Assembly: GCF_001661965.1 (NCBI RefSeq)
Contig: NZ_LYWZ01000023.1
Span: 186,001-250,000 of the forward strand
DNA: 64,000 bases
Direction: 5' to 3'
From: Croceicoccus mobilis
GTDB lineage: Bacteria > Pseudomonadota > Alphaproteobacteria > Sphingomonadales > Sphingomonadaceae
Below, piece by piece: positions 1 to 64,000 of the stretch (position 1 is its first letter; each line of letters begins with the position of its first letter). Both the position numbers and the translations under genes were made by a program. The notes under the pieces are model-generated. The model was not told the DNA's origin and did no database searches. It saw nothing but the letters and a program-made list of their open reading frames with translations.

Positions 1-683
1 TTCACATAGGCGTTCAGCTCCGCGCCCTGTTCGCCCGTGTCGTAACCCGGCTTGTGCTGGGTGGAGACGACAATGGCGGTGCAGGCGACGGGCTTGCCGT
101 TCTCGAACTTCAACGTGACCTGGCTCTTGGCATCAGGCTCGAGGAAGTCGGCCTTGCCCGATTTGCGGTCGTCGGCCAGCTGCTGCAGGATCTTGTGGCT
201 GTAATCCAGCGTCGCGGGCATCAGATCGGGCGTTTCGTCGCAGGCAAAGCCGAACATGATGCCCTGATCGCCCGCGCCCTCGTCCTTCTCGCTCGCCTCA
301 TCCGCGTCGACGCCCTGCGCGATATGCGCGGACTGACCGTGGAGGAAATTCTCGAAGCGGAAACGCTCCCAGTGGAAGCCGTCCTGCGCATAGCCGATCT
401 CACGCACGACATCGCGCACGGTCTGCTCGATCTCTTCCTTCGCGCCGGGTGCCCAATAGCCATTGCCGGCCCAGTCCTCACGCGTTTCGTCGAACATCGG
501 CTTACAGCGGATTTCACCGGCCAGTACGACCAGCTGGGTCGTCGTCATCGTCTCGCACGCGATACGCGCCTCGGGGTCCTTGGCCAGCATCAGGTCGACG
601 ATGGCGTCGCTGATCTGGTCAGCGACCTTGTCGGGATGACCTTCGGAAACCGATTCAGAGGTGAAGATGAAGTTCTGGCGCAT
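1..683 (-). CDS. metK: S-adenosylmethionine synthetase, C-terminus beyond the left edge
   Basis: Makes S-adenosylmethionine from methionine and ATP in the cytoplasm. About 227 residues are visible, beginning MRQNFIFTSESVSEGHPDKV, the family's N-terminal ATP/Mg-binding signature (E-GHPDK), followed by the GAGDQGIMFG motif near residue 120. The ATG at 681-683 is the first one before this conserved N-terminus. The gene lies downstream of lnt on the same strand. A 20-bp inverted repeat at 742-761, just after the lnt stop, suggests its own SAM/SAH-responsive promoter rather than simple read-through. About 40 percent of the protein is cut off by the window. Confidence 0.97.
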   Translation of the reverse strand, partial: MRQNFIFTSESVSEGHPDKVADQISDAIVDLMLAKDPEARIACETMTTTQLVVLAGEIRCKPMFDETREDWAGNGYWAPGAKEEIEQTVRDVVREIGYAQDGFHWERFRFENFLHGQSAHIAQGVDADEASEKDEGAGDQGIMFGFACDETPDLMPATLDYSHKILQQLADDRKSGKADFLEPDAKSQVTLKFENGKPVACTAIVVSTQHKPGYDTGEQGAELNAYV

Positions 684-741
684 TAGCGGATCCGCTTGTT
701 GTTTGGGCCAATCGAGCCAGCAGCGCGATGGGCCGTGAACG

Positions 742-761
742 TATAAAGATTGCTTTATATG
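742..761 (-). promoter_or_regulatory. Inverted-repeat operator upstream of metK (SahR-like site)
   Basis: The plus strand reads tataaagattgctttatatg, an inverted repeat TATAAAG-N4-CTTTATA. It lies 58 bp before the metK start and immediately after the lnt stop. An 18/20-identical copy occurs at 53174-53193, in front of the ArsR-type regulator/metF/metH operon and in the same orientation relative to the genes. The shared element is seen in the sequence. Assigning it to that regulator is inference from the SahR family, which controls SAM-cycle genes. Confidence 0.7.
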
Positions 762-765
762 TGCA

Positions 766-2385
766 TTAACCGCGGCGGCGGCGCAAGGCAACCATTGCCA
801 GCGCCAATAGCACCAATGCCCATGCCAGAGAGAGCCAGATACCCATTCGGGCAAAGGCGGTGGGCGCATGGGCAGGCGGCACGAACCCATCGATCCGGCC
901 CGATCGATAGGTGCCGATATGATCGCGCACCACGCCATTGGCGTCGATAACCGCGCTGATCCCGGTGGTGGTGGAGCGCATGACGGGCAGCCCCTCCTCC
1001 ATCGCGCGCAGCCTTGCCTGCGCCAGGTGCTGCGGCGGGCCCCACGCGCCGAACCAGCCATCGTTTGACGGGTTTACGATGTAATCGGGGCGGTTTTTGG
1101 AATCGACGACCTCGCCTGAAAACACGATCTCATAGCAAAGCTGGATCCCGGCCTGCCCCCATCGACCAAGGTCCAGTGTGCGCGGGCCGGGACCGGGGCG
1201 GAAATCAATCGAACCGGGCACCAGCCGCGTCACGCCCAGCGGCTCCAGCAAAGAGCGCATGGGAAGATATTCGCCATAGGGCACGAGATGCGACTTGGCA
1301 TAGCTGGCCGCGATCTCGCCATCGGGGCCGATCGCGGTGACGACATTTTCGGCCGCAATGGCACGGTTTTCGTTGCCGATGACGAGATCGACCGACCCCG
1401 TCACCAGCATTGCGCCCGGCCCCATCAGCGCGGCGATGCGGTCGCGCGCGATGTCGGGATCGGCGGCAAAGGTCGCCTGCCGGTAATAGCGCTGCGGATA
1501 GCCGTTCTCGAGATAATCGGGCACGCCCGATTCGGGCCAGAGCACCAGCCGCGTCTCGTCCTCCTTGGCAGGTGCGCCGGTCAATTCGACCGAGCGCAGG
1601 AAATTCGTCTCGTAATATTGCGGCTCGTTCAGCACCTCCTGCCGGATGTCGGGCTGGACGAGGCGGAATTCGAGCGTGCCCTGTTCTTCGGCGGGAGCGG
1701 GCCATGGCACGAAGAGCAACAGGCCGATGAGGGCCAAGGGCAGCGCGCGTTTGAGCCGATCCCGATCCATCATCGCCGCACGCATGGCAATCCACCACGC
1801 CCCCGCACAGGCCAGCACCAGCCCCGACAGCGCATAGGTGCCCATCCACGGCGCCAGCCAGCCGACCGCTCCGGGCCGGTCGAATCCGCCAACCAGCGCC
1901 ACGCCGACCGGGTTCCAGGCAAAGCCGGTAAACATTTCCCCGCGTAAGAATTCGCTGATCGCCCAGCATCCGGCCAATGCCAGCGCAAATGCCGCGGGCG
2001 ATGATCGGGCAAGAATGCGCGACCGGCGTGCGAGGGCCCATGCCCCCAGCACGGCAAGGCCGGGATAGACCGCCAGATAGAGCGAGAGCAGGAACACCGC
2101 GATCCAGCCAAGCCATGCAGGCATCGCCGCCTGATAGGTAAAGGCGGTGGCGATCCAATTGTTGCCGACGCAGAAATGGCCAACCCCGAACAGCCAGCCG
2201 ACCAGAAAGGCCCGTCCCGGCCTTTGCTGCCGAAACCCCAGCGCGGCCAGCACCGCCAGCCCCGCCAGCAGCAACGCCCACAGGTGCAGCGGCTCAAAGC
2301 CGGTGGCGGAAATCGCACCCGCCACAACGGCAACGAGCGGCACGAAACCGCGCCGCTCGCTCCAATTATTCAACTGCTTGCCCAC
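766..2385 (-). CDS. lnt: Apolipoprotein N-acyltransferase
   Basis: Inner-membrane enzyme that N-acylates the lipid-modified cysteine of lipoproteins, the last step of their maturation. At 539 residues it has the family layout: an N-terminal block of hydrophobic helices (about 1-230), a periplasmic nitrilase-like domain and a C-terminal membrane helix. The catalytic triad motifs are visible: Glu in LWPESG, Lys in YAKSHLVPYGEYLP and Cys in GIQLCYEIVF. It starts 10 bp downstream of the DUF4167 stop, so it probably belongs to the hisS-prfA-prmC-DUF4167-lnt run. At least nine proteins in this window carry lipoprotein signals and would be its clients. Confidence 0.96.
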   Translation of the reverse strand: MGKQLNNWSERRGFVPLVAVVAGAISATGFEPLHLWALLLAGLAVLAALGFRQQRPGRAFLVGWLFGVGHFCVGNNWIATAFTYQAAMPAWLGWIAVFLLSLYLAVYPGLAVLGAWALARRSRILARSSPAAFALALAGCWAISEFLRGEMFTGFAWNPVGVALVGGFDRPGAVGWLAPWMGTYALSGLVLACAGAWWIAMRAAMMDRDRLKRALPLALIGLLLFVPWPAPAEEQGTLEFRLVQPDIRQEVLNEPQYYETNFLRSVELTGAPAKEDETRLVLWPESGVPDYLENGYPQRYYRQATFAADPDIARDRIAALMGPGAMLVTGSVDLVIGNENRAIAAENVVTAIGPDGEIAASYAKSHLVPYGEYLPMRSLLEPLGVTRLVPGSIDFRPGPGPRTLDLGRWGQAGIQLCYEIVFSGEVVDSKNRPDYIVNPSNDGWFGAWGPPQHLAQARLRAMEEGLPVMRSTTTGISAVIDANGVVRDHIGTYRSGRIDGFVPPAHAPTAFARMGIWLSLAWALVLLALAMVALRRRRG

Positions 2386-2395
2386 GCGAGAGAGT

Positions 2396-3037
2396 TCAGC
2401 CGTTCACGACCTTCTGCTCGCTGTCGTCCTGCGCAACCTCGGCCTCTGCCTTGGGTTTGCGCGGGCGGCGGGTCCGCTTGGGTTTCTCGGGCTTTTCCTC
2501 GGACGTGTCGCCGATCGCGGGCGGCAGGGCCTGCGGATCGAGAGCACCCGAGTTCTCGACCGATTCCTCGGTCTCGCTCTCGGCCTTTTCATCGTCGCGC
2601 TTGCGGCTCTGGCGGCGCTTGCGATTGTCGCGGACAAAGGGGTTGTCGTCGGTCGAATCACGGCCCTGATCGCGGGTATTGTCCCGACCGGAATCACGGC
2701 GCTGCGAACGATTGTCGTTTTCCGCGCCATTGTCATCGTCCGACTGGCTGTCGTCGTCCGAGGACTGGTTCTTGTTGTCCTGCTTCTGCCGCTGCTCATC
2801 CTGACGGGCCTTGCCGTCGGCGATCACGCGGAAATAATGGTCTGCGAACTGCAGGTAATATTCGGCCTGCACGCGGTCGCCGTTGCGCGATGCCTCCTCG
2901 GCCAGCTTCTTGTACTTGTCGAGAAGCTGAGGCGCATTGCCCCGCGCCCGGCTGTCGATGCGGTTGAGATGCTGCCCGCCGCTTTGCGACCGGTTGTTAC
3001 GGCCACGCCGGCGATTATTGCCACGATTGCTGTTCAA
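2396..3037 (-). CDS. DUF4167 domain protein
   Basis: A 213-residue basic-then-acidic protein of the alphaproteobacterial DUF4167 family. The N-terminus (RGNNRRRGRNNR, then a helical segment around DKYKKLAEEASRNGDRVQAEYYLQFADHYFR at residues 40-70) is the conserved domain. The rest is low-complexity D/N/R/E/K sequence. No ATG fits: the reading frame opens with TTG at 3035-3037, preceded by a good GGAAAG ribosome-binding site eight bases upstream. Position next to prmC and prfA is usual for the family. The Arg/Asn/Gly-rich head suggests nucleic-acid binding, but the function is unknown. Confidence 0.85.
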   Translation of the reverse strand: MNSNRGNNRRRGRNNRSQSGGQHLNRIDSRARGNAPQLLDKYKKLAEEASRNGDRVQAEYYLQFADHYFRVIADGKARQDEQRQKQDNKNQSSDDDSQSDDDNGAENDNRSQRRDSGRDNTRDQGRDSTDDNPFVRDNRKRRQSRKRDDEKAESETEESVENSGALDPQALPPAIGDTSEEKPEKPKRTRRPRKPKAEAEVAQDDSEQKVVNG

Positions 3038-3374
3038 TTGAGTACTTTCCTCTGTCCGGCGCGCGGCGAAAACGAAGCCGCGTCGCTACCTCAGCCGGAA
3101 ATGCCCGGAGCGAAATTACGCCGGGCAGTGCTCCCCCGTGCGGCACGCGTCCCGCGACTGCGGGCAGAGCGTCATCCGCCCTCTCCGTCAAGCCAAGGCC
3201 GCATCCTTGCGACGCCAGGCTCACAGATAAAGAGGAGTGACGTGCGATGCGAGCCAAACCCATGGTAAGCCCCAGCGATCGCCTGTCTGGATCAAGGCCT
3301 ATCGACAAAAAGAGGCGCTGCCAAGTGTTTTATAGAAGAGTATGGTTAACGGGCCGTCAGGCCGCCTGCGCCCG
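3038..3374 (-). other. 337-bp gap: hairpin-rich leader of the DUF4167 gene
   Basis: No convincing gene. Read towards DUF4167 it holds several inverted repeats: 3062-3082 (CGCGGC / GCCGCG around a 9-nt loop, ending about 15 nt before the ribosome-binding site), 3151-3164 (perfect CCCGC-N4-GCGGG) and 3166-3184 (AGAGCG / CGC-CTCT). A TTAACCAT word on the minus strand, near 3345-3352, resembles a CtrA half-site. This may be a structured 5' leader or a small RNA; the sequence alone does not settle it. Confidence 0.4.
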
Positions 3375-4223
3375 TCAACCCCCGGCGATCCCCATGACGA
3401 CCACCCGGGGCCTGCCGGCAAGATCGTCGCGCGCCTCGGCCCACAGCCCGGCTTCCCGGGCGATCGCGATAACCGCATCGGCCTGCCGCGAACCGATTTC
3501 GAAGACCGCGATTCCCTTCGGCTGTAGCAAGTCGGGCAATGCCGGGATCAGCACCCGATAATCGTCGAGGCCGTCCAGCCCCGCGAATAGCGCCGCATGC
3601 GGGTCGCTTGCCGCGACATCGGCAGCAAGGTCGGGATCCCCGGTTTCGACATAAGGCGGGTTTGACAGGACAAGATCGAAGCGGCCCAGACCGTCCGACC
3701 AGCCTGCTTGCGTCCAGTCGCCTGCGCGCATGTCGGCGCGTGCCGCCAGTCCCGTCAGCCCGGCGTTGGCGCGGGCCACGGCCAGTGCTGCACCGCTACG
3801 CTCTATCCCCGCCCCTTCGGCATCGGGCCATACCGACAGCGCCGCCAGCAAAAGCGCACCCGAACCCAGCCCGCAATCGAGGACGCGCGCCGGTGCGTGG
3901 CTCGCAAGCATGTCTTGCGCGACATCGATCAGAATTTCCGTATCCGAACGCGGGATGAGCACATCGGGCGTGACCTTGAGGGAAAGGCCGTAGAATTCGG
4001 TCTCGCCGGTGATATGCGCCAGCGGCTCGCCGCACGCCCGCCGTTCGACCAGCGCGGCGAAGGCGGCTGGCGCCTCGGCCTGCATGTGACGCAGCAGCAG
4101 GTCCGAACGCGAACAATCCAGAGCATGCGCCATCAGCCACTCCGCCTCCAGCCGCGCCGCGTCGGTCACGGGCATCAAGCGCTGCGCCGCATCGCGCAGC
4201 GCAGCGGCGACTGTGTTATCCAT
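3375..4223 (-). CDS. prmC: Peptide chain release factor N5-glutamine methyltransferase
   Basis: Methylates the GGQ glutamine of release factors RF1/RF2 using SAM. The 282-residue protein has the N-terminal helical RF-recognition domain, the SAM-binding region around [14 protein letters not shown] and the diagnostic [12 protein letters not shown] motif that binds the glutamine side chain. The usual PRPDTE segment reads PRSDTE here. It overlaps the end of prfA, which encodes its substrate, by 8 bp, indicating translational coupling. Confidence 0.96.
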
Positions 4224-5283
4224 TCTGGGCGGCGAGGCGCTTGGCCTGATCCTCTGCGATCAGCGCGTCGATCAACTCGGCGAGCCCTGTACCTTCCAGC
4301 ACTTCAGGCAGCTTGTGCAGGGTGAGCCCGATGCGGTGATCGGTCACGCGTCCTTGCGGGAAATTATAGGTGCGTATGCGTTCGGAGCGGTCGCCGCTGC
4401 CGACCATGGCCTTCCTTGCCTCCGCCTCTTCGCCATGCGCCTCGTCGCGCATTTTCTCGTAAAGGCGGGCCCGCAGCACCTGCATCGCCTTGGCGCGGTT
4501 CTTGTGCTGGCTGCGTTCGTCCTGCTGCGTCACCACGATGCCACTGGGCAAATGCGTGATACGCACTGCCGAATCGGTGGTGTTGACGTGCTGCCCGCCC
4601 GCGCCCGACGCACGGTAGATGTCGATCTTGAGGTCGCCCGGATCAATCTGCACATCAACCTCGTCCGGTTCGGGGAGGACGGCGACGGTGGCGGCGCTGG
4701 TATGGATGCGCCCGCCGCTTTCGGTGACGGGCACGCGCTGCACGCGGTGGACACCGCTTTCGAACTTCAATTTCGCGAACACGCCTTGCCCGCGAACATT
4801 GGCGACCACTTCCTTGAAGCCGCCGATGTCGGATGCGTTGGCGCTGATCGTCTCGACCTTCCAGCCCTGCTCCGCGGCAAAGCGTTCGTACATGCGGAAG
4901 AGATCTGCGGCGAACAGCGCAGCCTCGTCCCCGCCGGTGCCGGCGCGGATTTCCAGCATCGCGGGGCGCGCATCGGCGGAATCTCGCGGCAGCAGAGCGA
5001 CGGCGAGCTTGGCCTCGGCCTCGGGCAGCTCGCCCTCGATCCGCTGGATGTCGTCGGCGGCCATCGCCTTCATCTCGGGGTCGGAAAGCATGTCCTGCAA
5101 TTCGGCCAGTTCCGAACGCATGGCCGCCACGTCCGCCGCCTCGCGCGCGACAGGCTCCAGCTCTGCGTAATCGCGGCTGGCGGTCACGAATTCCTCACCC
5201 TCCAGCGTGCCGGAGGCAAGGCGCGCCTCCAGCTCAGCGAAACGCTGCGCGATCTGGGCCAGGCGTTCGTCGGAAACCTGCAT
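4216..5283 (-). CDS. prfA: Peptide chain release factor 1
   Basis: Terminates translation at UAA and UAG. At 355 residues it is the normal family length. The catalytic GGQ lies in [14 protein letters not shown]. The stop-codon recognition tripeptide is PVT (in [13 protein letters not shown]), the P-x-T form of RF1 rather than the SPF of RF2. It starts 6 bp after the hisS stop and overlaps prmC, which modifies its GGQ. Confidence 0.97.
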
Positions 5284-5289
5284 GGGGGA

Positions 5290-6528
5290 TCAGTTCGCCA
5301 GCGCCTGCTCGATCCGAGCGGTCGCCGCGTCCTCGGCGCGGATGCGGCTGGTCACTTCGCCATCGCGGACGGCAAAGGCGACGATGGCCTCGGCGCCGAT
5401 CTTCACCGCCTTGTCGAAACGCTTGCGCGGAGATCCGCTCGCCATCAGTTCGGCGGAGATACCGGCGCGGCGCAGTCTGCCGATGGCGGCAATGCCCGCA
5501 TCTATCGCGGCATCGTCCTCGACCACGACAATGGCATCGGCGACTGGGCTTTCCGCCCGCTCACCCACCAGCATCGCCAGCCGCTCGATCCCGGCGGCCC
5601 AGCCGACCGCAGGCGTGGCAGGCCCGCCCAGGGCTTCCATCAGACCGTCATAGCGCCCGCCGCCCAGCACGGTGCCCTGCGCACCCAGCCGGTCGGTCAC
5701 GAATTCGAACGCGGTGTGGCGATAGTAATCGAGCCCGCGCACCAGCGCCGGAGCACGCGTCCAAGCCACGCCCGCCGCATCCAGCCCAGAGGTCACCGCG
5801 CCGAAGAAATCCTGCGCTTCGCCCGAAAGAAACTCGTCGATGAGCGGCGCATCGGCGACGAAGGCCTTGTCGCGCGGGTCCTTGGAATCGAGGATACGCA
5901 GCGGATTACGCTGAAGCCGGTCCTGAGAATCTTCGGACAGGTCCGCCCGGTGGCCCATGAAATATTCGATCAGCGCGGCGCGCCACGCATCGCGGCTGGC
6001 GGCATCGCCCAGCGTGTTCAGCTGCAATGTCACGCCATCGGCAATACCCAGTTCCTGCAAGAGCTGGTCGGCAAAGGCCAGCAGTTCGACATCGGCCTGC
6101 GGCTCGGCAGCGCCGATAATCTCGGCGTCGATCTGGTGGAACTGGCGATAGCGGCCCTTTTGCGGGCGTTCGTACCGGAACAGCGGGCCATGCGTCGCCA
6201 GCTTTACGGGCGCATATTGCTTCCAGCCATTGGTGAGGTAGGCGCGCGCCAGACCCGCCGTGAATTCGGGGCGCAGCGTCAGCGATTCGCCGCCGCGATC
6301 CTCGAAACTGTACATTTCCTTCGACACCACGTCGGTCGTCTCGCCCAAGGAGCGCGAGAATACGGCGGTCTTTTCGAATACCGGCATCTCGACCCGGCGG
6401 AAACGGTAGAGCTTGCGAAGCCGCTCGAAAGTCTCGACGACGAAGGCGAAGGCATCGGCCTCCTCGAAAATATCCTGGGTGCCGCGGATGGCCGAAGGAG
6501 TCTTGGTCGGGGTTTTGGGTTCGCTCAT
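5290..6528 (-). CDS. hisS: Histidyl-tRNA synthetase
   Basis: Class II aminoacyl-tRNA synthetase charging tRNA-His. The 412-residue protein begins [20 protein letters not shown]. Motif 2 is visible as [16 protein letters not shown], the histidine-binding loop as [13 protein letters not shown] and motif 3 as [14 protein letters not shown]-terminal anticodon-binding domain follows. The frame stays open a long way upstream, but the ATG at 6526-6528 is the only start consistent with the family N-terminus. It is the first gene of the minus-strand run and is divergent from the M61 peptidase gene. Confidence 0.96.
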
Positions 6529-6660
6529 GATGCAAGCGCCCTTAGCGGCACTCTCTCCCCGTGGAAAGCGGGTGCGCCGCCAAAACGGCTGATCGCAGCT
6601 GATGCACGGTCTCGCGATGACAGTTGCATTTGATACGACAAGTTGCCAATTCCCCTTTTC

Positions 6661-8622
6661 ATGAAGACGACCCCCATCCGCAGCATATTGCTGGCCTCCG
6701 CCCTCGCGCTCCCCTTCACTGCCGGTATTGCGCAGGCGCAGACCACGCTGTCTGCCCCCGTCGCCACACCGATCGAGCAGACCGTGCCCGATGCGGTCGA
6801 CACGCCCTATCCGGGCGGAACCATCGGCATTCACGTCGACGCGACCGATCTTGCCCACCGCGTGTTCCGGACCGAGCAGACGATCCCCGTCGCCGCCGGT
6901 ACGAGTGAACTGACCCTGCTCTATCCCGAATGGCTGCCCGGCCACCACGGCCCGGACGGCACTATCGATGCGCTGAACGGCCTTGAGTTCTATGCCGATG
7001 GCAAGCTGATCCCGTGGCGCCGCGACAATGTCGAGGTCTATGCCTTCCACCTCGCCTTCCCGGCAGGCACGAAAGAGATCACCGCCAAGATGGTCTACAC
7101 CTCGCCCGTTACCGGGAGCGAGGGCCGCATCGTCATGACCGACGAGTTGATGAACCTGCAGTTCAACCAGATGACGCTGTATCCCGCTGGCCATTACGTT
7201 CGCCAGATCAAGCTGAAGCCCAGCGTCACCATGCCCACCGGCTGGGCCACCGCCACCGCTCTCGACGGCCAGACGCAGTCGGGCGACACCGTCAGCTGGG
7301 ACGAGACGAGCTACCAGGTGCTGGTCGACAGCCCGATCATGGCCGGCAAGTATCACAAGAGCTGGGAAATCGGCGAAAACGAGACTTTCGAGGCCTTCGC
7401 CCACGATCCCGAAGAGCTGGAGATGAAGCCGGGCGAACTCGACGCGATGAAGGCTATGATGACCGAGGCCGGCCTGCTGTTCGGTTCGCGTCCGTTCGAT
7501 CATTATGAATTCCTGGTCGCCATTTCCGACGAACTGGGCGGTATCGGGCTCGAACATCACCGCTCGACCGAAATCTCGCTGCGTCCGGGCACGCTCACCA
7601 GCTGGGAAGACGGCAAGTATCCGGACAAGTTCGGATTCTCGGTCGATGTGCTTCCGCACGAACTGGTGCACAGCTGGAACGGCAAATATCGCCGCCCGGC
7701 CCTGACGTGGACGCCCGATTACCGCGAACCGATGCGCAATGACCTACTGTGGGTGTACGAAGGCATGACCCAGTACTGGGACCTGCCGCTCGCCGCGCGT
7801 TCGGGCATCAACACGAAGGAGCTGACGCTGGGCGAGATCGCTTCGTCGGCGGGCAATTACGACAATGAGCCGGGCCGCAGCTGGCGCGCGCTGATCGACA
7901 CCACCTATGACCCGATCACCGCCAACCGGAAGGCAAAGCCCTTCACCACCTTCTCGCGCAGCGAGGAATATTACAACGAAGGCTCGCTGATCTGGCTGGA
8001 AGCGGACATGATGATCCGCACCCAGACCAAGGGGAAGAAGTCGCTCGAGGATTTCGCCAAGCTTTTCTATGGCGCGACCGATGGCGATTACGGCGAAAAG
8101 ACCTACACCTTCGATCAGCTCGTGGCTGATCTGAACTCGGTCTATCCCTATGACTGGGCGCAGTTCCTGCGCGACCGGGTCTATACCGCCAATGCTCCGG
8201 CACCGCTCAATGGCATCGAACTGGGCGGCTACAAGCTGGTCTACAAGGACGAGCCCAACCCCTTCCGCAAGGGGATCGAGGAGCAGTACAAGTACCTCTA
8301 CCTGCGTTATTCGCTGGGCATGAGCGTGACGTCCGAAGGCAAGGTCACCGGCGTTGTTTGGGACGGTATCGCGTTCAACAACGACATCGTCAGCGGCCAG
8401 ACGATCGAGGCCGTGAACGGCAAGGAATATTCCGCCGATGTGATGAAAGAGGCGATCACCGCTGCCAAGGATGGCGCGCCGATCGAGCTTCTGATCAAGC
8501 GTGACGATGACTATCGCACCGTGTCGATCGATTACACCGGCGGCCTGCGCTATCCGTGGCTGGAAAAGACCGCCAAGGGCGAAGGCTATCTCGACAAGCT
8601 GCTGGCGCCCAAGCGCAAGTAA
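6661..8622 (+). CDS. Exported M61-family (glycyl aminopeptidase-type) metallopeptidase
   Basis: A 653-residue secreted protein. Residues 1-27 (MKTTPIRS, hydrophobic core, AQAQ) form a signal peptide. An N-terminal beta domain leads to a gluzincin core with zinc motif HELVHSW and the downstream glutamate in [14 protein letters not shown]. The C-terminal ~110 residues (from [15 protein letters not shown]) are a PDZ-like domain, the M61 arrangement. The ATG at 6661 is chosen because the signal peptide begins there; only a TTG lies further upstream in frame. The enzyme probably acts in the periplasm. The physiological substrate is unknown. Confidence 0.92.
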
Positions 8623-8650
8623 GCTTGCGTCAGCGACGCCAGGTGAAAGG

Positions 8651-8678
8651 GGGCGGGCTGCAAGGCCTGCCCTTTTTT
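8651..8678 (+). terminator. Intrinsic terminator after the M61 peptidase gene
   Basis: A nine-pair stem (GGGCGGGCT / GGCCTGCCC, including G-T pairs) closes a GCAA loop and is followed by six T residues at 8673-8678, 28 bp beyond the stop codon. Confidence 0.85.
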
Positions 8679-8904
8679 GCATCCCGCCGTTCGCAAATGC
8701 GGGAAGCATCGGGATATTCGACTTTTCGGTGAGACGGCGGCCCAGCGGGGTTAACCCCCTTGGCCCCGGCGCAATGCGGCGCTAGATGGCGCGTGCAGGT
8801 CGTAACCGGCCAGCCGCCCCGCGCTATTGCAGCGCAGCGCATGGCGGCCATCCGGACCATCCGTGAAAGCGGCCTATAAGAGTCCACAAGACAAAGGTAA
8901 TTCC

Positions 8905-9450
8905 ATGCGCATCGACATGATCCCGATTGGCGACAACCCGCCCGAGAGCCTGAACGTCATCATCGAAGTTCCCACCGGCGGCGAACCGGTGAAGTATGAA
9001 TTCGACAAGGAATCGGGCGCGCTCTTCGTCGACCGCATCCTGCACACGCCGATGCGCTATCCGGCGAACTACGGCTTCGTGCCGCACACGCTATCGCCCG
9101 ATGGCGATCCGCTCGATGCGCTGGTCGTGGCGCGCAGCCCCTTCATTCCGGGCTGCGTCGTGCGCGCCCGCCCCATCGCCGTGCTGAACCTCGAGGATGA
9201 GCATGGCGGCGATGAGAAGCTGGTGTGCGTACCGGTCGATTCGACCTTCCCCTATTACACCAAGGTCGCCGAAATGGATGACCTGCCCGAAATCGTCTAT
9301 CAGCAGATCGAGCACTTCTTCACCCACTACAAGGATCTCGAAAGCGAGAAGTGGGTCCGTGTCGGCACCTGGGGCGGCGCGGAAGAAGCCAAGCGCATCA
9401 TCCTCGAAGCGATCGAGCGCGAGAAGGAAGCCAAGGCCGCCAAGGCCTGA
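8905..9450 (+). CDS. ppa: Inorganic pyrophosphatase
   Basis: Soluble family I pyrophosphatase of 181 residues. Diagnostic blocks are KYEFDKESGALFVDR, MRYPANYGFVPHT and the metal-binding DGDPLDALV. It hydrolyses the PPi released by biosynthesis. The ATG at 8905 has an AAAGG ribosome-binding site about 7 bases upstream. It is monocistronic and convergent with the MscS gene, with 16 bp between the stops. A perfect GGGGTTAACCCC palindrome lies upstream at 8747-8758. Confidence 0.97.
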   Translation: MRIDMIPIGDNPPESLNVIIEVPTGGEPVKYEFDKESGALFVDRILHTPMRYPANYGFVPHTLSPDGDPLDALVVARSPFIPGCVVRARPIAVLNLEDEHGGDEKLVCVPVDSTFPYYTKVAEMDDLPEIVYQQIEHFFTHYKDLESEKWVRVGTWGGAEEAKRIILEAIEREKEAKAAKA

Positions 9451-9466
9451 GGCTTACAGGCAGCGG

Positions 9467-10894
9467 CTATTCGATCGGGCGGCGGGAATCGAGCAGATCC
9501 CCCTCGCCCGTATCGGCCCGCTCCTTGTTGACCAGATCGGCGATATGGCTTTCGGGCTTGATGTCCGCGGCCATCGCTTCCGCCTCTGGCGCGGCTTGCG
9601 CCTTCGCAGGGGCAGTGACAGGCACCGGTGCTTCCGGTGCCTTTTGCGTTGGCCCGCCGCCCTGGCCTTCTGCCGAAACGGGCGTGCTGGTCGGCAGCGG
9701 CGCGCTCCGCGGATCCATGCGCAGGCGATAGATCGGTTCGGGCAGGGCAAAGCCTGCCTCCTCCAGCGCTGTCTTCGCCGCGCGGATAGCGAGGGAGCGG
9801 CCCTTGTTGAAATCGGTCACGTCCTGATCGACCCAGCCGAAGAAGCGCAGCACGATATTGCTGTCGCCCACGTTCACGACCCACGCGCTCGCTTCCGGGT
9901 CCTTCAGCACGAAATCGAGCCGTCGCAGCGCCTCCAGCCCGACAGCCATGCCATCGACCGGATCGTCATCGGCATCCACGCCCAGATCGAAGGCAAAGCG
10001 CCTTTGCGGATTGCGCGTGTAGTTCAGGATCACCGCCTTGAAGACGGTGGAATTGGGGATGCGCAGATGGTTGCCATCAAGCGTCATCAGAATCGTCGCG
10101 CGGCTGGTCAGCCTCACGACGCGGCCCTCCTCGCCCTCTATCACCACGTGATCGTTGGCGCGAAAAGGCTGGCGCAGCGACAGCATGACCGAGGAAATGT
10201 AATTGTCGATGGTGTCCCGCACGGCAAAGCCGATGGCGATGCCGATTACGCCGCCAATGCCAAGCAGCGCACCCAGCAAGGCCGTCGCGCCAAGGATCTT
10301 GAGCGCGAGATAGATCCCGAACAGCACGCCAATAAAGCGCACCGCGCTTGCCATGAGTTCGGCCACAAAGCCGTTCGGCGACAATCGCGCCCAAAGCGCC
10401 CCTGCGCTCGCCAGCCAGCGGGTGAGCAGGATGACCAACAGCGCGACCAGCAGCGCCACCGCCAGCAGCGGGCTCAATCGCAGCAGGTTACGCGCCTCGC
10501 CGATGATGGATTGCAGTGCCGGGGTAATGTTCGAAGAGACCGCGACATCGCGCTCTATGTTATTGTCGACCGTCACCACGCCCGCGACGCGGCCCGCGAT
10601 GTCATCGGCCTGAGCCGACTGGTCAGCGCCCGCCGTTCCCGACAGGGTGACGACGCCCTCCTCGACCTCGACGCTGACGCCCGAAAGCCCGTCAATTGCC
10701 GCGAAGATGCCACTGATGCGCTGGGCGATGCGCTGATCCTCGCCCGCGTCGCGCTCGGCCTCGATCGCGGGTGATGCGGTTTCCGTTCCCTCTGTTTCCG
10801 AGGTCCCGGTCAAGAGTTCGGTGCCGTCCTGCGCTACCGCCGGCTGCGCCGCCAGCAGCGCCATCGCGGCAAAGGCAAGGAAGCAACGCAGCAT
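9467..10894 (-). CDS. Mechanosensitive channel of the MscS family with an N-terminal BON domain
   Basis: A 475-residue inner-membrane channel expected to open under hypo-osmotic tension. In order it has a signal peptide (MLRCFLAFAAMALLAAQPAVAQ), a periplasmic BON-like domain at about 50-115 (GLSGVSVEVEEGVVTLSGTAG... VVTVDNNIE), hydrophobic helices from about 140, the MscS pore helix and beta domain (GVIGIAIGFAVRDTIDNYISS, QPFRANDHVVIEGEEGRV, LRIPNSTVF) and a Pro/Ala/Glu-rich tail. The BON module is a non-standard addition to the minimal MscS. The start codon overlaps the pmbA stop by one base, so the two are co-translated. Confidence 0.92.
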   Translation of the reverse strand: MLRCFLAFAAMALLAAQPAVAQDGTELLTGTSETEGTETASPAIEAERDAGEDQRIAQRISGIFAAIDGLSGVSVEVEEGVVTLSGTAGADQSAQADDIAGRVAGVVTVDNNIERDVAVSSNITPALQSIIGEARNLLRLSPLLAVALLVALLVILLTRWLASAGALWARLSPNGFVAELMASAVRFIGVLFGIYLALKILGATALLGALLGIGGVIGIAIGFAVRDTIDNYISSVMLSLRQPFRANDHVVIEGEEGRVVRLTSRATILMTLDGNHLRIPNSTVFKAVILNYTRNPQRRFAFDLGVDADDDPVDGMAVGLEALRRLDFVLKDPEASAWVVNVGDSNIVLRFFGWVDQDVTDFNKGRSLAIRAAKTALEEAGFALPEPIYRLRMDPRSAPLPTSTPVSAEGQGGGPTQKAPEAPVPVTAPAKAQAAPEAEAMAADIKPESHIADLVNKERADTGEGDLLDSRRPIE

Positions 10895-12237
10895 CAGTCG
10901 CCCGCCACCGTCATGCCATCGATGCGAATGCTGGGCGTGTTGATCGCGCGTATATATTCGATGTCGCTTGCCGGAATGGCATGGGCGAACATGTCCTTGA
11001 GATTACCCGCAATCGTGATGCCAGATACCGGCCCTGCGACTTGCCCGTCGACGATGCGAAAGCCCGATGCGCCGCGGCTGTAGTCGCCCGTGACGATGCT
11101 CACCCCCATCCCGATCAGATCGGTGACAAGCACGCCTTCCCTGATGTCGGCGATCAGCTCGTCGAAACTGGCTTCACCCGGCTGCCAGGTCAGGTTCGAT
11201 GACGACACGCCCGGCGATCCGCCGCCTGCCCGCACCGCATGGCCGGTGGGGGCGCGGTCCAGTTTCCGTGCCGATGCCGAATCGAGCAGCCAGCCGGTCA
11301 GCACGCCATCATCCACCAGCATGCGGCGCGAAACGGGAAGTCCTTCGCCATCGAAGGGATGCGATCGCATGCCGCGCATCTTCAGCGGATCGTCCTCGAT
11401 CATGGTGCCCGGCGCGAAAACCGGCTTGCCCTCCAGCTCGGACAGGAAGCTCGCCCCGCGCACGATCTCGCTCCCAGAAATCGCATGGACCAGATGCCCC
11501 AGAAGCGTGCCCGCGACACGCGGATCGAAGACGACGGGCATGGGGCCGCTCTTCATCTTGCCGGGATTGAGCCGCGCCACGGCCCTCTCGCCCGCCATGC
11601 GCCCGATTTCGGCCATGGGGATGATGTCAGACAGGTGATGCGCCGCGCGCCAATCCATGCCGCGTTCCATCAGTGCGCCCTTGCCCGCGACCATGGCGGC
11701 GCTGCGCGAATGATGCGCCTGTTCATAGCCGCCTGCGAAACCGTGGCTGGTGGCAAGCGCGACGACGCCGCGGCCAAAGGCGGCATTCGCGCCCTCGCTA
11801 TTGGACACGCCTTCGACGCTGCGCGCCGCATCTTCCATTTCCAGCGCCGCTTCGCGCAATTCCTCGGGCGTGGGCGCTTCGGACACGAGATCGAGATCGG
11901 CGGGATCGCCTGTAAACAGCATGTCCTGCGGCGCGAGGCCGGCAAACCGGTCCTCGGGCGCTTCGCGTGCCATGGTGACGGCGCGGCTGGCCAGTTCGTC
12001 CAGCGAGGCCGTGTCGAGCGCGCTGGTCCCGACCGTGGCGCTGCGCTTGCCGACGAATACGCGCAGGCCCAGATGTTCCGCCTCCGACCTGTCGACGCTT
12101 TCGAGCTGGCCAAGGCGCATTTCAACCGATTGCGAGCTGCGTGCGATGAACACCGCATCGCCCGCATCGGCTCCTGCGGCCGTCGCCTTGTCGATCACGT
12201 CAGCGCAGCGCTTGCAGGCTTCTTCGGGGCTCAACAT
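10894..12237 (-). CDS. pmbA: TldE/PmbA-type subunit of the TldD-TldE protease
   Basis: A 447-residue member of the TldD/PmbA family. The zinc HExxxH of TldD is absent, as expected for TldE (PmbA), which partners catalytic TldD. The family C-terminal block is present (VRAGGGSPGVSSSNL, GVSIVTGDYSRGASGF, ISGITIAGNLKDMF). The heterodimer degrades unfolded peptides and matures some modified peptides. TldD is not encoded in this window. It is divergent from lptB and shares one base with the MscS start. Confidence 0.93.
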   Translation of the reverse strand: MLSPEEACKRCADVIDKATAAGADAGDAVFIARSSQSVEMRLGQLESVDRSEAEHLGLRVFVGKRSATVGTSALDTASLDELASRAVTMAREAPEDRFAGLAPQDMLFTGDPADLDLVSEAPTPEELREAALEMEDAARSVEGVSNSEGANAAFGRGVVALATSHGFAGGYEQAHHSRSAAMVAGKGALMERGMDWRAAHHLSDIIPMAEIGRMAGERAVARLNPGKMKSGPMPVVFDPRVAGTLLGHLVHAISGSEIVRGASFLSELEGKPVFAPGTMIEDDPLKMRGMRSHPFDGEGLPVSRRMLVDDGVLTGWLLDSASARKLDRAPTGHAVRAGGGSPGVSSSNLTWQPGEASFDELIADIREGVLVTDLIGMGVSIVTGDYSRGASGFRIVDGQVAGPVSGITIAGNLKDMFAHAIPASDIEYIRAINTPSIRIDGMTVAGD

Positions 12238-12433
12238 GTATGTTCTTCTTTCATTGCCCTAGCAGTTAGGGACTGCACGGGGCACGGGCAAGCGTGCTGA
12301 AAGGCAAAGTCGATAGCCGGCCCAGCTGTGATCTGGATGCAATTATCCTGCCAATTGATCCACTGCGGCGCGATCGGGGCTTCAAACACGCGCCGCGGAT
12401 CGTTATTCGTGGGTCGAAGCAAGGGCCAGGCAC

Positions 12434-13255
12434 ATGGCCCGAACGACGTTTTTGCGAAAGGCCGGACCCATCGATACGAACACCACTCTCGACCATTCGG
12501 TGGACCCGTCCGAGGCCGCGCCCCCTGTTCCGCAGGGCGGGCTCGAGGTCGTCTCGATCGCGAAAAGCTATGACAAGCGCGCCGTGCTGACCGATATCAC
12601 CCTGTCGGTTGCCAAGGGCGAGGTGCTGGGATTGCTGGGCCCCAATGGCGCGGGCAAGACGACGTGTTTCTATTCGGTGATGGGTCTGGTGAAGCCCGAT
12701 TCGGGCCGCATCATGCTCGATGGCAACGACATCACGAACCTGCCCATGTATCGCCGCGCGATCCTCGGGCTTGGCTATCTGCCGCAGGAAACGTCGATCT
12801 TTCGCGGCATGACGGTGGAGCAGAACATCTCCTGCGTCCTCGAACTGTCGGAACCGGATGCCGAAAGCCGGGCCCGCGAACTGGAACGCCTGCTTGACGA
12901 ATTCGGCCTGACGCGCCTGCGCGAAAGCCCGGCGATGGCACTGTCGGGCGGTGAACGCCGCCGCTGCGAGATTGCGCGCGCGCTGGCGGCAAAGCCCTCG
13001 ATCATGCTGCTGGACGAACCGTTCGCAGGCATCGATCCGCTGTCGATCAGTGACATTCGCGATCTGGTCATCGACCTCAAGAACCGCGGCATCGGCGTGC
13101 TGATTACCGATCACAACGTGCGTGAGACGCTGGAAATCGTCGACCGCGCCGCCATCATCTATGGCGGTCAGGTCCTGTTCGCCGGCAGCCCTGAGGACCT
13201 CGTCGCGAACGAGGATGTGCGCCGCCTTTACCTGGGCGAAGGCTTCACGCTGTGA
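12434..13255 (+). CDS. lptB: LPS export ABC transporter ATPase
   Basis: Cytoplasmic ATPase that powers the Lpt bridge moving lipopolysaccharide to the outer membrane. The 273 residues include Walker A (GPNGAGKTT), signature LSGGERRR, Walker B (IMLLDEPFAGIDP) and the H-loop (LITDHNVRETL). The N-terminus carries roughly 35 extra residues compared with the E. coli protein; translation might instead begin further in. It directly precedes rpoN, as in many proteobacteria, but lptC and lptA lie about 10 kb away on the opposite strand. Confidence 0.95.
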   Translation: MARTTFLRKAGPIDTNTTLDHSVDPSEAAPPVPQGGLEVVSIAKSYDKRAVLTDITLSVAKGEVLGLLGPNGAGKTTCFYSVMGLVKPDSGRIMLDGNDITNLPMYRRAILGLGYLPQETSIFRGMTVEQNISCVLELSEPDAESRARELERLLDEFGLTRLRESPAMALSGGERRRCEIARALAAKPSIMLLDEPFAGIDPLSISDIRDLVIDLKNRGIGVLITDHNVRETLEIVDRAAIIYGGQVLFAGSPEDLVANEDVRRLYLGEGFTL

Positions 13256-13274
13256 CCGGACGACACGCCATTCC

Positions 13275-14747
13275 ATGACCCTCGCGCCTCGCCTCGATCT
13301 GCGGCAATCGCAATCGCTGGTGATGACGCCGCAGCTGCAACAGGCGATCAGCCTGCTGCAATTGTCGAACCTTGAGCTTGAGGCCGTGTTGCTGGATGCG
13401 GCAGCGGCGAACCCGCTCCTTAATCTTTCCAGTGGCGAGGGAGAGAAGGACAGCAAGACCGACGAGGCCGCGGCCACCGATTTGCCCGATGCGGGGTCGG
13501 GCGATGGAGAAAGCGCGCTCGACCTGCCTGCCGAGATGCTCGATCGCGATATCGACACGGGCGACTGGCAGCTGGGTGCCGGTTCGGCCGGCAGCGGATC
13601 GGGCGAAGGCGGCTTCGATTCCGATTTCCGCGCCAGCGATGGCCCGACTCTTGCCGAACATCTGCACGAACAGCTGGCGCTGGCGCATGGCACGCCCGCC
13701 GAATGCTTCATCGCGCGCCAGATCATCGGGCGGCTGGATGAGGCAGGCTACCTTACCGTGCCTTTGGAAGAGCTGGCGCGTGATCTGGGCATTTCGATGG
13801 AGGAGGCCGAAGCCGGCCTGAAACTGGTCCATGGGCTGGAGCCGACCGGCGTGGGCGCACGCGATCTGGCCGAATGCATTTCCCTGCAATTGGCCGAGCA
13901 GGACCGGATGGACCCGTGCATCGCGATCATGCTGGCCAATCTCGATCTCTTGGCGCGCGGCAATTTCGCGCAGCTCAAACGCATGTGCCGCGCCGATGAC
14001 GAGGATCTGGCCCAGATGATCGCCGACATCCGTTCGTGCGACCCGCGGCCCGGCCATGTCTATGGCGTGGAACCTGCCGCCCCGGTCGTGCCCGACGTGC
14101 TGGTCAGCGGCAATGCGGCAAAGGGCTGGCTCGTATCGCTCAATCGCGAGAATCTTCCGCGGCTGGTCGTCGACCGCGCCTATCACACGCGCGTGGCCGG
14201 CGGTTGCAAGGATAAGGGCGCGGCAAGCTGGCTCAACGAACAGCTCGCCGATGCCAATCGCCTCGTACGGGCGCTGGATCAGCGGCAGCGCACGATCCTG
14301 AAGGTCGCGCGGGAGATCGTGAAACGGCAGGAAGGTTTCTTCCTGCGCGGCGTCGGGGCGCTGGTCCCGCTGACCAGGCGTGAGATTGCCGAGGCGACCG
14401 ACCTGCACGAATCGACCGTCAGCCGCGTCACCGCCAACAAGTTCCTCCATTGCGCGCGCGGCAGTTTCGAACTGCGCTTTTTCTTTGCATCGGGTGTCAG
14501 CGCGGCGTCGTCCGGCAGCGAAGGCGATGCCGGCGCTGCATCTGCCGAAGCGGTGAAGGCCGAGATCAAGGCGCTGATCGATGCGGAGAGCGCGGATGCC
14601 ATCCTCTCGGACGATGCGCTGGTCACGGCTCTTAAGGAAAAGGGCTTTGCGATCGCCCGGCGTACCGTCGCCAAGTATCGCGAAGCGGCAGGGCTCGGCT
14701 CCTCGGTCCAGCGCCGCCGCGCGAAGGCCCTTGCCCGCGCGGGCTGA
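13275..14747 (+). CDS. rpoN: RNA polymerase sigma-54 factor
   Basis: The 490-residue sigma factor recognises -24/-12 promoters and needs AAA+ activators. Region I is the Gln/Leu-rich RQSQSLVMTPQLQQAISLLQ segment. An acidic region II follows, then the core-binding domain, the HTH (LTRREIAEATDLHESTVSRV) and the C-terminal RpoN box ARRTVAKYRE. The ATG at 13275 gives the family N-terminus MTLAPRLDLRQSQSL. It lies 19 bp after lptB. The hpf and ptsN genes that often follow rpoN are missing; ctrA comes next. Confidence 0.97.
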   Translation: MTLAPRLDLRQSQSLVMTPQLQQAISLLQLSNLELEAVLLDAAAANPLLNLSSGEGEKDSKTDEAAATDLPDAGSGDGESALDLPAEMLDRDIDTGDWQLGAGSAGSGSGEGGFDSDFRASDGPTLAEHLHEQLALAHGTPAECFIARQIIGRLDEAGYLTVPLEELARDLGISMEEAEAGLKLVHGLEPTGVGARDLAECISLQLAEQDRMDPCIAIMLANLDLLARGNFAQLKRMCRADDEDLAQMIADIRSCDPRPGHVYGVEPAAPVVPDVLVSGNAAKGWLVSLNRENLPRLVVDRAYHTRVAGGCKDKGAASWLNEQLADANRLVRALDQRQRTILKVAREIVKRQEGFFLRGVGALVPLTRREIAEATDLHESTVSRVTANKFLHCARGSFELRFFFASGVSAASSGSEGDAGAASAEAVKAEIKALIDAESADAILSDDALVTALKEKGFAIARRTVAKYREAAGLGSSVQRRRAKALARAG

Positions 14748-14754
14748 GTTTCGC

Positions 14755-14843
14755 GAATCATCGCCAAACGAAAAATCGTGTCCCGCCCGAATCTTGCGCG
14801 AAATTTGGTGATTCCGCGCGGGAACCTGTTGCAATTATGACTC
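14755..14843 (+). promoter_or_regulatory. Cluster of four GANTC methylation sites upstream of ctrA
   Basis: GANTC words occur at 14755-14759, 14789-14793, 14810-14814 and 14839-14843. GANTC is the target of the CcrM methyltransferase of alphaproteobacteria. In Caulobacter, methylation of a GANTC in a ctrA promoter ties expression to replication. The site count and positions are read directly from the sequence. The regulatory role here is inference. Confidence 0.6.
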
Positions 14844-14863
14844 AAATTTTTCCTGTGGATCGC

Positions 14864-14907
14864 TTTAAGCTTTATTAACCTTTCTGGGTCACTTTTCGTA
14901 TGGTTAA
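14864..14907 (+). promoter_or_regulatory. CtrA-box-like sites in the ctrA promoter
   Basis: TTTA-N7-TTAACC at 14864-14880 approximates the full CtrA consensus TTAA-N7-TTAA. A classical half-site TTAACCAT lies on the minus strand at 14900-14907. Both lie 70-110 bp before the ctrA start and suggest autoregulation, as known for ctrA in other alphaproteobacteria. Confidence 0.5.
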
Positions 14908-14975
14908 TTGAACAACGCGTAAACGGTTGGCTTTCGCAGGGCGATTGAGGGCTGACCAGAATGGGGGCTACGAAC

Positions 14976-15671
14976 ATGCGAATTCTGCTGATCGAAGACG
15001 AACCGACGACCGCGAAGGCCATTGAGCTGATGCTCACGACCGAGGGATTCAACGTCTACCAGACGGACCTTGGCGAAGAAGGCCTCGATCTCGGCAAGCT
15101 GTACGATTACGACATCATCCTTCTCGACCTGAACCTGCCGGACATGCACGGCTATGACGTGCTCAAGAAGCTGCGCGTCGCCAAGGTGCAGACGCCGGTG
15201 TTGATCCTGTCGGGCATTGCCGAAATGGATTCCAAGGTTCGCAGCTTCGGATTTGGCGCCGATGACTATGTGACCAAGCCCTTTCACCGCGAAGAGCTGG
15301 TGGCCCGTATCCATGCGGTGGTGCGCCGCTCCAAGGGTCACTCGCAGTCGGTCATCAAGACCGGCAAGCTCTCGGTCAATCTCGACACCAAGACGGTCGA
15401 GGTCGATGGCGCCCGCGTGCATCTGACCGGCAAGGAATATGCGATGCTCGAACTGCTCTCGCTGCGCAAGGGCACGACGCTGACCAAGGAAATGTTCCTC
15501 AACCACCTTTATAACGGGATGGACGAGCCGGAACTGAAGATCATCGACGTCTTCATCTGCAAGCTTCGCAAGAAGCTGTCGGTGGCCTGCAGCGGCGACA
15601 ATTATATCGAGACGGTCTGGGGCCGCGGCTATGTGCTGCGCGATCCGGGCGCAGAGGCTCAGGCTGCCTGA
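14976..15671 (+). CDS. ctrA: Cell-cycle response regulator CtrA
   Basis: OmpR-type transcription factor controlling cell-cycle, motility and division genes in alphaproteobacteria. Starting at the second ATG (14976), with GGGGG eight bases upstream, gives [19 protein letters not shown], exactly 231 residues and a phospho-acceptor Asp51 (ILLDLNLPD), matching the canonical CtrA. An ATG at 14961 would add five residues. The C-terminal winged helix ([17 protein letters not shown]... RKKLS... [13 protein letters not shown]) is intact. The protein ends in Ala-Ala, the type of tail recognised by ClpXP in Caulobacter. Upstream are GANTC sites and CtrA boxes. Confidence 0.96.
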
Positions 15672-15711
15672 CAAACGGGGCTGCCTGACCGGCTGAGACT
15701 GGCGTTATGAA

Positions 15712-15744
15712 AAAAGGGGCAGCCCAGCGCGGCCTGCCCCTTTT
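15712..15744. terminator. Bidirectional terminator between ctrA and phaB
   Basis: AAAAGGGGCAG at 15712-15722 pairs with CTGCCCCTTTT at 15734-15744 around an 11-nt loop. T tracts on both strands serve the convergent ctrA and phaB transcripts. Confidence 0.9.
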
Positions 15745-15776
15745 CGTTGTACCATCCGCCCGCAGGCGAAGGCACA

Positions 15777-16499
15777 TCAGTACATGTGCTGGCCGCCGTT
15801 GATCGACAGGGTCGCACCGGTGACAAAGGTGGCTTCCTCTGCGCAGAAGAAGGTCACGCCGCGCGCGATCTCGTCTGCATGGCCCAGACGGCCCACCGGG
15901 ATCTTGGCGATGATCTTCTGCAGCACGGGTTCAGGTACCGCGGCAACCATGTCGGTGTCGATGTAACCGGGCGCGATGGCATTGACGGTCACGCCATATT
16001 TCGCGCCTTCCTGCGCCAGGGCCTTCGTAAAGCCGTGAATGCCCGACTTTGCTGCGGCATAGTTGACCTGACCGTACTGCCCGGCCTGGCCGTTGACCGA
16101 TCCGATGTTGACGATCCGGCCCCACTTGCGTTCGCGCATTCCGGGGAACGTGGCCTTTGCCATGTTGAAGCAACCGCCGAGGTTGATGCGCATCACCTCG
16201 TTCCAGTCGTCCCACGTCATCTTGTGCAGCACGCCGTCGCGGGTAATGCCCGCATTGTTCACGACGACATCAATGTCACCGACATCAGACGCGATCTGCT
16301 CGCAACCAGCCAGCACCGCTTCGTGGTCGCCTACATCGAATTTATAGGCGGGAATGCCGGTTCGCTCAGTAAAGGCCTTCGCCTTTTCTTCATTGCCCGC
16401 ATAATTCGCCACGACCGTGTAGCCAAGGTCCTTGAGAGCAAGGCTGATGCCCTCCCCGATGCCACGCGTTCCACCCGTGACAACCGCAATTCTGCTCAT
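15777..16499 (-). CDS. phaB: Acetoacetyl-CoA reductase
   Basis: NADPH-dependent reductase making (R)-3-hydroxybutyryl-CoA for polyhydroxybutyrate. It is a 240-residue short-chain dehydrogenase. The cofactor motif is TGGTRGIG, then NNAGITRDGVLHKM, catalytic Ser in NIGSVNGQAG and the Tyr-Lys pair in YAAAKSG. The PhaB-type N-terminus MSRIAVVTGGTRGIG and C-terminal LSINGGQHMY distinguish it from FabG. A strong AAGGGGAAA ribosome-binding site precedes the ATG. The PHB depolymerase gene lies at 34648-35892. A TTGCGCAA palindrome at 16590-16597 lies in the promoter region. Confidence 0.93.
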   Translation of the reverse strand: MSRIAVVTGGTRGIGEGISLALKDLGYTVVANYAGNEEKAKAFTERTGIPAYKFDVGDHEAVLAGCEQIASDVGDIDVVVNNAGITRDGVLHKMTWDDWNEVMRINLGGCFNMAKATFPGMRERKWGRIVNIGSVNGQAGQYGQVNYAAAKSGIHGFTKALAQEGAKYGVTVNAIAPGYIDTDMVAAVPEPVLQKIIAKIPVGRLGHADEIARGVTFFCAEEATFVTGATLSINGGQHMY

Positions 16500-16708
16500 C
16501 GATCTTTCCCCTTCAGATGCAACACACTCTCTCCAAGTCGCAGCCTAGGCACTCGCCCAAGATGCGCAAGCCGCTTTGACAGATGATTGTTGCGCAATAG
16601 GTGCGGCTAGATGCAAAAATTGAAAAGGGAGACTTTCGTCCCAGATAGCACGCATGGCATCGCATCGGTCAGAAACGACCGGCGAACAGATTTTCAGTTG
16701 TAAAGGGA

Positions 16709-17521
16709 TCAGAAGCGGAAACGCGTTCCGACATAGACGGACTGATTGTCCTGCTGCGCATCCGACACCGGACCAAGGCGATTGCGCTCAGCCGAATAGC
16801 GGACACCTGCGGTCACCTTGAAATTGCCGGTGACGCGATAGGAGCCGGCCACATCGACCGACTGTTCGCCATCGCCGAAGGTACGCGGTGCACGGCCCGG
16901 AACGTCACCTTCGTCCAGTTCAACCAGCGTGCCGAAACGGCTGTCGCCAACCTTCTTCGCCGGCGTGAACCGGGTCAGGTCGGGCGCGTCGATCTCTCGG
17001 ACGCCTTCGGGCAGAAGCCCGGCGTTGCTGGTGATGTTCTTTTCGACCGGCGCGATCTTCGCATTCTGCGCAAAGCTCTGATAGCCGCGCGCCAGGCCAA
17101 GATTATAAGCCACCGGGGCAACGCCCGAGATGCCAAGGCCGGGTTCACCGCCCGATAGCACCTTGCGCATGGAGACCGCATGGGCTTCACCCGCATCAAC
17201 GCGGACCGCAACGGTCACGGCACGATTGCCGGCCTTTTCAATGCCTGCGGGCGTAAAGCGGAACATGCCCGCATCGCCGCCAGCAGCATTGCGCGCAGCT
17301 TCCAGCGATGCGAGCAGGCGCGGATTGGCCGAAGCGGGGGTAAAGGTCGAAAGCTCGCTACCAGCGGAAATGCTGACCGAGCGGCGCGAATCATCGGCAG
17401 AGGTGATGGCGCCGGATACCGCGGCAAGAGCCGAGGGAAGCACGGCAAGGCATGCACAGCCAGCGGCAAGCGATACCATCGCCCGCGCCACGCGCTTCCT
17501 TCGTGTTGACCCCACCGACAT
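16709..17521 (-). CDS. Exported protein of unknown function, possible outer-membrane beta barrel
   Basis: A 270-residue protein I do not recognise. From the ATG at 17521 (ribosome-binding site GAGGTGAC) the N-terminus is a signal peptide: basic MSVGSTRRKRVARAM, hydrophobic stretch, PSALA-A. The middle is low-complexity Ala/Gly/Val sequence. The last 50 residues alternate hydrophobic and polar positions (SVDVAGSYRVTGNFKVTAGVRYS... SVYVGTRFRF) and end in Phe, the typical outer-membrane insertion signature. The frame is open upstream to a TTG at 17701, but that part is Arg/Cys-rich and has no ribosome-binding site. Convergent neighbours are absent. Confidence 0.7.
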   Translation of the reverse strand: MSVGSTRRKRVARAMVSLAAGCACLAVLPSALAAVSGAITSADDSRRSVSISAGSELSTFTPASANPRLLASLEAARNAAGGDAGMFRFTPAGIEKAGNRAVTVAVRVDAGEAHAVSMRKVLSGGEPGLGISGVAPVAYNLGLARGYQSFAQNAKIAPVEKNITSNAGLLPEGVREIDAPDLTRFTPAKKVGDSRFGTLVELDEGDVPGRAPRTFGDGEQSVDVAGSYRVTGNFKVTAGVRYSAERNRLGPVSDAQQDNQSVYVGTRFRF

Positions 17522-18041
17522 TGCTGTCACCTCACTACAGTCCCTGCGGGACGCGAACGACCCGTTATCATCCCCTGGCGGCGACCGGATGCGGCATTTG
17601 CATAGCCGCAATTCACCGATTGCACATCTGGCGAATACGCCAGAACCGGGATGGTTCCCCGATCTGCCATCCTGAAGCGAATCTTCATTCCGTTCAGGCA
17701 AGCCGGGATTTGCAACTTGTGTATAAAGCCAGAAACGCCAACGTGCAAAGCCATTTAGAGCAACAGTGGTGACTCTTTCGCTGCGATTGTTGCATGAAAT
17801 CGACAGGTCCCGCCGACAGCAGGCCGAACCGCGCCCGAAACCCGCCGAGTCGCGCCAGAAAGGGCGCCAGTGCCCTGCAACTGATACGCACTGCGACCCA
17901 ACTGTTCATCATAGCGCATATTGATGGCCGCTAATGCTTGCCGCGCGCGCTTTGCCGGTGATAGAGCAGCGCCCGTTACGCCCCGGATGGCCCTGCCCAT
18001 TCCCGGCGCCATACAGACTGGAACAGGAAGTAACCCGTATC
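17522..18041. other. 520-bp divergent intergenic region
   Basis: Lies between the divergent exported-protein gene and the DUF3576 gene. Apart from a promoter-like sequence at 17720-17748 and a short GGATGG / CCATCC inverted repeat near 17650-17672, I see no gene, RNA or repeat. Open frames here are short, Arg-rich and lack ribosome-binding sites. Confidence 0.5.
17720..17748 (-). promoter_or_regulatory. Sigma-70-like promoter for the exported protein
   Basis: On the minus strand TTGCAC (-35) is separated by 17 bp from TATACA (-10). Transcription would begin near 17713 and leave a leader of about 190 nt before the 17521 start. Confidence 0.4.
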
Positions 18042-18542
18042 ATGACCGCCAACCCCGTGACCGGCCGCAGCGCCGAAAGTCTCGCCCCCGCCACCCGCCT
18101 GATCAATCGTCGGCTGGTCGCGCGCGCTGCCCTTGCCGCCGGCATGCTGGGCGCGCTGGCCGCCTGTGGCGGTGGCAGCAAGCGGGTCGAGACCGATCTC
18201 GCCGCGGCGAACATCAATACGATCGGCGTGAATTCCTTCCTGTGGCGCGCCAGCCTCGACACGCTGTCCTTCATGCCGCTGCTGCAAAGCGACAGCACTG
18301 GCGGCGTGATCGTCACCGACTGGTATGCCAACCCCGCCAATCCGGGTGAGCGGATGAAGGTCACCGTGACCATCCTTGACCAGTCGCTGCGCGCCGATGC
18401 GCTTCGCGTGGGCGCTGCCCGCGAAGTCATGCAGGGCGGCACCTGGGTCGCAGCGCCGGTTCAGGCCGCGACCGTGCAGAAGCTGGAGAACATCATCCTC
18501 ACCCGTGCGCGCGAGATGCGCCGCGATGCGTTGATGGGCTGA
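18042..18542 (+). CDS. DUF3576 lipoprotein
   Basis: A 166-residue lipoprotein of the alphaproteobacterial DUF3576 family. A basic N-terminal stretch (RLINRRLVARAA) precedes a hydrophobic signal ending in the lipobox LAAC at about residue 43. The conserved body (INTIGVNSFLWRASLDTLSFMPLLQSD... GGVIVTDWY) follows. The gene sits 18 bp before leuS, the usual place for this family, and just upstream of lptE. The role is unknown; the context suggests the envelope. Confidence 0.88.
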   Translation: MTANPVTGRSAESLAPATRLINRRLVARAALAAGMLGALAACGGGSKRVETDLAAANINTIGVNSFLWRASLDTLSFMPLLQSDSTGGVIVTDWYANPANPGERMKVTVTILDQSLRADALRVGAAREVMQGGTWVAAPVQAATVQKLENIILTRAREMRRDALMG

Positions 18543-18560
18543 TAGCAGGCTTACAAGATC

Positions 18561-21080
18561 ATGAGTGAAGAGCGTTTCGATCCGTCCATAGCCGACGGCC
18601 GCTGGCAGCGTGCCTGGGACGAGGCCGGTGTCTTCCGCGCCGATTCCGCGTCGACAAAGCCCAAGAGCTATGTGCTCGAGATGTTTCCCTATCCTTCGGG
18701 ACGCATCCATATCGGCCATGTGCGCAATTACACGATGGGCGACGTGCTGGCGCGCTTCAAGGCGATGACCGGGCACGAAGTGCTGCACCCGATGGGCTGG
18801 GACGCATTCGGCATGCCAGCCGAAAACGCCGCCATGGAAAAGGGCGTGCACCCCGGCGGCTGGACCCGCGACAATATCGCCAACATGAAGGCGCAGTTGC
18901 AGCGCCTCGGCTTTGCGCTGGACTGGAGCCGCGAATTCGCGACCTGCGATCCCGAATATTACGGGCAGGAACAGGCGCTTTTCCTGAAGCTTTACGAAAA
19001 CGGTCTGGTCTATCGCAAGGAATCGGCGGTGAACTGGGACCCGGTCGACATGACCGTGCTGGCCAATGAACAGGTCATCGACGGGCGCGGCTGGCGTTCG
19101 GGCGCTTTGGTCGAGAAGCGCAAATTGTCGCAGTGGTTCCTCAAGATCACCGACTTCGCCGACGAGTTGCTCGAGGGTCTGGAGAGCCTCGACAAATGGC
19201 CCGACAAGGTGAAGCTGATGCAGGAAAACTGGATCGGCAAGAGCCGGGGCATGGAGTTCGCCTTCACCCTGTCGGATGGCGAAACCGTGCCGGTCTATTC
19301 GACGCGCCCCGACACGATCTTTGGTGCAAGCTTCGTCGCCGTCGCAGCCGACCATCCGGTCGCGCAAGGCGTGGCCGAAGGTAATGCCGAGGTTCAGGCC
19401 TTTATCGAGAAGTGCCGCGCTGGCGGCACCACCGCGGCAGAGCTGGAAACGGCGGAAAAGCTGGGTTACGACACCGGTCTGACTGCAAAGCATCCCTTCA
19501 CCGGCGCGGAGCTGCCGGTCTTCATCGCGAATTTCGTGCTGATGGATTACGGCACCGGTGCCGTCATGGGCGTACCGGGGCATGACCAGCGCGACTTCGA
19601 ATTCGCGACCAAATATAACCTGCCGATCACCCGCGTTGTAGCCGCGAGCGCCGATGATGCCGACAAGCCCTTTGCAGGCGAAGCCGAGGCTGGCGACGGC
19701 ATCCTCGTCAATTCCGACTTCCTCAACGGCATGTCGGTCGAGGATGCCAAGCGCGAGATCATTGCCCGCGCAGAAGCTGGCGGCTGGGGTTCGGGCAAGG
19801 TGCAGTACCGCCTGCGCGACTGGGGCGTTTCGCGCCAGCGTTACTGGGGCACGCCCATCCCGTTCATCCATTGCGACAGCTGCGGCGTGGTGCCGGTGCC
19901 TGCCGACCAGCTGCCGGTTAAGCTGCCCGAGGACGTCGATTTCAAGACACCGGGCAACCCGCTCGACCGCCACCCGACGTGGAAGCACACCAGCTGCCCC
20001 AAATGCGGCGCGGATGCGCGGCGTGAGACCGATACGCTCGACACTTTCGTCGATTCCTCGTGGTATTATATCCGCTTTGCCAGCCAGCCGGACGACAAGC
20101 CGTTCGACGCGGCAGAGGTCGCAGCATGGATGCCGGTGGGCCAGTATATCGGCGGGATCGAGCATGCGATCCTGCATCTGCTCTATGCCCGTTTCTGGAC
20201 CCGCGCCCTTGCCCATTGCGGCATGATCGATGTGAAGGAGCCGTTCGCGCAGCTCTTCACGCAGGGCATGGTCACGCATGAGACCTATAGCCGCGAAGTC
20301 GGCGGTCGCACGGTCTATTACGCCCCCACCGAAGTGAAACGCAGCGCCGACGGTGCCGTGCTGGTCGATGGCGGCGATGCGGTCGACGTTGGCCGCGTGA
20401 TCAAGATGTCCAAGTCGAAGAAGAACGTCGTCGACCCGGATGAGATCATTGCGCAATATGGCGCGGACGCAGTGCGCTGGTTCATGTTGTCCGACAGCCC
20501 GCCCGAACGCGACCTGCCGTGGAGCGAGGCCGGGATCGAGGGCTGCGGCCGTTTCGTGCAGCGCCTGTGGCGTCTGTTCGGCCAGTATGACGCCGCTGCC
20601 ACCGGTGATGACAAGGCCGTGGCAAGGAAGCAGCACCAGACCGTTGCCGCCGTGGCCGAAGACATCGAGGCACTGTCCTTCAACAAGGCCGTCGCCCGCA
20701 TCTATGAATTGACCGGCACGGTCGAAAAGGCCGCGCCCAGTGCCAGCCGCAGCGACGCAATTGCCGCGCTGATGAAGCTGGTATCGCCGATGATGCCGCA
20801 TCTGGCCGAGGAAGCATGGGTAAGCGCCGGTTTCGACGGGCTGGTGGCAGAGGCTGCGTGGCCCGAAGTCGATCCCGCCCTGCTGGTGGATGATGAAGTC
20901 ACCGTCGCGGTCCAGGTAAAGGGCAAGCTGCGCGACACGCTGACCGTACCCAAGGGCATGCCCAAGGACGAGCTGGAGGCGCTTGCGCTCGCCAGCGAGA
21001 AGGTGCAGCGTAACATCGAAGGGCAGACGATCCGCAAGGTCATCGTGGTGCCCGATCGTCTCGTCAACGTGGTCGTCTGA
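18561..21080 (+). CDS. leuS: Leucyl-tRNA synthetase
   Basis: Class Ia synthetase of 839 residues charging tRNA-Leu. The HIGH signature is in [15 protein letters not shown] and KMSKS in [14 protein letters not shown]. The CP1 editing domain (about 220-400, including [17 protein letters not shown] and [13 protein letters not shown]) and the C-terminal anticodon-binding region are complete. Its TGA shares one base with the lptE start. Confidence 0.98.
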
Positions 21081-21583
21081 TGCGCTTTTCCGCCCTGCTG
21101 CCTGCCCTGCTGATCGGCGTAGCCGCGCCGATGCTGGGCGCCTGCGCGTTGAAGCCGGTTTATGCCGGCGGCGCATCGGGCGCGGTGGCGCAGGGGCTGG
21201 CCGCGGTCGAGGTATCAGCCATCCCCGGCAAGAACGGCTGGCTGATGCGCGATGCGCTGCAGCAGCGGATGGGGCTGGCAGGTGCGGCAACGTCGCGCTA
21301 TCGCCTCGACGTGGTGCTGGACGATCAGCTCAAAGGCCTTGGCCTGCTGGGTGACGATACCATCGGGCGCGAACGCCGCACCTTGCGGGCGCGATATCGG
21401 CTGGTTGATCTGGATAGCGGCGAAACCCTGCTGGATGCGACCGCGGGTTCGGATGCGGGCATTGACGTGGTGTCCAGCGAATATGCGACCATCGCGGCAG
21501 AGCAGGCGGCGCTGGAAAACCTGACCGTCGATGTCGCGGACAAGATCGTCACCAGCCTTTCGATGACCCTGCGCCAGCGCTAG
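21080..21583 (+). CDS. lptE: LPS-assembly lipoprotein
   Basis: Outer-membrane lipoprotein that plugs and helps assemble the LptD translocon. It has 167 residues with a signal peptide and lipobox (LGAC at about 21), then the short alpha/beta fold (YRLDVVLDDQLKGLGLLGDDTIGRERRTLRARYRLVD) typical of alphaproteobacterial LptE after leuS. Translation is coupled to leuS by a TGATG overlap, and holA starts 10 bp later, the conserved leuS-lptE-holA order. Confidence 0.9.
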   Translation: MRFSALLPALLIGVAAPMLGACALKPVYAGGASGAVAQGLAAVEVSAIPGKNGWLMRDALQQRMGLAGAATSRYRLDVVLDDQLKGLGLLGDDTIGRERRTLRARYRLVDLDSGETLLDATAGSDAGIDVVSSEYATIAAEQAALENLTVDVADKIVTSLSMTLRQR

Positions 21584-21593
21584 GCTGCCGTAG

Positions 21594-22628
21594 ATGAAGA
21601 TCACCAATTCCAAGTTCGCGCAGACCGCTCCGCGCGCGGCGCAGAGCGTGAAGATCTTCTTTTTCTGCGGCCCTGACGAGGCAGGCGCCCATGGCGCTGC
21701 CGCGAAGATCATCGAAATGCTGCCCGACGCGGGCGAAAAGGTCGAGATCGAGGGATCGGAGCTGAAGCGCGATCCTGTCCGCCTGTCCGATGAAACCCGC
21801 TCGACCTCTCTATTCGGCGACAAGCGCCACATCGTCGTACGCGCCAATGGCGAGGAAGCGCATGACGCGCTGAAAATCCTGACCGACGCGCCCGAAGCGG
21901 AGATTGCCGAAGGCTGGCCGGTGCTGATCATCGCGACCAGCGCGACCGACAAATCCCGCACCTCCAAGCTCTTGGAAAAGCGCGACGATGCGCTGGTGGT
22001 GATGTTCTACGCGCCCGACCTGCGCTCGGTCACTGGCGAAGTGCGGCGGCTGGCCGATGCGGCGGGGCTGCGCATGGGGGCGGAACTGGCGCAAAGGATC
22101 GCGGCATCGGTGGCGCTGGATACGCGCATGGCCGCGTCGGAGGTGCAGAAACTCGCGCTTTATCTCGATGCCGACAGCCATGCCCCTCGCAGCGTTTCGG
22201 CAGAGGATCTCGACGCGATCGCGGCGGAGACCGAGGACGATTCGATGCAGGCGCTGGTCGATGCGGTCCTATCGGGCGATGCCGTGAAACTGCCGCATGA
22301 ACTGGCGCGCTTTCGCCAGCAAAACATGAACCCGGTCGGCACCGTCCTCGCCATGGAGCGGCGCGTGGCACAATTGGCGCAGATCGCGGCGCGCATCACG
22401 CCGGGTGAGGATATCGGCAATGCGGTCAGCAACGATCCGCGAATCTTCTTCCGCGACCGGCCCGCCATCGCGCGGCAATTGTCGCAGTGGCATGGCCCTC
22501 GCCTTGCCCGCCTGGCCGAGAAACTGATGAACCTGCACCGCGCGCTGCTGGCCGACAGCCAGGCCGCGCCGCTGTTGTTCGCGGCAGGCTGCACGGAAAT
22601 CGCCCGCGCCGCTGCGGCGCGGCGCTGA
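21594..22628 (+). CDS. holA: DNA polymerase III delta subunit
   Basis: Clamp-loader subunit that opens the sliding clamp. The 344-residue protein has the HolA architecture: a degenerate AAA+ module beginning KIFFFCGPDEAGAHG, then a conserved helical region (LALYLDADSHAPRSVSAEDLDAIAAE) and a C-terminal collar domain. It follows lptE by 10 bp and ends 4 bp from the convergent lptA stop. Confidence 0.92.
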   Translation: MKITNSKFAQTAPRAAQSVKIFFFCGPDEAGAHGAAAKIIEMLPDAGEKVEIEGSELKRDPVRLSDETRSTSLFGDKRHIVVRANGEEAHDALKILTDAPEAEIAEGWPVLIIATSATDKSRTSKLLEKRDDALVVMFYAPDLRSVTGEVRRLADAAGLRMGAELAQRIAASVALDTRMAASEVQKLALYLDADSHAPRSVSAEDLDAIAAETEDDSMQALVDAVLSGDAVKLPHELARFRQQNMNPVGTVLAMERRVAQLAQIAARITPGEDIGNAVSNDPRIFFRDRPAIARQLSQWHGPRLARLAEKLMNLHRALLADSQAAPLLFAAGCTEIARAAAARR

Positions 22629-22632
22629 CCCC

Positions 22633-23205
22633 TTACTCGCTCGGTACCGAGAAGCTGCCCGATACGCGGCCGCGGTTGTCGGTCGTGGTGCCATCACCGC
22701 CGGTCGCTGCCGAACTGCCCGCGCTCTGCCCGTCGACGCTGGACACGCCGGTCTTGAGGTCGATGATCAGCCGCCCGCCATTCAGCGTGTCGGTCCCGCG
22801 CTTGAGCGCGACATCGCCAACCAGCGTGATGATGCGGCGGTTGAAGTCATATACGCCGACATTGCCGCGCGCGCTTTCATTGCCGCGCGTGACGCGCACG
22901 CCGCCGGTCGCGGTAATGCGCTGGATCCGCAAGGCATCGGTGTTGGTGTAATTGACCACGGTGCGGCCAGCGGCCAGCCGCAGATCGCCCTGGTTCACCA
23001 CCACGTTCCCTGACAGTACCACCCGGTCGGCGCGGTCCTGCAGCTCGATCCGGTCAGCCGCGTAATCGACCGGCTGGTTGGAATTAAAGCCTGCGATGGT
23101 CTGCGCCGAAATGCTCTGCGTGCCCAGCAATGCCGCCGCGCCAAGGGCGAGGCCGATCGCGCTGCGCGTCGCAATGGTGCGGATGGAGAAAGAAGTGTCG
23201 GTCAT
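22633..23205 (-). CDS. lptA: LPS transport periplasmic protein
   Basis: Periplasmic bridge protein carrying LPS between LptC and LptD. It has 190 residues with a signal peptide ending SISAQ at about 35, then the OstA/LptA beta-jellyroll repeat (PVDYAADRIELQDRADRVVLSGNVVVNQGDLRLAAGR... LKRGTDTLNGGRLIIDLKTG). A Ser/Gly/Thr-rich tail follows. It starts 13 bp after the lptC stop; lptB is at 12434. Confidence 0.92.
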   Translation of the reverse strand: MTDTSFSIRTIATRSAIGLALGAAALLGTQSISAQTIAGFNSNQPVDYAADRIELQDRADRVVLSGNVVVNQGDLRLAAGRTVVNYTNTDALRIQRITATGGVRVTRGNESARGNVGVYDFNRRIITLVGDVALKRGTDTLNGGRLIIDLKTGVSSVDGQSAGSSAATGGDGTTTDNRGRVSGSFSVPSE

Positions 23206-23218
23206 GGCATCCTTCGTA

Positions 23219-23863
23219 TCAGGGCGTCTTCAGAGCCCCCGGCTCCATGCGCAGGCGCGCATCGCCGATAAGCGAAACCGTGCGCTCCTGCAAATCGGCC
23301 TCCAGACGGTCAGCGCTGAACGTGCCTGAAGGGATGCGCCCTTCGACGCGGCCTTCGCCCACCAGCTTGCGTTCGTCCAGCAGCACGGAAACATTGCGCG
23401 CGATCATGCGATAGCCGTCGGCGGCGGTGAAATTGACCGCACCGGGGAAATCCACCGTGTCCTGTGAATAATCGTAAGTGCCTTCCTGCGCGGTCAGCAC
23501 CGCGGGGCCCTCTGCCAGCAATATGCGCGCGGTCAGGTCGTTCATCTCGACCTTCTCCACCTCGCTCGACCGCTGGATGGCGCTGCCCGCCTGCACCGAG
23601 AACGGGCGCCCCTCGTCATCGGCGCCGCGATACATCGCATTGTCGACCGTCATGCGGTTTTCAGTGAGATCGACCTCGTTCCGGTCGAGCAGGAAGCTCA
23701 CCTCTCCGCCGGTCGAAAGCGGTGCAAGGATCATCAGCGCCACAAGCACCCCGATGCCGATCGGCAGCGCGATCAGCAACACGTGGATCAGCCGGTCATG
23801 CGTACCACCGGGCGTCGCCTGCTCGCGGCGCTTGTGTCTGACGATGGTGGCTTCGACGCTCAT
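23219..23863 (-). CDS. lptC: LPS export system protein LptC
   Basis: Bitopic inner-membrane protein linking LptB2FG to LptA. The 214 residues have one membrane helix near 26-48 (LIHVLLIALPIGIGVLVALMILAPL) and a periplasmic beta-jellyroll (VDLTENRMTVDNAMYRGADDEGRPFSVQAGSA) typical of LptC. It lies between rnd and lptA on the minus strand and is probably co-transcribed with both. Confidence 0.9.
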   Translation of the reverse strand: MSVEATIVRHKRREQATPGGTHDRLIHVLLIALPIGIGVLVALMILAPLSTGGEVSFLLDRNEVDLTENRMTVDNAMYRGADDEGRPFSVQAGSAIQRSSEVEKVEMNDLTARILLAEGPAVLTAQEGTYDYSQDTVDFPGAVNFTAADGYRMIARNVSVLLDERKLVGEGRVEGRIPSGTFSADRLEADLQERTVSLIGDARLRMEPGALKTP

Positions 23864-23888
23864 GATGGTTGACTAACGGCCCGAAGCT

Positions 23889-24509
23889 TTACGCCTCGTG
23901 GCTGAAAATATCCTTGTCGTCCCAGCCCTCGATATCGAGCAAGGCGCGGGTGGGAAGGAAATCGAAGCATGCCTGGGCAATCCCGGTGCGATGTTCGCGT
24001 TCCAGCCGCCCCCGGAAAACCTCGACCATGGCGTGCAGGTAACGCACGTCGCTCGCCGCATATTCGCGCTGCGGATCGGTCAGTTCGGGCGCGCCCCAGT
24101 CGCTGGATTGCTGCTGCTTGGAAATGTCCTTGCCCAGCAATTCGGAGACGAGGTTCTTCAATCCATGCCGGTCGGTATAGGTACGCGTCAGCTTCGATGC
24201 GATCTTAGTGCAGAAGACAGGCGCTGCCATCACGCCCAGGTAATACTGGATCGCAGCCAGGTCGAAGCGGGCGAAATGATAATATTTCTCACGCGTCGGA
24301 TCGGCCAGCACGGCGCACAGGTTCGGCGCGTCATATTCGCTTTCGGGGCCAAAGCGGACGAGATGCTCGTCCCCCTGCCCGTCACTGATCTGGACGACGC
24401 AAAGCCGGTCGCGGCGCGTGATCAGCCCCATGGTTTCGGTGTCGACGGCAACGGGCCCGGGCGCGAGCACGCCTTCGGGCAGGTCTTCCTCGTGGAAATA
24501 GACAGTCAT
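23889..24509 (-). CDS. rnd: Short ribonuclease D-type 3'-5' exonuclease
   Basis: DEDDy exonuclease of 206 residues, much shorter than E. coli RNase D because it lacks HRDC domains, as is common in alphaproteobacteria. Catalytic motifs are AVDTETMGL (motif I), YHFARFDLAAI (motif II) and YAASDVRYL (motif III). Trims RNA 3' ends. AGGAG lies 8 bases before the ATG at 24509. The frame continues upstream, but this is the family start. First gene of the rnd-lptC-lptA set. Confidence 0.93.
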   Translation of the reverse strand: MTVYFHEEDLPEGVLAPGPVAVDTETMGLITRRDRLCVVQISDGQGDEHLVRFGPESEYDAPNLCAVLADPTREKYYHFARFDLAAIQYYLGVMAAPVFCTKIASKLTRTYTDRHGLKNLVSELLGKDISKQQQSSDWGAPELTDPQREYAASDVRYLHAMVEVFRGRLEREHRTGIAQACFDFLPTRALLDIEGWDDKDIFSHEA

Positions 24510-24629
24510 GCTTGGCTCCTTACGAGAAGGCGCGCGTTTGGGGAAGAGGCTGCGGTGCTGCCATGAGACCGTGGACAGCAGCATTTTTGCCGCTGGCAGC
24601 GGCAAGCCGCTGTCGCTAGCCCTTCGCCC

Positions 24630-25307
24630 ATGCATGATTCCATTCCCGCCAGCTGGTCCCCGGTGCTCTCTCCCGTTCTCGATTCCCCAGAGGCGCGCCA
24701 GCTTGGCGGCTGGATCCGCGCGCAGGAAGATGGAGGAGCCGAAGTCTATCCCCCGCGCGGCATGCGACTGGCGGCGCTGGAGCTGACCCCGCTGGATGAG
24801 GTGAAGGTCGTGATCCTGGGGCAGGACCCGTATCACGGTCCGGGGCAGGCGCACGGGCTGTCGTTTTCGGTGCCAGATGGGGTGAAGACCCCGCCTTCCC
24901 TGCGTAACATCTTTAAAGAGCTCTCCAGCGATCTGGGCGTATCGCCGCCGCCGCATGGCGATCTGTCGCGCTGGGCGCGGCAGGGGGTGCTGCTGCTCAA
25001 TAATTCGCTGACGGTCGAGGCGGGCAAGGCCGGTTCGCATGCGGGCAAGGGCTGGGACGCGATCACCGATGCCTGCGTCGCGGCCGTCGCCGCGCGGCCC
25101 GAACCCACCGTTTTCATCCTGTGGGGCACCCATGCGCAGGCAAAGGCGAAGCGCATTCCCGAACTATCGGGCCAAAGCCGCCATCTGATCATCGCCAGCC
25201 CGCATCCCAGCCCGCTGTCGGCCCATCGCGGCTTTTTCGGCTCGCGCCCTTTCAGCCAGACCAATGACTTTCTGAAGGCGCATGGCCGTAAGCCGATCGC
25301 ATGGTAG
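24630..25307 (+). CDS. ung: Uracil-DNA glycosylase
   Basis: Removes uracil from DNA to start base-excision repair. The 225-residue family 1 enzyme has the water-activating motif GQDPYHGPGQAHGLSFS, LLLNNSLTV and the minor-groove motif HPSPLSAHRGFFG. It overlaps the downstream acetyltransferase by 7 bp and is divergent from rnd. Confidence 0.97.
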   Translation: MHDSIPASWSPVLSPVLDSPEARQLGGWIRAQEDGGAEVYPPRGMRLAALELTPLDEVKVVILGQDPYHGPGQAHGLSFSVPDGVKTPPSLRNIFKELSSDLGVSPPPHGDLSRWARQGVLLLNNSLTVEAGKAGSHAGKGWDAITDACVAAVAARPEPTVFILWGTHAQAKAKRIPELSGQSRHLIIASPHPSPLSAHRGFFGSRPFSQTNDFLKAHGRKPIAW

Positions 25308-25813
25308 CGCGCGTCAAAGTCGCACCGGTCACGCTGGATGATGGCGATCTTGTCCGGCGCAATGCCGCGAACCGTAATTACCACGCGCCATGGTCCGCAC
25401 CTTTTGTCGATAGCGATGGGTTCGCCGCGTTTCATGCCGCGATGCAGGCACCGGAAAACTGCGCGCTGGTCGCGCGGCATAGTGCCGACGGGTCAGCCAT
25501 TGGCGTGATCAGTTTCACCCGGATCGCGCGCGGCAATTTCCTGTCGGCCTATTGCGGCTATTACGGTTACGCCGAAACCGCAGGACAGGGATTGATGCGT
25601 GAGGCGCTGGCTCTTGCGCTGGGTCATGCGTTCGGACCGCTGGCGCTGCACCGGGTTGAGGCGAATATCCAGCCCGGCAATATGCGCTCCATTCGTCTGG
25701 TCAGCTCCCTCGGCTTCAGGCGGGAGGGCTTCTCGCCCGCTTATCTGCGGATCGGCGGAGAATGGCGCGATCATGAACGCTGGGCTTTGTTGACGGGCGA
25801 ATTGCGGGGCTAA
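25301..25813 (+). CDS. GNAT-family N-acetyltransferase (RimJ/RimL-like)
   Basis: A 170-residue acetyltransferase resembling ribosomal-protein N-acetylases. Evidence is the central acetyl-CoA-binding region (GYYGYAETAGQGLMREALALALGHAF) and the following RVEANIQPGNMRSIRLVSSLGFRREGFSPAYLRI, a strong RimJ/RimL signature. The protein substrate cannot be told from sequence. Its ATG lies inside the last codons of ung, so expression is coupled. Confidence 0.85.
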   Translation: MVARVKVAPVTLDDGDLVRRNAANRNYHAPWSAPFVDSDGFAAFHAAMQAPENCALVARHSADGSAIGVISFTRIARGNFLSAYCGYYGYAETAGQGLMREALALALGHAFGPLALHRVEANIQPGNMRSIRLVSSLGFRREGFSPAYLRIGGEWRDHERWALLTGELRG

Positions 25814-25884
25814 AGCGCCTACCCCTTTCGAGGAAGGTGTTGCGCAGAAGGAGCCCCGCCTCGCCGCAGGCCGGGCCTGCCACT

Positions 25885-26457
25885 ATGTTGAGCGCGATGA
25901 AGAAAATGCCGGCCTTTGGAGAACCGAGGCTGGATGCGGATCTTGCGAGCATCATCGCCGCATCCGAAGCTGCGGGAAAGCCCAAGCGCGCGATCACGAC
26001 GCCCTATCAAAAGCGCGTGGTTGTCGTGGCTGCCGTGCTTGCCATCTGCGCGATCGGCCTGGCCGAATGGCTGTCGGAACCGGCCCCGGCAGAACCGCAA
26101 ATCGCGGCGCGTGAACCTTACATGCCTACCCCCTTGCCCGGAAACGCATCCCCGCTTGCGCTGCTGGAAGAGCCGCAGTCTGCCGAAGGCGCAGTGACCG
26201 CGACGTCCCCGCGGCAGGCACGGCCGGTACAAAAAATTGCACCGCGACCCAGCGCAAAGACAATCTGGTACGATCAGGAAACGGCAGCGGATGACGCCTT
26301 TGGCAAGGCTTCGGCACAACAGGCATCCGCAGGCCATGGGTCGCGCCCCAAGGCAACGACCGTGTTCTTCGACGATGACGGATCACCGCAGGCCCGCACA
26401 GGAAAGCAGGGCCAGACGGAAAAAGAGCCCGCCACTCTCGCCCTCGGGACGGAGTAG
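25885..26457 (+). CDS. Unknown single-pass membrane protein
   Basis: About 190 residues, not recognised. A basic segment PKRAITTPYQKR precedes one membrane helix (VVVVAAVLAICAIGLAEWL, about 46-64). The remainder is Pro/Ala/Glu-rich and likely disordered in the periplasm. Starts at 25885, 25897 and 25906 are all possible; none has a strong ribosome-binding site. It follows the acetyltransferase by about 70 bp and is convergent with gltD. Confidence 0.55.
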   Translation: MLSAMKKMPAFGEPRLDADLASIIAASEAAGKPKRAITTPYQKRVVVVAAVLAICAIGLAEWLSEPAPAEPQIAAREPYMPTPLPGNASPLALLEEPQSAEGAVTATSPRQARPVQKIAPRPSAKTIWYDQETAADDAFGKASAQQASAGHGSRPKATTVFFDDDGSPQARTGKQGQTEKEPATLALGTE

Positions 26458-26472
26458 CAGGCTCTCTTGTCG

Positions 26473-26502
26473 GCTGACCGAAACGCGGGCGTTCCGGTCA
26501 GC
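26473..26502. terminator. Hairpin between convergent genes
   Basis: GCTGACCG (26473-26480) pairs with CGGTCAGC (26495-26502), and inner AACG with CGTT, giving a 12-pair stem with one A/C mismatch. It lies between the stops of the unknown membrane protein and gltD. There is no T tract, so it may act as a weak terminator or RNA 3'-end stabiliser. Confidence 0.5.
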
Positions 26503-26516
26503 GATCCATCACCAGA

Positions 26517-27953
26517 TCAGCGCGGCAGTTCCGTCACGCCCATCAGCGCCTCATCCACTGCACGTGCGCACTGACGACCTTCGCGGATGGCCCAGACGAC
26601 CAGGCTCTGGCCCCGGCGCATGTCGCCACAGGCCCAGATCTTGTCTTCGCTGGTCTGGTACTTGATCGTGTCGGCCAGGACATTGCCGCGCGCGTCATAT
26701 TCGACGCCGGCCTGATCCAGCATACCGGTCTTGCGCGGGCCGACAAAACCCATGGCAAGCAGGATGAGATCGGCCTTGAGCGTGAATTCGCTGCCGGGCA
26801 CTTCCTTCATCTCGCGACCTTCCCACTCGAGGCGGACGCATTCGAGGCCGGTCACGCGGCCATTCTCGCTCACCACGCGCTTGGTCAGGATTGCCCAGTC
26901 GCGGTCCACGCCTTCTTCGTGACTGGAAGAAGTGCGCAGCTTCAGCGGCCAGTTGGGCCACGTCATCTGCTTGTCTTCCTTTTCCGGAGGCTTGGGCATG
27001 ATCTCGATCTGGGTCACGCTGGCCGCGCCCTGGCGGTTCGAGGTGCCGACGCAGTCGGAACCCGTGTCGCCGCCACCGATCACGATGACATGCTTGTCGG
27101 TCGCGGTGAGCGTGCCGCGCGGAGCGGCGCGCTCCTCGCTATCGCCTGCATTGCGCTTGTTCTGCTGGGTCAGGAATTCCATGGCGAGGCGGACACCCGA
27201 CAGTTCCGAACCCGGAATGCCCAGCGTACGCGCATCTTCCGCGCCGCCCGACAATACCACCGCGTCGAAGTTTTCCTTCAGCGTCTTCATCGAGATGTCG
27301 ACACCGACCTCGGTGCTGGTACGCAGGGAAACGCCCTCTGCCTCCATCTGCGCCGCGCGGCGGTTGATGAGGTGCTTTTCCATCTTGAAGTCGGGGATGC
27401 CATAGCGAAGCAATCCGCCGATGCGGTCGTTCTTTTCGAAAAGCGTGACCGAGTGGCCGGCACGCGCCAGCTGCTGCGCGCAGGCCATACCCGCCGGGCC
27501 CGACCCGACGACCGCGATCATCTTGCCGGTCTTCTTTTCAGGCGGCTGAGGAACGATCCAGCCTTCCTTCCACCCCTTGTCGACGATCGCGCATTCGATC
27601 GACTTGATGGTGACCGGCTGGTCCACGATGTTCAAAGTGCAGCTCGCCTCGCAAGGAGCGGGGCAGACGCGGCCCGTGAACTCGGGGAAATTATTGGTGG
27701 AGTGCAGGTTGACCAGCGCCTCCTTCCAGTTCCCCTCGTAAACAAGGTGGTTCCAGTCCGGGATGATGTTGTTCACCGGACAGCCGTTGTGACAATAGGG
27801 GATGCCGCAGTTCATGCAGCGGCTCGCCTGCCCCTGCAGCGCCTGCGGATCGTGAGGGATCACGAATTCCTTGTAGTGCTGCAGACGCTCGGTCGGAGCT
27901 TCGTAAGTGCGATCCTGGCGGTCGAGTTCCAGGAAGCCGGTTTCCTTGCCCAT
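26517..27953 (-). CDS. gltD: Glutamate synthase (NADPH) small subunit
   Basis: Flavoprotein subunit passing NADPH electrons to GltB. The 478 residues show N-terminal Fe-S cysteine motifs ([29 protein letters not shown]), the FAD dinucleotide fold [19 protein letters not shown] and the NADPH fold [29 protein letters not shown] ribosome-binding site precedes the ATG. It lies 11 bp downstream of gltB, forming the gltBD operon for ammonium assimilation with glutamine synthetase. Confidence 0.97.
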
Positions 27954-27964
27954 GTGTGCCTCCC

Positions 27965-32623
<4,659 letters not shown>

Positions 32624-32821
32624 CTATCCTGTCGGGGCCCGGGCACCATTACCCGGAATATACGCGCGAATCATCCCGCCGGGTTGGCGTGGATATTGCG
32701 CTCCGAACCCCCATGACGACACGAAGTGATTTTTGCAACTGCACTCTGGGCAATCAAAGCAAAACAGGGGGCGGCCACCCCATGGCGACCACCCCCCGCG
32801 CGACGAACTGTTTTCCTTTTA

Positions 32822-34513
32822 TCAGAACCGCTTGAGCCCTTCCAGAGCCTCCCTCAGACGGAAGTCCTGCGGACCTGCCCCTTTGGGAATTCCGCCCATG
32901 TCGCGGTCCACGTCGAGCAGAGGGCTATGCGAAAGATTCGCTTCGCCAAGGCGATGCGATGGCTGTTTCGGGCGCGGCTTGTGCGTCTTGCCAAGTCCGA
33001 TCGCCATGAGCGAGCCGTAGCCCGCGCCATCATCGTCGGCATCCTCGTCCTCGTCTCCGTCACCTGCGAACCAGTCTTCGTCGGCGCCGCCGGTAAGACC
33101 CGGTGCGAAACGCGGCGCGCTGACCCCGTCGTGGCCCTTGTAGCTGCCTTCGCCATGCAGCGAGACGACCTGGGGTTCCGGCTGAGGCTCGGGCTCATAA
33201 TGGGGCTCCGCCTGATATTGCGGAGGCTGATGATGACGCTCTTCGACAAACGGCGCCTGCGGGGCCCCCTCTTCCGGTTCGATCCCGCGAGCGAACACCG
33301 GCATGTCGCCATCGCTCTGATCCGCAGCCAAGGGAGCTTCCGGTTGCGCGAAATCCTCGCTCACATCCGGAACAGCGGGCTGATTAGGCCCAAGTTCGGG
33401 CACGGGCGGATTGAATGCAGCCCATTCCTCCTCATGCGCTGCCTCATCGAACGCGGAAGGCCCATCCATTGCCGGCACATCTATGGACATAGGCGCATGA
33501 CCCGCTGCGAAATCGGGGTCTTGATCCGTCGATAGCTCGGCCTCATCGAACGACGAAGCGGGAGCGGCAGCAGACGGACGGCTCACCTGCCCCCAGCCCT
33601 GCTCTTCCAGCGTCGGCGGCATCGGGATGCCCTCGGGCCACGCCTCTTCGGCCGCGGCAGGCGTTTTATCGTCTTGTGCCGCAGCTTCTGGCTGCATGGC
33701 CTGCGCTGCGGGGCGCTGCGCGTGGCTCCAGTCCTGCTCCTCCACCATTGGCTGCGCGGAGCCACCGGCTGACCATTGCGGGTCTTCGGCGGCTGGCTCC
33801 GCCGTCCCCTGGTCGAAGGCGGCGAATTCGTTTTCTTCCGGCGAGGGATCGCGGAATGCAGGCTGCGCGGGCGCAGCATCCTGTGGGGCGGGCTTCGACC
33901 ATTCGTCCTCGCCCCAGCCGTCCGCGTCCCAATCATCGCCCCAATCGCCCGTGCCGGAACGCGGCTCATCGACGGTGCGGGCTGCGGCGAATCGCTTCAG
34001 GTCCTCGTCATCCTCGCCCAACCCGAAATCGATATGCGATTCGACATCGGCATAGACGCCGGTGTTGGGGATGCGGTCGAAGCTGATCTCGTCTTCGGGC
34101 GGTGCCGGCGGGATGTTGGAAAGATCGTGCTTGGGCAGCCGCTGGCCCGGCGGCGGAGCCGAAAGGCGATCCAGCGGCGAGCGCGCCGATGTGTCCCGCC
34201 CCTGCCCGTCGCCGAGATGGCGGCGCAGGCGCGGGACGGAGGCAGCGGCCTCTTCACGCGTACCCACAGGGTCGCGGTTGCCATTGGGCAAAAGCCCCGC
34301 GACCACCGAGCCGAACAGCAGGCCGAACAATGCGCCGATCGCATACAGGCCGATCATCTCATTTGTCGGCGTCAGCCATGCGGCATCGGCAATGCCGAGC
34401 CTTTCCAGAAGCGGCGCGTAAACCTCGGCGGGCATGCGGCCCAGCGTAAACGCGCCAGCCGCCGCGCCGCCGGCGCGCAATGCGAATGCAATAATGCGAG
34501 TCATCCCGTTCAT
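32822..34513 (-). CDS. Lineage-specific membrane-anchored acidic protein
   Basis: A 563-residue protein I cannot assign. Two hydrophobic stretches near the N-terminus (ALRAGGAAAGAFTLG and GLYAIGALFGLLFGSVVAGLL, about 10-80) anchor a very long Asp/Glu/Pro/Ala-rich, presumably disordered cytoplasmic region. Two imperfect repeats occur (PMVEEQDWSHAQRP and PTLEEQGWGQVSRP). The C-terminus becomes basic and ordered-looking (GLGKTHKPRPKQPSHRLGE... DFRLREALEGLKRF). Codon bias resembles the neighbours and the frame is uninterrupted over 1.7 kb, so it is a real gene. It follows gltB-phaZ space as a single gene. Confidence 0.75.
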   Translation of the reverse strand: MNGMTRIIAFALRAGGAAAGAFTLGRMPAEVYAPLLERLGIADAAWLTPTNEMIGLYAIGALFGLLFGSVVAGLLPNGNRDPVGTREEAAASVPRLRRHLGDGQGRDTSARSPLDRLSAPPPGQRLPKHDLSNIPPAPPEDEISFDRIPNTGVYADVESHIDFGLGEDDEDLKRFAAARTVDEPRSGTGDWGDDWDADGWGEDEWSKPAPQDAAPAQPAFRDPSPEENEFAAFDQGTAEPAAEDPQWSAGGSAQPMVEEQDWSHAQRPAAQAMQPEAAAQDDKTPAAAEEAWPEGIPMPPTLEEQGWGQVSRPSAAAPASSFDEAELSTDQDPDFAAGHAPMSIDVPAMDGPSAFDEAAHEEEWAAFNPPVPELGPNQPAVPDVSEDFAQPEAPLAADQSDGDMPVFARGIEPEEGAPQAPFVEERHHQPPQYQAEPHYEPEPQPEPQVVSLHGEGSYKGHDGVSAPRFAPGLTGGADEDWFAGDGDEDEDADDDGAGYGSLMAIGLGKTHKPRPKQPSHRLGEANLSHSPLLDVDRDMGGIPKGAGPQDFRLREALEGLKRF

Positions 34514-34600
34514 TCTTCCAATTTACGCCCTAGCGCGCGAAGGCATCTTAAACGGGAGTGGTAAACGGCAGGATAATTCCAAATCCGAAGAACCATGAAA

Positions 34601-34624
34601 AAGGGGCGGGAAATCCCGCCCCTT
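34601..34624 (-). terminator. Intrinsic terminator of the PHB depolymerase gene
   Basis: A perfect 11-pair stem (34601-34611 with 34614-34624, AAGGGGCGGGA / TCCCGCCCCTT) with a 2-nt nominal loop. On the minus strand it runs into a T tract. It lies 24 bp after the stop. Confidence 0.88.
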
Positions 34625-34647
34625 CAGAACCTTGGATCAGGGTCGCG

Positions 34648-35892
34648 TCAGGCAACCGCCTTCAGACGACCCCTTGCATGATCGGCCATCCATTGTTCGA
34701 CCACCGGCGCAATCTGCCCCCGCCATTTTGATCCGTTGAAGATGCCGTAATGCCCGACACCCGGGTGCAGGTGATATTTCTTCTTAGAATCCGGCAGGCC
34801 GGGCGTCAGCTCGATCGCGGCCTTGGTCTGGCCAACGCCGGAGATATCGTCCCTCTCGCCTTCGACGCACAGGATGGCGGTGTCGTGAATCTTGCCGAGG
34901 TCGACCTTCTTGCCGCGATGGGTGAGGAGGCCGCGCGGCAGGAGATATTCCTTGAACACGGCATTCACGGTCTGAAGGTAGAATTCCGCCGTCATGTCGC
35001 AGACCGAGAGATATTCATCGTAAAAGGTCTTGGTCGCGTCGGCGCTTTCGCCATCGCCCGCCACCAGATGTTTGAACAGCGCATACTGGCTCATGATATG
35101 GTTACCGAGATTCATCGACATGAAGCCCGAAAGCTGCAGGAAACCCGGATAGACCCGGCGGCCCGCGCCCGCATAGGGCATGGGGACGGTCTGGATCAGA
35201 TATTGCTTGAACCAGTGCATCGGACGGCTGACCGCCATCTCGTTCACCTCGGTCGGACCTTCGCGCGTGTCGATCGGGCCGCCCATCATGGTGAGCGTGG
35301 CCGGACGGCAGGGATTGTCTTCCTCTGCCATCACCGCGGTTGCGGCGAACGCGGGCACGGACGGCTGGCAAACCGCGACCATATGCGTGCCGGGGCCGAT
35401 ATGCTCCAGGAACTCGATCACATAGTCGATATAGTCGTCGAGATCGAACTTGCCGTCCTTCAAGGGAACCAGCTTCGCATCGGCCCAGTCGGTGATGTAG
35501 GTCTCGGCCCCGTGAAGCATACGCTCGACCGTGCCGCGCAGCAGCGTGGCATAATGCCCGCTCATCGGCGCGACGATCAGCAGCTTGGGCGCATCCTTGG
35601 GGAGACCGTCATGGGTGAAACGCTTGAGGGTGCCGAAAGGCTTGTGCAGCACATCCGCCTCGGTGACAGTATGCGTCTTGCCGTCGACTTCGACCGTTTC
35701 GATGCCGAATGCGGGCTTGCCGCGCGGCTCGGCGGCATGGGCGAACACTTCCAGGGCCGAAGAGACCGTCGGGCCAAAGCCCGTATAACCCATCGGGTTG
35801 CTCGGATTGCCAAGCCATTCGGCAGTGACGGACGCGACCGCAGTCGCATTGGCGCGCCATGCGCGCTGGATTTCGTAGAGCTGGTACAGCAC
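34648..35892 (-). CDS. phaZ: Intracellular polyhydroxyalkanoate depolymerase
   Basis: Mobilises stored polyhydroxybutyrate granules. The 414-residue protein matches the PhaZ family: N-terminus LYQLYEIQRAW, conserved PAFGIETVEVDGKTHTV, MSGHYATLLRGTV and the catalytic-cysteine motif VCQPSVPA in place of a serine lipase box. The C-terminus PGVGHYGIFNGSKWR provides the histidine. The start is GTG (35890-35892) with AAGGAG upstream. A CTGC-N3-GCAG palindrome at 36046-36056 resembles PhaR operators. PhaB is encoded at 15777-16499. Confidence 0.93.
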   Translation of the reverse strand: MLYQLYEIQRAWRANATAVASVTAEWLGNPSNPMGYTGFGPTVSSALEVFAHAAEPRGKPAFGIETVEVDGKTHTVTEADVLHKPFGTLKRFTHDGLPKDAPKLLIVAPMSGHYATLLRGTVERMLHGAETYITDWADAKLVPLKDGKFDLDDYIDYVIEFLEHIGPGTHMVAVCQPSVPAFAATAVMAEEDNPCRPATLTMMGGPIDTREGPTEVNEMAVSRPMHWFKQYLIQTVPMPYAGAGRRVYPGFLQLSGFMSMNLGNHIMSQYALFKHLVAGDGESADATKTFYDEYLSVCDMTAEFYLQTVNAVFKEYLLPRGLLTHRGKKVDLGKIHDTAILCVEGERDDISGVGQTKAAIELTPGLPDSKKKYHLHPGVGHYGIFNGSKWRGQIAPVVEQWMADHARGRLKAVA

Positions 35893-36044
35893 TTACTCGT
35901 AAACTCCTTGCCAACGGGGGAGGCGTGCCGCCAGAAGCCAGCGCGCCCTTATGCCGGGCACATTTGCCGGCCATGCACCGCGGCGCCCTCTGCGGGGCAT
36001 CTCACGGCGTTCCATTGCCTCCTAGATAGATCGCGTTGCCCCCC

Positions 36045-36057
36045 GCTGCAACGCAGC
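36045..36057. promoter_or_regulatory. PhaR-like palindrome upstream of phaZ
   Basis: GCTGC-AAC-GCAGC, perfect 5-bp arms with 3-bp spacing, matches the CTGC-N3/4-GCAG pattern I recall for the PHB repressor PhaR of Paracoccus. It lies 153 bp before the phaZ start and about 106 bp before the divergent ABC transporter start. No phaR gene is in the window. Confidence 0.4.
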
Positions 36058-36163
36058 AATAAGGACAGGTTCCGCGCAAAACCCGCGTATGGGGGCGTGT
36101 TTCGCCGTGGATCAGCCGTTTAAGCGACTTCAAAGCAGCATCTGTTTGTTCTAGTGCGCCGGC

Positions 36164-38020
36164 ATGACAGAGCATGCGAGAGCCGACAACGAAGGTTCCG
36201 GAGCCGATCCCGGAGATCTCGAGCGCGTCAGCGACTCGGAGACCGAAACGGGTCGCAAGGATGCGGGCAAGGAAGAAGCATCGGGCTCAAAGACCCGCTC
36301 CATCGGCCCGCTCTTCATGCTGCTGGGCGCGGCCCGCAAATATCCCGGCCGACTTGTGGGCGCTGGCTGCGCGCTGGTGACGACCGCGGCCGCGACATTG
36401 GCGATTCCCAATTTCTTCAAGCTGGTTATCGATCGCGGGTTCGATGGGGGCGACATCAATCGCTGGTTCGAGTACCTGCTGCTGCTGGTCGTGGTGCTGG
36501 CGATCGGCACCGCCTTCCGCTTCTATCTCGTTTCATGGCTGGCAGAGCGCGTGGTCGCCGACCTTCGGGTAAAGGTCTATGACAATCTCGTCACCCTGCC
36601 GCCCAGCTTCTTTGAGGAAAACAACCCGCGCGAGATCTCTTCGCGCATGACCGCCGATACCGCGATTATCGAGCAGGTCGTCGGGTCCACCATATCTGTG
36701 GCCCTGCGCAATCTGCTGACGGTCATCGGCGGGACGATCTATCTCTTCATCCTTGCGCCGATGCTGACGGTCTGGCTGCTGGTCGCGATCCCGATCGTGA
36801 TCATTCCCATCGTGCTGATGGGGCGGCGCGTGCGCAATCTTTCCCGCTCCAGCCAGGACCGGATTGCCGATATCGGCGCGATGGTCAGCGAAGTGCTGGG
36901 CGGCATCCGCATCGTGCAGGTGTTCAACCAGCAGGGCCGCGAGGCAGGGCGCTTTGGCGAAGCGGTCGAAAGGTCTTTCGCCACGGCGAAGAGCCGGATC
37001 TGGTTCCGCGCGATCCTGACCGCGCTCGCCATGGCGCTGGTGCTGGGCGCATTGGTCGGATTGATGTGGCGCGGCGCGCTGGATGTGGAGGCCGGACACA
37101 TTACCGGCGGCACCATTGCGGCCTTCGTCATCACCGCTGGGCTTGTCGGCGGGGCATTCGGCGCGCTGGCCGAAGTTTACGGCAATCTGCTGCGCGCATC
37201 GGGCGCAGCGCAGCGCCTTGGCGAACTGCTGGCCACCACGCCCGCCATCGCCGCGCCTGCCCGTCCGCAAGAGCTGCCCACCCCGGCGCGCGGCTCGATC
37301 GCGTTCCAGAATGTCACCTTCCGCTATCCGACCCGGCCCGAGGACAAGGCGCTCAACGATTTCTCATTGGTGATCGAGCCGGGTGAGACGGTTGCCATTG
37401 TCGGTCCATCGGGCGCGGGCAAGTCGACATTGTTCCAGCTGATCGCCCGCTTCTACGACCCGCAGGTCGGCAGCGTTCGCGTCGACGGGATCGACCTGAC
37501 CCGCGCCGACCCCATCGCCGTGCGCGACCGGCTGGCGCTGGTGCCGCAGGAAAGCACGCTGTTCAATGCCAGCGCGCGCGACAACCTGCGCTATGGGGCA
37601 TGGGAAGCGGACGATGACGCCATCTGGAAAGCGGCCCGCGCCGCCAATGCCGAGCAGTTCCTGAAGGCTCTGCCCAACGGTCTCGACACCGTGATCGGCG
37701 ATGCCGGGGCGCGCCTTTCGGGCGGCCAGCGCCAGCGCGTCGCCATTGCCCGCGCCCTGCTGCGCGACGCGCCGATCCTGTTGCTGGATGAGGCCACAAG
37801 CGCATTGGACGCGCAAAGCGAGCAGCTGGTGCAATCGGCGCTGGAAACGCTGATGAAAGGGCGTACCACCATCGTCATCGCCCACCGCCTTGCCACCGTG
37901 CGCGCGGCGGATCGCATCGTGGTGATGGAGGATGGCCGGATCGTCGAACAGGGCACCCATGCCGAATTGAGCGCCAACAGCGGGCTTTATGCCAGCCTAG
38001 CCGCGCTGCAATTCGAATAG
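36164..38020 (+). CDS. ABC exporter, fused permease and ATPase (MsbA-like)
   Basis: A 618-residue half-transporter. After a charged ~45-residue N-terminus come six membrane helices (about 50-320) and a nucleotide-binding domain with Walker A GPSGAGKS, signature LSGGQRQRVAIARALL, Walker B ILLLDEATSALDA and the H-loop IAHRLATV. This is the lipid/drug exporter (MsbA/BmrA) class. The substrate is unknown. Divergent from phaZ; uppP follows on the same strand. Confidence 0.88.
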   Translation: MTEHARADNEGSGADPGDLERVSDSETETGRKDAGKEEASGSKTRSIGPLFMLLGAARKYPGRLVGAGCALVTTAAATLAIPNFFKLVIDRGFDGGDINRWFEYLLLLVVVLAIGTAFRFYLVSWLAERVVADLRVKVYDNLVTLPPSFFEENNPREISSRMTADTAIIEQVVGSTISVALRNLLTVIGGTIYLFILAPMLTVWLLVAIPIVIIPIVLMGRRVRNLSRSSQDRIADIGAMVSEVLGGIRIVQVFNQQGREAGRFGEAVERSFATAKSRIWFRAILTALAMALVLGALVGLMWRGALDVEAGHITGGTIAAFVITAGLVGGAFGALAEVYGNLLRASGAAQRLGELLATTPAIAAPARPQELPTPARGSIAFQNVTFRYPTRPEDKALNDFSLVIEPGETVAIVGPSGAGKSTLFQLIARFYDPQVGSVRVDGIDLTRADPIAVRDRLALVPQESTLFNASARDNLRYGAWEADDDAIWKAARAANAEQFLKALPNGLDTVIGDAGARLSGGQRQRVAIARALLRDAPILLLDEATSALDAQSEQLVQSALETLMKGRTTIVIAHRLATVRAADRIVVMEDGRIVEQGTHAELSANSGLYASLAALQFE

Positions 38021-38158
38021 GCCAGTTCGAATAGCGCCGCTAACCCCATTTGACCTGACGCTGCCCATAAGGCGGAGACCCATGCCGCAGCGCACCATGC
38101 AGGGTTGACTTGGACACCCGATCCTTCATCACCCGAACTCCCCCGCAAAGAGAGCCTA

Positions 38159-38974
38159 ATGGAAAACCTGACACTTACTGCAATTCTGCTTGGCATCGTC
38201 GAAGGGCTGACGGAGTTCGTGCCAGTATCCTCGACGGGTCACCTGATCCTCGCTTCGGCCATGTTCGGCTATGACGCGGAGGAGTGGAAAGTCTTCAACG
38301 TCGTCATTCAGCTGGGCGCGATCCTGGCCGTGGTGGTGAATTATTGGCGCACTTTCTGGGCCGCGGGCATCGGCATTTTCCATCGCCAGCCCGAATCGAT
38401 CCGCTTCGTCATCAATCTCGTCGTCGCCTTCATGCCCGCGGCCGTGATCGGGCTGATCATGAAGGACTATATCGACATCCTCCTCGCCAGCCCGATGGTG
38501 GTGCCATGGGCGCTGGTGATCGGCGGCATCGCCATCATCGTGATCGAGAAATACGCGAAGGAAGGCCCGCCCAGCGGCATTGGCCAGCTTCCGGTCAAGC
38601 AGGCGCTTGGCGTAGGCTGCCTGCAATGCCTCGCCATGGTGCCGGGCGTGTCGCGTTCGGGCGCGACGATCATGGGCGCGCTGGCCATGGGCATCGAACG
38701 GCGCACCGCCGCCGAATTCAGCTTCTTCCTCGCCATCCCGACCATGCTGGGGGCCAGCACGCTGGAAGTCCTGCAGTATCGCGATGAAATCGCGTCCGGG
38801 AACATGACAGTGGGCTGGGACGAGATCGCCATCGGCTTCGTCGTCTCCTTCATCGTCGCGCTGATCGTGATCCGCGCTTTTGTCGCCTATGTCAGCAAGG
38901 CGGGTTTCACGCCCTTTGCATGGTATCGCATCATCTTCGGCACCTTCGCGGGTCTGTGGCTCTACTTCATGTAA
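38159..38974 (+). CDS. uppP: Undecaprenyl-diphosphatase (BacA type)
   Basis: Integral membrane enzyme recycling undecaprenyl pyrophosphate to the monophosphate carrier for peptidoglycan and other surface polymers. At 271 residues it shows the family motifs EGLTEFVPVSSTGHLI near the N-terminus and PGVSRSGATI in the middle, with multiple hydrophobic helices. The ATG at 38159 has AAAGAGAG upstream and gives the normal N-terminus MENLTLTAILLGIVEG. Confidence 0.96.
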   Translation: MENLTLTAILLGIVEGLTEFVPVSSTGHLILASAMFGYDAEEWKVFNVVIQLGAILAVVVNYWRTFWAAGIGIFHRQPESIRFVINLVVAFMPAAVIGLIMKDYIDILLASPMVVPWALVIGGIAIIVIEKYAKEGPPSGIGQLPVKQALGVGCLQCLAMVPGVSRSGATIMGALAMGIERRTAAEFSFFLAIPTMLGASTLEVLQYRDEIASGNMTVGWDEIAIGFVVSFIVALIVIRAFVAYVSKAGFTPFAWYRIIFGTFAGLWLYFM

Positions 38975-39168
38975 GGGCCCTGAATGTAAGAACCCGGTCC
39001 GGCGAATCGGCAAAGATCTGCGATTTCCGGTCCAAGACGAGCACCCGATAAAGACCCGGAATATTGGGCGGATAGCAAATATCCGTCCATAATGGCGCTT
39101 GGCTCGTGGAACCAATTGACTGGCCTTCGTGTTTCCTCATCAAACACAGACATACAAGGAAACACACG

Positions 39169-39426
39169 ATGGGTATCATTATCATGATCATCGTCGGTGG
39201 CATCATCGGCTGGCTTGCCAGCATCGTCATGCGCACTGACGCTCAGCAGGGTATCCTGCTCAACGTCGTCGTCGGCATCGTCGGCGCCCTGATCGCCGGT
39301 CTGGTCGTCGGCGGTAACCAGATCGCGAGCGGCGCGTTCAATCTTTCGTCGCTTCTGTTCTCGTTCCTGGGTGCGGTCGTCCTTCTTGCGATCGTTAATC
39401 TCTTCCGTCGCGGAACCGTTCGGTAA
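39169..39426 (+). CDS. GlsB/YeaQ/YmgE-family stress-associated membrane protein
   Basis: An 85-residue Gly-rich protein with three hydrophobic segments (MGIIIMIIVGGIIGWLASIVM, ILLNVVVGIVGALIAGLVVGG, LLFSFLGAVVLLAIVNLF), the standard layout of this transglycosylase-associated/stress membrane family. AAGGAAAC ribosome-binding site before the ATG. Function is not established; homologues are often stress-induced. Confidence 0.9.
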   Translation: MGIIIMIIVGGIIGWLASIVMRTDAQQGILLNVVVGIVGALIAGLVVGGNQIASGAFNLSSLLFSFLGAVVLLAIVNLFRRGTVR

Positions 39427-39499
39427 TCCGCCGCGTTAACCGCAAATCGGGATGGTGGCAGTGTCTGCCATCCCGCTTTACTGCAAAGGGGAAAATCAC

Positions 39500-39745
39500 A
39501 TGAAGAAGCTTATTGCCACTGCCAGCGCCGTTGCTCTTGGCCTCGGTCTCGCCGCTTGCGACAGCCCGGCCGAAAACGCCATGGAAGACCAGGCTGAAGC
39601 CGTCGAAGACCAGGGCGAAATGCAGGAAGACATGCTGGAAGACGCCGGCATGGAAGAGCAGGCCGACATGGTCGAAGAGCAGGCCGAAGAAACGGCTGAC
39701 GCCATGGAAGAACAGGCTGACGACATGGACGCCACGCCCGAATAA
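39500..39745 (+). CDS. Small acidic lipoprotein
   Basis: 81 residues: signal MKKLIATASAVALGLGLAAC with lipobox LAAC, then an almost wholly helical Glu/Asp/Met/Ala/Gln tail (EDQAEAVEDQGEMQEDMLED...). The residue after the lipidated cysteine is Asp, which in Enterobacteria signals inner-membrane retention. GGGG ribosome-binding site upstream and a terminator downstream, so it is monocistronic or ends a two-gene unit with the GlsB-like gene. Function unknown. Confidence 0.8.
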   Translation: MKKLIATASAVALGLGLAACDSPAENAMEDQAEAVEDQGEMQEDMLEDAGMEEQADMVEEQAEETADAMEEQADDMDATPE

Positions 39746-39768
39746 GCGACTCTTCACCAGAGTTTCGA

Positions 39769-39795
39769 ACGGCGCCGGTTTTCCGGCGCCGTTTT
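39769..39795 (+). terminator. Intrinsic terminator after the acidic lipoprotein gene
   Basis: ACGGCGCCGG (39769-39778) pairs perfectly with CCGGCGCCGT (39783-39792) around TTTT and is followed by further T residues. Confidence 0.9.
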
Positions 39796-39938
39796 CGTAT
39801 GCGCGCTGCCTTCGCCTGCGCGGGCTGAAGACATAACTCGACACGGAACCTTCTTGCGTCTCGCCGCTTGGTATCACAACAGCTTTTCTGCCCGATGGCA
39901 GGCGGGCAAATGCAATCCACCCACCGGGAGAATTCACC

Positions 39939-40253
39939 ATGGTCAGCAACGTAACCGAGATCGCACGCGGCGAACGGGAAATGGAAGAGGTCGTGGCATC
40001 ACGCTACCGCTCTTTCGATGCCACCAGCCCCGATCGCGCCGCCGACATCGTGCCGACCGATCCGGTGGAAGCCGACCGCTTTGACGCCATGCGCGCCGCC
40101 GGGGTGATTCGCGGGGCCGAGGGTGGTTTCTATCTCGACGAGACCGCGCTTGAGCGCGTTCGCCGCCGCCGCAAGGGCTGGCTTTATGGCTCTGCCGGGG
40201 CCGTTGCCGCCCTTGGGCTGGCCGCAGGCTGGGTGCTGGGCCGCCGTCGCTGA
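39939..40253 (+). CDS. Unknown small protein with C-terminal membrane anchor
   Basis: 104 residues, not recognised. A charged soluble part with a helical segment (DPVEADRFDAMRAAGVIRGAEGGFYLDETALERVRRRRKGW) leads into a C-terminal hydrophobic helix (LYGSAGAVAALGLAAGWVLG) and RRR end, a tail-anchored layout. GGGAG lies about 10 bases before the ATG. A hairpin follows the stop at 40262-40287. Confidence 0.65.
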   Translation: MVSNVTEIARGEREMEEVVASRYRSFDATSPDRAADIVPTDPVEADRFDAMRAAGVIRGAEGGFYLDETALERVRRRRKGWLYGSAGAVAALGLAAGWVLGRRR

Positions 40254-40261
40254 GCGTGGGC

Positions 40262-40287
40262 AGCAGGCCCGCTAACACGGGTCTGCT
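40262..40287 (+). terminator. Hairpin after the tail-anchored protein gene
   Basis: Ten-pair stem AGCAGGCCCG / CGGGTCTGCT (one G-T pair) with a CTAACA loop, 8 bp beyond the stop. Only a weak T-rich stretch follows (TGACTTT), so termination may be inefficient. Confidence 0.5.
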
Positions 40288-40448
40288 TGACTTTCCCCGC
40301 GCCATCGCGCAAAGGCCCCCACGCTTTGGCGAGGGCTGTGTGCAGGTAATGCGCGGGCGCCGCCACGACAGAGATCTCTGATTTTGACCGAACACGGCGC
40401 GGCAATGCCATGTGGCAGTGCCCGCCAAGAGGATATTAGGAATACGCC

Positions 40449-40616
40449 ATGGCGAAGCCCGCAACCGTAAAGATCCGGCTGGTCTCGACCGCCGATACCG
40501 GTTTCTTCTATGTGACCAAGAAGAACCCGCGCAACTCGACCGAGAAGTTCGTGCAGCGCAAGTACGACCCCGTCGTGCGCAAGCATGTCGACTTCAAGGA
40601 AGCCAAGATCAAGTGA
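40449..40616 (+). CDS. rpmG: 50S ribosomal protein L33
   Basis: 55 residues, [20 protein letters not shown] through [18 protein letters not shown], a full-length L33 of the cysteine-free (zinc-independent) form. An AGGA ribosome-binding site lies upstream. Monocistronic, with a strong hairpin after the gene at 40659-40690. Confidence 0.96.
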
Positions 40617-40658
40617 TCTTGCGCCGGGCGCAGGCCGATTCGGCCGCGCCCCGTTTCG

Positions 40659-40690
40659 GGCCGCAAACCGCCTTTCGGGGCGGTGCGGCC
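40659..40690 (+). terminator. Hairpin downstream of rpmG
   Basis: GGCCGC/GCGGCC plus ACCGCC/GGCGGT, with a two-base bulge, form a 12-pair stem ending 64 bp before the lolA start. No T tract follows. It argues against lolA translation starting as early as the GTG at 40683. Confidence 0.5.
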
Positions 40691-40754
40691 CGATGAACAT
40701 TCGGGAACCTGCCGGTTCAGCACGGGTTCAATGCCCGAACGCCAAACAACCGGG

Positions 40755-41417
40755 ATGATTTCCGCAATGCTTCCGAAGAGCTTCAGGCTCCCTCGCATCG
40801 CCATGGGCACCGCCGCACTTGCACTGGCTGTGCCTGCGACCTTCGCCCTGCCCGCAGCGCCCGCCGTTGCCGCACAGGGTGATCTCGACCGCGCCGTCGC
40901 CGCCCTGCGTGCCATCAGCACGATGAGCGCGAGCTTCGTGCAACTTGATCGCGCCGGCCAGCAGCTGACCGGCAAGATGGTGCTGAAGCGCCCTGGCAAG
41001 ATCCGGTTCGAATATGGCGACAATGTTCCCGTCCTGATCGTGTCTGACGGTTCGCGACTCACCATGCTCGATTACGAAGTGCGGCAAAAGCAAGTCTGGC
41101 CGATCGGCGACAGCCCGCTTGCCGCCCTGCTCGATCCGAAGGCCGACATCGCGAAATATGCGACGTTGATGCCCACCAGCCATCCCGATGTGATCTCGGT
41201 CCGGATCAAGGACCCGAAGCATCCCGAATACGGGGTGATGACGCTGATCTTCAATCGCAACGCCAAGGCCCCGGGCGGGATGCAGCTGGAAAGCTGGGTC
41301 ACTGTCGATGCCCAGAACAAGGTCACCAAGATCTTCCTCGATGACCAGCGTTATGGGATCCCCGTCAGCAACGGCACTTTTACCTTCAAGGACGTCCGCC
41401 CGCGGCAAAAACACTGA
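40755..41417 (+). CDS. lolA: Outer-membrane lipoprotein carrier protein LolA
   Basis: Periplasmic chaperone moving lipoproteins from the inner to the outer membrane. About 220 residues from ATG 40755 (40767 is equally possible). Basic LPKSFRLPR, hydrophobic helix and APAVAAQ make a signal peptide. The LolA beta-sheet core follows (MSASFVQLDRAGQQLTGKMVLKRPGKIRFEY... VLIVSDGSRLTMLD). Frame remains open upstream to 40683, but that part lies in the rpmG hairpin and is not signal-like. A long 3' region precedes xthA. Confidence 0.9.
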   Translation: MISAMLPKSFRLPRIAMGTAALALAVPATFALPAAPAVAAQGDLDRAVAALRAISTMSASFVQLDRAGQQLTGKMVLKRPGKIRFEYGDNVPVLIVSDGSRLTMLDYEVRQKQVWPIGDSPLAALLDPKADIAKYATLMPTSHPDVISVRIKDPKHPEYGVMTLIFNRNAKAPGGMQLESWVTVDAQNKVTKIFLDDQRYGIPVSNGTFTFKDVRPRQKH

Positions 41418-41439
41418 TCAGGCGCACATCTCCGATTGG

Positions 41440-41660
41440 CTAGTGTCATATTAACGCCAAATTGTGCGGAACTAGCGACGAACAGTGCTTTCCTAACGGG
41501 GTTTGTTCATCTATCCGACAGGCGTTCAGGCGTAGAAATTGCCGAACAAGACGCCGGGTCTGGGTTTCCCCCCTGTTGCCCGACCCATCTAGAGCGTCTT
41601 GCCGAGCGTGACGAACGCGAATGGCAACCCCCGACCCAATGCCCCCGGGTCGGGGGTTTT
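41440..41660 (+). ncRNA. Candidate structured RNA or 3' UTR between lolA and xthA
   Basis: The 311-bp gap holds no gene but a chain of hairpins read in the + direction: GAACA/TGTTC near 41480-41510; GGCGT-TC-GGC / GCC-GA-ACGCC near 41519-41554; GGGTC-GGG / CCC-GACCC near 41555-41586; then a perfect terminator at 41628-41660. The terminator is about 210 bp beyond the lolA stop, too far to be an ordinary one, so either lolA has a long structured 3' UTR or a separate small RNA ends here. No promoter is identified and no known RNA family is recognised. Confidence 0.35.
41628..41660 (+). terminator. Intrinsic terminator upstream of xthA
   Basis: CCCCCGACCC (41628-41637) pairs perfectly with GGGTCGGGGG (41647-41656), followed by TTTT. 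Confidence 0.9.
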
Positions 41661-41728
41661 GCGTTTCTGGGGTTCACGCAGGTTCGCAGCATTGGACTTT
41701 CAGGGCGAAGGCCCTAAGTGCTTCCCCC

Positions 41729-42523
41729 ATGATCAGCATTGCCACCTGGAACATCAATTCCGTCCGCCTTCGCCTCGACCAGGTCGAGCGTTTCCTGAAA
41801 GAGCAGCAGCCCGACGTGCTGTGCCTGCAGGAGATCAAGGTGGCCGAACATCTCTTCCCGCATGATGCGTTCGAAAAGATGGGATACACCCACCGCGCGG
41901 TGCACGGGCAAAAGGGCTATCACGGCGTTGCCACCATCTCGAAGCTGCCGCTTAAAGAACTGACCCGCCACGACTGGCAGGACAATGGCGAAGCGCGCCA
42001 TGTCGGCGTCGAAGTCGGCGGCGCGGGCAAGGGCCTGCTCCTCGAAAACGTCTACATCCCCGCCGGCGGCGACGAGCCCGACCGCGAGGTGAACCCGAAA
42101 TTCGGCCAGAAACTCGACTTCCTCGAACGCATGGCGCACTGGGCCGACACGGTCGACCGCCCCAGCCTCATCGTCGGCGATTTCAACATCGCCCCGTTCG
42201 AGCACGATGTCTGGAGCCACAAGGCGCTGCTGAAAGTAGTCAGCCACACGCCTATCGAGATCGAGGCGCTGGACCGCTTCCGCAATGCGCATGGCTGGGT
42301 CGACATCGGCCGCGAATATGTGCCGCATGCGGAAAAGAGCTACAGCTGGTGGAGCTATCGCAACAAGGATTGGGCCGCTTCGAACCGCGGGCGCCGTCTC
42401 GACCACATGTGGGCCTCCCCCGAACTTGCCCCGCAGGCGACCAGCCACACCGCACATCTCGATTGCCGCAGCTGGGAACGCCCTTCCGACCATATCCCGC
42501 TGGTCACGAGCTTCGACCTCTGA
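41729..42523 (+). CDS. xthA: Exodeoxyribonuclease III
   Basis: AP endonuclease and 3'-5' exonuclease of base-excision repair. 264 residues beginning [19 protein letters not shown]. Catalytic motifs: [39 protein letters not shown] and the C-terminal SDHIPL histidine. The ATG at 41729 gives the family start. The frame is open upstream but runs through the terminator. ribA starts 4 bp after the stop. Confidence 0.96.
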
Positions 42524-42527
42524 CGCC

Positions 42528-43601
42528 ATGACCGGGGCTGCCTCATCCCGCCGGGCTGCACAGGCCGTGGACGCATTGCGCCACGGCTGGCCGCTGCGCG
42601 TGTACGGAGCCGATGGCGAAATGCTGCTGCTTGCGGCGGAGACCGGCTTTGACGCGGGCGGCACGCAGGCTTCGCGGCTGCTGATCTCGGCCGCGCGGGC
42701 GGCGACGCTGAAACTGATCAACCAGAAGGACGCCGCGGTCCCCGACGCACCCGCATTGATCCGTGCGGCGGAGCCGTTCTCGCTGGCGGCAGCCCGCGAG
42801 CTGGCCGATCCTTCGCGCGATCTTGCCAATCCGCTGTCCGGTCCTTTCCGCGCCGAGCCGCTGGACATGCCCGAAACCGCCCGCGCAGCCATGACGCTGG
42901 CGCGCATCGCGGGGATCCTGCCCGCCTTTCTGGTCGCCCCCGACCCGATCGGCGAAGCGGTCACCGTCAGCGCCGACGATGTCGCAGCCTTCGAAGACCC
43001 GGCGCGCCTCACCATTCAGGCCCGTGCGCATCTGCCTACTCACGCCGCCGAACAGGCCGAGATCATCGCCTTTCGCGCGCCCGACGATCTGCGCGAACAT
43101 GTCGCGCTGGTCATCGGCAAGCAGAATGCCGACCGCGTGCCTTTGGTGCGCCTGCATAGCGAATGCCTGACGGGTGATGTTCTCGGCAGCCTCAAATGCG
43201 ATTGCGGGCCGCAGCTGGATGCCGCGCTGGCCGCCATGGCCGAAGAGGCTGCGAATGGCGGCTGGGGCGTACTTCTTTATCTGCGGCAGGAGGGGCGCGG
43301 GATCGGCCTCATCAACAAGCTGCGCGCCTATCGCCTGCAGGATCAGGGGTTCGACACGGTCGATGCCAATAACCGGCTGGGCCTGCCCACCGACGCGCGC
43401 GACTTTCCGGTGGCGGCGCGGATGCTGCAGCTTTTGGGCGTGCGCGAAATCCGCCTGCTCACCAATAATCCGATGAAGGTGGAGGCGCTGTCCGCCATCG
43501 GCATCGCGGTGGCAGAGCGCGTGCCCCACGCCCTCCCCGCCAATCCGCATAATGCGCGCTATCTGGACACCAAGCGGGACCGGACCGGGCATCTGCTCTA
43601 G
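42528..43601 (+). CDS. ribA: GTP cyclohydrolase II
   Basis: First step of riboflavin synthesis from GTP. 357 residues: the C-terminal ~200 carry the enzyme, with zinc ligands in [17 protein letters not shown], the RQEGRGIGL motif and [17 protein letters not shown]. The N-terminal ~150 residues look like a degenerate extension rather than a full RibB (DHBP synthase) domain. Four bases separate it from xthA, so they form an operon. Confidence 0.93.
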
Positions 43602-43880
43602 CCCATCGCCGGGTCAGGGTGACACAAGTGACATGTCCTACAGGCGGCGTCACCCGGCGCAATCCCGCAGAAACCTTAGGGATACGCGCCCCAAGGTGAC
43701 ACATTGCCGCAATAGGGAAAAACTTTACGGATGAAAAAGAGCCGTGCGCAGGGGCGCGCGGTCTGCGTCATGGCTCGGCGGCTCGGCGTAGGACAATTAA
43801 TTGTGAGGGTGCGGCGGGTTACGGGAAAAGCGCACGCAGGTCGGCGTGACTGGAATGGGGTGGGAAGCGGACTTCAAGAT
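43602..43880. other. 279-bp gap after ribA
   Basis: No supported gene. A 7-bp inverted repeat GGGTGAC / GTCACCC lies near 43617-43652 with no T tract. Base composition falls towards the right, marking the edge of an AT-richer patch. Confidence 0.5.
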
Positions 43881-44489
43881 TTATTCGATTTGGTATCCGC
43901 CGAGCCCTTCGAGGGGCGGTAAGCTTTTTAGGATCGCGTTCAGATCGTCTCTTACGACTTTCCCGCTTGAGGTCGTACATTCACGTGGGAACACGAAAGC
44001 ACCATGGGCTTCTCGAAACCTCGTTCCGAATGTGACACTCGCCTGCGACACCGAATGAAGGGGAACCGAACAGCCTTTGGGAGTCAACACCATATCCTTG
44101 TTAGAGTGAGCGGAAGGTAGATAATGTGAAAGTCTCTGTCGGATTGCCTTATAGTTCTCCTCTGAAATTTTCTTACGATCTACCGTACTAATCTCCATTT
44201 CAGGGATGACATCTTCAGTCCAAAACAAGATGTATCTCTTGGAGTAAACTACGTGATCTGCGCCAATCTCGACGAAGACATTCGTTGCCACGAGATCGCT
44301 ACCAATATCACCTCTTTCAAATTCGTCGCCACGCACCGCGATAAAAAAGCTTTCGCTTTCGCCGATTGACCTTGGATGGCCCTCATTGCCATCTCCTAAG
44401 TGGCTGCGGACATCCGGTTGCGACGAACATCCACCCAATGAAAGTGCGAAAGGAGCAAAGAAAAGACAGTAGGTGTGGAATGTCGGCAT
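43881..44489 (-). CDS. Orphan lipoprotein in an AT-richer patch
   Basis: 202 residues, not recognised. Signal peptide MPTFHTYCLFFAPFALSLGGC with a lipobox-like LGGC, then a mixed alpha/beta sequence (VRGDEFERGDIGSDLVATNVFVEIGADHVVYSKRYILFW). Codon use is clearly less GC-rich than in every neighbour (many AAA, ATT, GAT, TTT), suggesting recent acquisition. It stands alone, with no operon partner. Confidence 0.6.
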   Translation of the reverse strand: MPTFHTYCLFFAPFALSLGGCSSQPDVRSHLGDGNEGHPRSIGESESFFIAVRGDEFERGDIGSDLVATNVFVEIGADHVVYSKRYILFWTEDVIPEMEISTVDRKKISEENYKAIRQRLSHYLPSAHSNKDMVLTPKGCSVPLHSVSQASVTFGTRFREAHGAFVFPRECTTSSGKVVRDDLNAILKSLPPLEGLGGYQIE

Positions 44490-44668
44490 CTTCTAAAATT
44501 ACTAAATGCCTCAAACGCCCGCAATCGGTCGTTTGCAGACAGTCCGCTTTTGGCGCAAAACCCGAAAAACCTGCGCCAGCCACGGCAAAGCCGCGGCTGT
44601 CACGTCGAACGGCTCGCGGCGGGCCATGGCCCCGCGCAGCCGTCGGCCGGGGTTACCGGCTCTCGCTT

Positions 44669-44702
44669 CCAAGGCGCGATTGCTGCGCAATTCGCTCCTT
44701 GG
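44669..44702. repeat. 34-bp interrupted palindrome downstream of the SPFH gene
   Basis: CCAAGG (44669-44674) pairs with CCTTGG (44697-44702), and inner GCGATTGC with GCAA-TCGC with one bulged base. It lies about 17 bp beyond the SPFH stop. With no T tract it looks more like a dispersed REP-type palindrome than a terminator, but only one copy is in the window. Confidence 0.4.
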
Positions 44703-44718
44703 GCGCGGGCCGTCACCC

Positions 44719-45603
44719 TCACCCTTTCCCCGTATTCACCACCGGCTGGGCATCGCGGTCGCCGCAAAGCACCACCATCAAATTCGCTACCATATCGGCG
44801 CGCTGGTCGGGGGTGAGGTCGACGATCTCGTCCGATTTCAGCTTGTCCAGCGCCATCTCCACCATCGAGACTGCGCCCATCACCAGCTTGGCGCGGGCGG
44901 CGATGACGGCTTCGGCCTGCTGGCGGCGCAGCATGGCGCCTGCGATCTCGCTCGCATAGGCGAGATGGGTGAGGCCCGCTTCGTCAACCACGATGCCGGC
45001 GACCTTCAGCCGTTCGTTCAATTCGGCCTGCAGTTCGGCGTTGATGACATCGGCGCTGCCGCGCAATGTCGTCTCGTCCTCTTCACCCATGTCGTCATAG
45101 GGATGGCGCGCGCCCACGGTGCGCAGCCCCGCCTCGATCTGGATGTTCACGAATTCCTTGTAGTCGTCGACGTCGAACACGGCCTGCGCCGTATCCTCCA
45201 CGCGCCAGACGACATTGCAGGCGATGTCGATGGGATTGCCGCGCAGATCGTTGATCTTGACCTTTTCGGAATGGATATTGTGCGCACGCACCGACACCTT
45301 GTGGCGCGCCATCCACGGCCACACCCAGCGCAGACCATTGGTCCGGTCGGTTCCGCGATAGCTGCCGAACAGGGTAATGACCGCTGCATTATTGGGTTGC
45401 AGCATATAGAACCCCGCCGTCATGAAGACGAGGCCGACGACCGACAGGATCAGCGTGAAGACCCCGAACGCCCCCGCCCGATCAAGCTGAGGGACCGAGA
45501 ACAGGCCCATCAGAATATCGCCCAGCAGCAGCACCAGTATCGGATAGCCGCTGAATGTGTTCGCCCCGGTCTCCCGCGACGTCTTCATCGATTTGAGTTC
45601 CAT
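44719..45603 (-). CDS. SPFH/band-7 domain membrane protein
   Basis: 294 residues: two membrane helices (about 20-70, PILVLLLGDILMGLFSVPQ and GVFTLILSVVGLVFMTAGFYML) then the SPFH domain (NNAAVITLFGSYRGTDRTNGLRWVWPW... NVVWRVEDTAQAVFDVDDYKEFVNIQIEAGLRTV) and a helical C-terminus. Members organise membrane microdomains and often partner proteases. AAGGGG ribosome-binding site. Lies 48 bp downstream of recQ on the same strand. Confidence 0.9.
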   Translation of the reverse strand: MELKSMKTSRETGANTFSGYPILVLLLGDILMGLFSVPQLDRAGAFGVFTLILSVVGLVFMTAGFYMLQPNNAAVITLFGSYRGTDRTNGLRWVWPWMARHKVSVRAHNIHSEKVKINDLRGNPIDIACNVVWRVEDTAQAVFDVDDYKEFVNIQIEAGLRTVGARHPYDDMGEEDETTLRGSADVINAELQAELNERLKVAGIVVDEAGLTHLAYASEIAGAMLRRQQAEAVIAARAKLVMGAVSMVEMALDKLKSDEIVDLTPDQRADMVANLMVVLCGDRDAQPVVNTGKG

Positions 45604-45651
45604 CGGAATGCCCCTTTCCCGTCTGGGGCAACGCTATAGCACAATAGAATA

Positions 45652-47457
45652 TCAGGAATACTGCTCGATCACGCCCAGGAAATCCTCGCCATAGGCATCG
45701 AGCTTTTTCGCGCCAATGCCGGGGAGTTCGCCCAGCTGCCACAGGCTGCCGGGTTTCTTTTCGGCCATGTCGCGCAAGGTGCTGTCGTGGAAGATGACAT
45801 AGGGCGGCACGCCCGCGTCCTTGGCCAGATCGCGGCGCAGCGTGCGCAAAGCCTCGAACAAGGGATCGCCTACGGGGTTGGGTGTGGCATCGCCGCCCAC
45901 GCCCCGTTTCCGGCTGCGAGCGGTCCGCGGCGGCATCACGAGGTCAAGCGGCACCTCGCCCTTCAAATAGGCTTTCGCCTCCGGCCCCAGCATCAAACCG
46001 CCATGTTCGGTGGGAAGCAATGCGCCCCGCACCTGCAGCGCGCGTGACACGGGCTTGAGCAGTGCCGCCTCCTCGCCATCGACGATCCCAAAGACCGAGA
46101 GGCTGTCATGCCCGTTCTGGCGGCTGCGGTCGGTGGACTGGCCGGTCAGGATGCTCTCGACATAGCCCGCGCCATACATCTGCCGCGTGCGGGCGACGGC
46201 AGACAGGTATTTCTGCGCGGTGACGGTGGCGTCGACCGCCTTGGGCGGGTTGAGGCAATTGTCGCAATTGCCGCAGGTTTCGGGCGGGGTTTCGCCGAAA
46301 TGCCGCAGCAGGATCGCGCGGCGGCATCCGGCGGTTTCGACCAACGCGCCCAATGCGCCCAGCCGCGCGCGTTCGCCGGTGCTGCGGTCCTGCCCCACTT
46401 CGGCCACGCGCATGCGGGCGCGGGCGAAATCATCGCCGCCCCAGAAGAGATGCGCGACCGAAGGATCGCCATCGCGGCCAGCGCGGCCGGTTTCCTGGTA
46501 ATAGGCCTCGATCGACTTCGGCAGCCCTGCGTGGATGACGAAGCGCACGTCGGGCTTGTCAATGCCCATGCCGAAAGCGACCGTGGCGACGATCACCATG
46601 TCCTCGCTCGCCACGAAATCGTGCTGGTTCTTCGCGCGCACTTCGGGCGGGAGACCAGCGTGATAGCAGCGCGTCTCGCGGCCCGACTTGCCCAGGGTTT
46701 CGGCAAGGCGCTCGGTCGCGGCGCGGGTGGGTGCATAGACGATGCCGGGGCCGGGCTCCGCATCGATGATCTGCTGGATCTGCCGCGTCAGGCTGTCGCG
46801 CGGGCGGATGTGATAGCGGATATTGGGGCGGTCGAACCCGGCGACGATCAGCCCCTCGCCGGGAATGCCGAGCTGGGTGAGGATGTCGGCGCGCGTATGT
46901 TCATCCGCCGTCGCTGTCAGCGCAAGGCGGGGAACGTCCGGAAACGCCTCCATCATCGGCGCGAGCAGGCGATAATCAGGGCGGAAATCGTGGCCCCATT
47001 CGGAAACGCAATGCGCCTCGTCGATGGCAAACAGCGCGATGCGGCATTGCTGCAGCAAATCGCGGAAGTGCGGCTGGCTGGCGCGTTCGGGCGCAACGTA
47101 TAGCAGGTCGAGATCGCCCGCGAGCAGGCGCTGGATCGTCTCGGCCCGGTTTTCATCGACGCTGGTAAGGGTCGCGGCGCTTATGCCGTTCGCCTCGGCA
47201 CTGCGCAGCTGGTCATGCATCAGCGCGATCAGCGGGCTGACGACGATGCAGGTGCCCTCCAGCATCAGCGAGGGGAGCTGGTAGCAAAGCGACTTGCCCG
47301 CGCCGGTGGGCATCACGCCCAGCGTGGACTGTCCGGCCAGCACGCGCTCCACCACATCGGCCTGCACCCCGCGAAAGGCGGAAAAGCCGAAGGTGCGCTT
47401 AAGGATGTCGAGGGCGGCCTGCATGCTGAAAGGCCATGGCAGATCGCGCGCCCGCAT
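45652..47457 (-). CDS. recQ: ATP-dependent DNA helicase RecQ
   Basis: 3'-5' superfamily 2 helicase for recombination and stalled-fork repair. 601 residues: Walker A GAGKSLCYQLPS, IDEAHCVSEWGHDFRPDY, ETGRAGRDG (motif VI), zinc-binding CGNCDNC, and a C-terminal HRDC domain (LRRDLAKDAGVPPYVIFHDSTLRDMAE). Starts 25 bp after the metH stop and may be the last gene of the methionine operon transcript. Confidence 0.96.
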   Translation of the reverse strand: MRARDLPWPFSMQAALDILKRTFGFSAFRGVQADVVERVLAGQSTLGVMPTGAGKSLCYQLPSLMLEGTCIVVSPLIALMHDQLRSAEANGISAATLTSVDENRAETIQRLLAGDLDLLYVAPERASQPHFRDLLQQCRIALFAIDEAHCVSEWGHDFRPDYRLLAPMMEAFPDVPRLALTATADEHTRADILTQLGIPGEGLIVAGFDRPNIRYHIRPRDSLTRQIQQIIDAEPGPGIVYAPTRAATERLAETLGKSGRETRCYHAGLPPEVRAKNQHDFVASEDMVIVATVAFGMGIDKPDVRFVIHAGLPKSIEAYYQETGRAGRDGDPSVAHLFWGGDDFARARMRVAEVGQDRSTGERARLGALGALVETAGCRRAILLRHFGETPPETCGNCDNCLNPPKAVDATVTAQKYLSAVARTRQMYGAGYVESILTGQSTDRSRQNGHDSLSVFGIVDGEEAALLKPVSRALQVRGALLPTEHGGLMLGPEAKAYLKGEVPLDLVMPPRTARSRKRGVGGDATPNPVGDPLFEALRTLRRDLAKDAGVPPYVIFHDSTLRDMAEKKPGSLWQLGELPGIGAKKLDAYGEDFLGVIEQYS

Positions 47458-47482
47458 GGAACGGGCGCGCCTGTCTTAATCC

Positions 47483-50116
<2,634 letters not shown>

Positions 50117-50136
50117 GATAATTCCTATGCGCCCGC

Positions 50137-51198
50137 TCAAGCGGCCATGATAAAGGGTTCGAGGCCCGCAAGCCGCGTTTTCGTTTCAAGCGTCGGCAGC
50201 TGGCGCGGTGCGATGCCCGCCACCGCCTTGGCCATGGCCGCAATATGCTGCGGGCTGGAACCGCAGCATCCGCCCAGCACATTGACCAGTCCGCGCTCCG
50301 CCCATTCGCGGACAAAGCCCGCCGTGGTGTCGGGCATCTCGTCGTATTCGCCCAGCTCGTTGGGGAGGCCCGCATTGGGGTAATGCATGGTCAGGCAATC
50401 GGCGATCTTCGCCAGATGCGCGACATGGGGTGCAAGCTGCGTCGCGCCGAACGAGCAGTTCAGCCCGACCGTCAGCGGCTTGGCATGGCGCACAGCATAC
50501 CAGAATGCCTCGACCGTGTGGCCCGACAGATTGCGGCCCGAAAGATCGGTCAGCGTCATCGACAGCATGATCGGTACTTCGCGGCCCAGCTCGCGCTCGA
50601 CCTGCTTCACCGCCATGATGCCGGCCTTGGCGTTCAAAGTATCGAACACCGTTTCGATCAGGATGAAATCCGCCCCGCCTTCGGCCAGTGCCTTGGCCTG
50701 CTCGGCATAGACCTGGGTTAGATAGTCGAAATCAATCTCGCGGTAGCCCGGATCGTTCACGTCGGGCGAGAGCGAAAGCGTCTTGTTGGTCGGCCCGATC
50801 GCGCCTGCGACAAAGCGCGGGCGGCCATCCTTGTCTGCGAATTCGTCTGCAACCTTGCGCGCCAGACCTGCGCTTTCGCGGTTGAGTTCGACGACCAGTT
50901 CTTCCGCAGCATAATCGGCCTGGCTGATACGATTGGCCGAAAACGTGTTGGTCTCGGCAATATCGGCGCCGGCCTCGAAATAGGCGCGGTGGATCGATTC
51001 GGGCACTTCGGGCTTCGTCAGGGCGAGGATATCATTGTTGCCCTTCTGGTCCTTCGTCAGTCCCAGCGTTCCGGCATAATCTTCCTCGACCAGCCCCTTG
51101 GTCTGGATCTGGGTACCGAATGCGCCATCGGTGATGAGAATGCGCTTCGCGGCTTCGGTCTCGAAGGCGGCGCGTGCTGCACTGGGTTCAATCGTCAT
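50137..51198 (-). CDS. metH: Methionine synthase, homocysteine-binding part
   Basis: 353-residue homocysteine S-methyltransferase domain, the N-terminal module of MetH as its own protein. N-terminal motif [13 protein letters not shown]; zinc ligands in [10 protein letters not shown] and the double cysteine [11 protein letters not shown]. It must work together with the downstream B12-binding protein. The start overlaps the metF stop (ATGA), so the operon regulator-metF-metH(N)-metH(C) is tightly coupled. A longer upstream frame is out of family. Confidence 0.95.
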
Positions 51199-52115
51199 GC
51201 TGCGGTCTCCGGTTCGGGCGTCTTCACCTTGGGCCGCAGGCCCAGAAGGTGGCAGATCGCATAGGACAGTTCGGCCCGGTTCAAGGTGTAGAAGTGGAAG
51301 TCGCGCACGCCGCCCTGATACAGGCGGCGGCACATTTCGGCTGTGATGGTGGCGGCGACCAGCTTGCGCGCGTCGGGTCGGTCGTCCAGCCCTTCGAACA
51401 GATCGTCCATCCATTTCGGAATATGCGCGCCGCATTGCGTGGCGAATTTGCGCGTCTGGGCCACATTCGAAACAGGCAGGATGCCCGGCAGGATCGGCGC
51501 GCTGATGCCCTGCGCTGCTGCCGTGTCCTGAAATTTCAGGAAGCTGGCAGGATCAAAGAAAAACTGCGTGATCGCCCGGCTCGCGCCGGCATCGATCTTG
51601 CGTTTGAGATTGTCGAGATCGGCCTGCGGCGACAGCGCCTCGGGGTGTGTTTCGGGATAGGCCGCGACCGAGATGTCGAAATCGGCGATCTCCTTCAGCC
51701 CCGCGACCAGTTCGGCGGCGCTGGCATAGCCGCCGGGATGCGGTTCGAACTTGCCGCCGGGCGTCGTTGGATCGCCGCGCAGCGCGACGATATGGCGCAC
51801 GCCCGCTTCCCAATAGCTTTCGGCGATTTCGCGGATCTCATCCTTGGTCGCTTCCACGCAGGTCAGATGCGCGGCGGCGGGGAGATGCGCTTCCTTGATG
51901 ATGCGCTCCACCGTACCATGGGTGCGTTCGCGGGTGGTGCCGCCCGCGCCATAGGTAACCGAAACGAACGAAGGATCGAGCGGCGCCAGCTTACGGATCG
52001 CATCCCACAGCTGCGCCTCCATCTTCTCCGTCTTGGGCGGGAAGAATTCGAAGGAGACCGCGATATCGCCGGGAAGCCCGGCGAACAACGGCGCTGAAAT
52101 GCTGGTACTGCTCAT
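51195..52115 (-). CDS. metF: 5,10-methylenetetrahydrofolate reductase
   Basis: Flavoprotein supplying 5-methyltetrahydrofolate to MetH. 306 residues with VSFEFFPPKTEKME, VSVTYGAGGTTRERT, HLTCVEATKDEI, the substrate loop ALRGDPTTPGG and ASRAITQFFFDP. Overlaps the regulator upstream and metH downstream by ATGA. Confidence 0.97.
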   Translation of the reverse strand: MSSTSISAPLFAGLPGDIAVSFEFFPPKTEKMEAQLWDAIRKLAPLDPSFVSVTYGAGGTTRERTHGTVERIIKEAHLPAAAHLTCVEATKDEIREIAESYWEAGVRHIVALRGDPTTPGGKFEPHPGGYASAAELVAGLKEIADFDISVAAYPETHPEALSPQADLDNLKRKIDAGASRAITQFFFDPASFLKFQDTAAAQGISAPILPGILPVSNVAQTRKFATQCGAHIPKWMDDLFEGLDDRPDARKLVAATITAEMCRRLYQGGVRDFHFYTLNRAELSYAICHLLGLRPKVKTPEPETAA

Positions 52116-53161
52116 GAACTGCTACGCTTTCTGGAACTGGCCCCGGCCTTGCGCAGGGGCGTGATATTCTTGATCGTGTCGGCGCGGGTGGCGACCCAGA
52201 TTCGCACCGTCAATTCTCCGCCCTCGATGGCGGCATCGGCACTGGCCGTGAATCCGGCATCGCCCAGCAGGGATGCCATCTGCCCGTCGGTAAAGCCAAG
52301 GCGGGCATGGGCATCACGCTCACGCAATTCCTCGAACCGATGGGCCGCGAAATCGACGATGACGACGCGCCCGCCGGGGCGGGTGACGCGGGCCGCTTCT
52401 GCCAGCGCGAGTTCGGGGAGCTGCGCGTAATGCAGCACCTGGTGAAACAGCACCGTGTCGAAGCTGCCATCGGAAAACGGCAGTTCGGTAAAATCGCCCT
52501 GCAGCAGATTGAGCCGCGCAGGCGGCAGATGCTGCAGGCGGGCACGCGCAACACGCAGCATGTCCGCGCTCTTGTCGATGGCGGTGACGTGGCGAGCATG
52601 GGCGGCGAACAATTCTGCCATGCGCCCCGTCCCGGTACCGATGTCGAGAAGATCGCCCAGCGCCTCCTCACCCTCGTTCGCGGACAGGCCCAACAGCTCG
52701 CCCAGTCGCGCCTCGACCAGCGCGTCATCGCTGTGGAGGCTCCTGAGCCGGTCCCATTCCTCGGCATGGCGGGCGAAGTAATATTCGGCGCTTTCCTCCC
52801 GCGCGGCGCGGATCGCGGCAAGGCGGTGCAGATCACCCTGCGCATCGGCGGCGAAGCCTGCGTCCTCTTCCTCTGCCGCCGCCAGCAGGCGGTCGGTCGC
52901 GGCCATCATGGCCGAGGGAGAATCGCCGAGCCGTGTCTTCAGAAAGACCCAGCTCCCCTCCTTGCGCTTTTCCACCAGCCCCGCTTCTGTCAGAATGCGG
53001 ATATGGCGCGAAATGCGCGGCTGGCTCTGCTCCAGCACTTCGGCCAGTTCGCCCACGGCCAGCTCCATGCGCGACAACAGGCGCAACAGCCTGAGGCGCG
53101 AGGGATCGTCGATCGCGCGCAGCAGGTCGGAAATGGCCAGGGATGATGGCGTGGCTGTCAT
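52112..53161 (-). CDS. ArsR-family regulator with methyltransferase domain (SahR-like)
   Basis: 349 residues from the ATG at 53161. An earlier TTG in frame is excluded because it would read through the operator. N-terminal ArsR winged helix (DLLRAIDDPSRLRLLRLL... LEQSQPRISRHIRILTEAGLVEKRKEG, about 8-95), then a SAM-dependent methyltransferase fold (DIGTGTGRMAELFAAHARHVTAIDKS, about 160-310). This is the layout of SahR-type repressors sensing S-adenosylhomocysteine. Inference: it represses its own operon and metK through the inverted repeats at 53174-53193 and 742-761. Confidence 0.85.
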   Translation of the reverse strand: MTATPSSLAISDLLRAIDDPSRLRLLRLLSRMELAVGELAEVLEQSQPRISRHIRILTEAGLVEKRKEGSWVFLKTRLGDSPSAMMAATDRLLAAAEEEDAGFAADAQGDLHRLAAIRAAREESAEYYFARHAEEWDRLRSLHSDDALVEARLGELLGLSANEGEEALGDLLDIGTGTGRMAELFAAHARHVTAIDKSADMLRVARARLQHLPPARLNLLQGDFTELPFSDGSFDTVLFHQVLHYAQLPELALAEAARVTRPGGRVVIVDFAAHRFEELRERDAHARLGFTDGQMASLLGDAGFTASADAAIEGGELTVRIWVATRADTIKNITPLRKAGASSRKRSSS

Positions 53162-53173
53162 GACGGACCGGGA

Positions 53174-53193
53174 TATAAAGAAAGCTTTATATG
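53174..53193 (-). promoter_or_regulatory. Inverted-repeat operator of the regulator-metF-metH operon
   Basis: The plus strand reads tataaagaaagctttatatg, TATAAAG-N4-CTTTATA, differing at only two positions from the metK site. It lies 12 bp before the regulator start, between plausible minus-strand -35 (TTGCAA) and -10 (TATATC) elements 17 bp apart, a classical repressor position. Confidence 0.75.
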
Positions 53194-53303
53194 TTTGCAA
53201 TGATTGCCTGCATCCCTCTTTCGCGCCTAAAACCCCCCGCATAAATCATCCATCCGCATGGCCGCCGTGGCGATGCGAAATCCCAAAGGGAGCAATACCG
53301 CCC

Positions 53304-53597
53304 ATGAAGAAGATCCTCACCCTTGCCGCCGTGGCCGCCCCGGCCCTGCTGCTGGCTGCCTGCGGCTCGACCGAATCCGCCGACGCCCCGGCAGAGGCCG
53401 ACAATGTCGAAATGCCCGCCGCCGAGGTGATGGCGCAGCCCGGCATGGAAGAAGACTCCGCGGTCGAGCCCGAAGCTGCCGATGCGGCCATGGCAGAGCC
53501 TGCCGAACCCGCCCCCGTCACCGACACCACCGCGGAAGAAGCAGCGGACGAGGCTGACGATGCCGCCGCCGATCTTTCGGCAGCGATGGCCGAATAA
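53304..53597 (+). CDS. Small Glu/Ala-rich lipoprotein
   Basis: 97 residues: signal MKKILTLAAVAAPALLLAAC (lipobox LAAC) followed by low-complexity Ala/Glu/Asp/Pro sequence. GGGAG ribosome-binding site. Divergent from the methionine operon. Resembles the lipoproteins at 39500 and 63391 in design, not in clear homology. Function unknown. Confidence 0.75.
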   Translation: MKKILTLAAVAAPALLLAACGSTESADAPAEADNVEMPAAEVMAQPGMEEDSAVEPEAADAAMAEPAEPAPVTDTTAEEAADEADDAAADLSAAMAE

Positions 53598-53599
53598 AG

Positions 53600-53803
53600 A
53601 TGCGCATCCGCCTCGCTGCCGCGCCAGTGTGCATGGGCATGTGCCTGTGCGCACTGGCTGCCTGCGGCGAGGCGGTGCCTTCGCCCGCGCCTGCCGACGC
53701 GGATGAAGCGAAGATTTTGAGCGAAGCGGCCGAGATGATTCCCGCCAGCCCAGACAAGCCGGATGAAGCAAATCCTGAAACGAACCCCGCTCTCACGCGT
53801 TGA
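53600..53803 (+). CDS. Very small lipoprotein
   Basis: 67 residues with a signal peptide and LAAC lipobox (MCLCALAAC), then a short Pro/Ala/Glu tail. Starts two bases after the previous stop with no ribosome-binding site of its own, so translation is coupled. Function unknown. Confidence 0.6.
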   Translation: MRIRLAAAPVCMGMCLCALAACGEAVPSPAPADADEAKILSEAAEMIPASPDKPDEANPETNPALTR

Positions 53804-53828
53804 AGGGGCAAACACAGGAGAATGATAT

Positions 53829-54083
53829 ATGGGTCTTATCAAACTCGCAGCCCTTGGTGCCGTCGGTTACGGCGCCTATCGCTATTACCAGTCCAAGACG
53901 ACTGACAGCTCGCCCGCCTTTGCCGGCGGCACCCCGGTCGATCACGACTCCACCGACGAGGTGACGCCGATCCGCGATGCCGGCCCCGCCGCCATGCGCG
54001 ACGAACCGCGCCGCAAGTGGACCGAGGTCGATCAGGCCGCGGACGAAAGCTTTCCGGCAAGCGACGCACCGGCGACCTATTAA
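53829..54083 (+). CDS. Small protein with ESFPASD C-terminal motif
   Basis: 84 residues. A hydrophobic N-terminus (MGLIKLAALGAVGYGAYRYY) could anchor it in the membrane. The C-terminus EVDQAADESFPASDAPATY matches the DEAxDESFPASDPP-type tail seen on many short proteobacterial proteins of unknown role. AGGAG ribosome-binding site. Convergent with the RHH gene, 3 bp apart. Confidence 0.7.
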   Translation: MGLIKLAALGAVGYGAYRYYQSKTTDSSPAFAGGTPVDHDSTDEVTPIRDAGPAAMRDEPRRKWTEVDQAADESFPASDAPATY

Positions 54084-54086
54084 AAC

Positions 54087-54335
54087 CTAATCCGGCCCGC
54101 CTGTTTCCAAGAGGCGGGCCACCAGCCACAGGCGGATCGCACTGGCGAGCCCCGGCGGGGTTTCGCTGGCGATCCGTTCTGCGTCTATGCGCGCGACGAT
54201 CGCATTGATCGGCAGCGCCTCTTCCTCGCTGGCGGCGCGCAACATTTCCCAGAACGCGGGTTCCAGACTGATCGAGGTCTTGTGCCCGGCAATCTCGACC
54301 GAGCGTTTGACCGGAGGATGGTAGAGCGGCGTCAT
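54087..54335 (-). CDS. Ribbon-helix-helix domain protein
   Basis: 82 residues matching the RHH_4 family: KRSVEIAGHKTSISLEPAFWEMLRAASEEEALPINAIVARID. This fold binds DNA, but these stand-alone family members have no assigned target. Divergent from trmB. Its last codons lie within the hairpin at 54094-54120. Confidence 0.85.
   Translation of the reverse strand: MTPLYHPPVKRSVEIAGHKTSISLEPAFWEMLRAASEEEALPINAIVARIDAERIASETPPGLASAIRLWLVARLLETGGPD
54094..54120. terminator. Hairpin spanning the RHH gene stop
   Basis: Perfect nine-pair stem GGCCCGCCT / AGGCGGGCC with a 9-nt loop between two convergent genes. Minus-strand continuation contains a TTTT run near 54082-54086. Confidence 0.5.
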
Positions 54336-54406
54336 CGCGCCCTGCCATAACTGCGCATGCGTCCAATGTCTCGACGAAGCCGCATCACTGGGCTAACGGC
54401 GCGCGC

Positions 54407-55105
54407 ATGAGTGCACATAAAGAAGGCGATCCCACCACGCTGAGCAGGCTCTATGGCCGCTCGAAAGGCAAGGCCCTGCGCGCAGGCCAGCAAGAGCTGG
54501 TCGACACGCTGCTGCCGCAGATCTCGGTCCCCGATGAAGGGCCGGTGGATTCGCGCACCCTGTTCGGTGACGATCGCCCGCTCCATTTCGAAATCGGTTT
54601 TGGCGGGGGCGAGCACATGGCTACCCGCGCCGACATGCTGCCCGATCACGGCTTTGTCGGGTGCGAACCGTTCGTCAATGGCGTGGCGCAGGCGCTGGTG
54701 CATATTCGTGACGACCGGCTCGCCAATGTGCGCCTCCACATGGGCGATGCGCTTCAGGTCCTGTCGCGCGTTCCCGATCAGGCACTCTCTTTCGCTTATC
54801 TCCTCCATCCCGATCCCTGGCCCAAGGCCCGCCATGCGAAACGCCGCATGATGAACGACGGCCCGGTGGAGATGATCGCGTCAAAGCTTAAGCCCGGCGG
54901 CGAATTCCGCTTTGGCACCGATCACCCGATCTATCTGCGCCACGCGCTGATGGTGATGCAGCGCCATACCGACAAGTTCGAATGGCTGTGCGATGGGCCA
55001 AAGGATTTCCTCACCCGCCCCGGCGGCTGGCCCGAAACCCGGTACGAGGCGAAAGCCCGCAGGCAGGGGCACGAGGTCTGGTATTTCCGCTATCGCCGGA
55101 AGTAA
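54407..55105 (+). CDS. trmB: tRNA (guanine46-N7)-methyltransferase
   Basis: SAM-dependent formation of m7G46 in tRNA variable loops. 232 residues with LHFEIGFGGGEHM (SAM motif I), GCEPFVNGVAQ, LHPDPWPKARHAKRRMM and the C-terminal TRYEAKARRQGHEVWYFRY. In many alphaproteobacteria trmB lies next to metK; here the two are 53 kb apart. Confidence 0.96.
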   Translation: MSAHKEGDPTTLSRLYGRSKGKALRAGQQELVDTLLPQISVPDEGPVDSRTLFGDDRPLHFEIGFGGGEHMATRADMLPDHGFVGCEPFVNGVAQALVHIRDDRLANVRLHMGDALQVLSRVPDQALSFAYLLHPDPWPKARHAKRRMMNDGPVEMIASKLKPGGEFRFGTDHPIYLRHALMVMQRHTDKFEWLCDGPKDFLTRPGGWPETRYEAKARRQGHEVWYFRYRRK

Positions 55106-55133
55106 GTGGCGCCGGAAGTAGGGGCGCCGGAAG
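55094..55133 (+). repeat. Short tandem repeat at the end of trmB
   Basis: CGCCGGAAG occurs three times at 15-16 bp intervals (55094, 55110, 55125). The first copy encodes the last trmB residues; the others repeat the terminal codons and stop downstream. Confidence 0.6.
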
Positions 55134-55145
55134 GGCTGACGCGGA

Positions 55146-55352
55146 TCAGGCGATGATGTCGGGGATCAGCGCATCCTCGATCAGCATGATCTGATCCTTC
55201 AAAAGCAGTTTGCGCTTTTTCAGACGTGCCACGCGCAACTGGTCGCTCGGATTTTCCTCAAGCGCGCCTATGGCAGCGTCGAGGTCGCGGTGCTCCACCC
55301 GCAGAATCTCCAGCCGTTTGCGCATCTCGTCTTCGGTCATGACGCGATCCAT
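55146..55352 (-). CDS. YdcH-family (DUF465) small protein
   Basis: 68 residues from the ATG at 55352 (AAAGGGG upstream): MDRVMTEDEMRKRLEILRVEHRDLDAAIGALEENPSDQLRVARLKKRKLLLKDQI. A helical hairpin with the family pattern EHRDLD and LKKRKLLLKD. Divergent from a second DUF465 gene at 55603. Function unknown. Confidence 0.85.
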   Translation of the reverse strand: MDRVMTEDEMRKRLEILRVEHRDLDAAIGALEENPSDQLRVARLKKRKLLLKDQIMLIEDALIPDIIA

Positions 55353-55602
55353 GCCCCTTTCATCGCGTGCAGGCAACGTCTCTTGCGACCCGTCGCAATC
55401 TTATTGCCATTTCACCGCAAGCCACCGGGTTTACGCTTCGCAAGATGACGGTTTTGTGATTGTCTGCTGCTTGTCGGATGGATGACCGCCATACGAGTCG
55501 CCACCGGCCATGGCACAGCCATGAGGGGCAAGCCCGTGCCAGTCCGCCCGGGCCTCGCTGCGCTACCAAAGAGCAACACGCTAACGCAGGAGATGAAACT
55601 CT

Positions 55603-55758
55603 ATGGAATCCACGCACATCAGCGCGCTCAATACGAAACATGCCGGTCTTGAACGGCAGATCCACGAGGAAATGATGCGCCCCGCCCCCGATGATGCGAA
55701 GATAAAGACGCTGAAGCGACGAAAGCTCAGGATCAAGGAAGAGATCCTCATGAACTGA
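55603..55758 (+). CDS. Very short DUF465/YdcH-like protein
   Basis: 51 residues, MESTHISALNTKHAGLERQI followed by a helix ending LKRRKLRIKEEILMN. The pattern (N-terminal H-x-x-L, then LKRRKLRIKEEI) parallels the divergent neighbour, indicating a truncated paralogue. AGGAG lies about 10 bases before the ATG, and an intrinsic terminator follows. Confidence 0.8.
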   Translation: MESTHISALNTKHAGLERQIHEEMMRPAPDDAKIKTLKRRKLRIKEEILMN

Positions 55759-55781
55759 GGGCAGATCCCCTTCTTACGTTG

Positions 55782-55813
55782 CGCCCCCGTGCCATTGGCT
55801 TCGGGGGCGTTTT
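55782..55813 (+). terminator. Intrinsic terminator after the short DUF465 gene
   Basis: CGCCCCCG (55782-55789) pairs with CGGGGGCG (55802-55809), then TTTT. Confidence 0.88.
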
Positions 55814-55904
55814 CGTATCCGGCGCGCTCGGCGTTGCCCGCTGAAATAACTAAGGGTTCTCTGGCCCTTTGCTCAGCCGCCCGTTTGCTATAATCCGCAG
55901 GGCC

Positions 55905-58178
55905 ATGCCATCCGCCATTCTCGCCGCACGCACGATCCTGACCAGCCTTCACGAGGTGATGGCCTCGCGCACCCATGCGCAGGCAAAACTGAACATGGTC
56001 GTCGATCTGATCGGTGAAAACCTCGATAGCGAGGTCTGCTCGATCTACCTGCTGCGCGAAGGGATGCTCGAACTCTTCGCGACGCGCGGCCTCAATCAGG
56101 ACGCGGTGCATGTCACCCGCCTTGCCGTGGGCGAAGGTCTCGTCGGCTCCATCGCCGAACAGGTCGAGGTGCTGAACCTTGCCGAAGCCGCGGCCCATCC
56201 CGACTTCTCCTATCGCCCCGAAACGGGGGAGGACAAGTTCCACTCCTTTGCGGGCGTTCCCATCGTCCGGCTAGAGCGCGCCGTGGGCGTGCTGGCCGTG
56301 CAGCATGTCGAACCACGCCGCTATGAAGAGGTGGAGATCGAGGCGCTGCAGACCGTGGCCATGGTCTTGTCGGAGCTGATCGCAAATGCCGGGCTGATCG
56401 ACGATGCCGACACCATAGCCGCCCCGCAGCTGACCGATCCGCGCCAGCTTTCGGGCCTGTCGCTGGTCAAGGGGCTGGCCAAGGGGCACGCGGTGTTCCA
56501 CCAGCCGCGCATCACCATCGAACATGTCGTCGCCGAAGACACCGAGGCCGAGCGCGCCCGCGTGCTGCAGGCGTTCGACAAGATGCGCGAGCAGATCGAG
56601 ACGATGGCGAACCAGGCCGAATTCGGCGTGGGCGGCGAACATGACGAGGTGCTCTCCACCTACAAGATGTTCGCCTATGACGAAGGCTGGGCGCGCCGCA
56701 TCAACGAGGCGATCGACAGCGGCCTCACCGCAGAGGCCGCCATCGAGCGCGTGCAGCAGCGCACCCGCATGCGCATGCGCCAGATCGACGATCCGCTGCT
56801 GGCCGACCGGATGCACGATCTGGAGGATCTGGCGAACCGGCTGCTGCGCATCGTGTCGGGGCAGGTCAGCACTGCGGCGCGGCTGGGGCTTCGCGACGAT
56901 ACGATCCTGATCGCGCGCAACCTGGGCCCTGCCGAACTCCTCGAATATGACCGGCGGCGGCTGAAGGGCGTGATCCTCGAGGAAGGCTCGCTCACCAGCC
57001 ATGTCGTCATCGTCGCGCGCGCCATGGGCGTGCCGGTGCTGGGCCGCATCCGCGGCATGCGCGGGCTGGTGCGTGAAGGCGATCTGGTGCTGCTCGACGG
57101 CACGCAGGGCATTGCCAATATCCGCCCCACCCCGCCCGTGGTCGAAGCGTTCGAGGCGCGCAGCGCCCGCAGCAAGGAGCGGCAGGCCCGCTATGCCGCG
57201 CTGAAGGATGTCGAGCCCTTCACCAAGGACGGCGAGCGCATCACCTTGATGATCAATGCCGGGCTTCGCGACGATGTGCCGATGCTGAACCTGACCGGCG
57301 CCGACGGCATCGGCCTGTTCCGCACCGAATTCCAGTTCCTCGTATCCGCCGCCCTGCCGCAGCGTGATCGCCAGACCCGGCTTTATCGCGACGTGCTGGA
57401 AGCTGCCGGCGAAAAGCCGGTCGTGTTTCGCACCGTCGACGTGGGCGGCGACAAATCGCTCCCCTATCTGCGCGGCGATGAAAGCGGCGAAGCGGATGAA
57501 AACCCCGCCATGGGCTGGCGCGCCCTGCGCCTCGCGCTGGAACGCGAAGGGCTGATGAAGGCGCAGGCCCGCGCCCTCCTCGAAGCATCGGGCGGCAAGA
57601 CGCTGAACGTGATGTTCCCGATGGTCTCCGAACCGTGGGAATTCGACGCCGCAAAGGCGGTTTTCGACAACCAGCTCGCCTTCCTGCGCGAGAGGCGCAA
57701 GCTGCTGCCCGAGGCGATCCGCTATGGCGTGATGCTGGAAGTGCCAGCCCTTGCCGAAGTGCTTGACGTGCTGGCACCCAAGATCTCTTTCCTGTCGATC
57801 GGCACCAATGATCTGACCCAGTTCCTGTTCGCCGCCGATCGGTCGAACCCGAAACTGGCTGAACGATATGACTGGCTGAATCCGTCGATCCTGCGCTTTA
57901 TCCGGCGGGTAGTGCGCGGACTTGCCGGACAGCAGATCGACATCACCGTATGCGGCGAAATGGGTGGCCGCCAACTGGAGGCGCTGGCCCTGATCGGCAT
58001 CGGGCTTCGCCGCCTGTCGATTACGCCAGCCTCGATCGGCCCGCACAAGGCGATGTTCCGCAAGATCGACACGCGTGAATTATCGGAGGTCGTCAATCGC
58101 TGGATCGACGAACCAGTGTCGGATTTGCGCGGCGCGCTGGCCGAATGGGCCGATGCCCGCGACATCGATGTGGAGTAA
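55905..58178 (+). CDS. ptsP: Nitrogen PTS enzyme I (GAF-PEP phosphotransferase)
   Basis: Phosphorylates NPr from PEP at the head of the regulatory nitrogen phosphotransferase system. 757 residues: an N-terminal GAF domain (about 1-165, DSEVCSIYLLREGMLELFATRGL), the swivelling domain with active-site histidine in SLTSHVVIVARAMGVP, and the C-terminal PEP-binding barrel (GLFRTEFQFL, FRTVDVGGDKSLPYL, CGEMGGR). AGGG precedes the ATG. The NPr and EIIANtr partners are not in the window. Confidence 0.95.
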   Translation: MPSAILAARTILTSLHEVMASRTHAQAKLNMVVDLIGENLDSEVCSIYLLREGMLELFATRGLNQDAVHVTRLAVGEGLVGSIAEQVEVLNLAEAAAHPDFSYRPETGEDKFHSFAGVPIVRLERAVGVLAVQHVEPRRYEEVEIEALQTVAMVLSELIANAGLIDDADTIAAPQLTDPRQLSGLSLVKGLAKGHAVFHQPRITIEHVVAEDTEAERARVLQAFDKMREQIETMANQAEFGVGGEHDEVLSTYKMFAYDEGWARRINEAIDSGLTAEAAIERVQQRTRMRMRQIDDPLLADRMHDLEDLANRLLRIVSGQVSTAARLGLRDDTILIARNLGPAELLEYDRRRLKGVILEEGSLTSHVVIVARAMGVPVLGRIRGMRGLVREGDLVLLDGTQGIANIRPTPPVVEAFEARSARSKERQARYAALKDVEPFTKDGERITLMINAGLRDDVPMLNLTGADGIGLFRTEFQFLVSAALPQRDRQTRLYRDVLEAAGEKPVVFRTVDVGGDKSLPYLRGDESGEADENPAMGWRALRLALEREGLMKAQARALLEASGGKTLNVMFPMVSEPWEFDAAKAVFDNQLAFLRERRKLLPEAIRYGVMLEVPALAEVLDVLAPKISFLSIGTNDLTQFLFAADRSNPKLAERYDWLNPSILRFIRRVVRGLAGQQIDITVCGEMGGRQLEALALIGIGLRRLSITPASIGPHKAMFRKIDTRELSEVVNRWIDEPVSDLRGALAEWADARDIDVE

Positions 58179-58402
58179 CCGACGCTGCGAAATGGGCCAC
58201 AGAGCGTAAAAATCGCTCGATTCGCGGAAATTTCTGCGCAAACCCGCATTTCTGCTGGGAAAGACCGCCCCTCGCGGGGTGCAATCCGGCGTTTGATGCC
58301 GTAACGACTGAAACCGTGGCTTTCCGGGGTCGTGATATTCCGGGTCGGGATGGATTCTGACCGACGGCCGCCCCCAAGGCCTGCACGAGAGGTTCCGGAC
58401 GA

Positions 58403-59248
58403 GTGGACGATAGCGAACTGGACGAACTGCCCCTCGGCAATGACGCCGAGAGCGAAGCCGAGACCGGGACGGGTTCCGGCACGGTCAGCGACATCCTGCG
58501 TTCGGAGCGCGAGAAGCAGGACATCAGCCGCAAGGAGATGTCGAGCCGGACCAAGATTTCCGAACGGCACCTGATCGCCATCGACAATGGCGATTTCTCC
58601 GTGATGCCCAGCCGCACCTATATCATCGGCTTCGTGCGCAGCTATGCGCGCGAACTGGGGCTCGATGCGCCAAAGCTGGTCCAGCAGTTGCGCGATGAAA
58701 TGGGCATGGCCGACCGCCAGAAGGTGGATCGCAGCCTCGAACATCTCGAACCGGGGGATCCGGCGCGCAATCCTTCGTCAAAGCTTGCATGGATCGTGGG
58801 CGGCGCGCTGATCGTGCTCGTCGTGCTGGTGCTGATCGGATGGCGCGGATTGTTCATGCCGGCCGCTGACCTTCCCCCGCTGGAGGAAGACGAGATCGTG
58901 GCCGATGCGCCCGCGATCGTAGCCCCCGCCGATACCGGTGCCGTGAACCCGGATGTACCCGCGGACGAGGTAACCTTCACCGCCACTGTCGATGGCATCT
59001 GGGTCAAGTTCTACGACCGCTATGGCCGCCAGCTTTATCAAAAGCAGATGGCGCTGGGCGAAAGCTTTACCATTCCAGACGACGCCGACGGCCCGCAGCT
59101 GTGGACCGGACGCCCCGACGCGCTGACCGTGACCATCGGCGGGCGCGAGGTCGCGCCGCTGGCCGACGGCGAAACCGTGATCCGCGACGTGCCGGTCGAT
59201 GCCGCCTCGCTGCGCGCGCGACCGGCCGGCCCCGGTACGCCGGGCTGA
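58403..59248 (+). CDS. RodZ-like helix-turn-helix membrane protein
   Basis: 281 residues: acidic N-terminus, Cro/XRE-type HTH (SDILRSEREKQDISRKEMSSRTKISERHLIAIDNGDF, about 28-90), one membrane helix (AWIVGGALIVLVVLVLIGW, about 130) and a periplasmic DUF4115 beta domain. The architecture matches RodZ, a cell-shape factor coupling MreB to wall synthesis. Start is GTG with GAGAGG upstream. Position after ptsP is common in alphaproteobacteria. Confidence 0.82.
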   Translation: MDDSELDELPLGNDAESEAETGTGSGTVSDILRSEREKQDISRKEMSSRTKISERHLIAIDNGDFSVMPSRTYIIGFVRSYARELGLDAPKLVQQLRDEMGMADRQKVDRSLEHLEPGDPARNPSSKLAWIVGGALIVLVVLVLIGWRGLFMPAADLPPLEEDEIVADAPAIVAPADTGAVNPDVPADEVTFTATVDGIWVKFYDRYGRQLYQKQMALGESFTIPDDADGPQLWTGRPDALTVTIGGREVAPLADGETVIRDVPVDAASLRARPAGPGTPG

Positions 59249-59322
59249 CTCCGTTCAGCGCCGGTTCGACTTCGCCGCGCCAAAACTGAAGTTTCAAGCA
59301 TTATCTCCAAGAGGTTGCCCGC

Positions 59323-60276
59323 ATGACCGCTCCCGCCATTTTCTCCAACCTGCGCCGAACCGCATTGATGCTGGGCGGCGCGCTGCTGGTCGCCGTTCCG
59401 CTGGCGACACCCGCCCACGCGCAGGACGATGCGCAGCGGATCCGCAAGCTGGAGGCCGAAGTGAAGGCGCTGCAGCGCAAGGTGTTCCCCGGCGGCAGCG
59501 ACAAATATTTCCAGCCCGAAATCGTCGCCCCCGAAACGCAGGCTACGAACCCTGCCTTCAACACATCCGGACCGGTGACCGATCTTCTCGCCCGCATGGA
59601 TTCGGTGGAATCGGCATTGCAGAGCCTGACCGCGCAGGTCGAGAGCAACACCAATGCGATGCGCCTGATGAATGCGCGGGTCGAACAGCTTGAGGCCGAG
59701 GCCGAGCAGTTCCGGGCCATGCAGAATCCGGCTGCTGCCGATGTCGCCGCAGCCGCCGATACCGCGATGGGCAATAATCTGAGCGCCATGAGCGGCACCC
59801 CGACCCCCGGCCCCGCTCCGGTTCCGGCTGCCGCCGCGCCCGCACCCACCACGCCTGTCGCCGCGATCGAGAAACCCTCGACCGGCGATGATGCCGACGA
59901 CACCTATGTCTATGGCTATCGCCTGTGGGACGCGGGCCAGTATGGCCCTGCCCGGACCGAGCTGCAGAAGGTCGTCAATCTCTACCCCGATCACCGCCGC
60001 GCCAGCTGGGCGCGCAATCTGATCGGGCGTTCGTGGCTGGATGAAGGCCAGCCGGGCAAGGCGGGCGAAGCGTTTCTCGCCAATTATCTCAACAACCGCA
60101 GCGGCGAGCGCGCGCCCGACAGCCTCGTGTATCTCGCCCGCGCCACCCTCGCGCTGGGAAATAAGACAAAGAGCTGCGAGGCATTGTCCGAATTCCGCCG
60201 TGTCTATCCGAATGAAGCGGCTGGCCGCCTCTCTTCCATCGCGAACGAGACGGGCCGCGAGGCGGGCTGCAATTGA
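59323..60276 (+). CDS. ybgF: Tol-Pal system protein YbgF (CpoB)
   Basis: Periplasmic protein coordinating outer-membrane constriction with wall synthesis. 317 residues: signal peptide ending AHAQ at about 34, a coiled coil (RIRKLEAEVKALQRKV and later SVESALQSLTAQVESNTNAMRLMNARVEQLEAEAEQF), a Pro/Ala linker and C-terminal tetratricopeptide repeats. The other tol-pal genes are absent from the window; tilS and ftsH follow as usual. Confidence 0.9.
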   Translation: MTAPAIFSNLRRTALMLGGALLVAVPLATPAHAQDDAQRIRKLEAEVKALQRKVFPGGSDKYFQPEIVAPETQATNPAFNTSGPVTDLLARMDSVESALQSLTAQVESNTNAMRLMNARVEQLEAEAEQFRAMQNPAAADVAAAADTAMGNNLSAMSGTPTPGPAPVPAAAAPAPTTPVAAIEKPSTGDDADDTYVYGYRLWDAGQYGPARTELQKVVNLYPDHRRASWARNLIGRSWLDEGQPGKAGEAFLANYLNNRSGERAPDSLVYLARATLALGNKTKSCEALSEFRRVYPNEAAGRLSSIANETGREAGCN

Positions 60277-61255
60277 TACGCCCCTTGATCTGAATGAGCT
60301 GGCGGCGCGCTTTCGCGATGATTGCGCGCCGCTGATCCTGCCCGGCAGCAGGCTGGGCATCGCGGTATCGGGCGGGCCGGATTCGCTGGCCCTGCTGATC
60401 CTCGCCCAATGGGCATTCCCCGGCTCAATCGCTGCGGCGACGGTCGATCACGGGCTGCGCGCCGAAAGCGCGGAAGAAGCCGCCATGGTGGCCGGGGTCT
60501 GCGCAAATCGCGGAATCGCGCACCAGACGATTCCCGTGTCCGTTTCGCAGGATGGCAATCTTTCCGCCAATGCCCGGAAGGAACGCTATCGCGCATTGGG
60601 CGACTGGGCGCGCCGTGAAGGCATTGCCGCCGTCGCCACTGCCCATCACGCCGACGATCTGGCCGAAACCTTGTTGATGCGGCTGAACCGGGGATCGGGT
60701 TTGAAAGGGCTTGCCGCCATGCGCGCATCGCGTCCGATGCCGATGGCTGCCGACATTGGGCTTGTCCGCCCCTTGCTGCAATGGTCGCGCGCCGAACTCG
60801 CCGCGATCTGCGATGCTGAGGGATTGACCCCGGTAATCGATCCGTCGAACACCGATCCGCGCTATGACCGCGCCCGAATCCGCGCCGCCATGGCGCAGGC
60901 GAACTGGCTCGACCCAATGCGCCTTGCCGGTAGCGCGCGCCATTTGCGCGATGCCTTTGACGCGCTGGAGGCTGTCGTCGATGCCGAGTTTTCGGCGCGC
61001 GTCAGCCTGACTGCCGATGGCGAAACCGCAGCCTATAACCCGCAATCGCAAGCAAGGGCCGTGCGCTATCGCGTGCTTGAAAAACTGTTCGCACAGCTGG
61101 GCAGCGCGCCGCGCGGTGGGGAAATCGAACGACTTCTTGGCACGCTCGAATCGGGCGGCGTCGCCACGCTGGCAGGCTATCGCTGCGCCGCGCATGGGCC
61201 CGCAAATGCCCCCGAATGGCGATTAACCCGCGAGGGTCCGAGAAAATCAGGCTGA
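60212..61255 (+). CDS. tilS: tRNA(Ile)-lysidine synthase
   Basis: Converts C34 of the CAU-anticodon isoleucine tRNA to lysidine, essential for AUA decoding. The PP-loop ATP motif is SGGPDSLALL, followed by ATVDHGLRAES and TAHHADDLAETLLMRL. The start is uncertain. The only in-frame ATG is 60212, which overlaps ybgF by 65 bp. An ATT at 60272, four codons before PLDLNELA and preceded by GAGG at good spacing, would give a 327-residue protein. Confidence 0.9.
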   Translation: MKRLAASLPSRTRRAARRAAIDTPLDLNELAARFRDDCAPLILPGSRLGIAVSGGPDSLALLILAQWAFPGSIAAATVDHGLRAESAEEAAMVAGVCANRGIAHQTIPVSVSQDGNLSANARKERYRALGDWARREGIAAVATAHHADDLAETLLMRLNRGSGLKGLAAMRASRPMPMAADIGLVRPLLQWSRAELAAICDAEGLTPVIDPSNTDPRYDRARIRAAMAQANWLDPMRLAGSARHLRDAFDALEAVVDAEFSARVSLTADGETAAYNPQSQARAVRYRVLEKLFAQLGSAPRGGEIERLLGTLESGGVATLAGYRCAAHGPANAPEWRLTREGPRKSG

Positions 61256-61282
61256 ATCGTGCCTTTCGCACCCCCGCGTTTG

Positions 61283-61313
61283 CTTGCCATTCACCATCGC
61301 GACCCTAAATTGG
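61283..61313 (+). promoter_or_regulatory. Candidate heat-shock (RpoH) promoter of ftsH
   Basis: CTTG at 61283-61286, 17 bp, then CCTAAATTGG at 61304-61313. This fits the alphaproteobacterial sigma-32 pattern CTTG-N17/18-CYTATNTNNG with one mismatch. It lies 23 bp before the ftsH ATG. ftsH is a classical heat-shock gene. Confidence 0.5.
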
Positions 61314-61335
61314 GGGGGAAAGGATTCTTAAGCGA

Positions 61336-63279
<1,944 letters not shown>

Positions 63280-63304
63280 TCGACGCAGATTGCCACGTTA
63301 CTTC

Positions 63305-63346
63305 GGCCCCGCCGTCACACCCCTTGGGGAACGTGGCGGCGGGGCC
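63305..63346 (+). terminator. Strong hairpin downstream of ftsH
   Basis: GGCCCCGCCG (63305-63314) pairs perfectly with CGGCGGGGCC (63337-63346), and an inner CCCC-TT-GGGG pairs too. No T tract follows, so it may stabilise the mRNA end or assist factor-dependent termination. Confidence 0.55.
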
Positions 63347-63390
63347 AAGCGTATCTTGAGCATCGAGAAATCTGTGATGGGGTGCCCAAG

Positions 63391-63669
63391 ATGCGCAAGT
63401 TCCTGATTTTCACCGCGCTGGCTGCCGTGCCGCTGTTCGGCGTTGCCGCCTGTTCCGAAGAAACGCAGCAGAACGCCGCGACAACCGCGGAACGGGCTGC
63501 CGCCGACACGCGCGACAATGCCGAAGTCGTCGAAGACACGCTGCGCGAGGGCGCGATCGTGGCATCCGACAAGGTCGCCGAAGGCGCCGCCGATCTGCGC
63601 GGCGAACTGGTCGAGGACGAGCAGACCGATCCCAATCAGGGCGACGGGAAGCTCGACGGTACGGACTGA
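63391..63669 (+). CDS. Small acidic helical lipoprotein
   Basis: 92 residues: signal MRKFLIFTALAAVPLFGVAAC with lipobox VAAC, then a Glu/Ala/Asp-rich helical region (AATTAERAAADTRDNAEVVEDTLREGAIVASDKVAEGAADLRGELVED). GGGG ribosome-binding site. Same general design as the lipoproteins at 39500 and 53304. Function unknown. Confidence 0.72.
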   Translation: MRKFLIFTALAAVPLFGVAACSEETQQNAATTAERAAADTRDNAEVVEDTLREGAIVASDKVAEGAADLRGELVEDEQTDPNQGDGKLDGTD

Positions 63670-63673
63670 CCCG

Positions 63674-64000
63674 TCAATTCAAAGGGAGATGCAGGAACTG
63701 GTTGAAGGCGCTGGCGGTGTAATCGCCGAACGCCTCGCCGCTTACGAAGCCGCGCCTGCGATATAGCGCCAGCGCCGGTTCGAATGTGTCGCCGCTCCCG
63801 GTTTCGAGGCTGAGCCGGGTTAGCCCCTTGCCGCGCGCCTGTGCGATAATCGCCTCCAGCAGCGCGGCCGCAGCGCCCTGCCGCAGGAAATCCGGGTGGG
63901 TGCGCATGGATTTTACCTCTCCCTGCCCGTCACCCAGCAGCTTGAGCGCGCCCATCGCCGCTAGCCTGTCCCCGGCCCATGCCCCCAGCATCGTCAGTTC
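63674..64000 (-). CDS. GNAT acetyltransferase, N-terminus beyond the right edge
   Basis: About 108 residues of a GNAT-fold enzyme. Acetyl-CoA-binding motif A is EVKSMRTHPDFLRQGAAAALLEAIIAQARGKGL, followed by LSLETGSGDTFEPALALYRRRGFVSGEAFGDY. The frame remains open past the last internal Met (63991) to the window edge with ELT before it, so the gene is truncated here. Substrate unknown. Confidence 0.85.
   Translation of the reverse strand, partial: ELTMLGAWAGDRLAAMGALKLLGDGQGEVKSMRTHPDFLRQGAAAALLEAIIAQARGKGLTRLSLETGSGDTFEPALALYRRRGFVSGEAFGDYTASAFNQFLHLPLN

What the first reader, a model, noticed from the sequence alone, without database searches (positions are those of the whole stretch)
742..53193. 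Nearly identical inverted-repeat operators tie metK to the distant regulator-metF-metH operon
Two 20-bp sites, tataaagattgctttatatg (742-761) and tataaagaaagctttatatg (53174-53193), match at 18 of 20 positions and share the architecture TATAAAG-N4-CTTTATA. They sit in the same orientation in front of metK and of an operon headed by an ArsR-HTH plus SAM-methyltransferase fusion. SahR-type regulators of this layout sense S-adenosylhomocysteine. The pair suggests a self-contained SAM-cycle regulon in which the sensor is built from a methyltransferase fold. No SAM or cobalamin riboswitch is seen at either promoter.
Basis: partly seen in the sequence, partly recalled or inferred. Interest (0 to 1): 0.7.

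Follow-up and report, generated by a model that had tools for sequence, protein, structure and literature searches.

The report
SahR repressor and its SAM-cycle operators
Three matching palindromic DNA sites let one sensor protein, built from a methyltransferase, control the enzymes that recycle the cell's methyl donor; this is a clean new example of an already published bacterial regulatory circuit (SahR).

Summary
TATAAAG-N4-CTTTATA occurs exactly twice in the window and three times in the whole 4.2 Mb genome. So the sites mark sahR-metF-metH, metK and ahcY, a complete SAM-cycle regulon. Of 60 genomes of the order (own genome included), 56 have a SahR match and carry sites with at most 1 mismatch; the four without SahR carry none. 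This is the published SahR regulon: Leyn et al. 2014 (PMC4239095) report it in 7 of 7 Sphingomonadales, with a 20-bp palindrome and the core sahR, ahcY, metH, metH2, metF, metK. Smaller additions: operator geometry differs at the three promoters; three of the four SahR-less genomes also lack MetH and the usual MetF; one relative has a single-domain MetE-like gene behind sahR in place of metF-metH. Ordinary as a kind, useful as a well-supported annotation.

The parts
741..760 (.). SahR-type operator upstream of metK (20-bp palindrome frame; core 742-759), 58 bp before the metK start codon
   Evidence: exact core match; palindrome frame; site before metK with at most 1 mismatch in 14 of 14 genomes of the genus set
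1..683 (-). metK, SAM synthetase (cut by the window edge; full gene 417 aa in L007)
   Evidence: TIGR01034 above cut-off
53173..53192 (.). SahR-type operator upstream of sahR (core 53174-53191), 12 bp before the sahR start codon
   Evidence: exact core match; 55 of 55 genomes tested have a site with at most 2 mismatches before sahR
53172..53200 (-). putative sahR core promoter: TTGCAA (53200-53195), 17-base spacer, TATATC (53177-53172), overlapping the operator; positions counted by hand on the sequence
   Evidence: the spacing is found at the same place in 13 of 13 genomes of the genus set examined; pattern chosen after seeing the alignments; the consensus scan found no promoter
52112..53161 (-). 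sahR: ArsR-type HTH (about 19-65) plus class I SAM methyltransferase domain (about 172-268), 349 aa
   Evidence: Pfam; model pLDDT 87.7; 41-sequence alignment
51195..52115 (-). metF, methylenetetrahydrofolate reductase; overlaps the end of sahR by 4 bp
   Evidence: Pfam PF02219; TIGR00676 and NF006950 above cut-off
50137..51435 (-). metH, N-terminal part (homocysteine S-methyltransferase domain); the ORF is longer than the homologous part, which begins near residue 86
   Evidence: PF02574, and positions 7-354 of NF007024
47483..50140 (-). metH, C-terminal part (pterin-binding, B12-binding, activation domains)
   Evidence: PF00809, PF02607, PF02310, PF02965; TIGR02082 above cut-off

Best explanation
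The protein at 52112-53161 is SahR, a dimeric ArsR-family repressor whose sensor domain is a methyltransferase fold that binds S-adenosylhomocysteine (SAH). When SAH is low it sits on ATATAAAG-N4-CTTTATAT operators before sahR-metF-metH, metK and ahcY and blocks transcription. When methylation reactions raise SAH, SAH binds and SahR lets go. AhcY then removes SAH, MetF-MetH remethylate homocysteine, and MetK remakes SAM. Shown here: the sites, their rarity, their gene targets, their conservation and co-loss with SahR, and the domain make-up. Inferred: dimer binding, the sign of regulation, and SAH as ligand (from the family).
For: Three exact sites in the genome, all before SAM-cycle genes. 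A SahR match in 56 of 60 genomes, and sites with at most 1 mismatch in the same 56 and in none of the other four (Fisher p 2e-6, related genomes so not independent). At up to 2 mismatches, a site before sahR in 55 of 55 SahR genomes tested, before ahcY in 53 of 55, before metK in 46 of 55. 80 of 83 exact sites lie before these three genes. Pocket motif DxGTGTGR, D196, and HTH residues QSQPR-S-H invariant in 41 of 41 aligned SahR. Leyn et al. 2014: 7 of 7 Sphingomonadales, 20-bp palindrome, same core genes.
Against: No binding, ligand or expression data for this protein. With 1 mismatch allowed, the reversed control pattern also hits in the more distant genomes: 38 reversed against 65 forward in the 24 order-level genomes, 3 against 86 in the 36 of genus and family (my sums), so weak sites in the distant ones include chance hits. 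The ahcY operator abuts the -35 side rather than covering -10 or +1, a place from which activation would also be possible. metK is not always a member: 9 of 55 SahR genomes tested have no metK site within 2 mismatches, and G051 was not tested; in three of the nine (G039, G045, G056) and in G051 metK follows ahcY closely by coordinates. ahcY has none in G026 and G032.
Confidence: 0.94

Rival explanations
1. The regulator binds the same sites but senses SAM, or the SAM/SAH ratio, rather than SAH, as proposed for the relative SamR of Xanthomonadales.
For: The fold can bind SAM and SAH alike (general knowledge); the pocket motif is the generic class I methyltransferase one. Leyn et al. leave the SamR effector open.
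Against: The target set is the SahR core with ahcY, which SamR regulons lack. ahcY has a site in 53 of 55 SahR genomes tested, fitting an SAH signal.
Confidence: 0.08
2. It is an active methyltransferase with an HTH, such as the ArsR-ArsM fusion ArsRM, acting in arsenic methylation, and the met operators belong to another factor.
For: ArsR-methyltransferase fusions of that kind exist (PMC10190100, seen in a search listing only).
Against: The protein has no cysteine; its operon is metF-metH (metF follows sahR in 79 of 80 named loci); sites and this gene are present and absent together.
Confidence: 0.02
3. The palindromes are AT-rich promoter elements that look alike by chance or through shared promoter structure, not operators.
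For: TATAAA resembles a -10 box and the sahR site overlaps a putative -10.
Against: The site sits at three different places relative to the putative -35/-10, and is absent from the metK and ahcY promoters of the four genomes without SahR: 0 of 8 regions within 2 mismatches. Expected number by chance far below 1.
Confidence: 0.01

Closest known systems
SahR regulon of Proteobacteria (Leyn et al. 2014, PMC4239095, sections and passages read; Novichkov et al. on Desulfovibrio, cited there, not held)
   Same: ArsR-family regulator; 20-bp palindromic operator; core targets sahR, metF, metH, metH2, metK, ahcY; reported for 7 of 7 Sphingomonadales
   Different: Nothing essential. In this genome exact sites mark only core genes. 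The published motif logo (Figure S1) could not be read here, so letter-by-letter identity is untested.
SahR of Ensifer aridi (PMC8877191, passages read)
   Same: Sites before sahR, ahcY, metH, metK; autoregulation supported by a deletion strain
   Different: Also bhmT there; metF is not named among the targets in the passages read
SamR of Xanthomonadales (PMC4239095)
   Same: Distant homologue (about 30% identity per the paper); regulon includes metK, metF and methionine synthase genes
   Different: 24-bp motif; SAM-cycle genes other than metK not in the regulon; ligand unknown
SAH riboswitch regulon (PMC4239095)
   Same: Works like it: SAH-responsive control of ahcY and metF
   Different: RNA element; none at gathering score in the window or around metK and ahcY

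Membership tests
SahR regulator | ArsR-family DNA-binding domain | tested here: met
   PF01022 E 3.9e-15, NF033788 above cut-off
SahR regulator | C-terminal SAM-methyltransferase-like domain (recalled; not seen stated in a passage read) | tested here: met
   PF08241 E 1.3e-26; model with mean pLDDT 87.7
SahR regulator | 20-bp palindromic operator | tested here: met
   ATATAAAG-N4-CTTTATAT; exact 18-base core at three sites, outermost base pair imperfect at the metK site
SahR regulator | Core targets sahR, metF, metH, metK, ahcY | tested here: met
SahR regulator | Autoregulation site before its own gene | tested here: met
   53173-53192; a site within 2 mismatches in 55 of 55 genomes tested
SahR regulator | Responds to SAH and represses | not testable with these tools
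   no bench work possible; pocket motif invariant in 41 of 41
Arsenite-responsive ArsR / ArsRM | Cysteine ligands for As(III) (recalled) | tested here: not met
   no cysteine in 349 residues
SAM, SAH or cobalamin riboswitch | Rfam match at or above the gathering score | tested here: not met
   0 in the window; only a tRNA in L005 and L007, around ahcY and metK

The most novel reading that the evidence does not exclude
The SahR circuit is kept only while methionine is made by the MetF-MetH route. When a lineage drops that route, SahR and all its operators go with it, or (as in relative G026) SahR stays and drives a single-domain MetE-like enzyme (family NF005085) that then serves as a methionine synthase without the MetF-MetH pair. 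SahR operons would thereby point to an uncharacterised methionine synthase.
Probability: 0.22. Interest if true: 0.45.

Novelty: already known. Interest (0 to 1): 0.2.

Why it matters
It fixes a reliable annotation: the ArsR-methyltransferase fusion is SahR and the three palindromes are its operators; no known riboswitch was found at these genes. The closest named relatives of the regulator are from Croceicoccus. The absence of SahR, MetH and the usual MetF from the same three genomes, and the MetE-like gene behind sahR in another, give a testable lead on how some sphingomonads make methionine.

Tried and rejected
Fourth site in the genome (C15:195477, 2 mismatches): it lies inside an ORF with a glycosyl hydrolase 8 match, and the reversed control pattern gives three hits at that level; rejected as chance.

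Riboswitch instead of, or beside, SahR: none at gathering score in the window or around metK and ahcY; none around metK and ahcY of the four SahR-less genomes, or around the metF of one of them (G059). What controls these genes there is unknown.

Sigma-70 consensus scan at the three promoters found nothing. The promoter geometry rests on a looser pattern (TTGNNN-N17-NANNNN) chosen after looking at the alignments, and for metK it lies inside the upstream ORF (766-2385), where conservation may be coding.

MesX (PF08908) as part of a replacement methionine route: 0 of 60, but the control genomes were silent too, so absence is not shown.

Solved structure of a two-domain SahR: none among the 60 shown of 69 sequence matches; in each the best stretch covers one domain only. 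By fold, the best hits are Rv2258c (one form with SAH bound) and methyltransferases with TM-scores near 0.4 over the whole chain, so only the methyltransferase domain is informative. Searches were translations in a wrong frame and were not used.

Rows dropped: alignment A1 holds P0001, 25 of the 30 SahR loci (L009 is P0001 itself; L020, L021, L022, L027 left out) and 15 of the 80 loci. G012 is left out of the sahR-site count (contig break), G050 out of the ahcY count (no ahcY match at 1e-30), G051 out of the metK count (its metK upstream region was not scanned). Matches of SahR in G028, G045, G048 and G053 contain one or two stop codons in the matched stretch; I did not look into these.

Full report
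Observation. The core TATAAAG-N4-CTTTATA is present exactly at 742-759 and 53174-53191 and nowhere else in the window even with 3 mismatches. In the whole genome (4,205,437 bases in 32 contigs) there are three exact matches: these two and one at C12:93069-93086. The third lies 69 bp before the start of a 483-residue protein that passes the NCBIfam model for adenosylhomocysteinase, TIGR00936. The expected number of exact matches per genome is below 0.001. One place with 2 mismatches sits inside another ORF, and the reversed control gives 3 hits at that level, so it is not counted.

Genes. The regulator has an ArsR HTH and a class I methyltransferase domain. It is followed, with a 4-bp overlap, by metF and then by metH split in two ORFs. 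metK starts 58 bp beyond the first site. No Rfam family reaches its gathering score in the window, and around metK and ahcY only a tRNA does.

Relatives. A search for the regulator in 60 genomes (own genome included) gives a SahR match covering both domains in 55, counting two broken in pieces (G020, G047), and a match cut by a contig end in G012: 56 in all. G021, G027, G030 and G059 have only weak methyltransferase or HTH matches. Four of the 56 matches (G028, G045, G048, G053) contain one or two stop codons, not examined further. Sites with at most 1 mismatch occur in 56 of 60, the same 56. In the genus set (14 genomes) there are 41 sites, three per genome except G012 with two, and the reversed control gives 0 in all 14. 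All 41 lie before sahR, metK or ahcY. Over the 56 genomes 132 of 151 sites lie before these three genes; of the 83 exact sites, 80 do. The other three exact ones: one about 0.4 kb before a metE match in G045, one 10 bp before the likely start of an adenosine deaminase fragment in G047, one unexplained in G033. The reversed control sums to 41 hits over the 60 genomes, 38 of them in the 24 order-level genomes (forward there: 65), so one-mismatch sites in those include chance hits (my additions).

Where a site with at most 1 mismatch was missing in a SahR genome, upstream regions were fetched: a 2-mismatch site was found for sahR in 10 of 10, for metK in 11 of 20, for ahcY in 2 of 4. Not tested: sahR of G012 (contig break) and metK of G051. 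In sum, within 2 mismatches: sahR 55 of 55 tested, ahcY 53 of 55, metK 46 of 55. Of the nine metK without a site, three (G039, G045, G056) follow ahcY closely and may be co-transcribed with it, as may that of G051 (inference). In mononucleotide-shuffled regions 4 of 2000 reach 2 mismatches or fewer. In the four genomes without SahR, 0 of 8 metK and ahcY regions do; G030 keeps a 3-mismatch and a 4-mismatch sequence that may be decayed operators. In the 80 loci kept from another collection (Croceicoccus, Novosphingobium, Qipengyuania, Erythrobacter and others) a site with at most 1 mismatch lies by the sahR start in 78, and metF follows sahR (match ends between -50 and 200 bp apart) in 79 (some sites overlap the estimated start because starts were extrapolated).

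How it works. In 41 aligned SahR proteins the recognition region QSQPR and the SAM/SAH-binding motif DxGTGTGR with the following acidic D196 are invariant, and there is no cysteine in this protein, so a metal or arsenite sensor is unlikely. The predicted structure is confident (pLDDT 87.7, pTM 0.86): HTH, long helices, then an alpha/beta methyltransferase-like domain. Promoter geometry in the genus set: a TTGNNN-N17-NANNNN spacing lies at the same place for sahR in 13 of 13 (operator between -35 and -10 and over -10), for ahcY in 14 of 14 (operator abutting the upstream side of -35), for metK in 10 of 14 (operator just beyond -10, over the expected start point). The pattern was chosen after seeing the alignments, and consensus scans found no promoter. 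If right, the repressor blocks RNA polymerase from three different positions, and the short distance from -10 to the sahR ATG suggests a leaderless sahR mRNA (inference).

Comparison with what is known. Leyn et al. 2014 (PMC4239095; [quoted passage not shown] Its supplements were not readable here. A follow-up (PMC5343134, passages) lists SahR regulons in 62 genomes of 9 groups. PMC8877191 (passages) supports SahR autoregulation in Ensifer aridi and cites Novichkov et al. for SAH-dependent operator binding in Desulfovibrio; I looked for that paper by a recalled DOI and it is not held. Every defining feature that could be tested was met. The finding is therefore an already known kind of regulon.

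Side observations. MetH (PF02965) is not found in 4 of 60 genomes: G021, G026, G027, G030. G021, G027 and G030 also lack SahR; a MetF protein search at 1e-20 finds none in them, while the Pfam MTHFR model gives G021, G026 and G027 one distant match each, weak but over Pfam's cut-off, and G030 none; G000 and G001 have such a distant second match too. SahR and MetH presence are associated (55, 1, 1, 3; Fisher p 0.0005, related genomes). G026 keeps sahR with only the site before sahR itself; directly behind sahR comes a single-domain MetE-like gene (NF005085 above cut-off, PF01717) in place of metF-metH, with HxC, E and C residues in the arrangement that I recall for the MetE zinc site. The same family occurs in G021 and G027 without a SahR-like site near it. 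That this enzyme is a methionine synthase is inference; folate-independent methionine synthases (MesA to MesD) are known (PMC7857596, passages), and I did not show that this family is or is not one of them. G059 (85% complete) lacks SahR but has MetF and MetH.

Noticed in passing
L211 (G026:C43), 5368-7550: sahR followed directly by a single-domain MetE-like gene (NF005085) where relatives have metF-metH; the genome has no MetH match (PF02965) and only a weak distant MTHFR match.
   Followed up: partly
G021, G027, G030: Three genomes of the same family lack SahR, SahR sites with at most 1 mismatch, the usual MetF and MetH; how they make methionine is open. G030 has a strong MetE catalytic-domain match (PF01717, in an 882-residue open frame) but no MTHFR match.
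   Followed up: partly
L247 (G047:C561), site 407-424: Exact SahR-type site 10 bp before the likely start of an adenosine deaminase fragment at a contig end: a sensible extra member, since it would remove the adenosine made by AhcY. By coordinates no listed site lies near the adenosine deaminase matches of the 9 other genomes that have one.
   Followed up: partly
L249 (G033:C27), site 1615-1632: An exact site with no identified target gene on a 3.7 kb contig.
   Followed up: no
G001:C5, G026:C57, G027:C3: Weak MTHFR-like and weak MetE-like matches lie about 2 to 8 kb from each other, apart from the SahR regulon: perhaps a separate C1 or demethylation cluster.
   Followed up: no
L001, 1700-2179: A peroxiredoxin-like gene (Redoxin, PF08534) is divergent from ahcY, about 180 bp from the operator; whether SahR affects it is unknown.
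   Followed up: no
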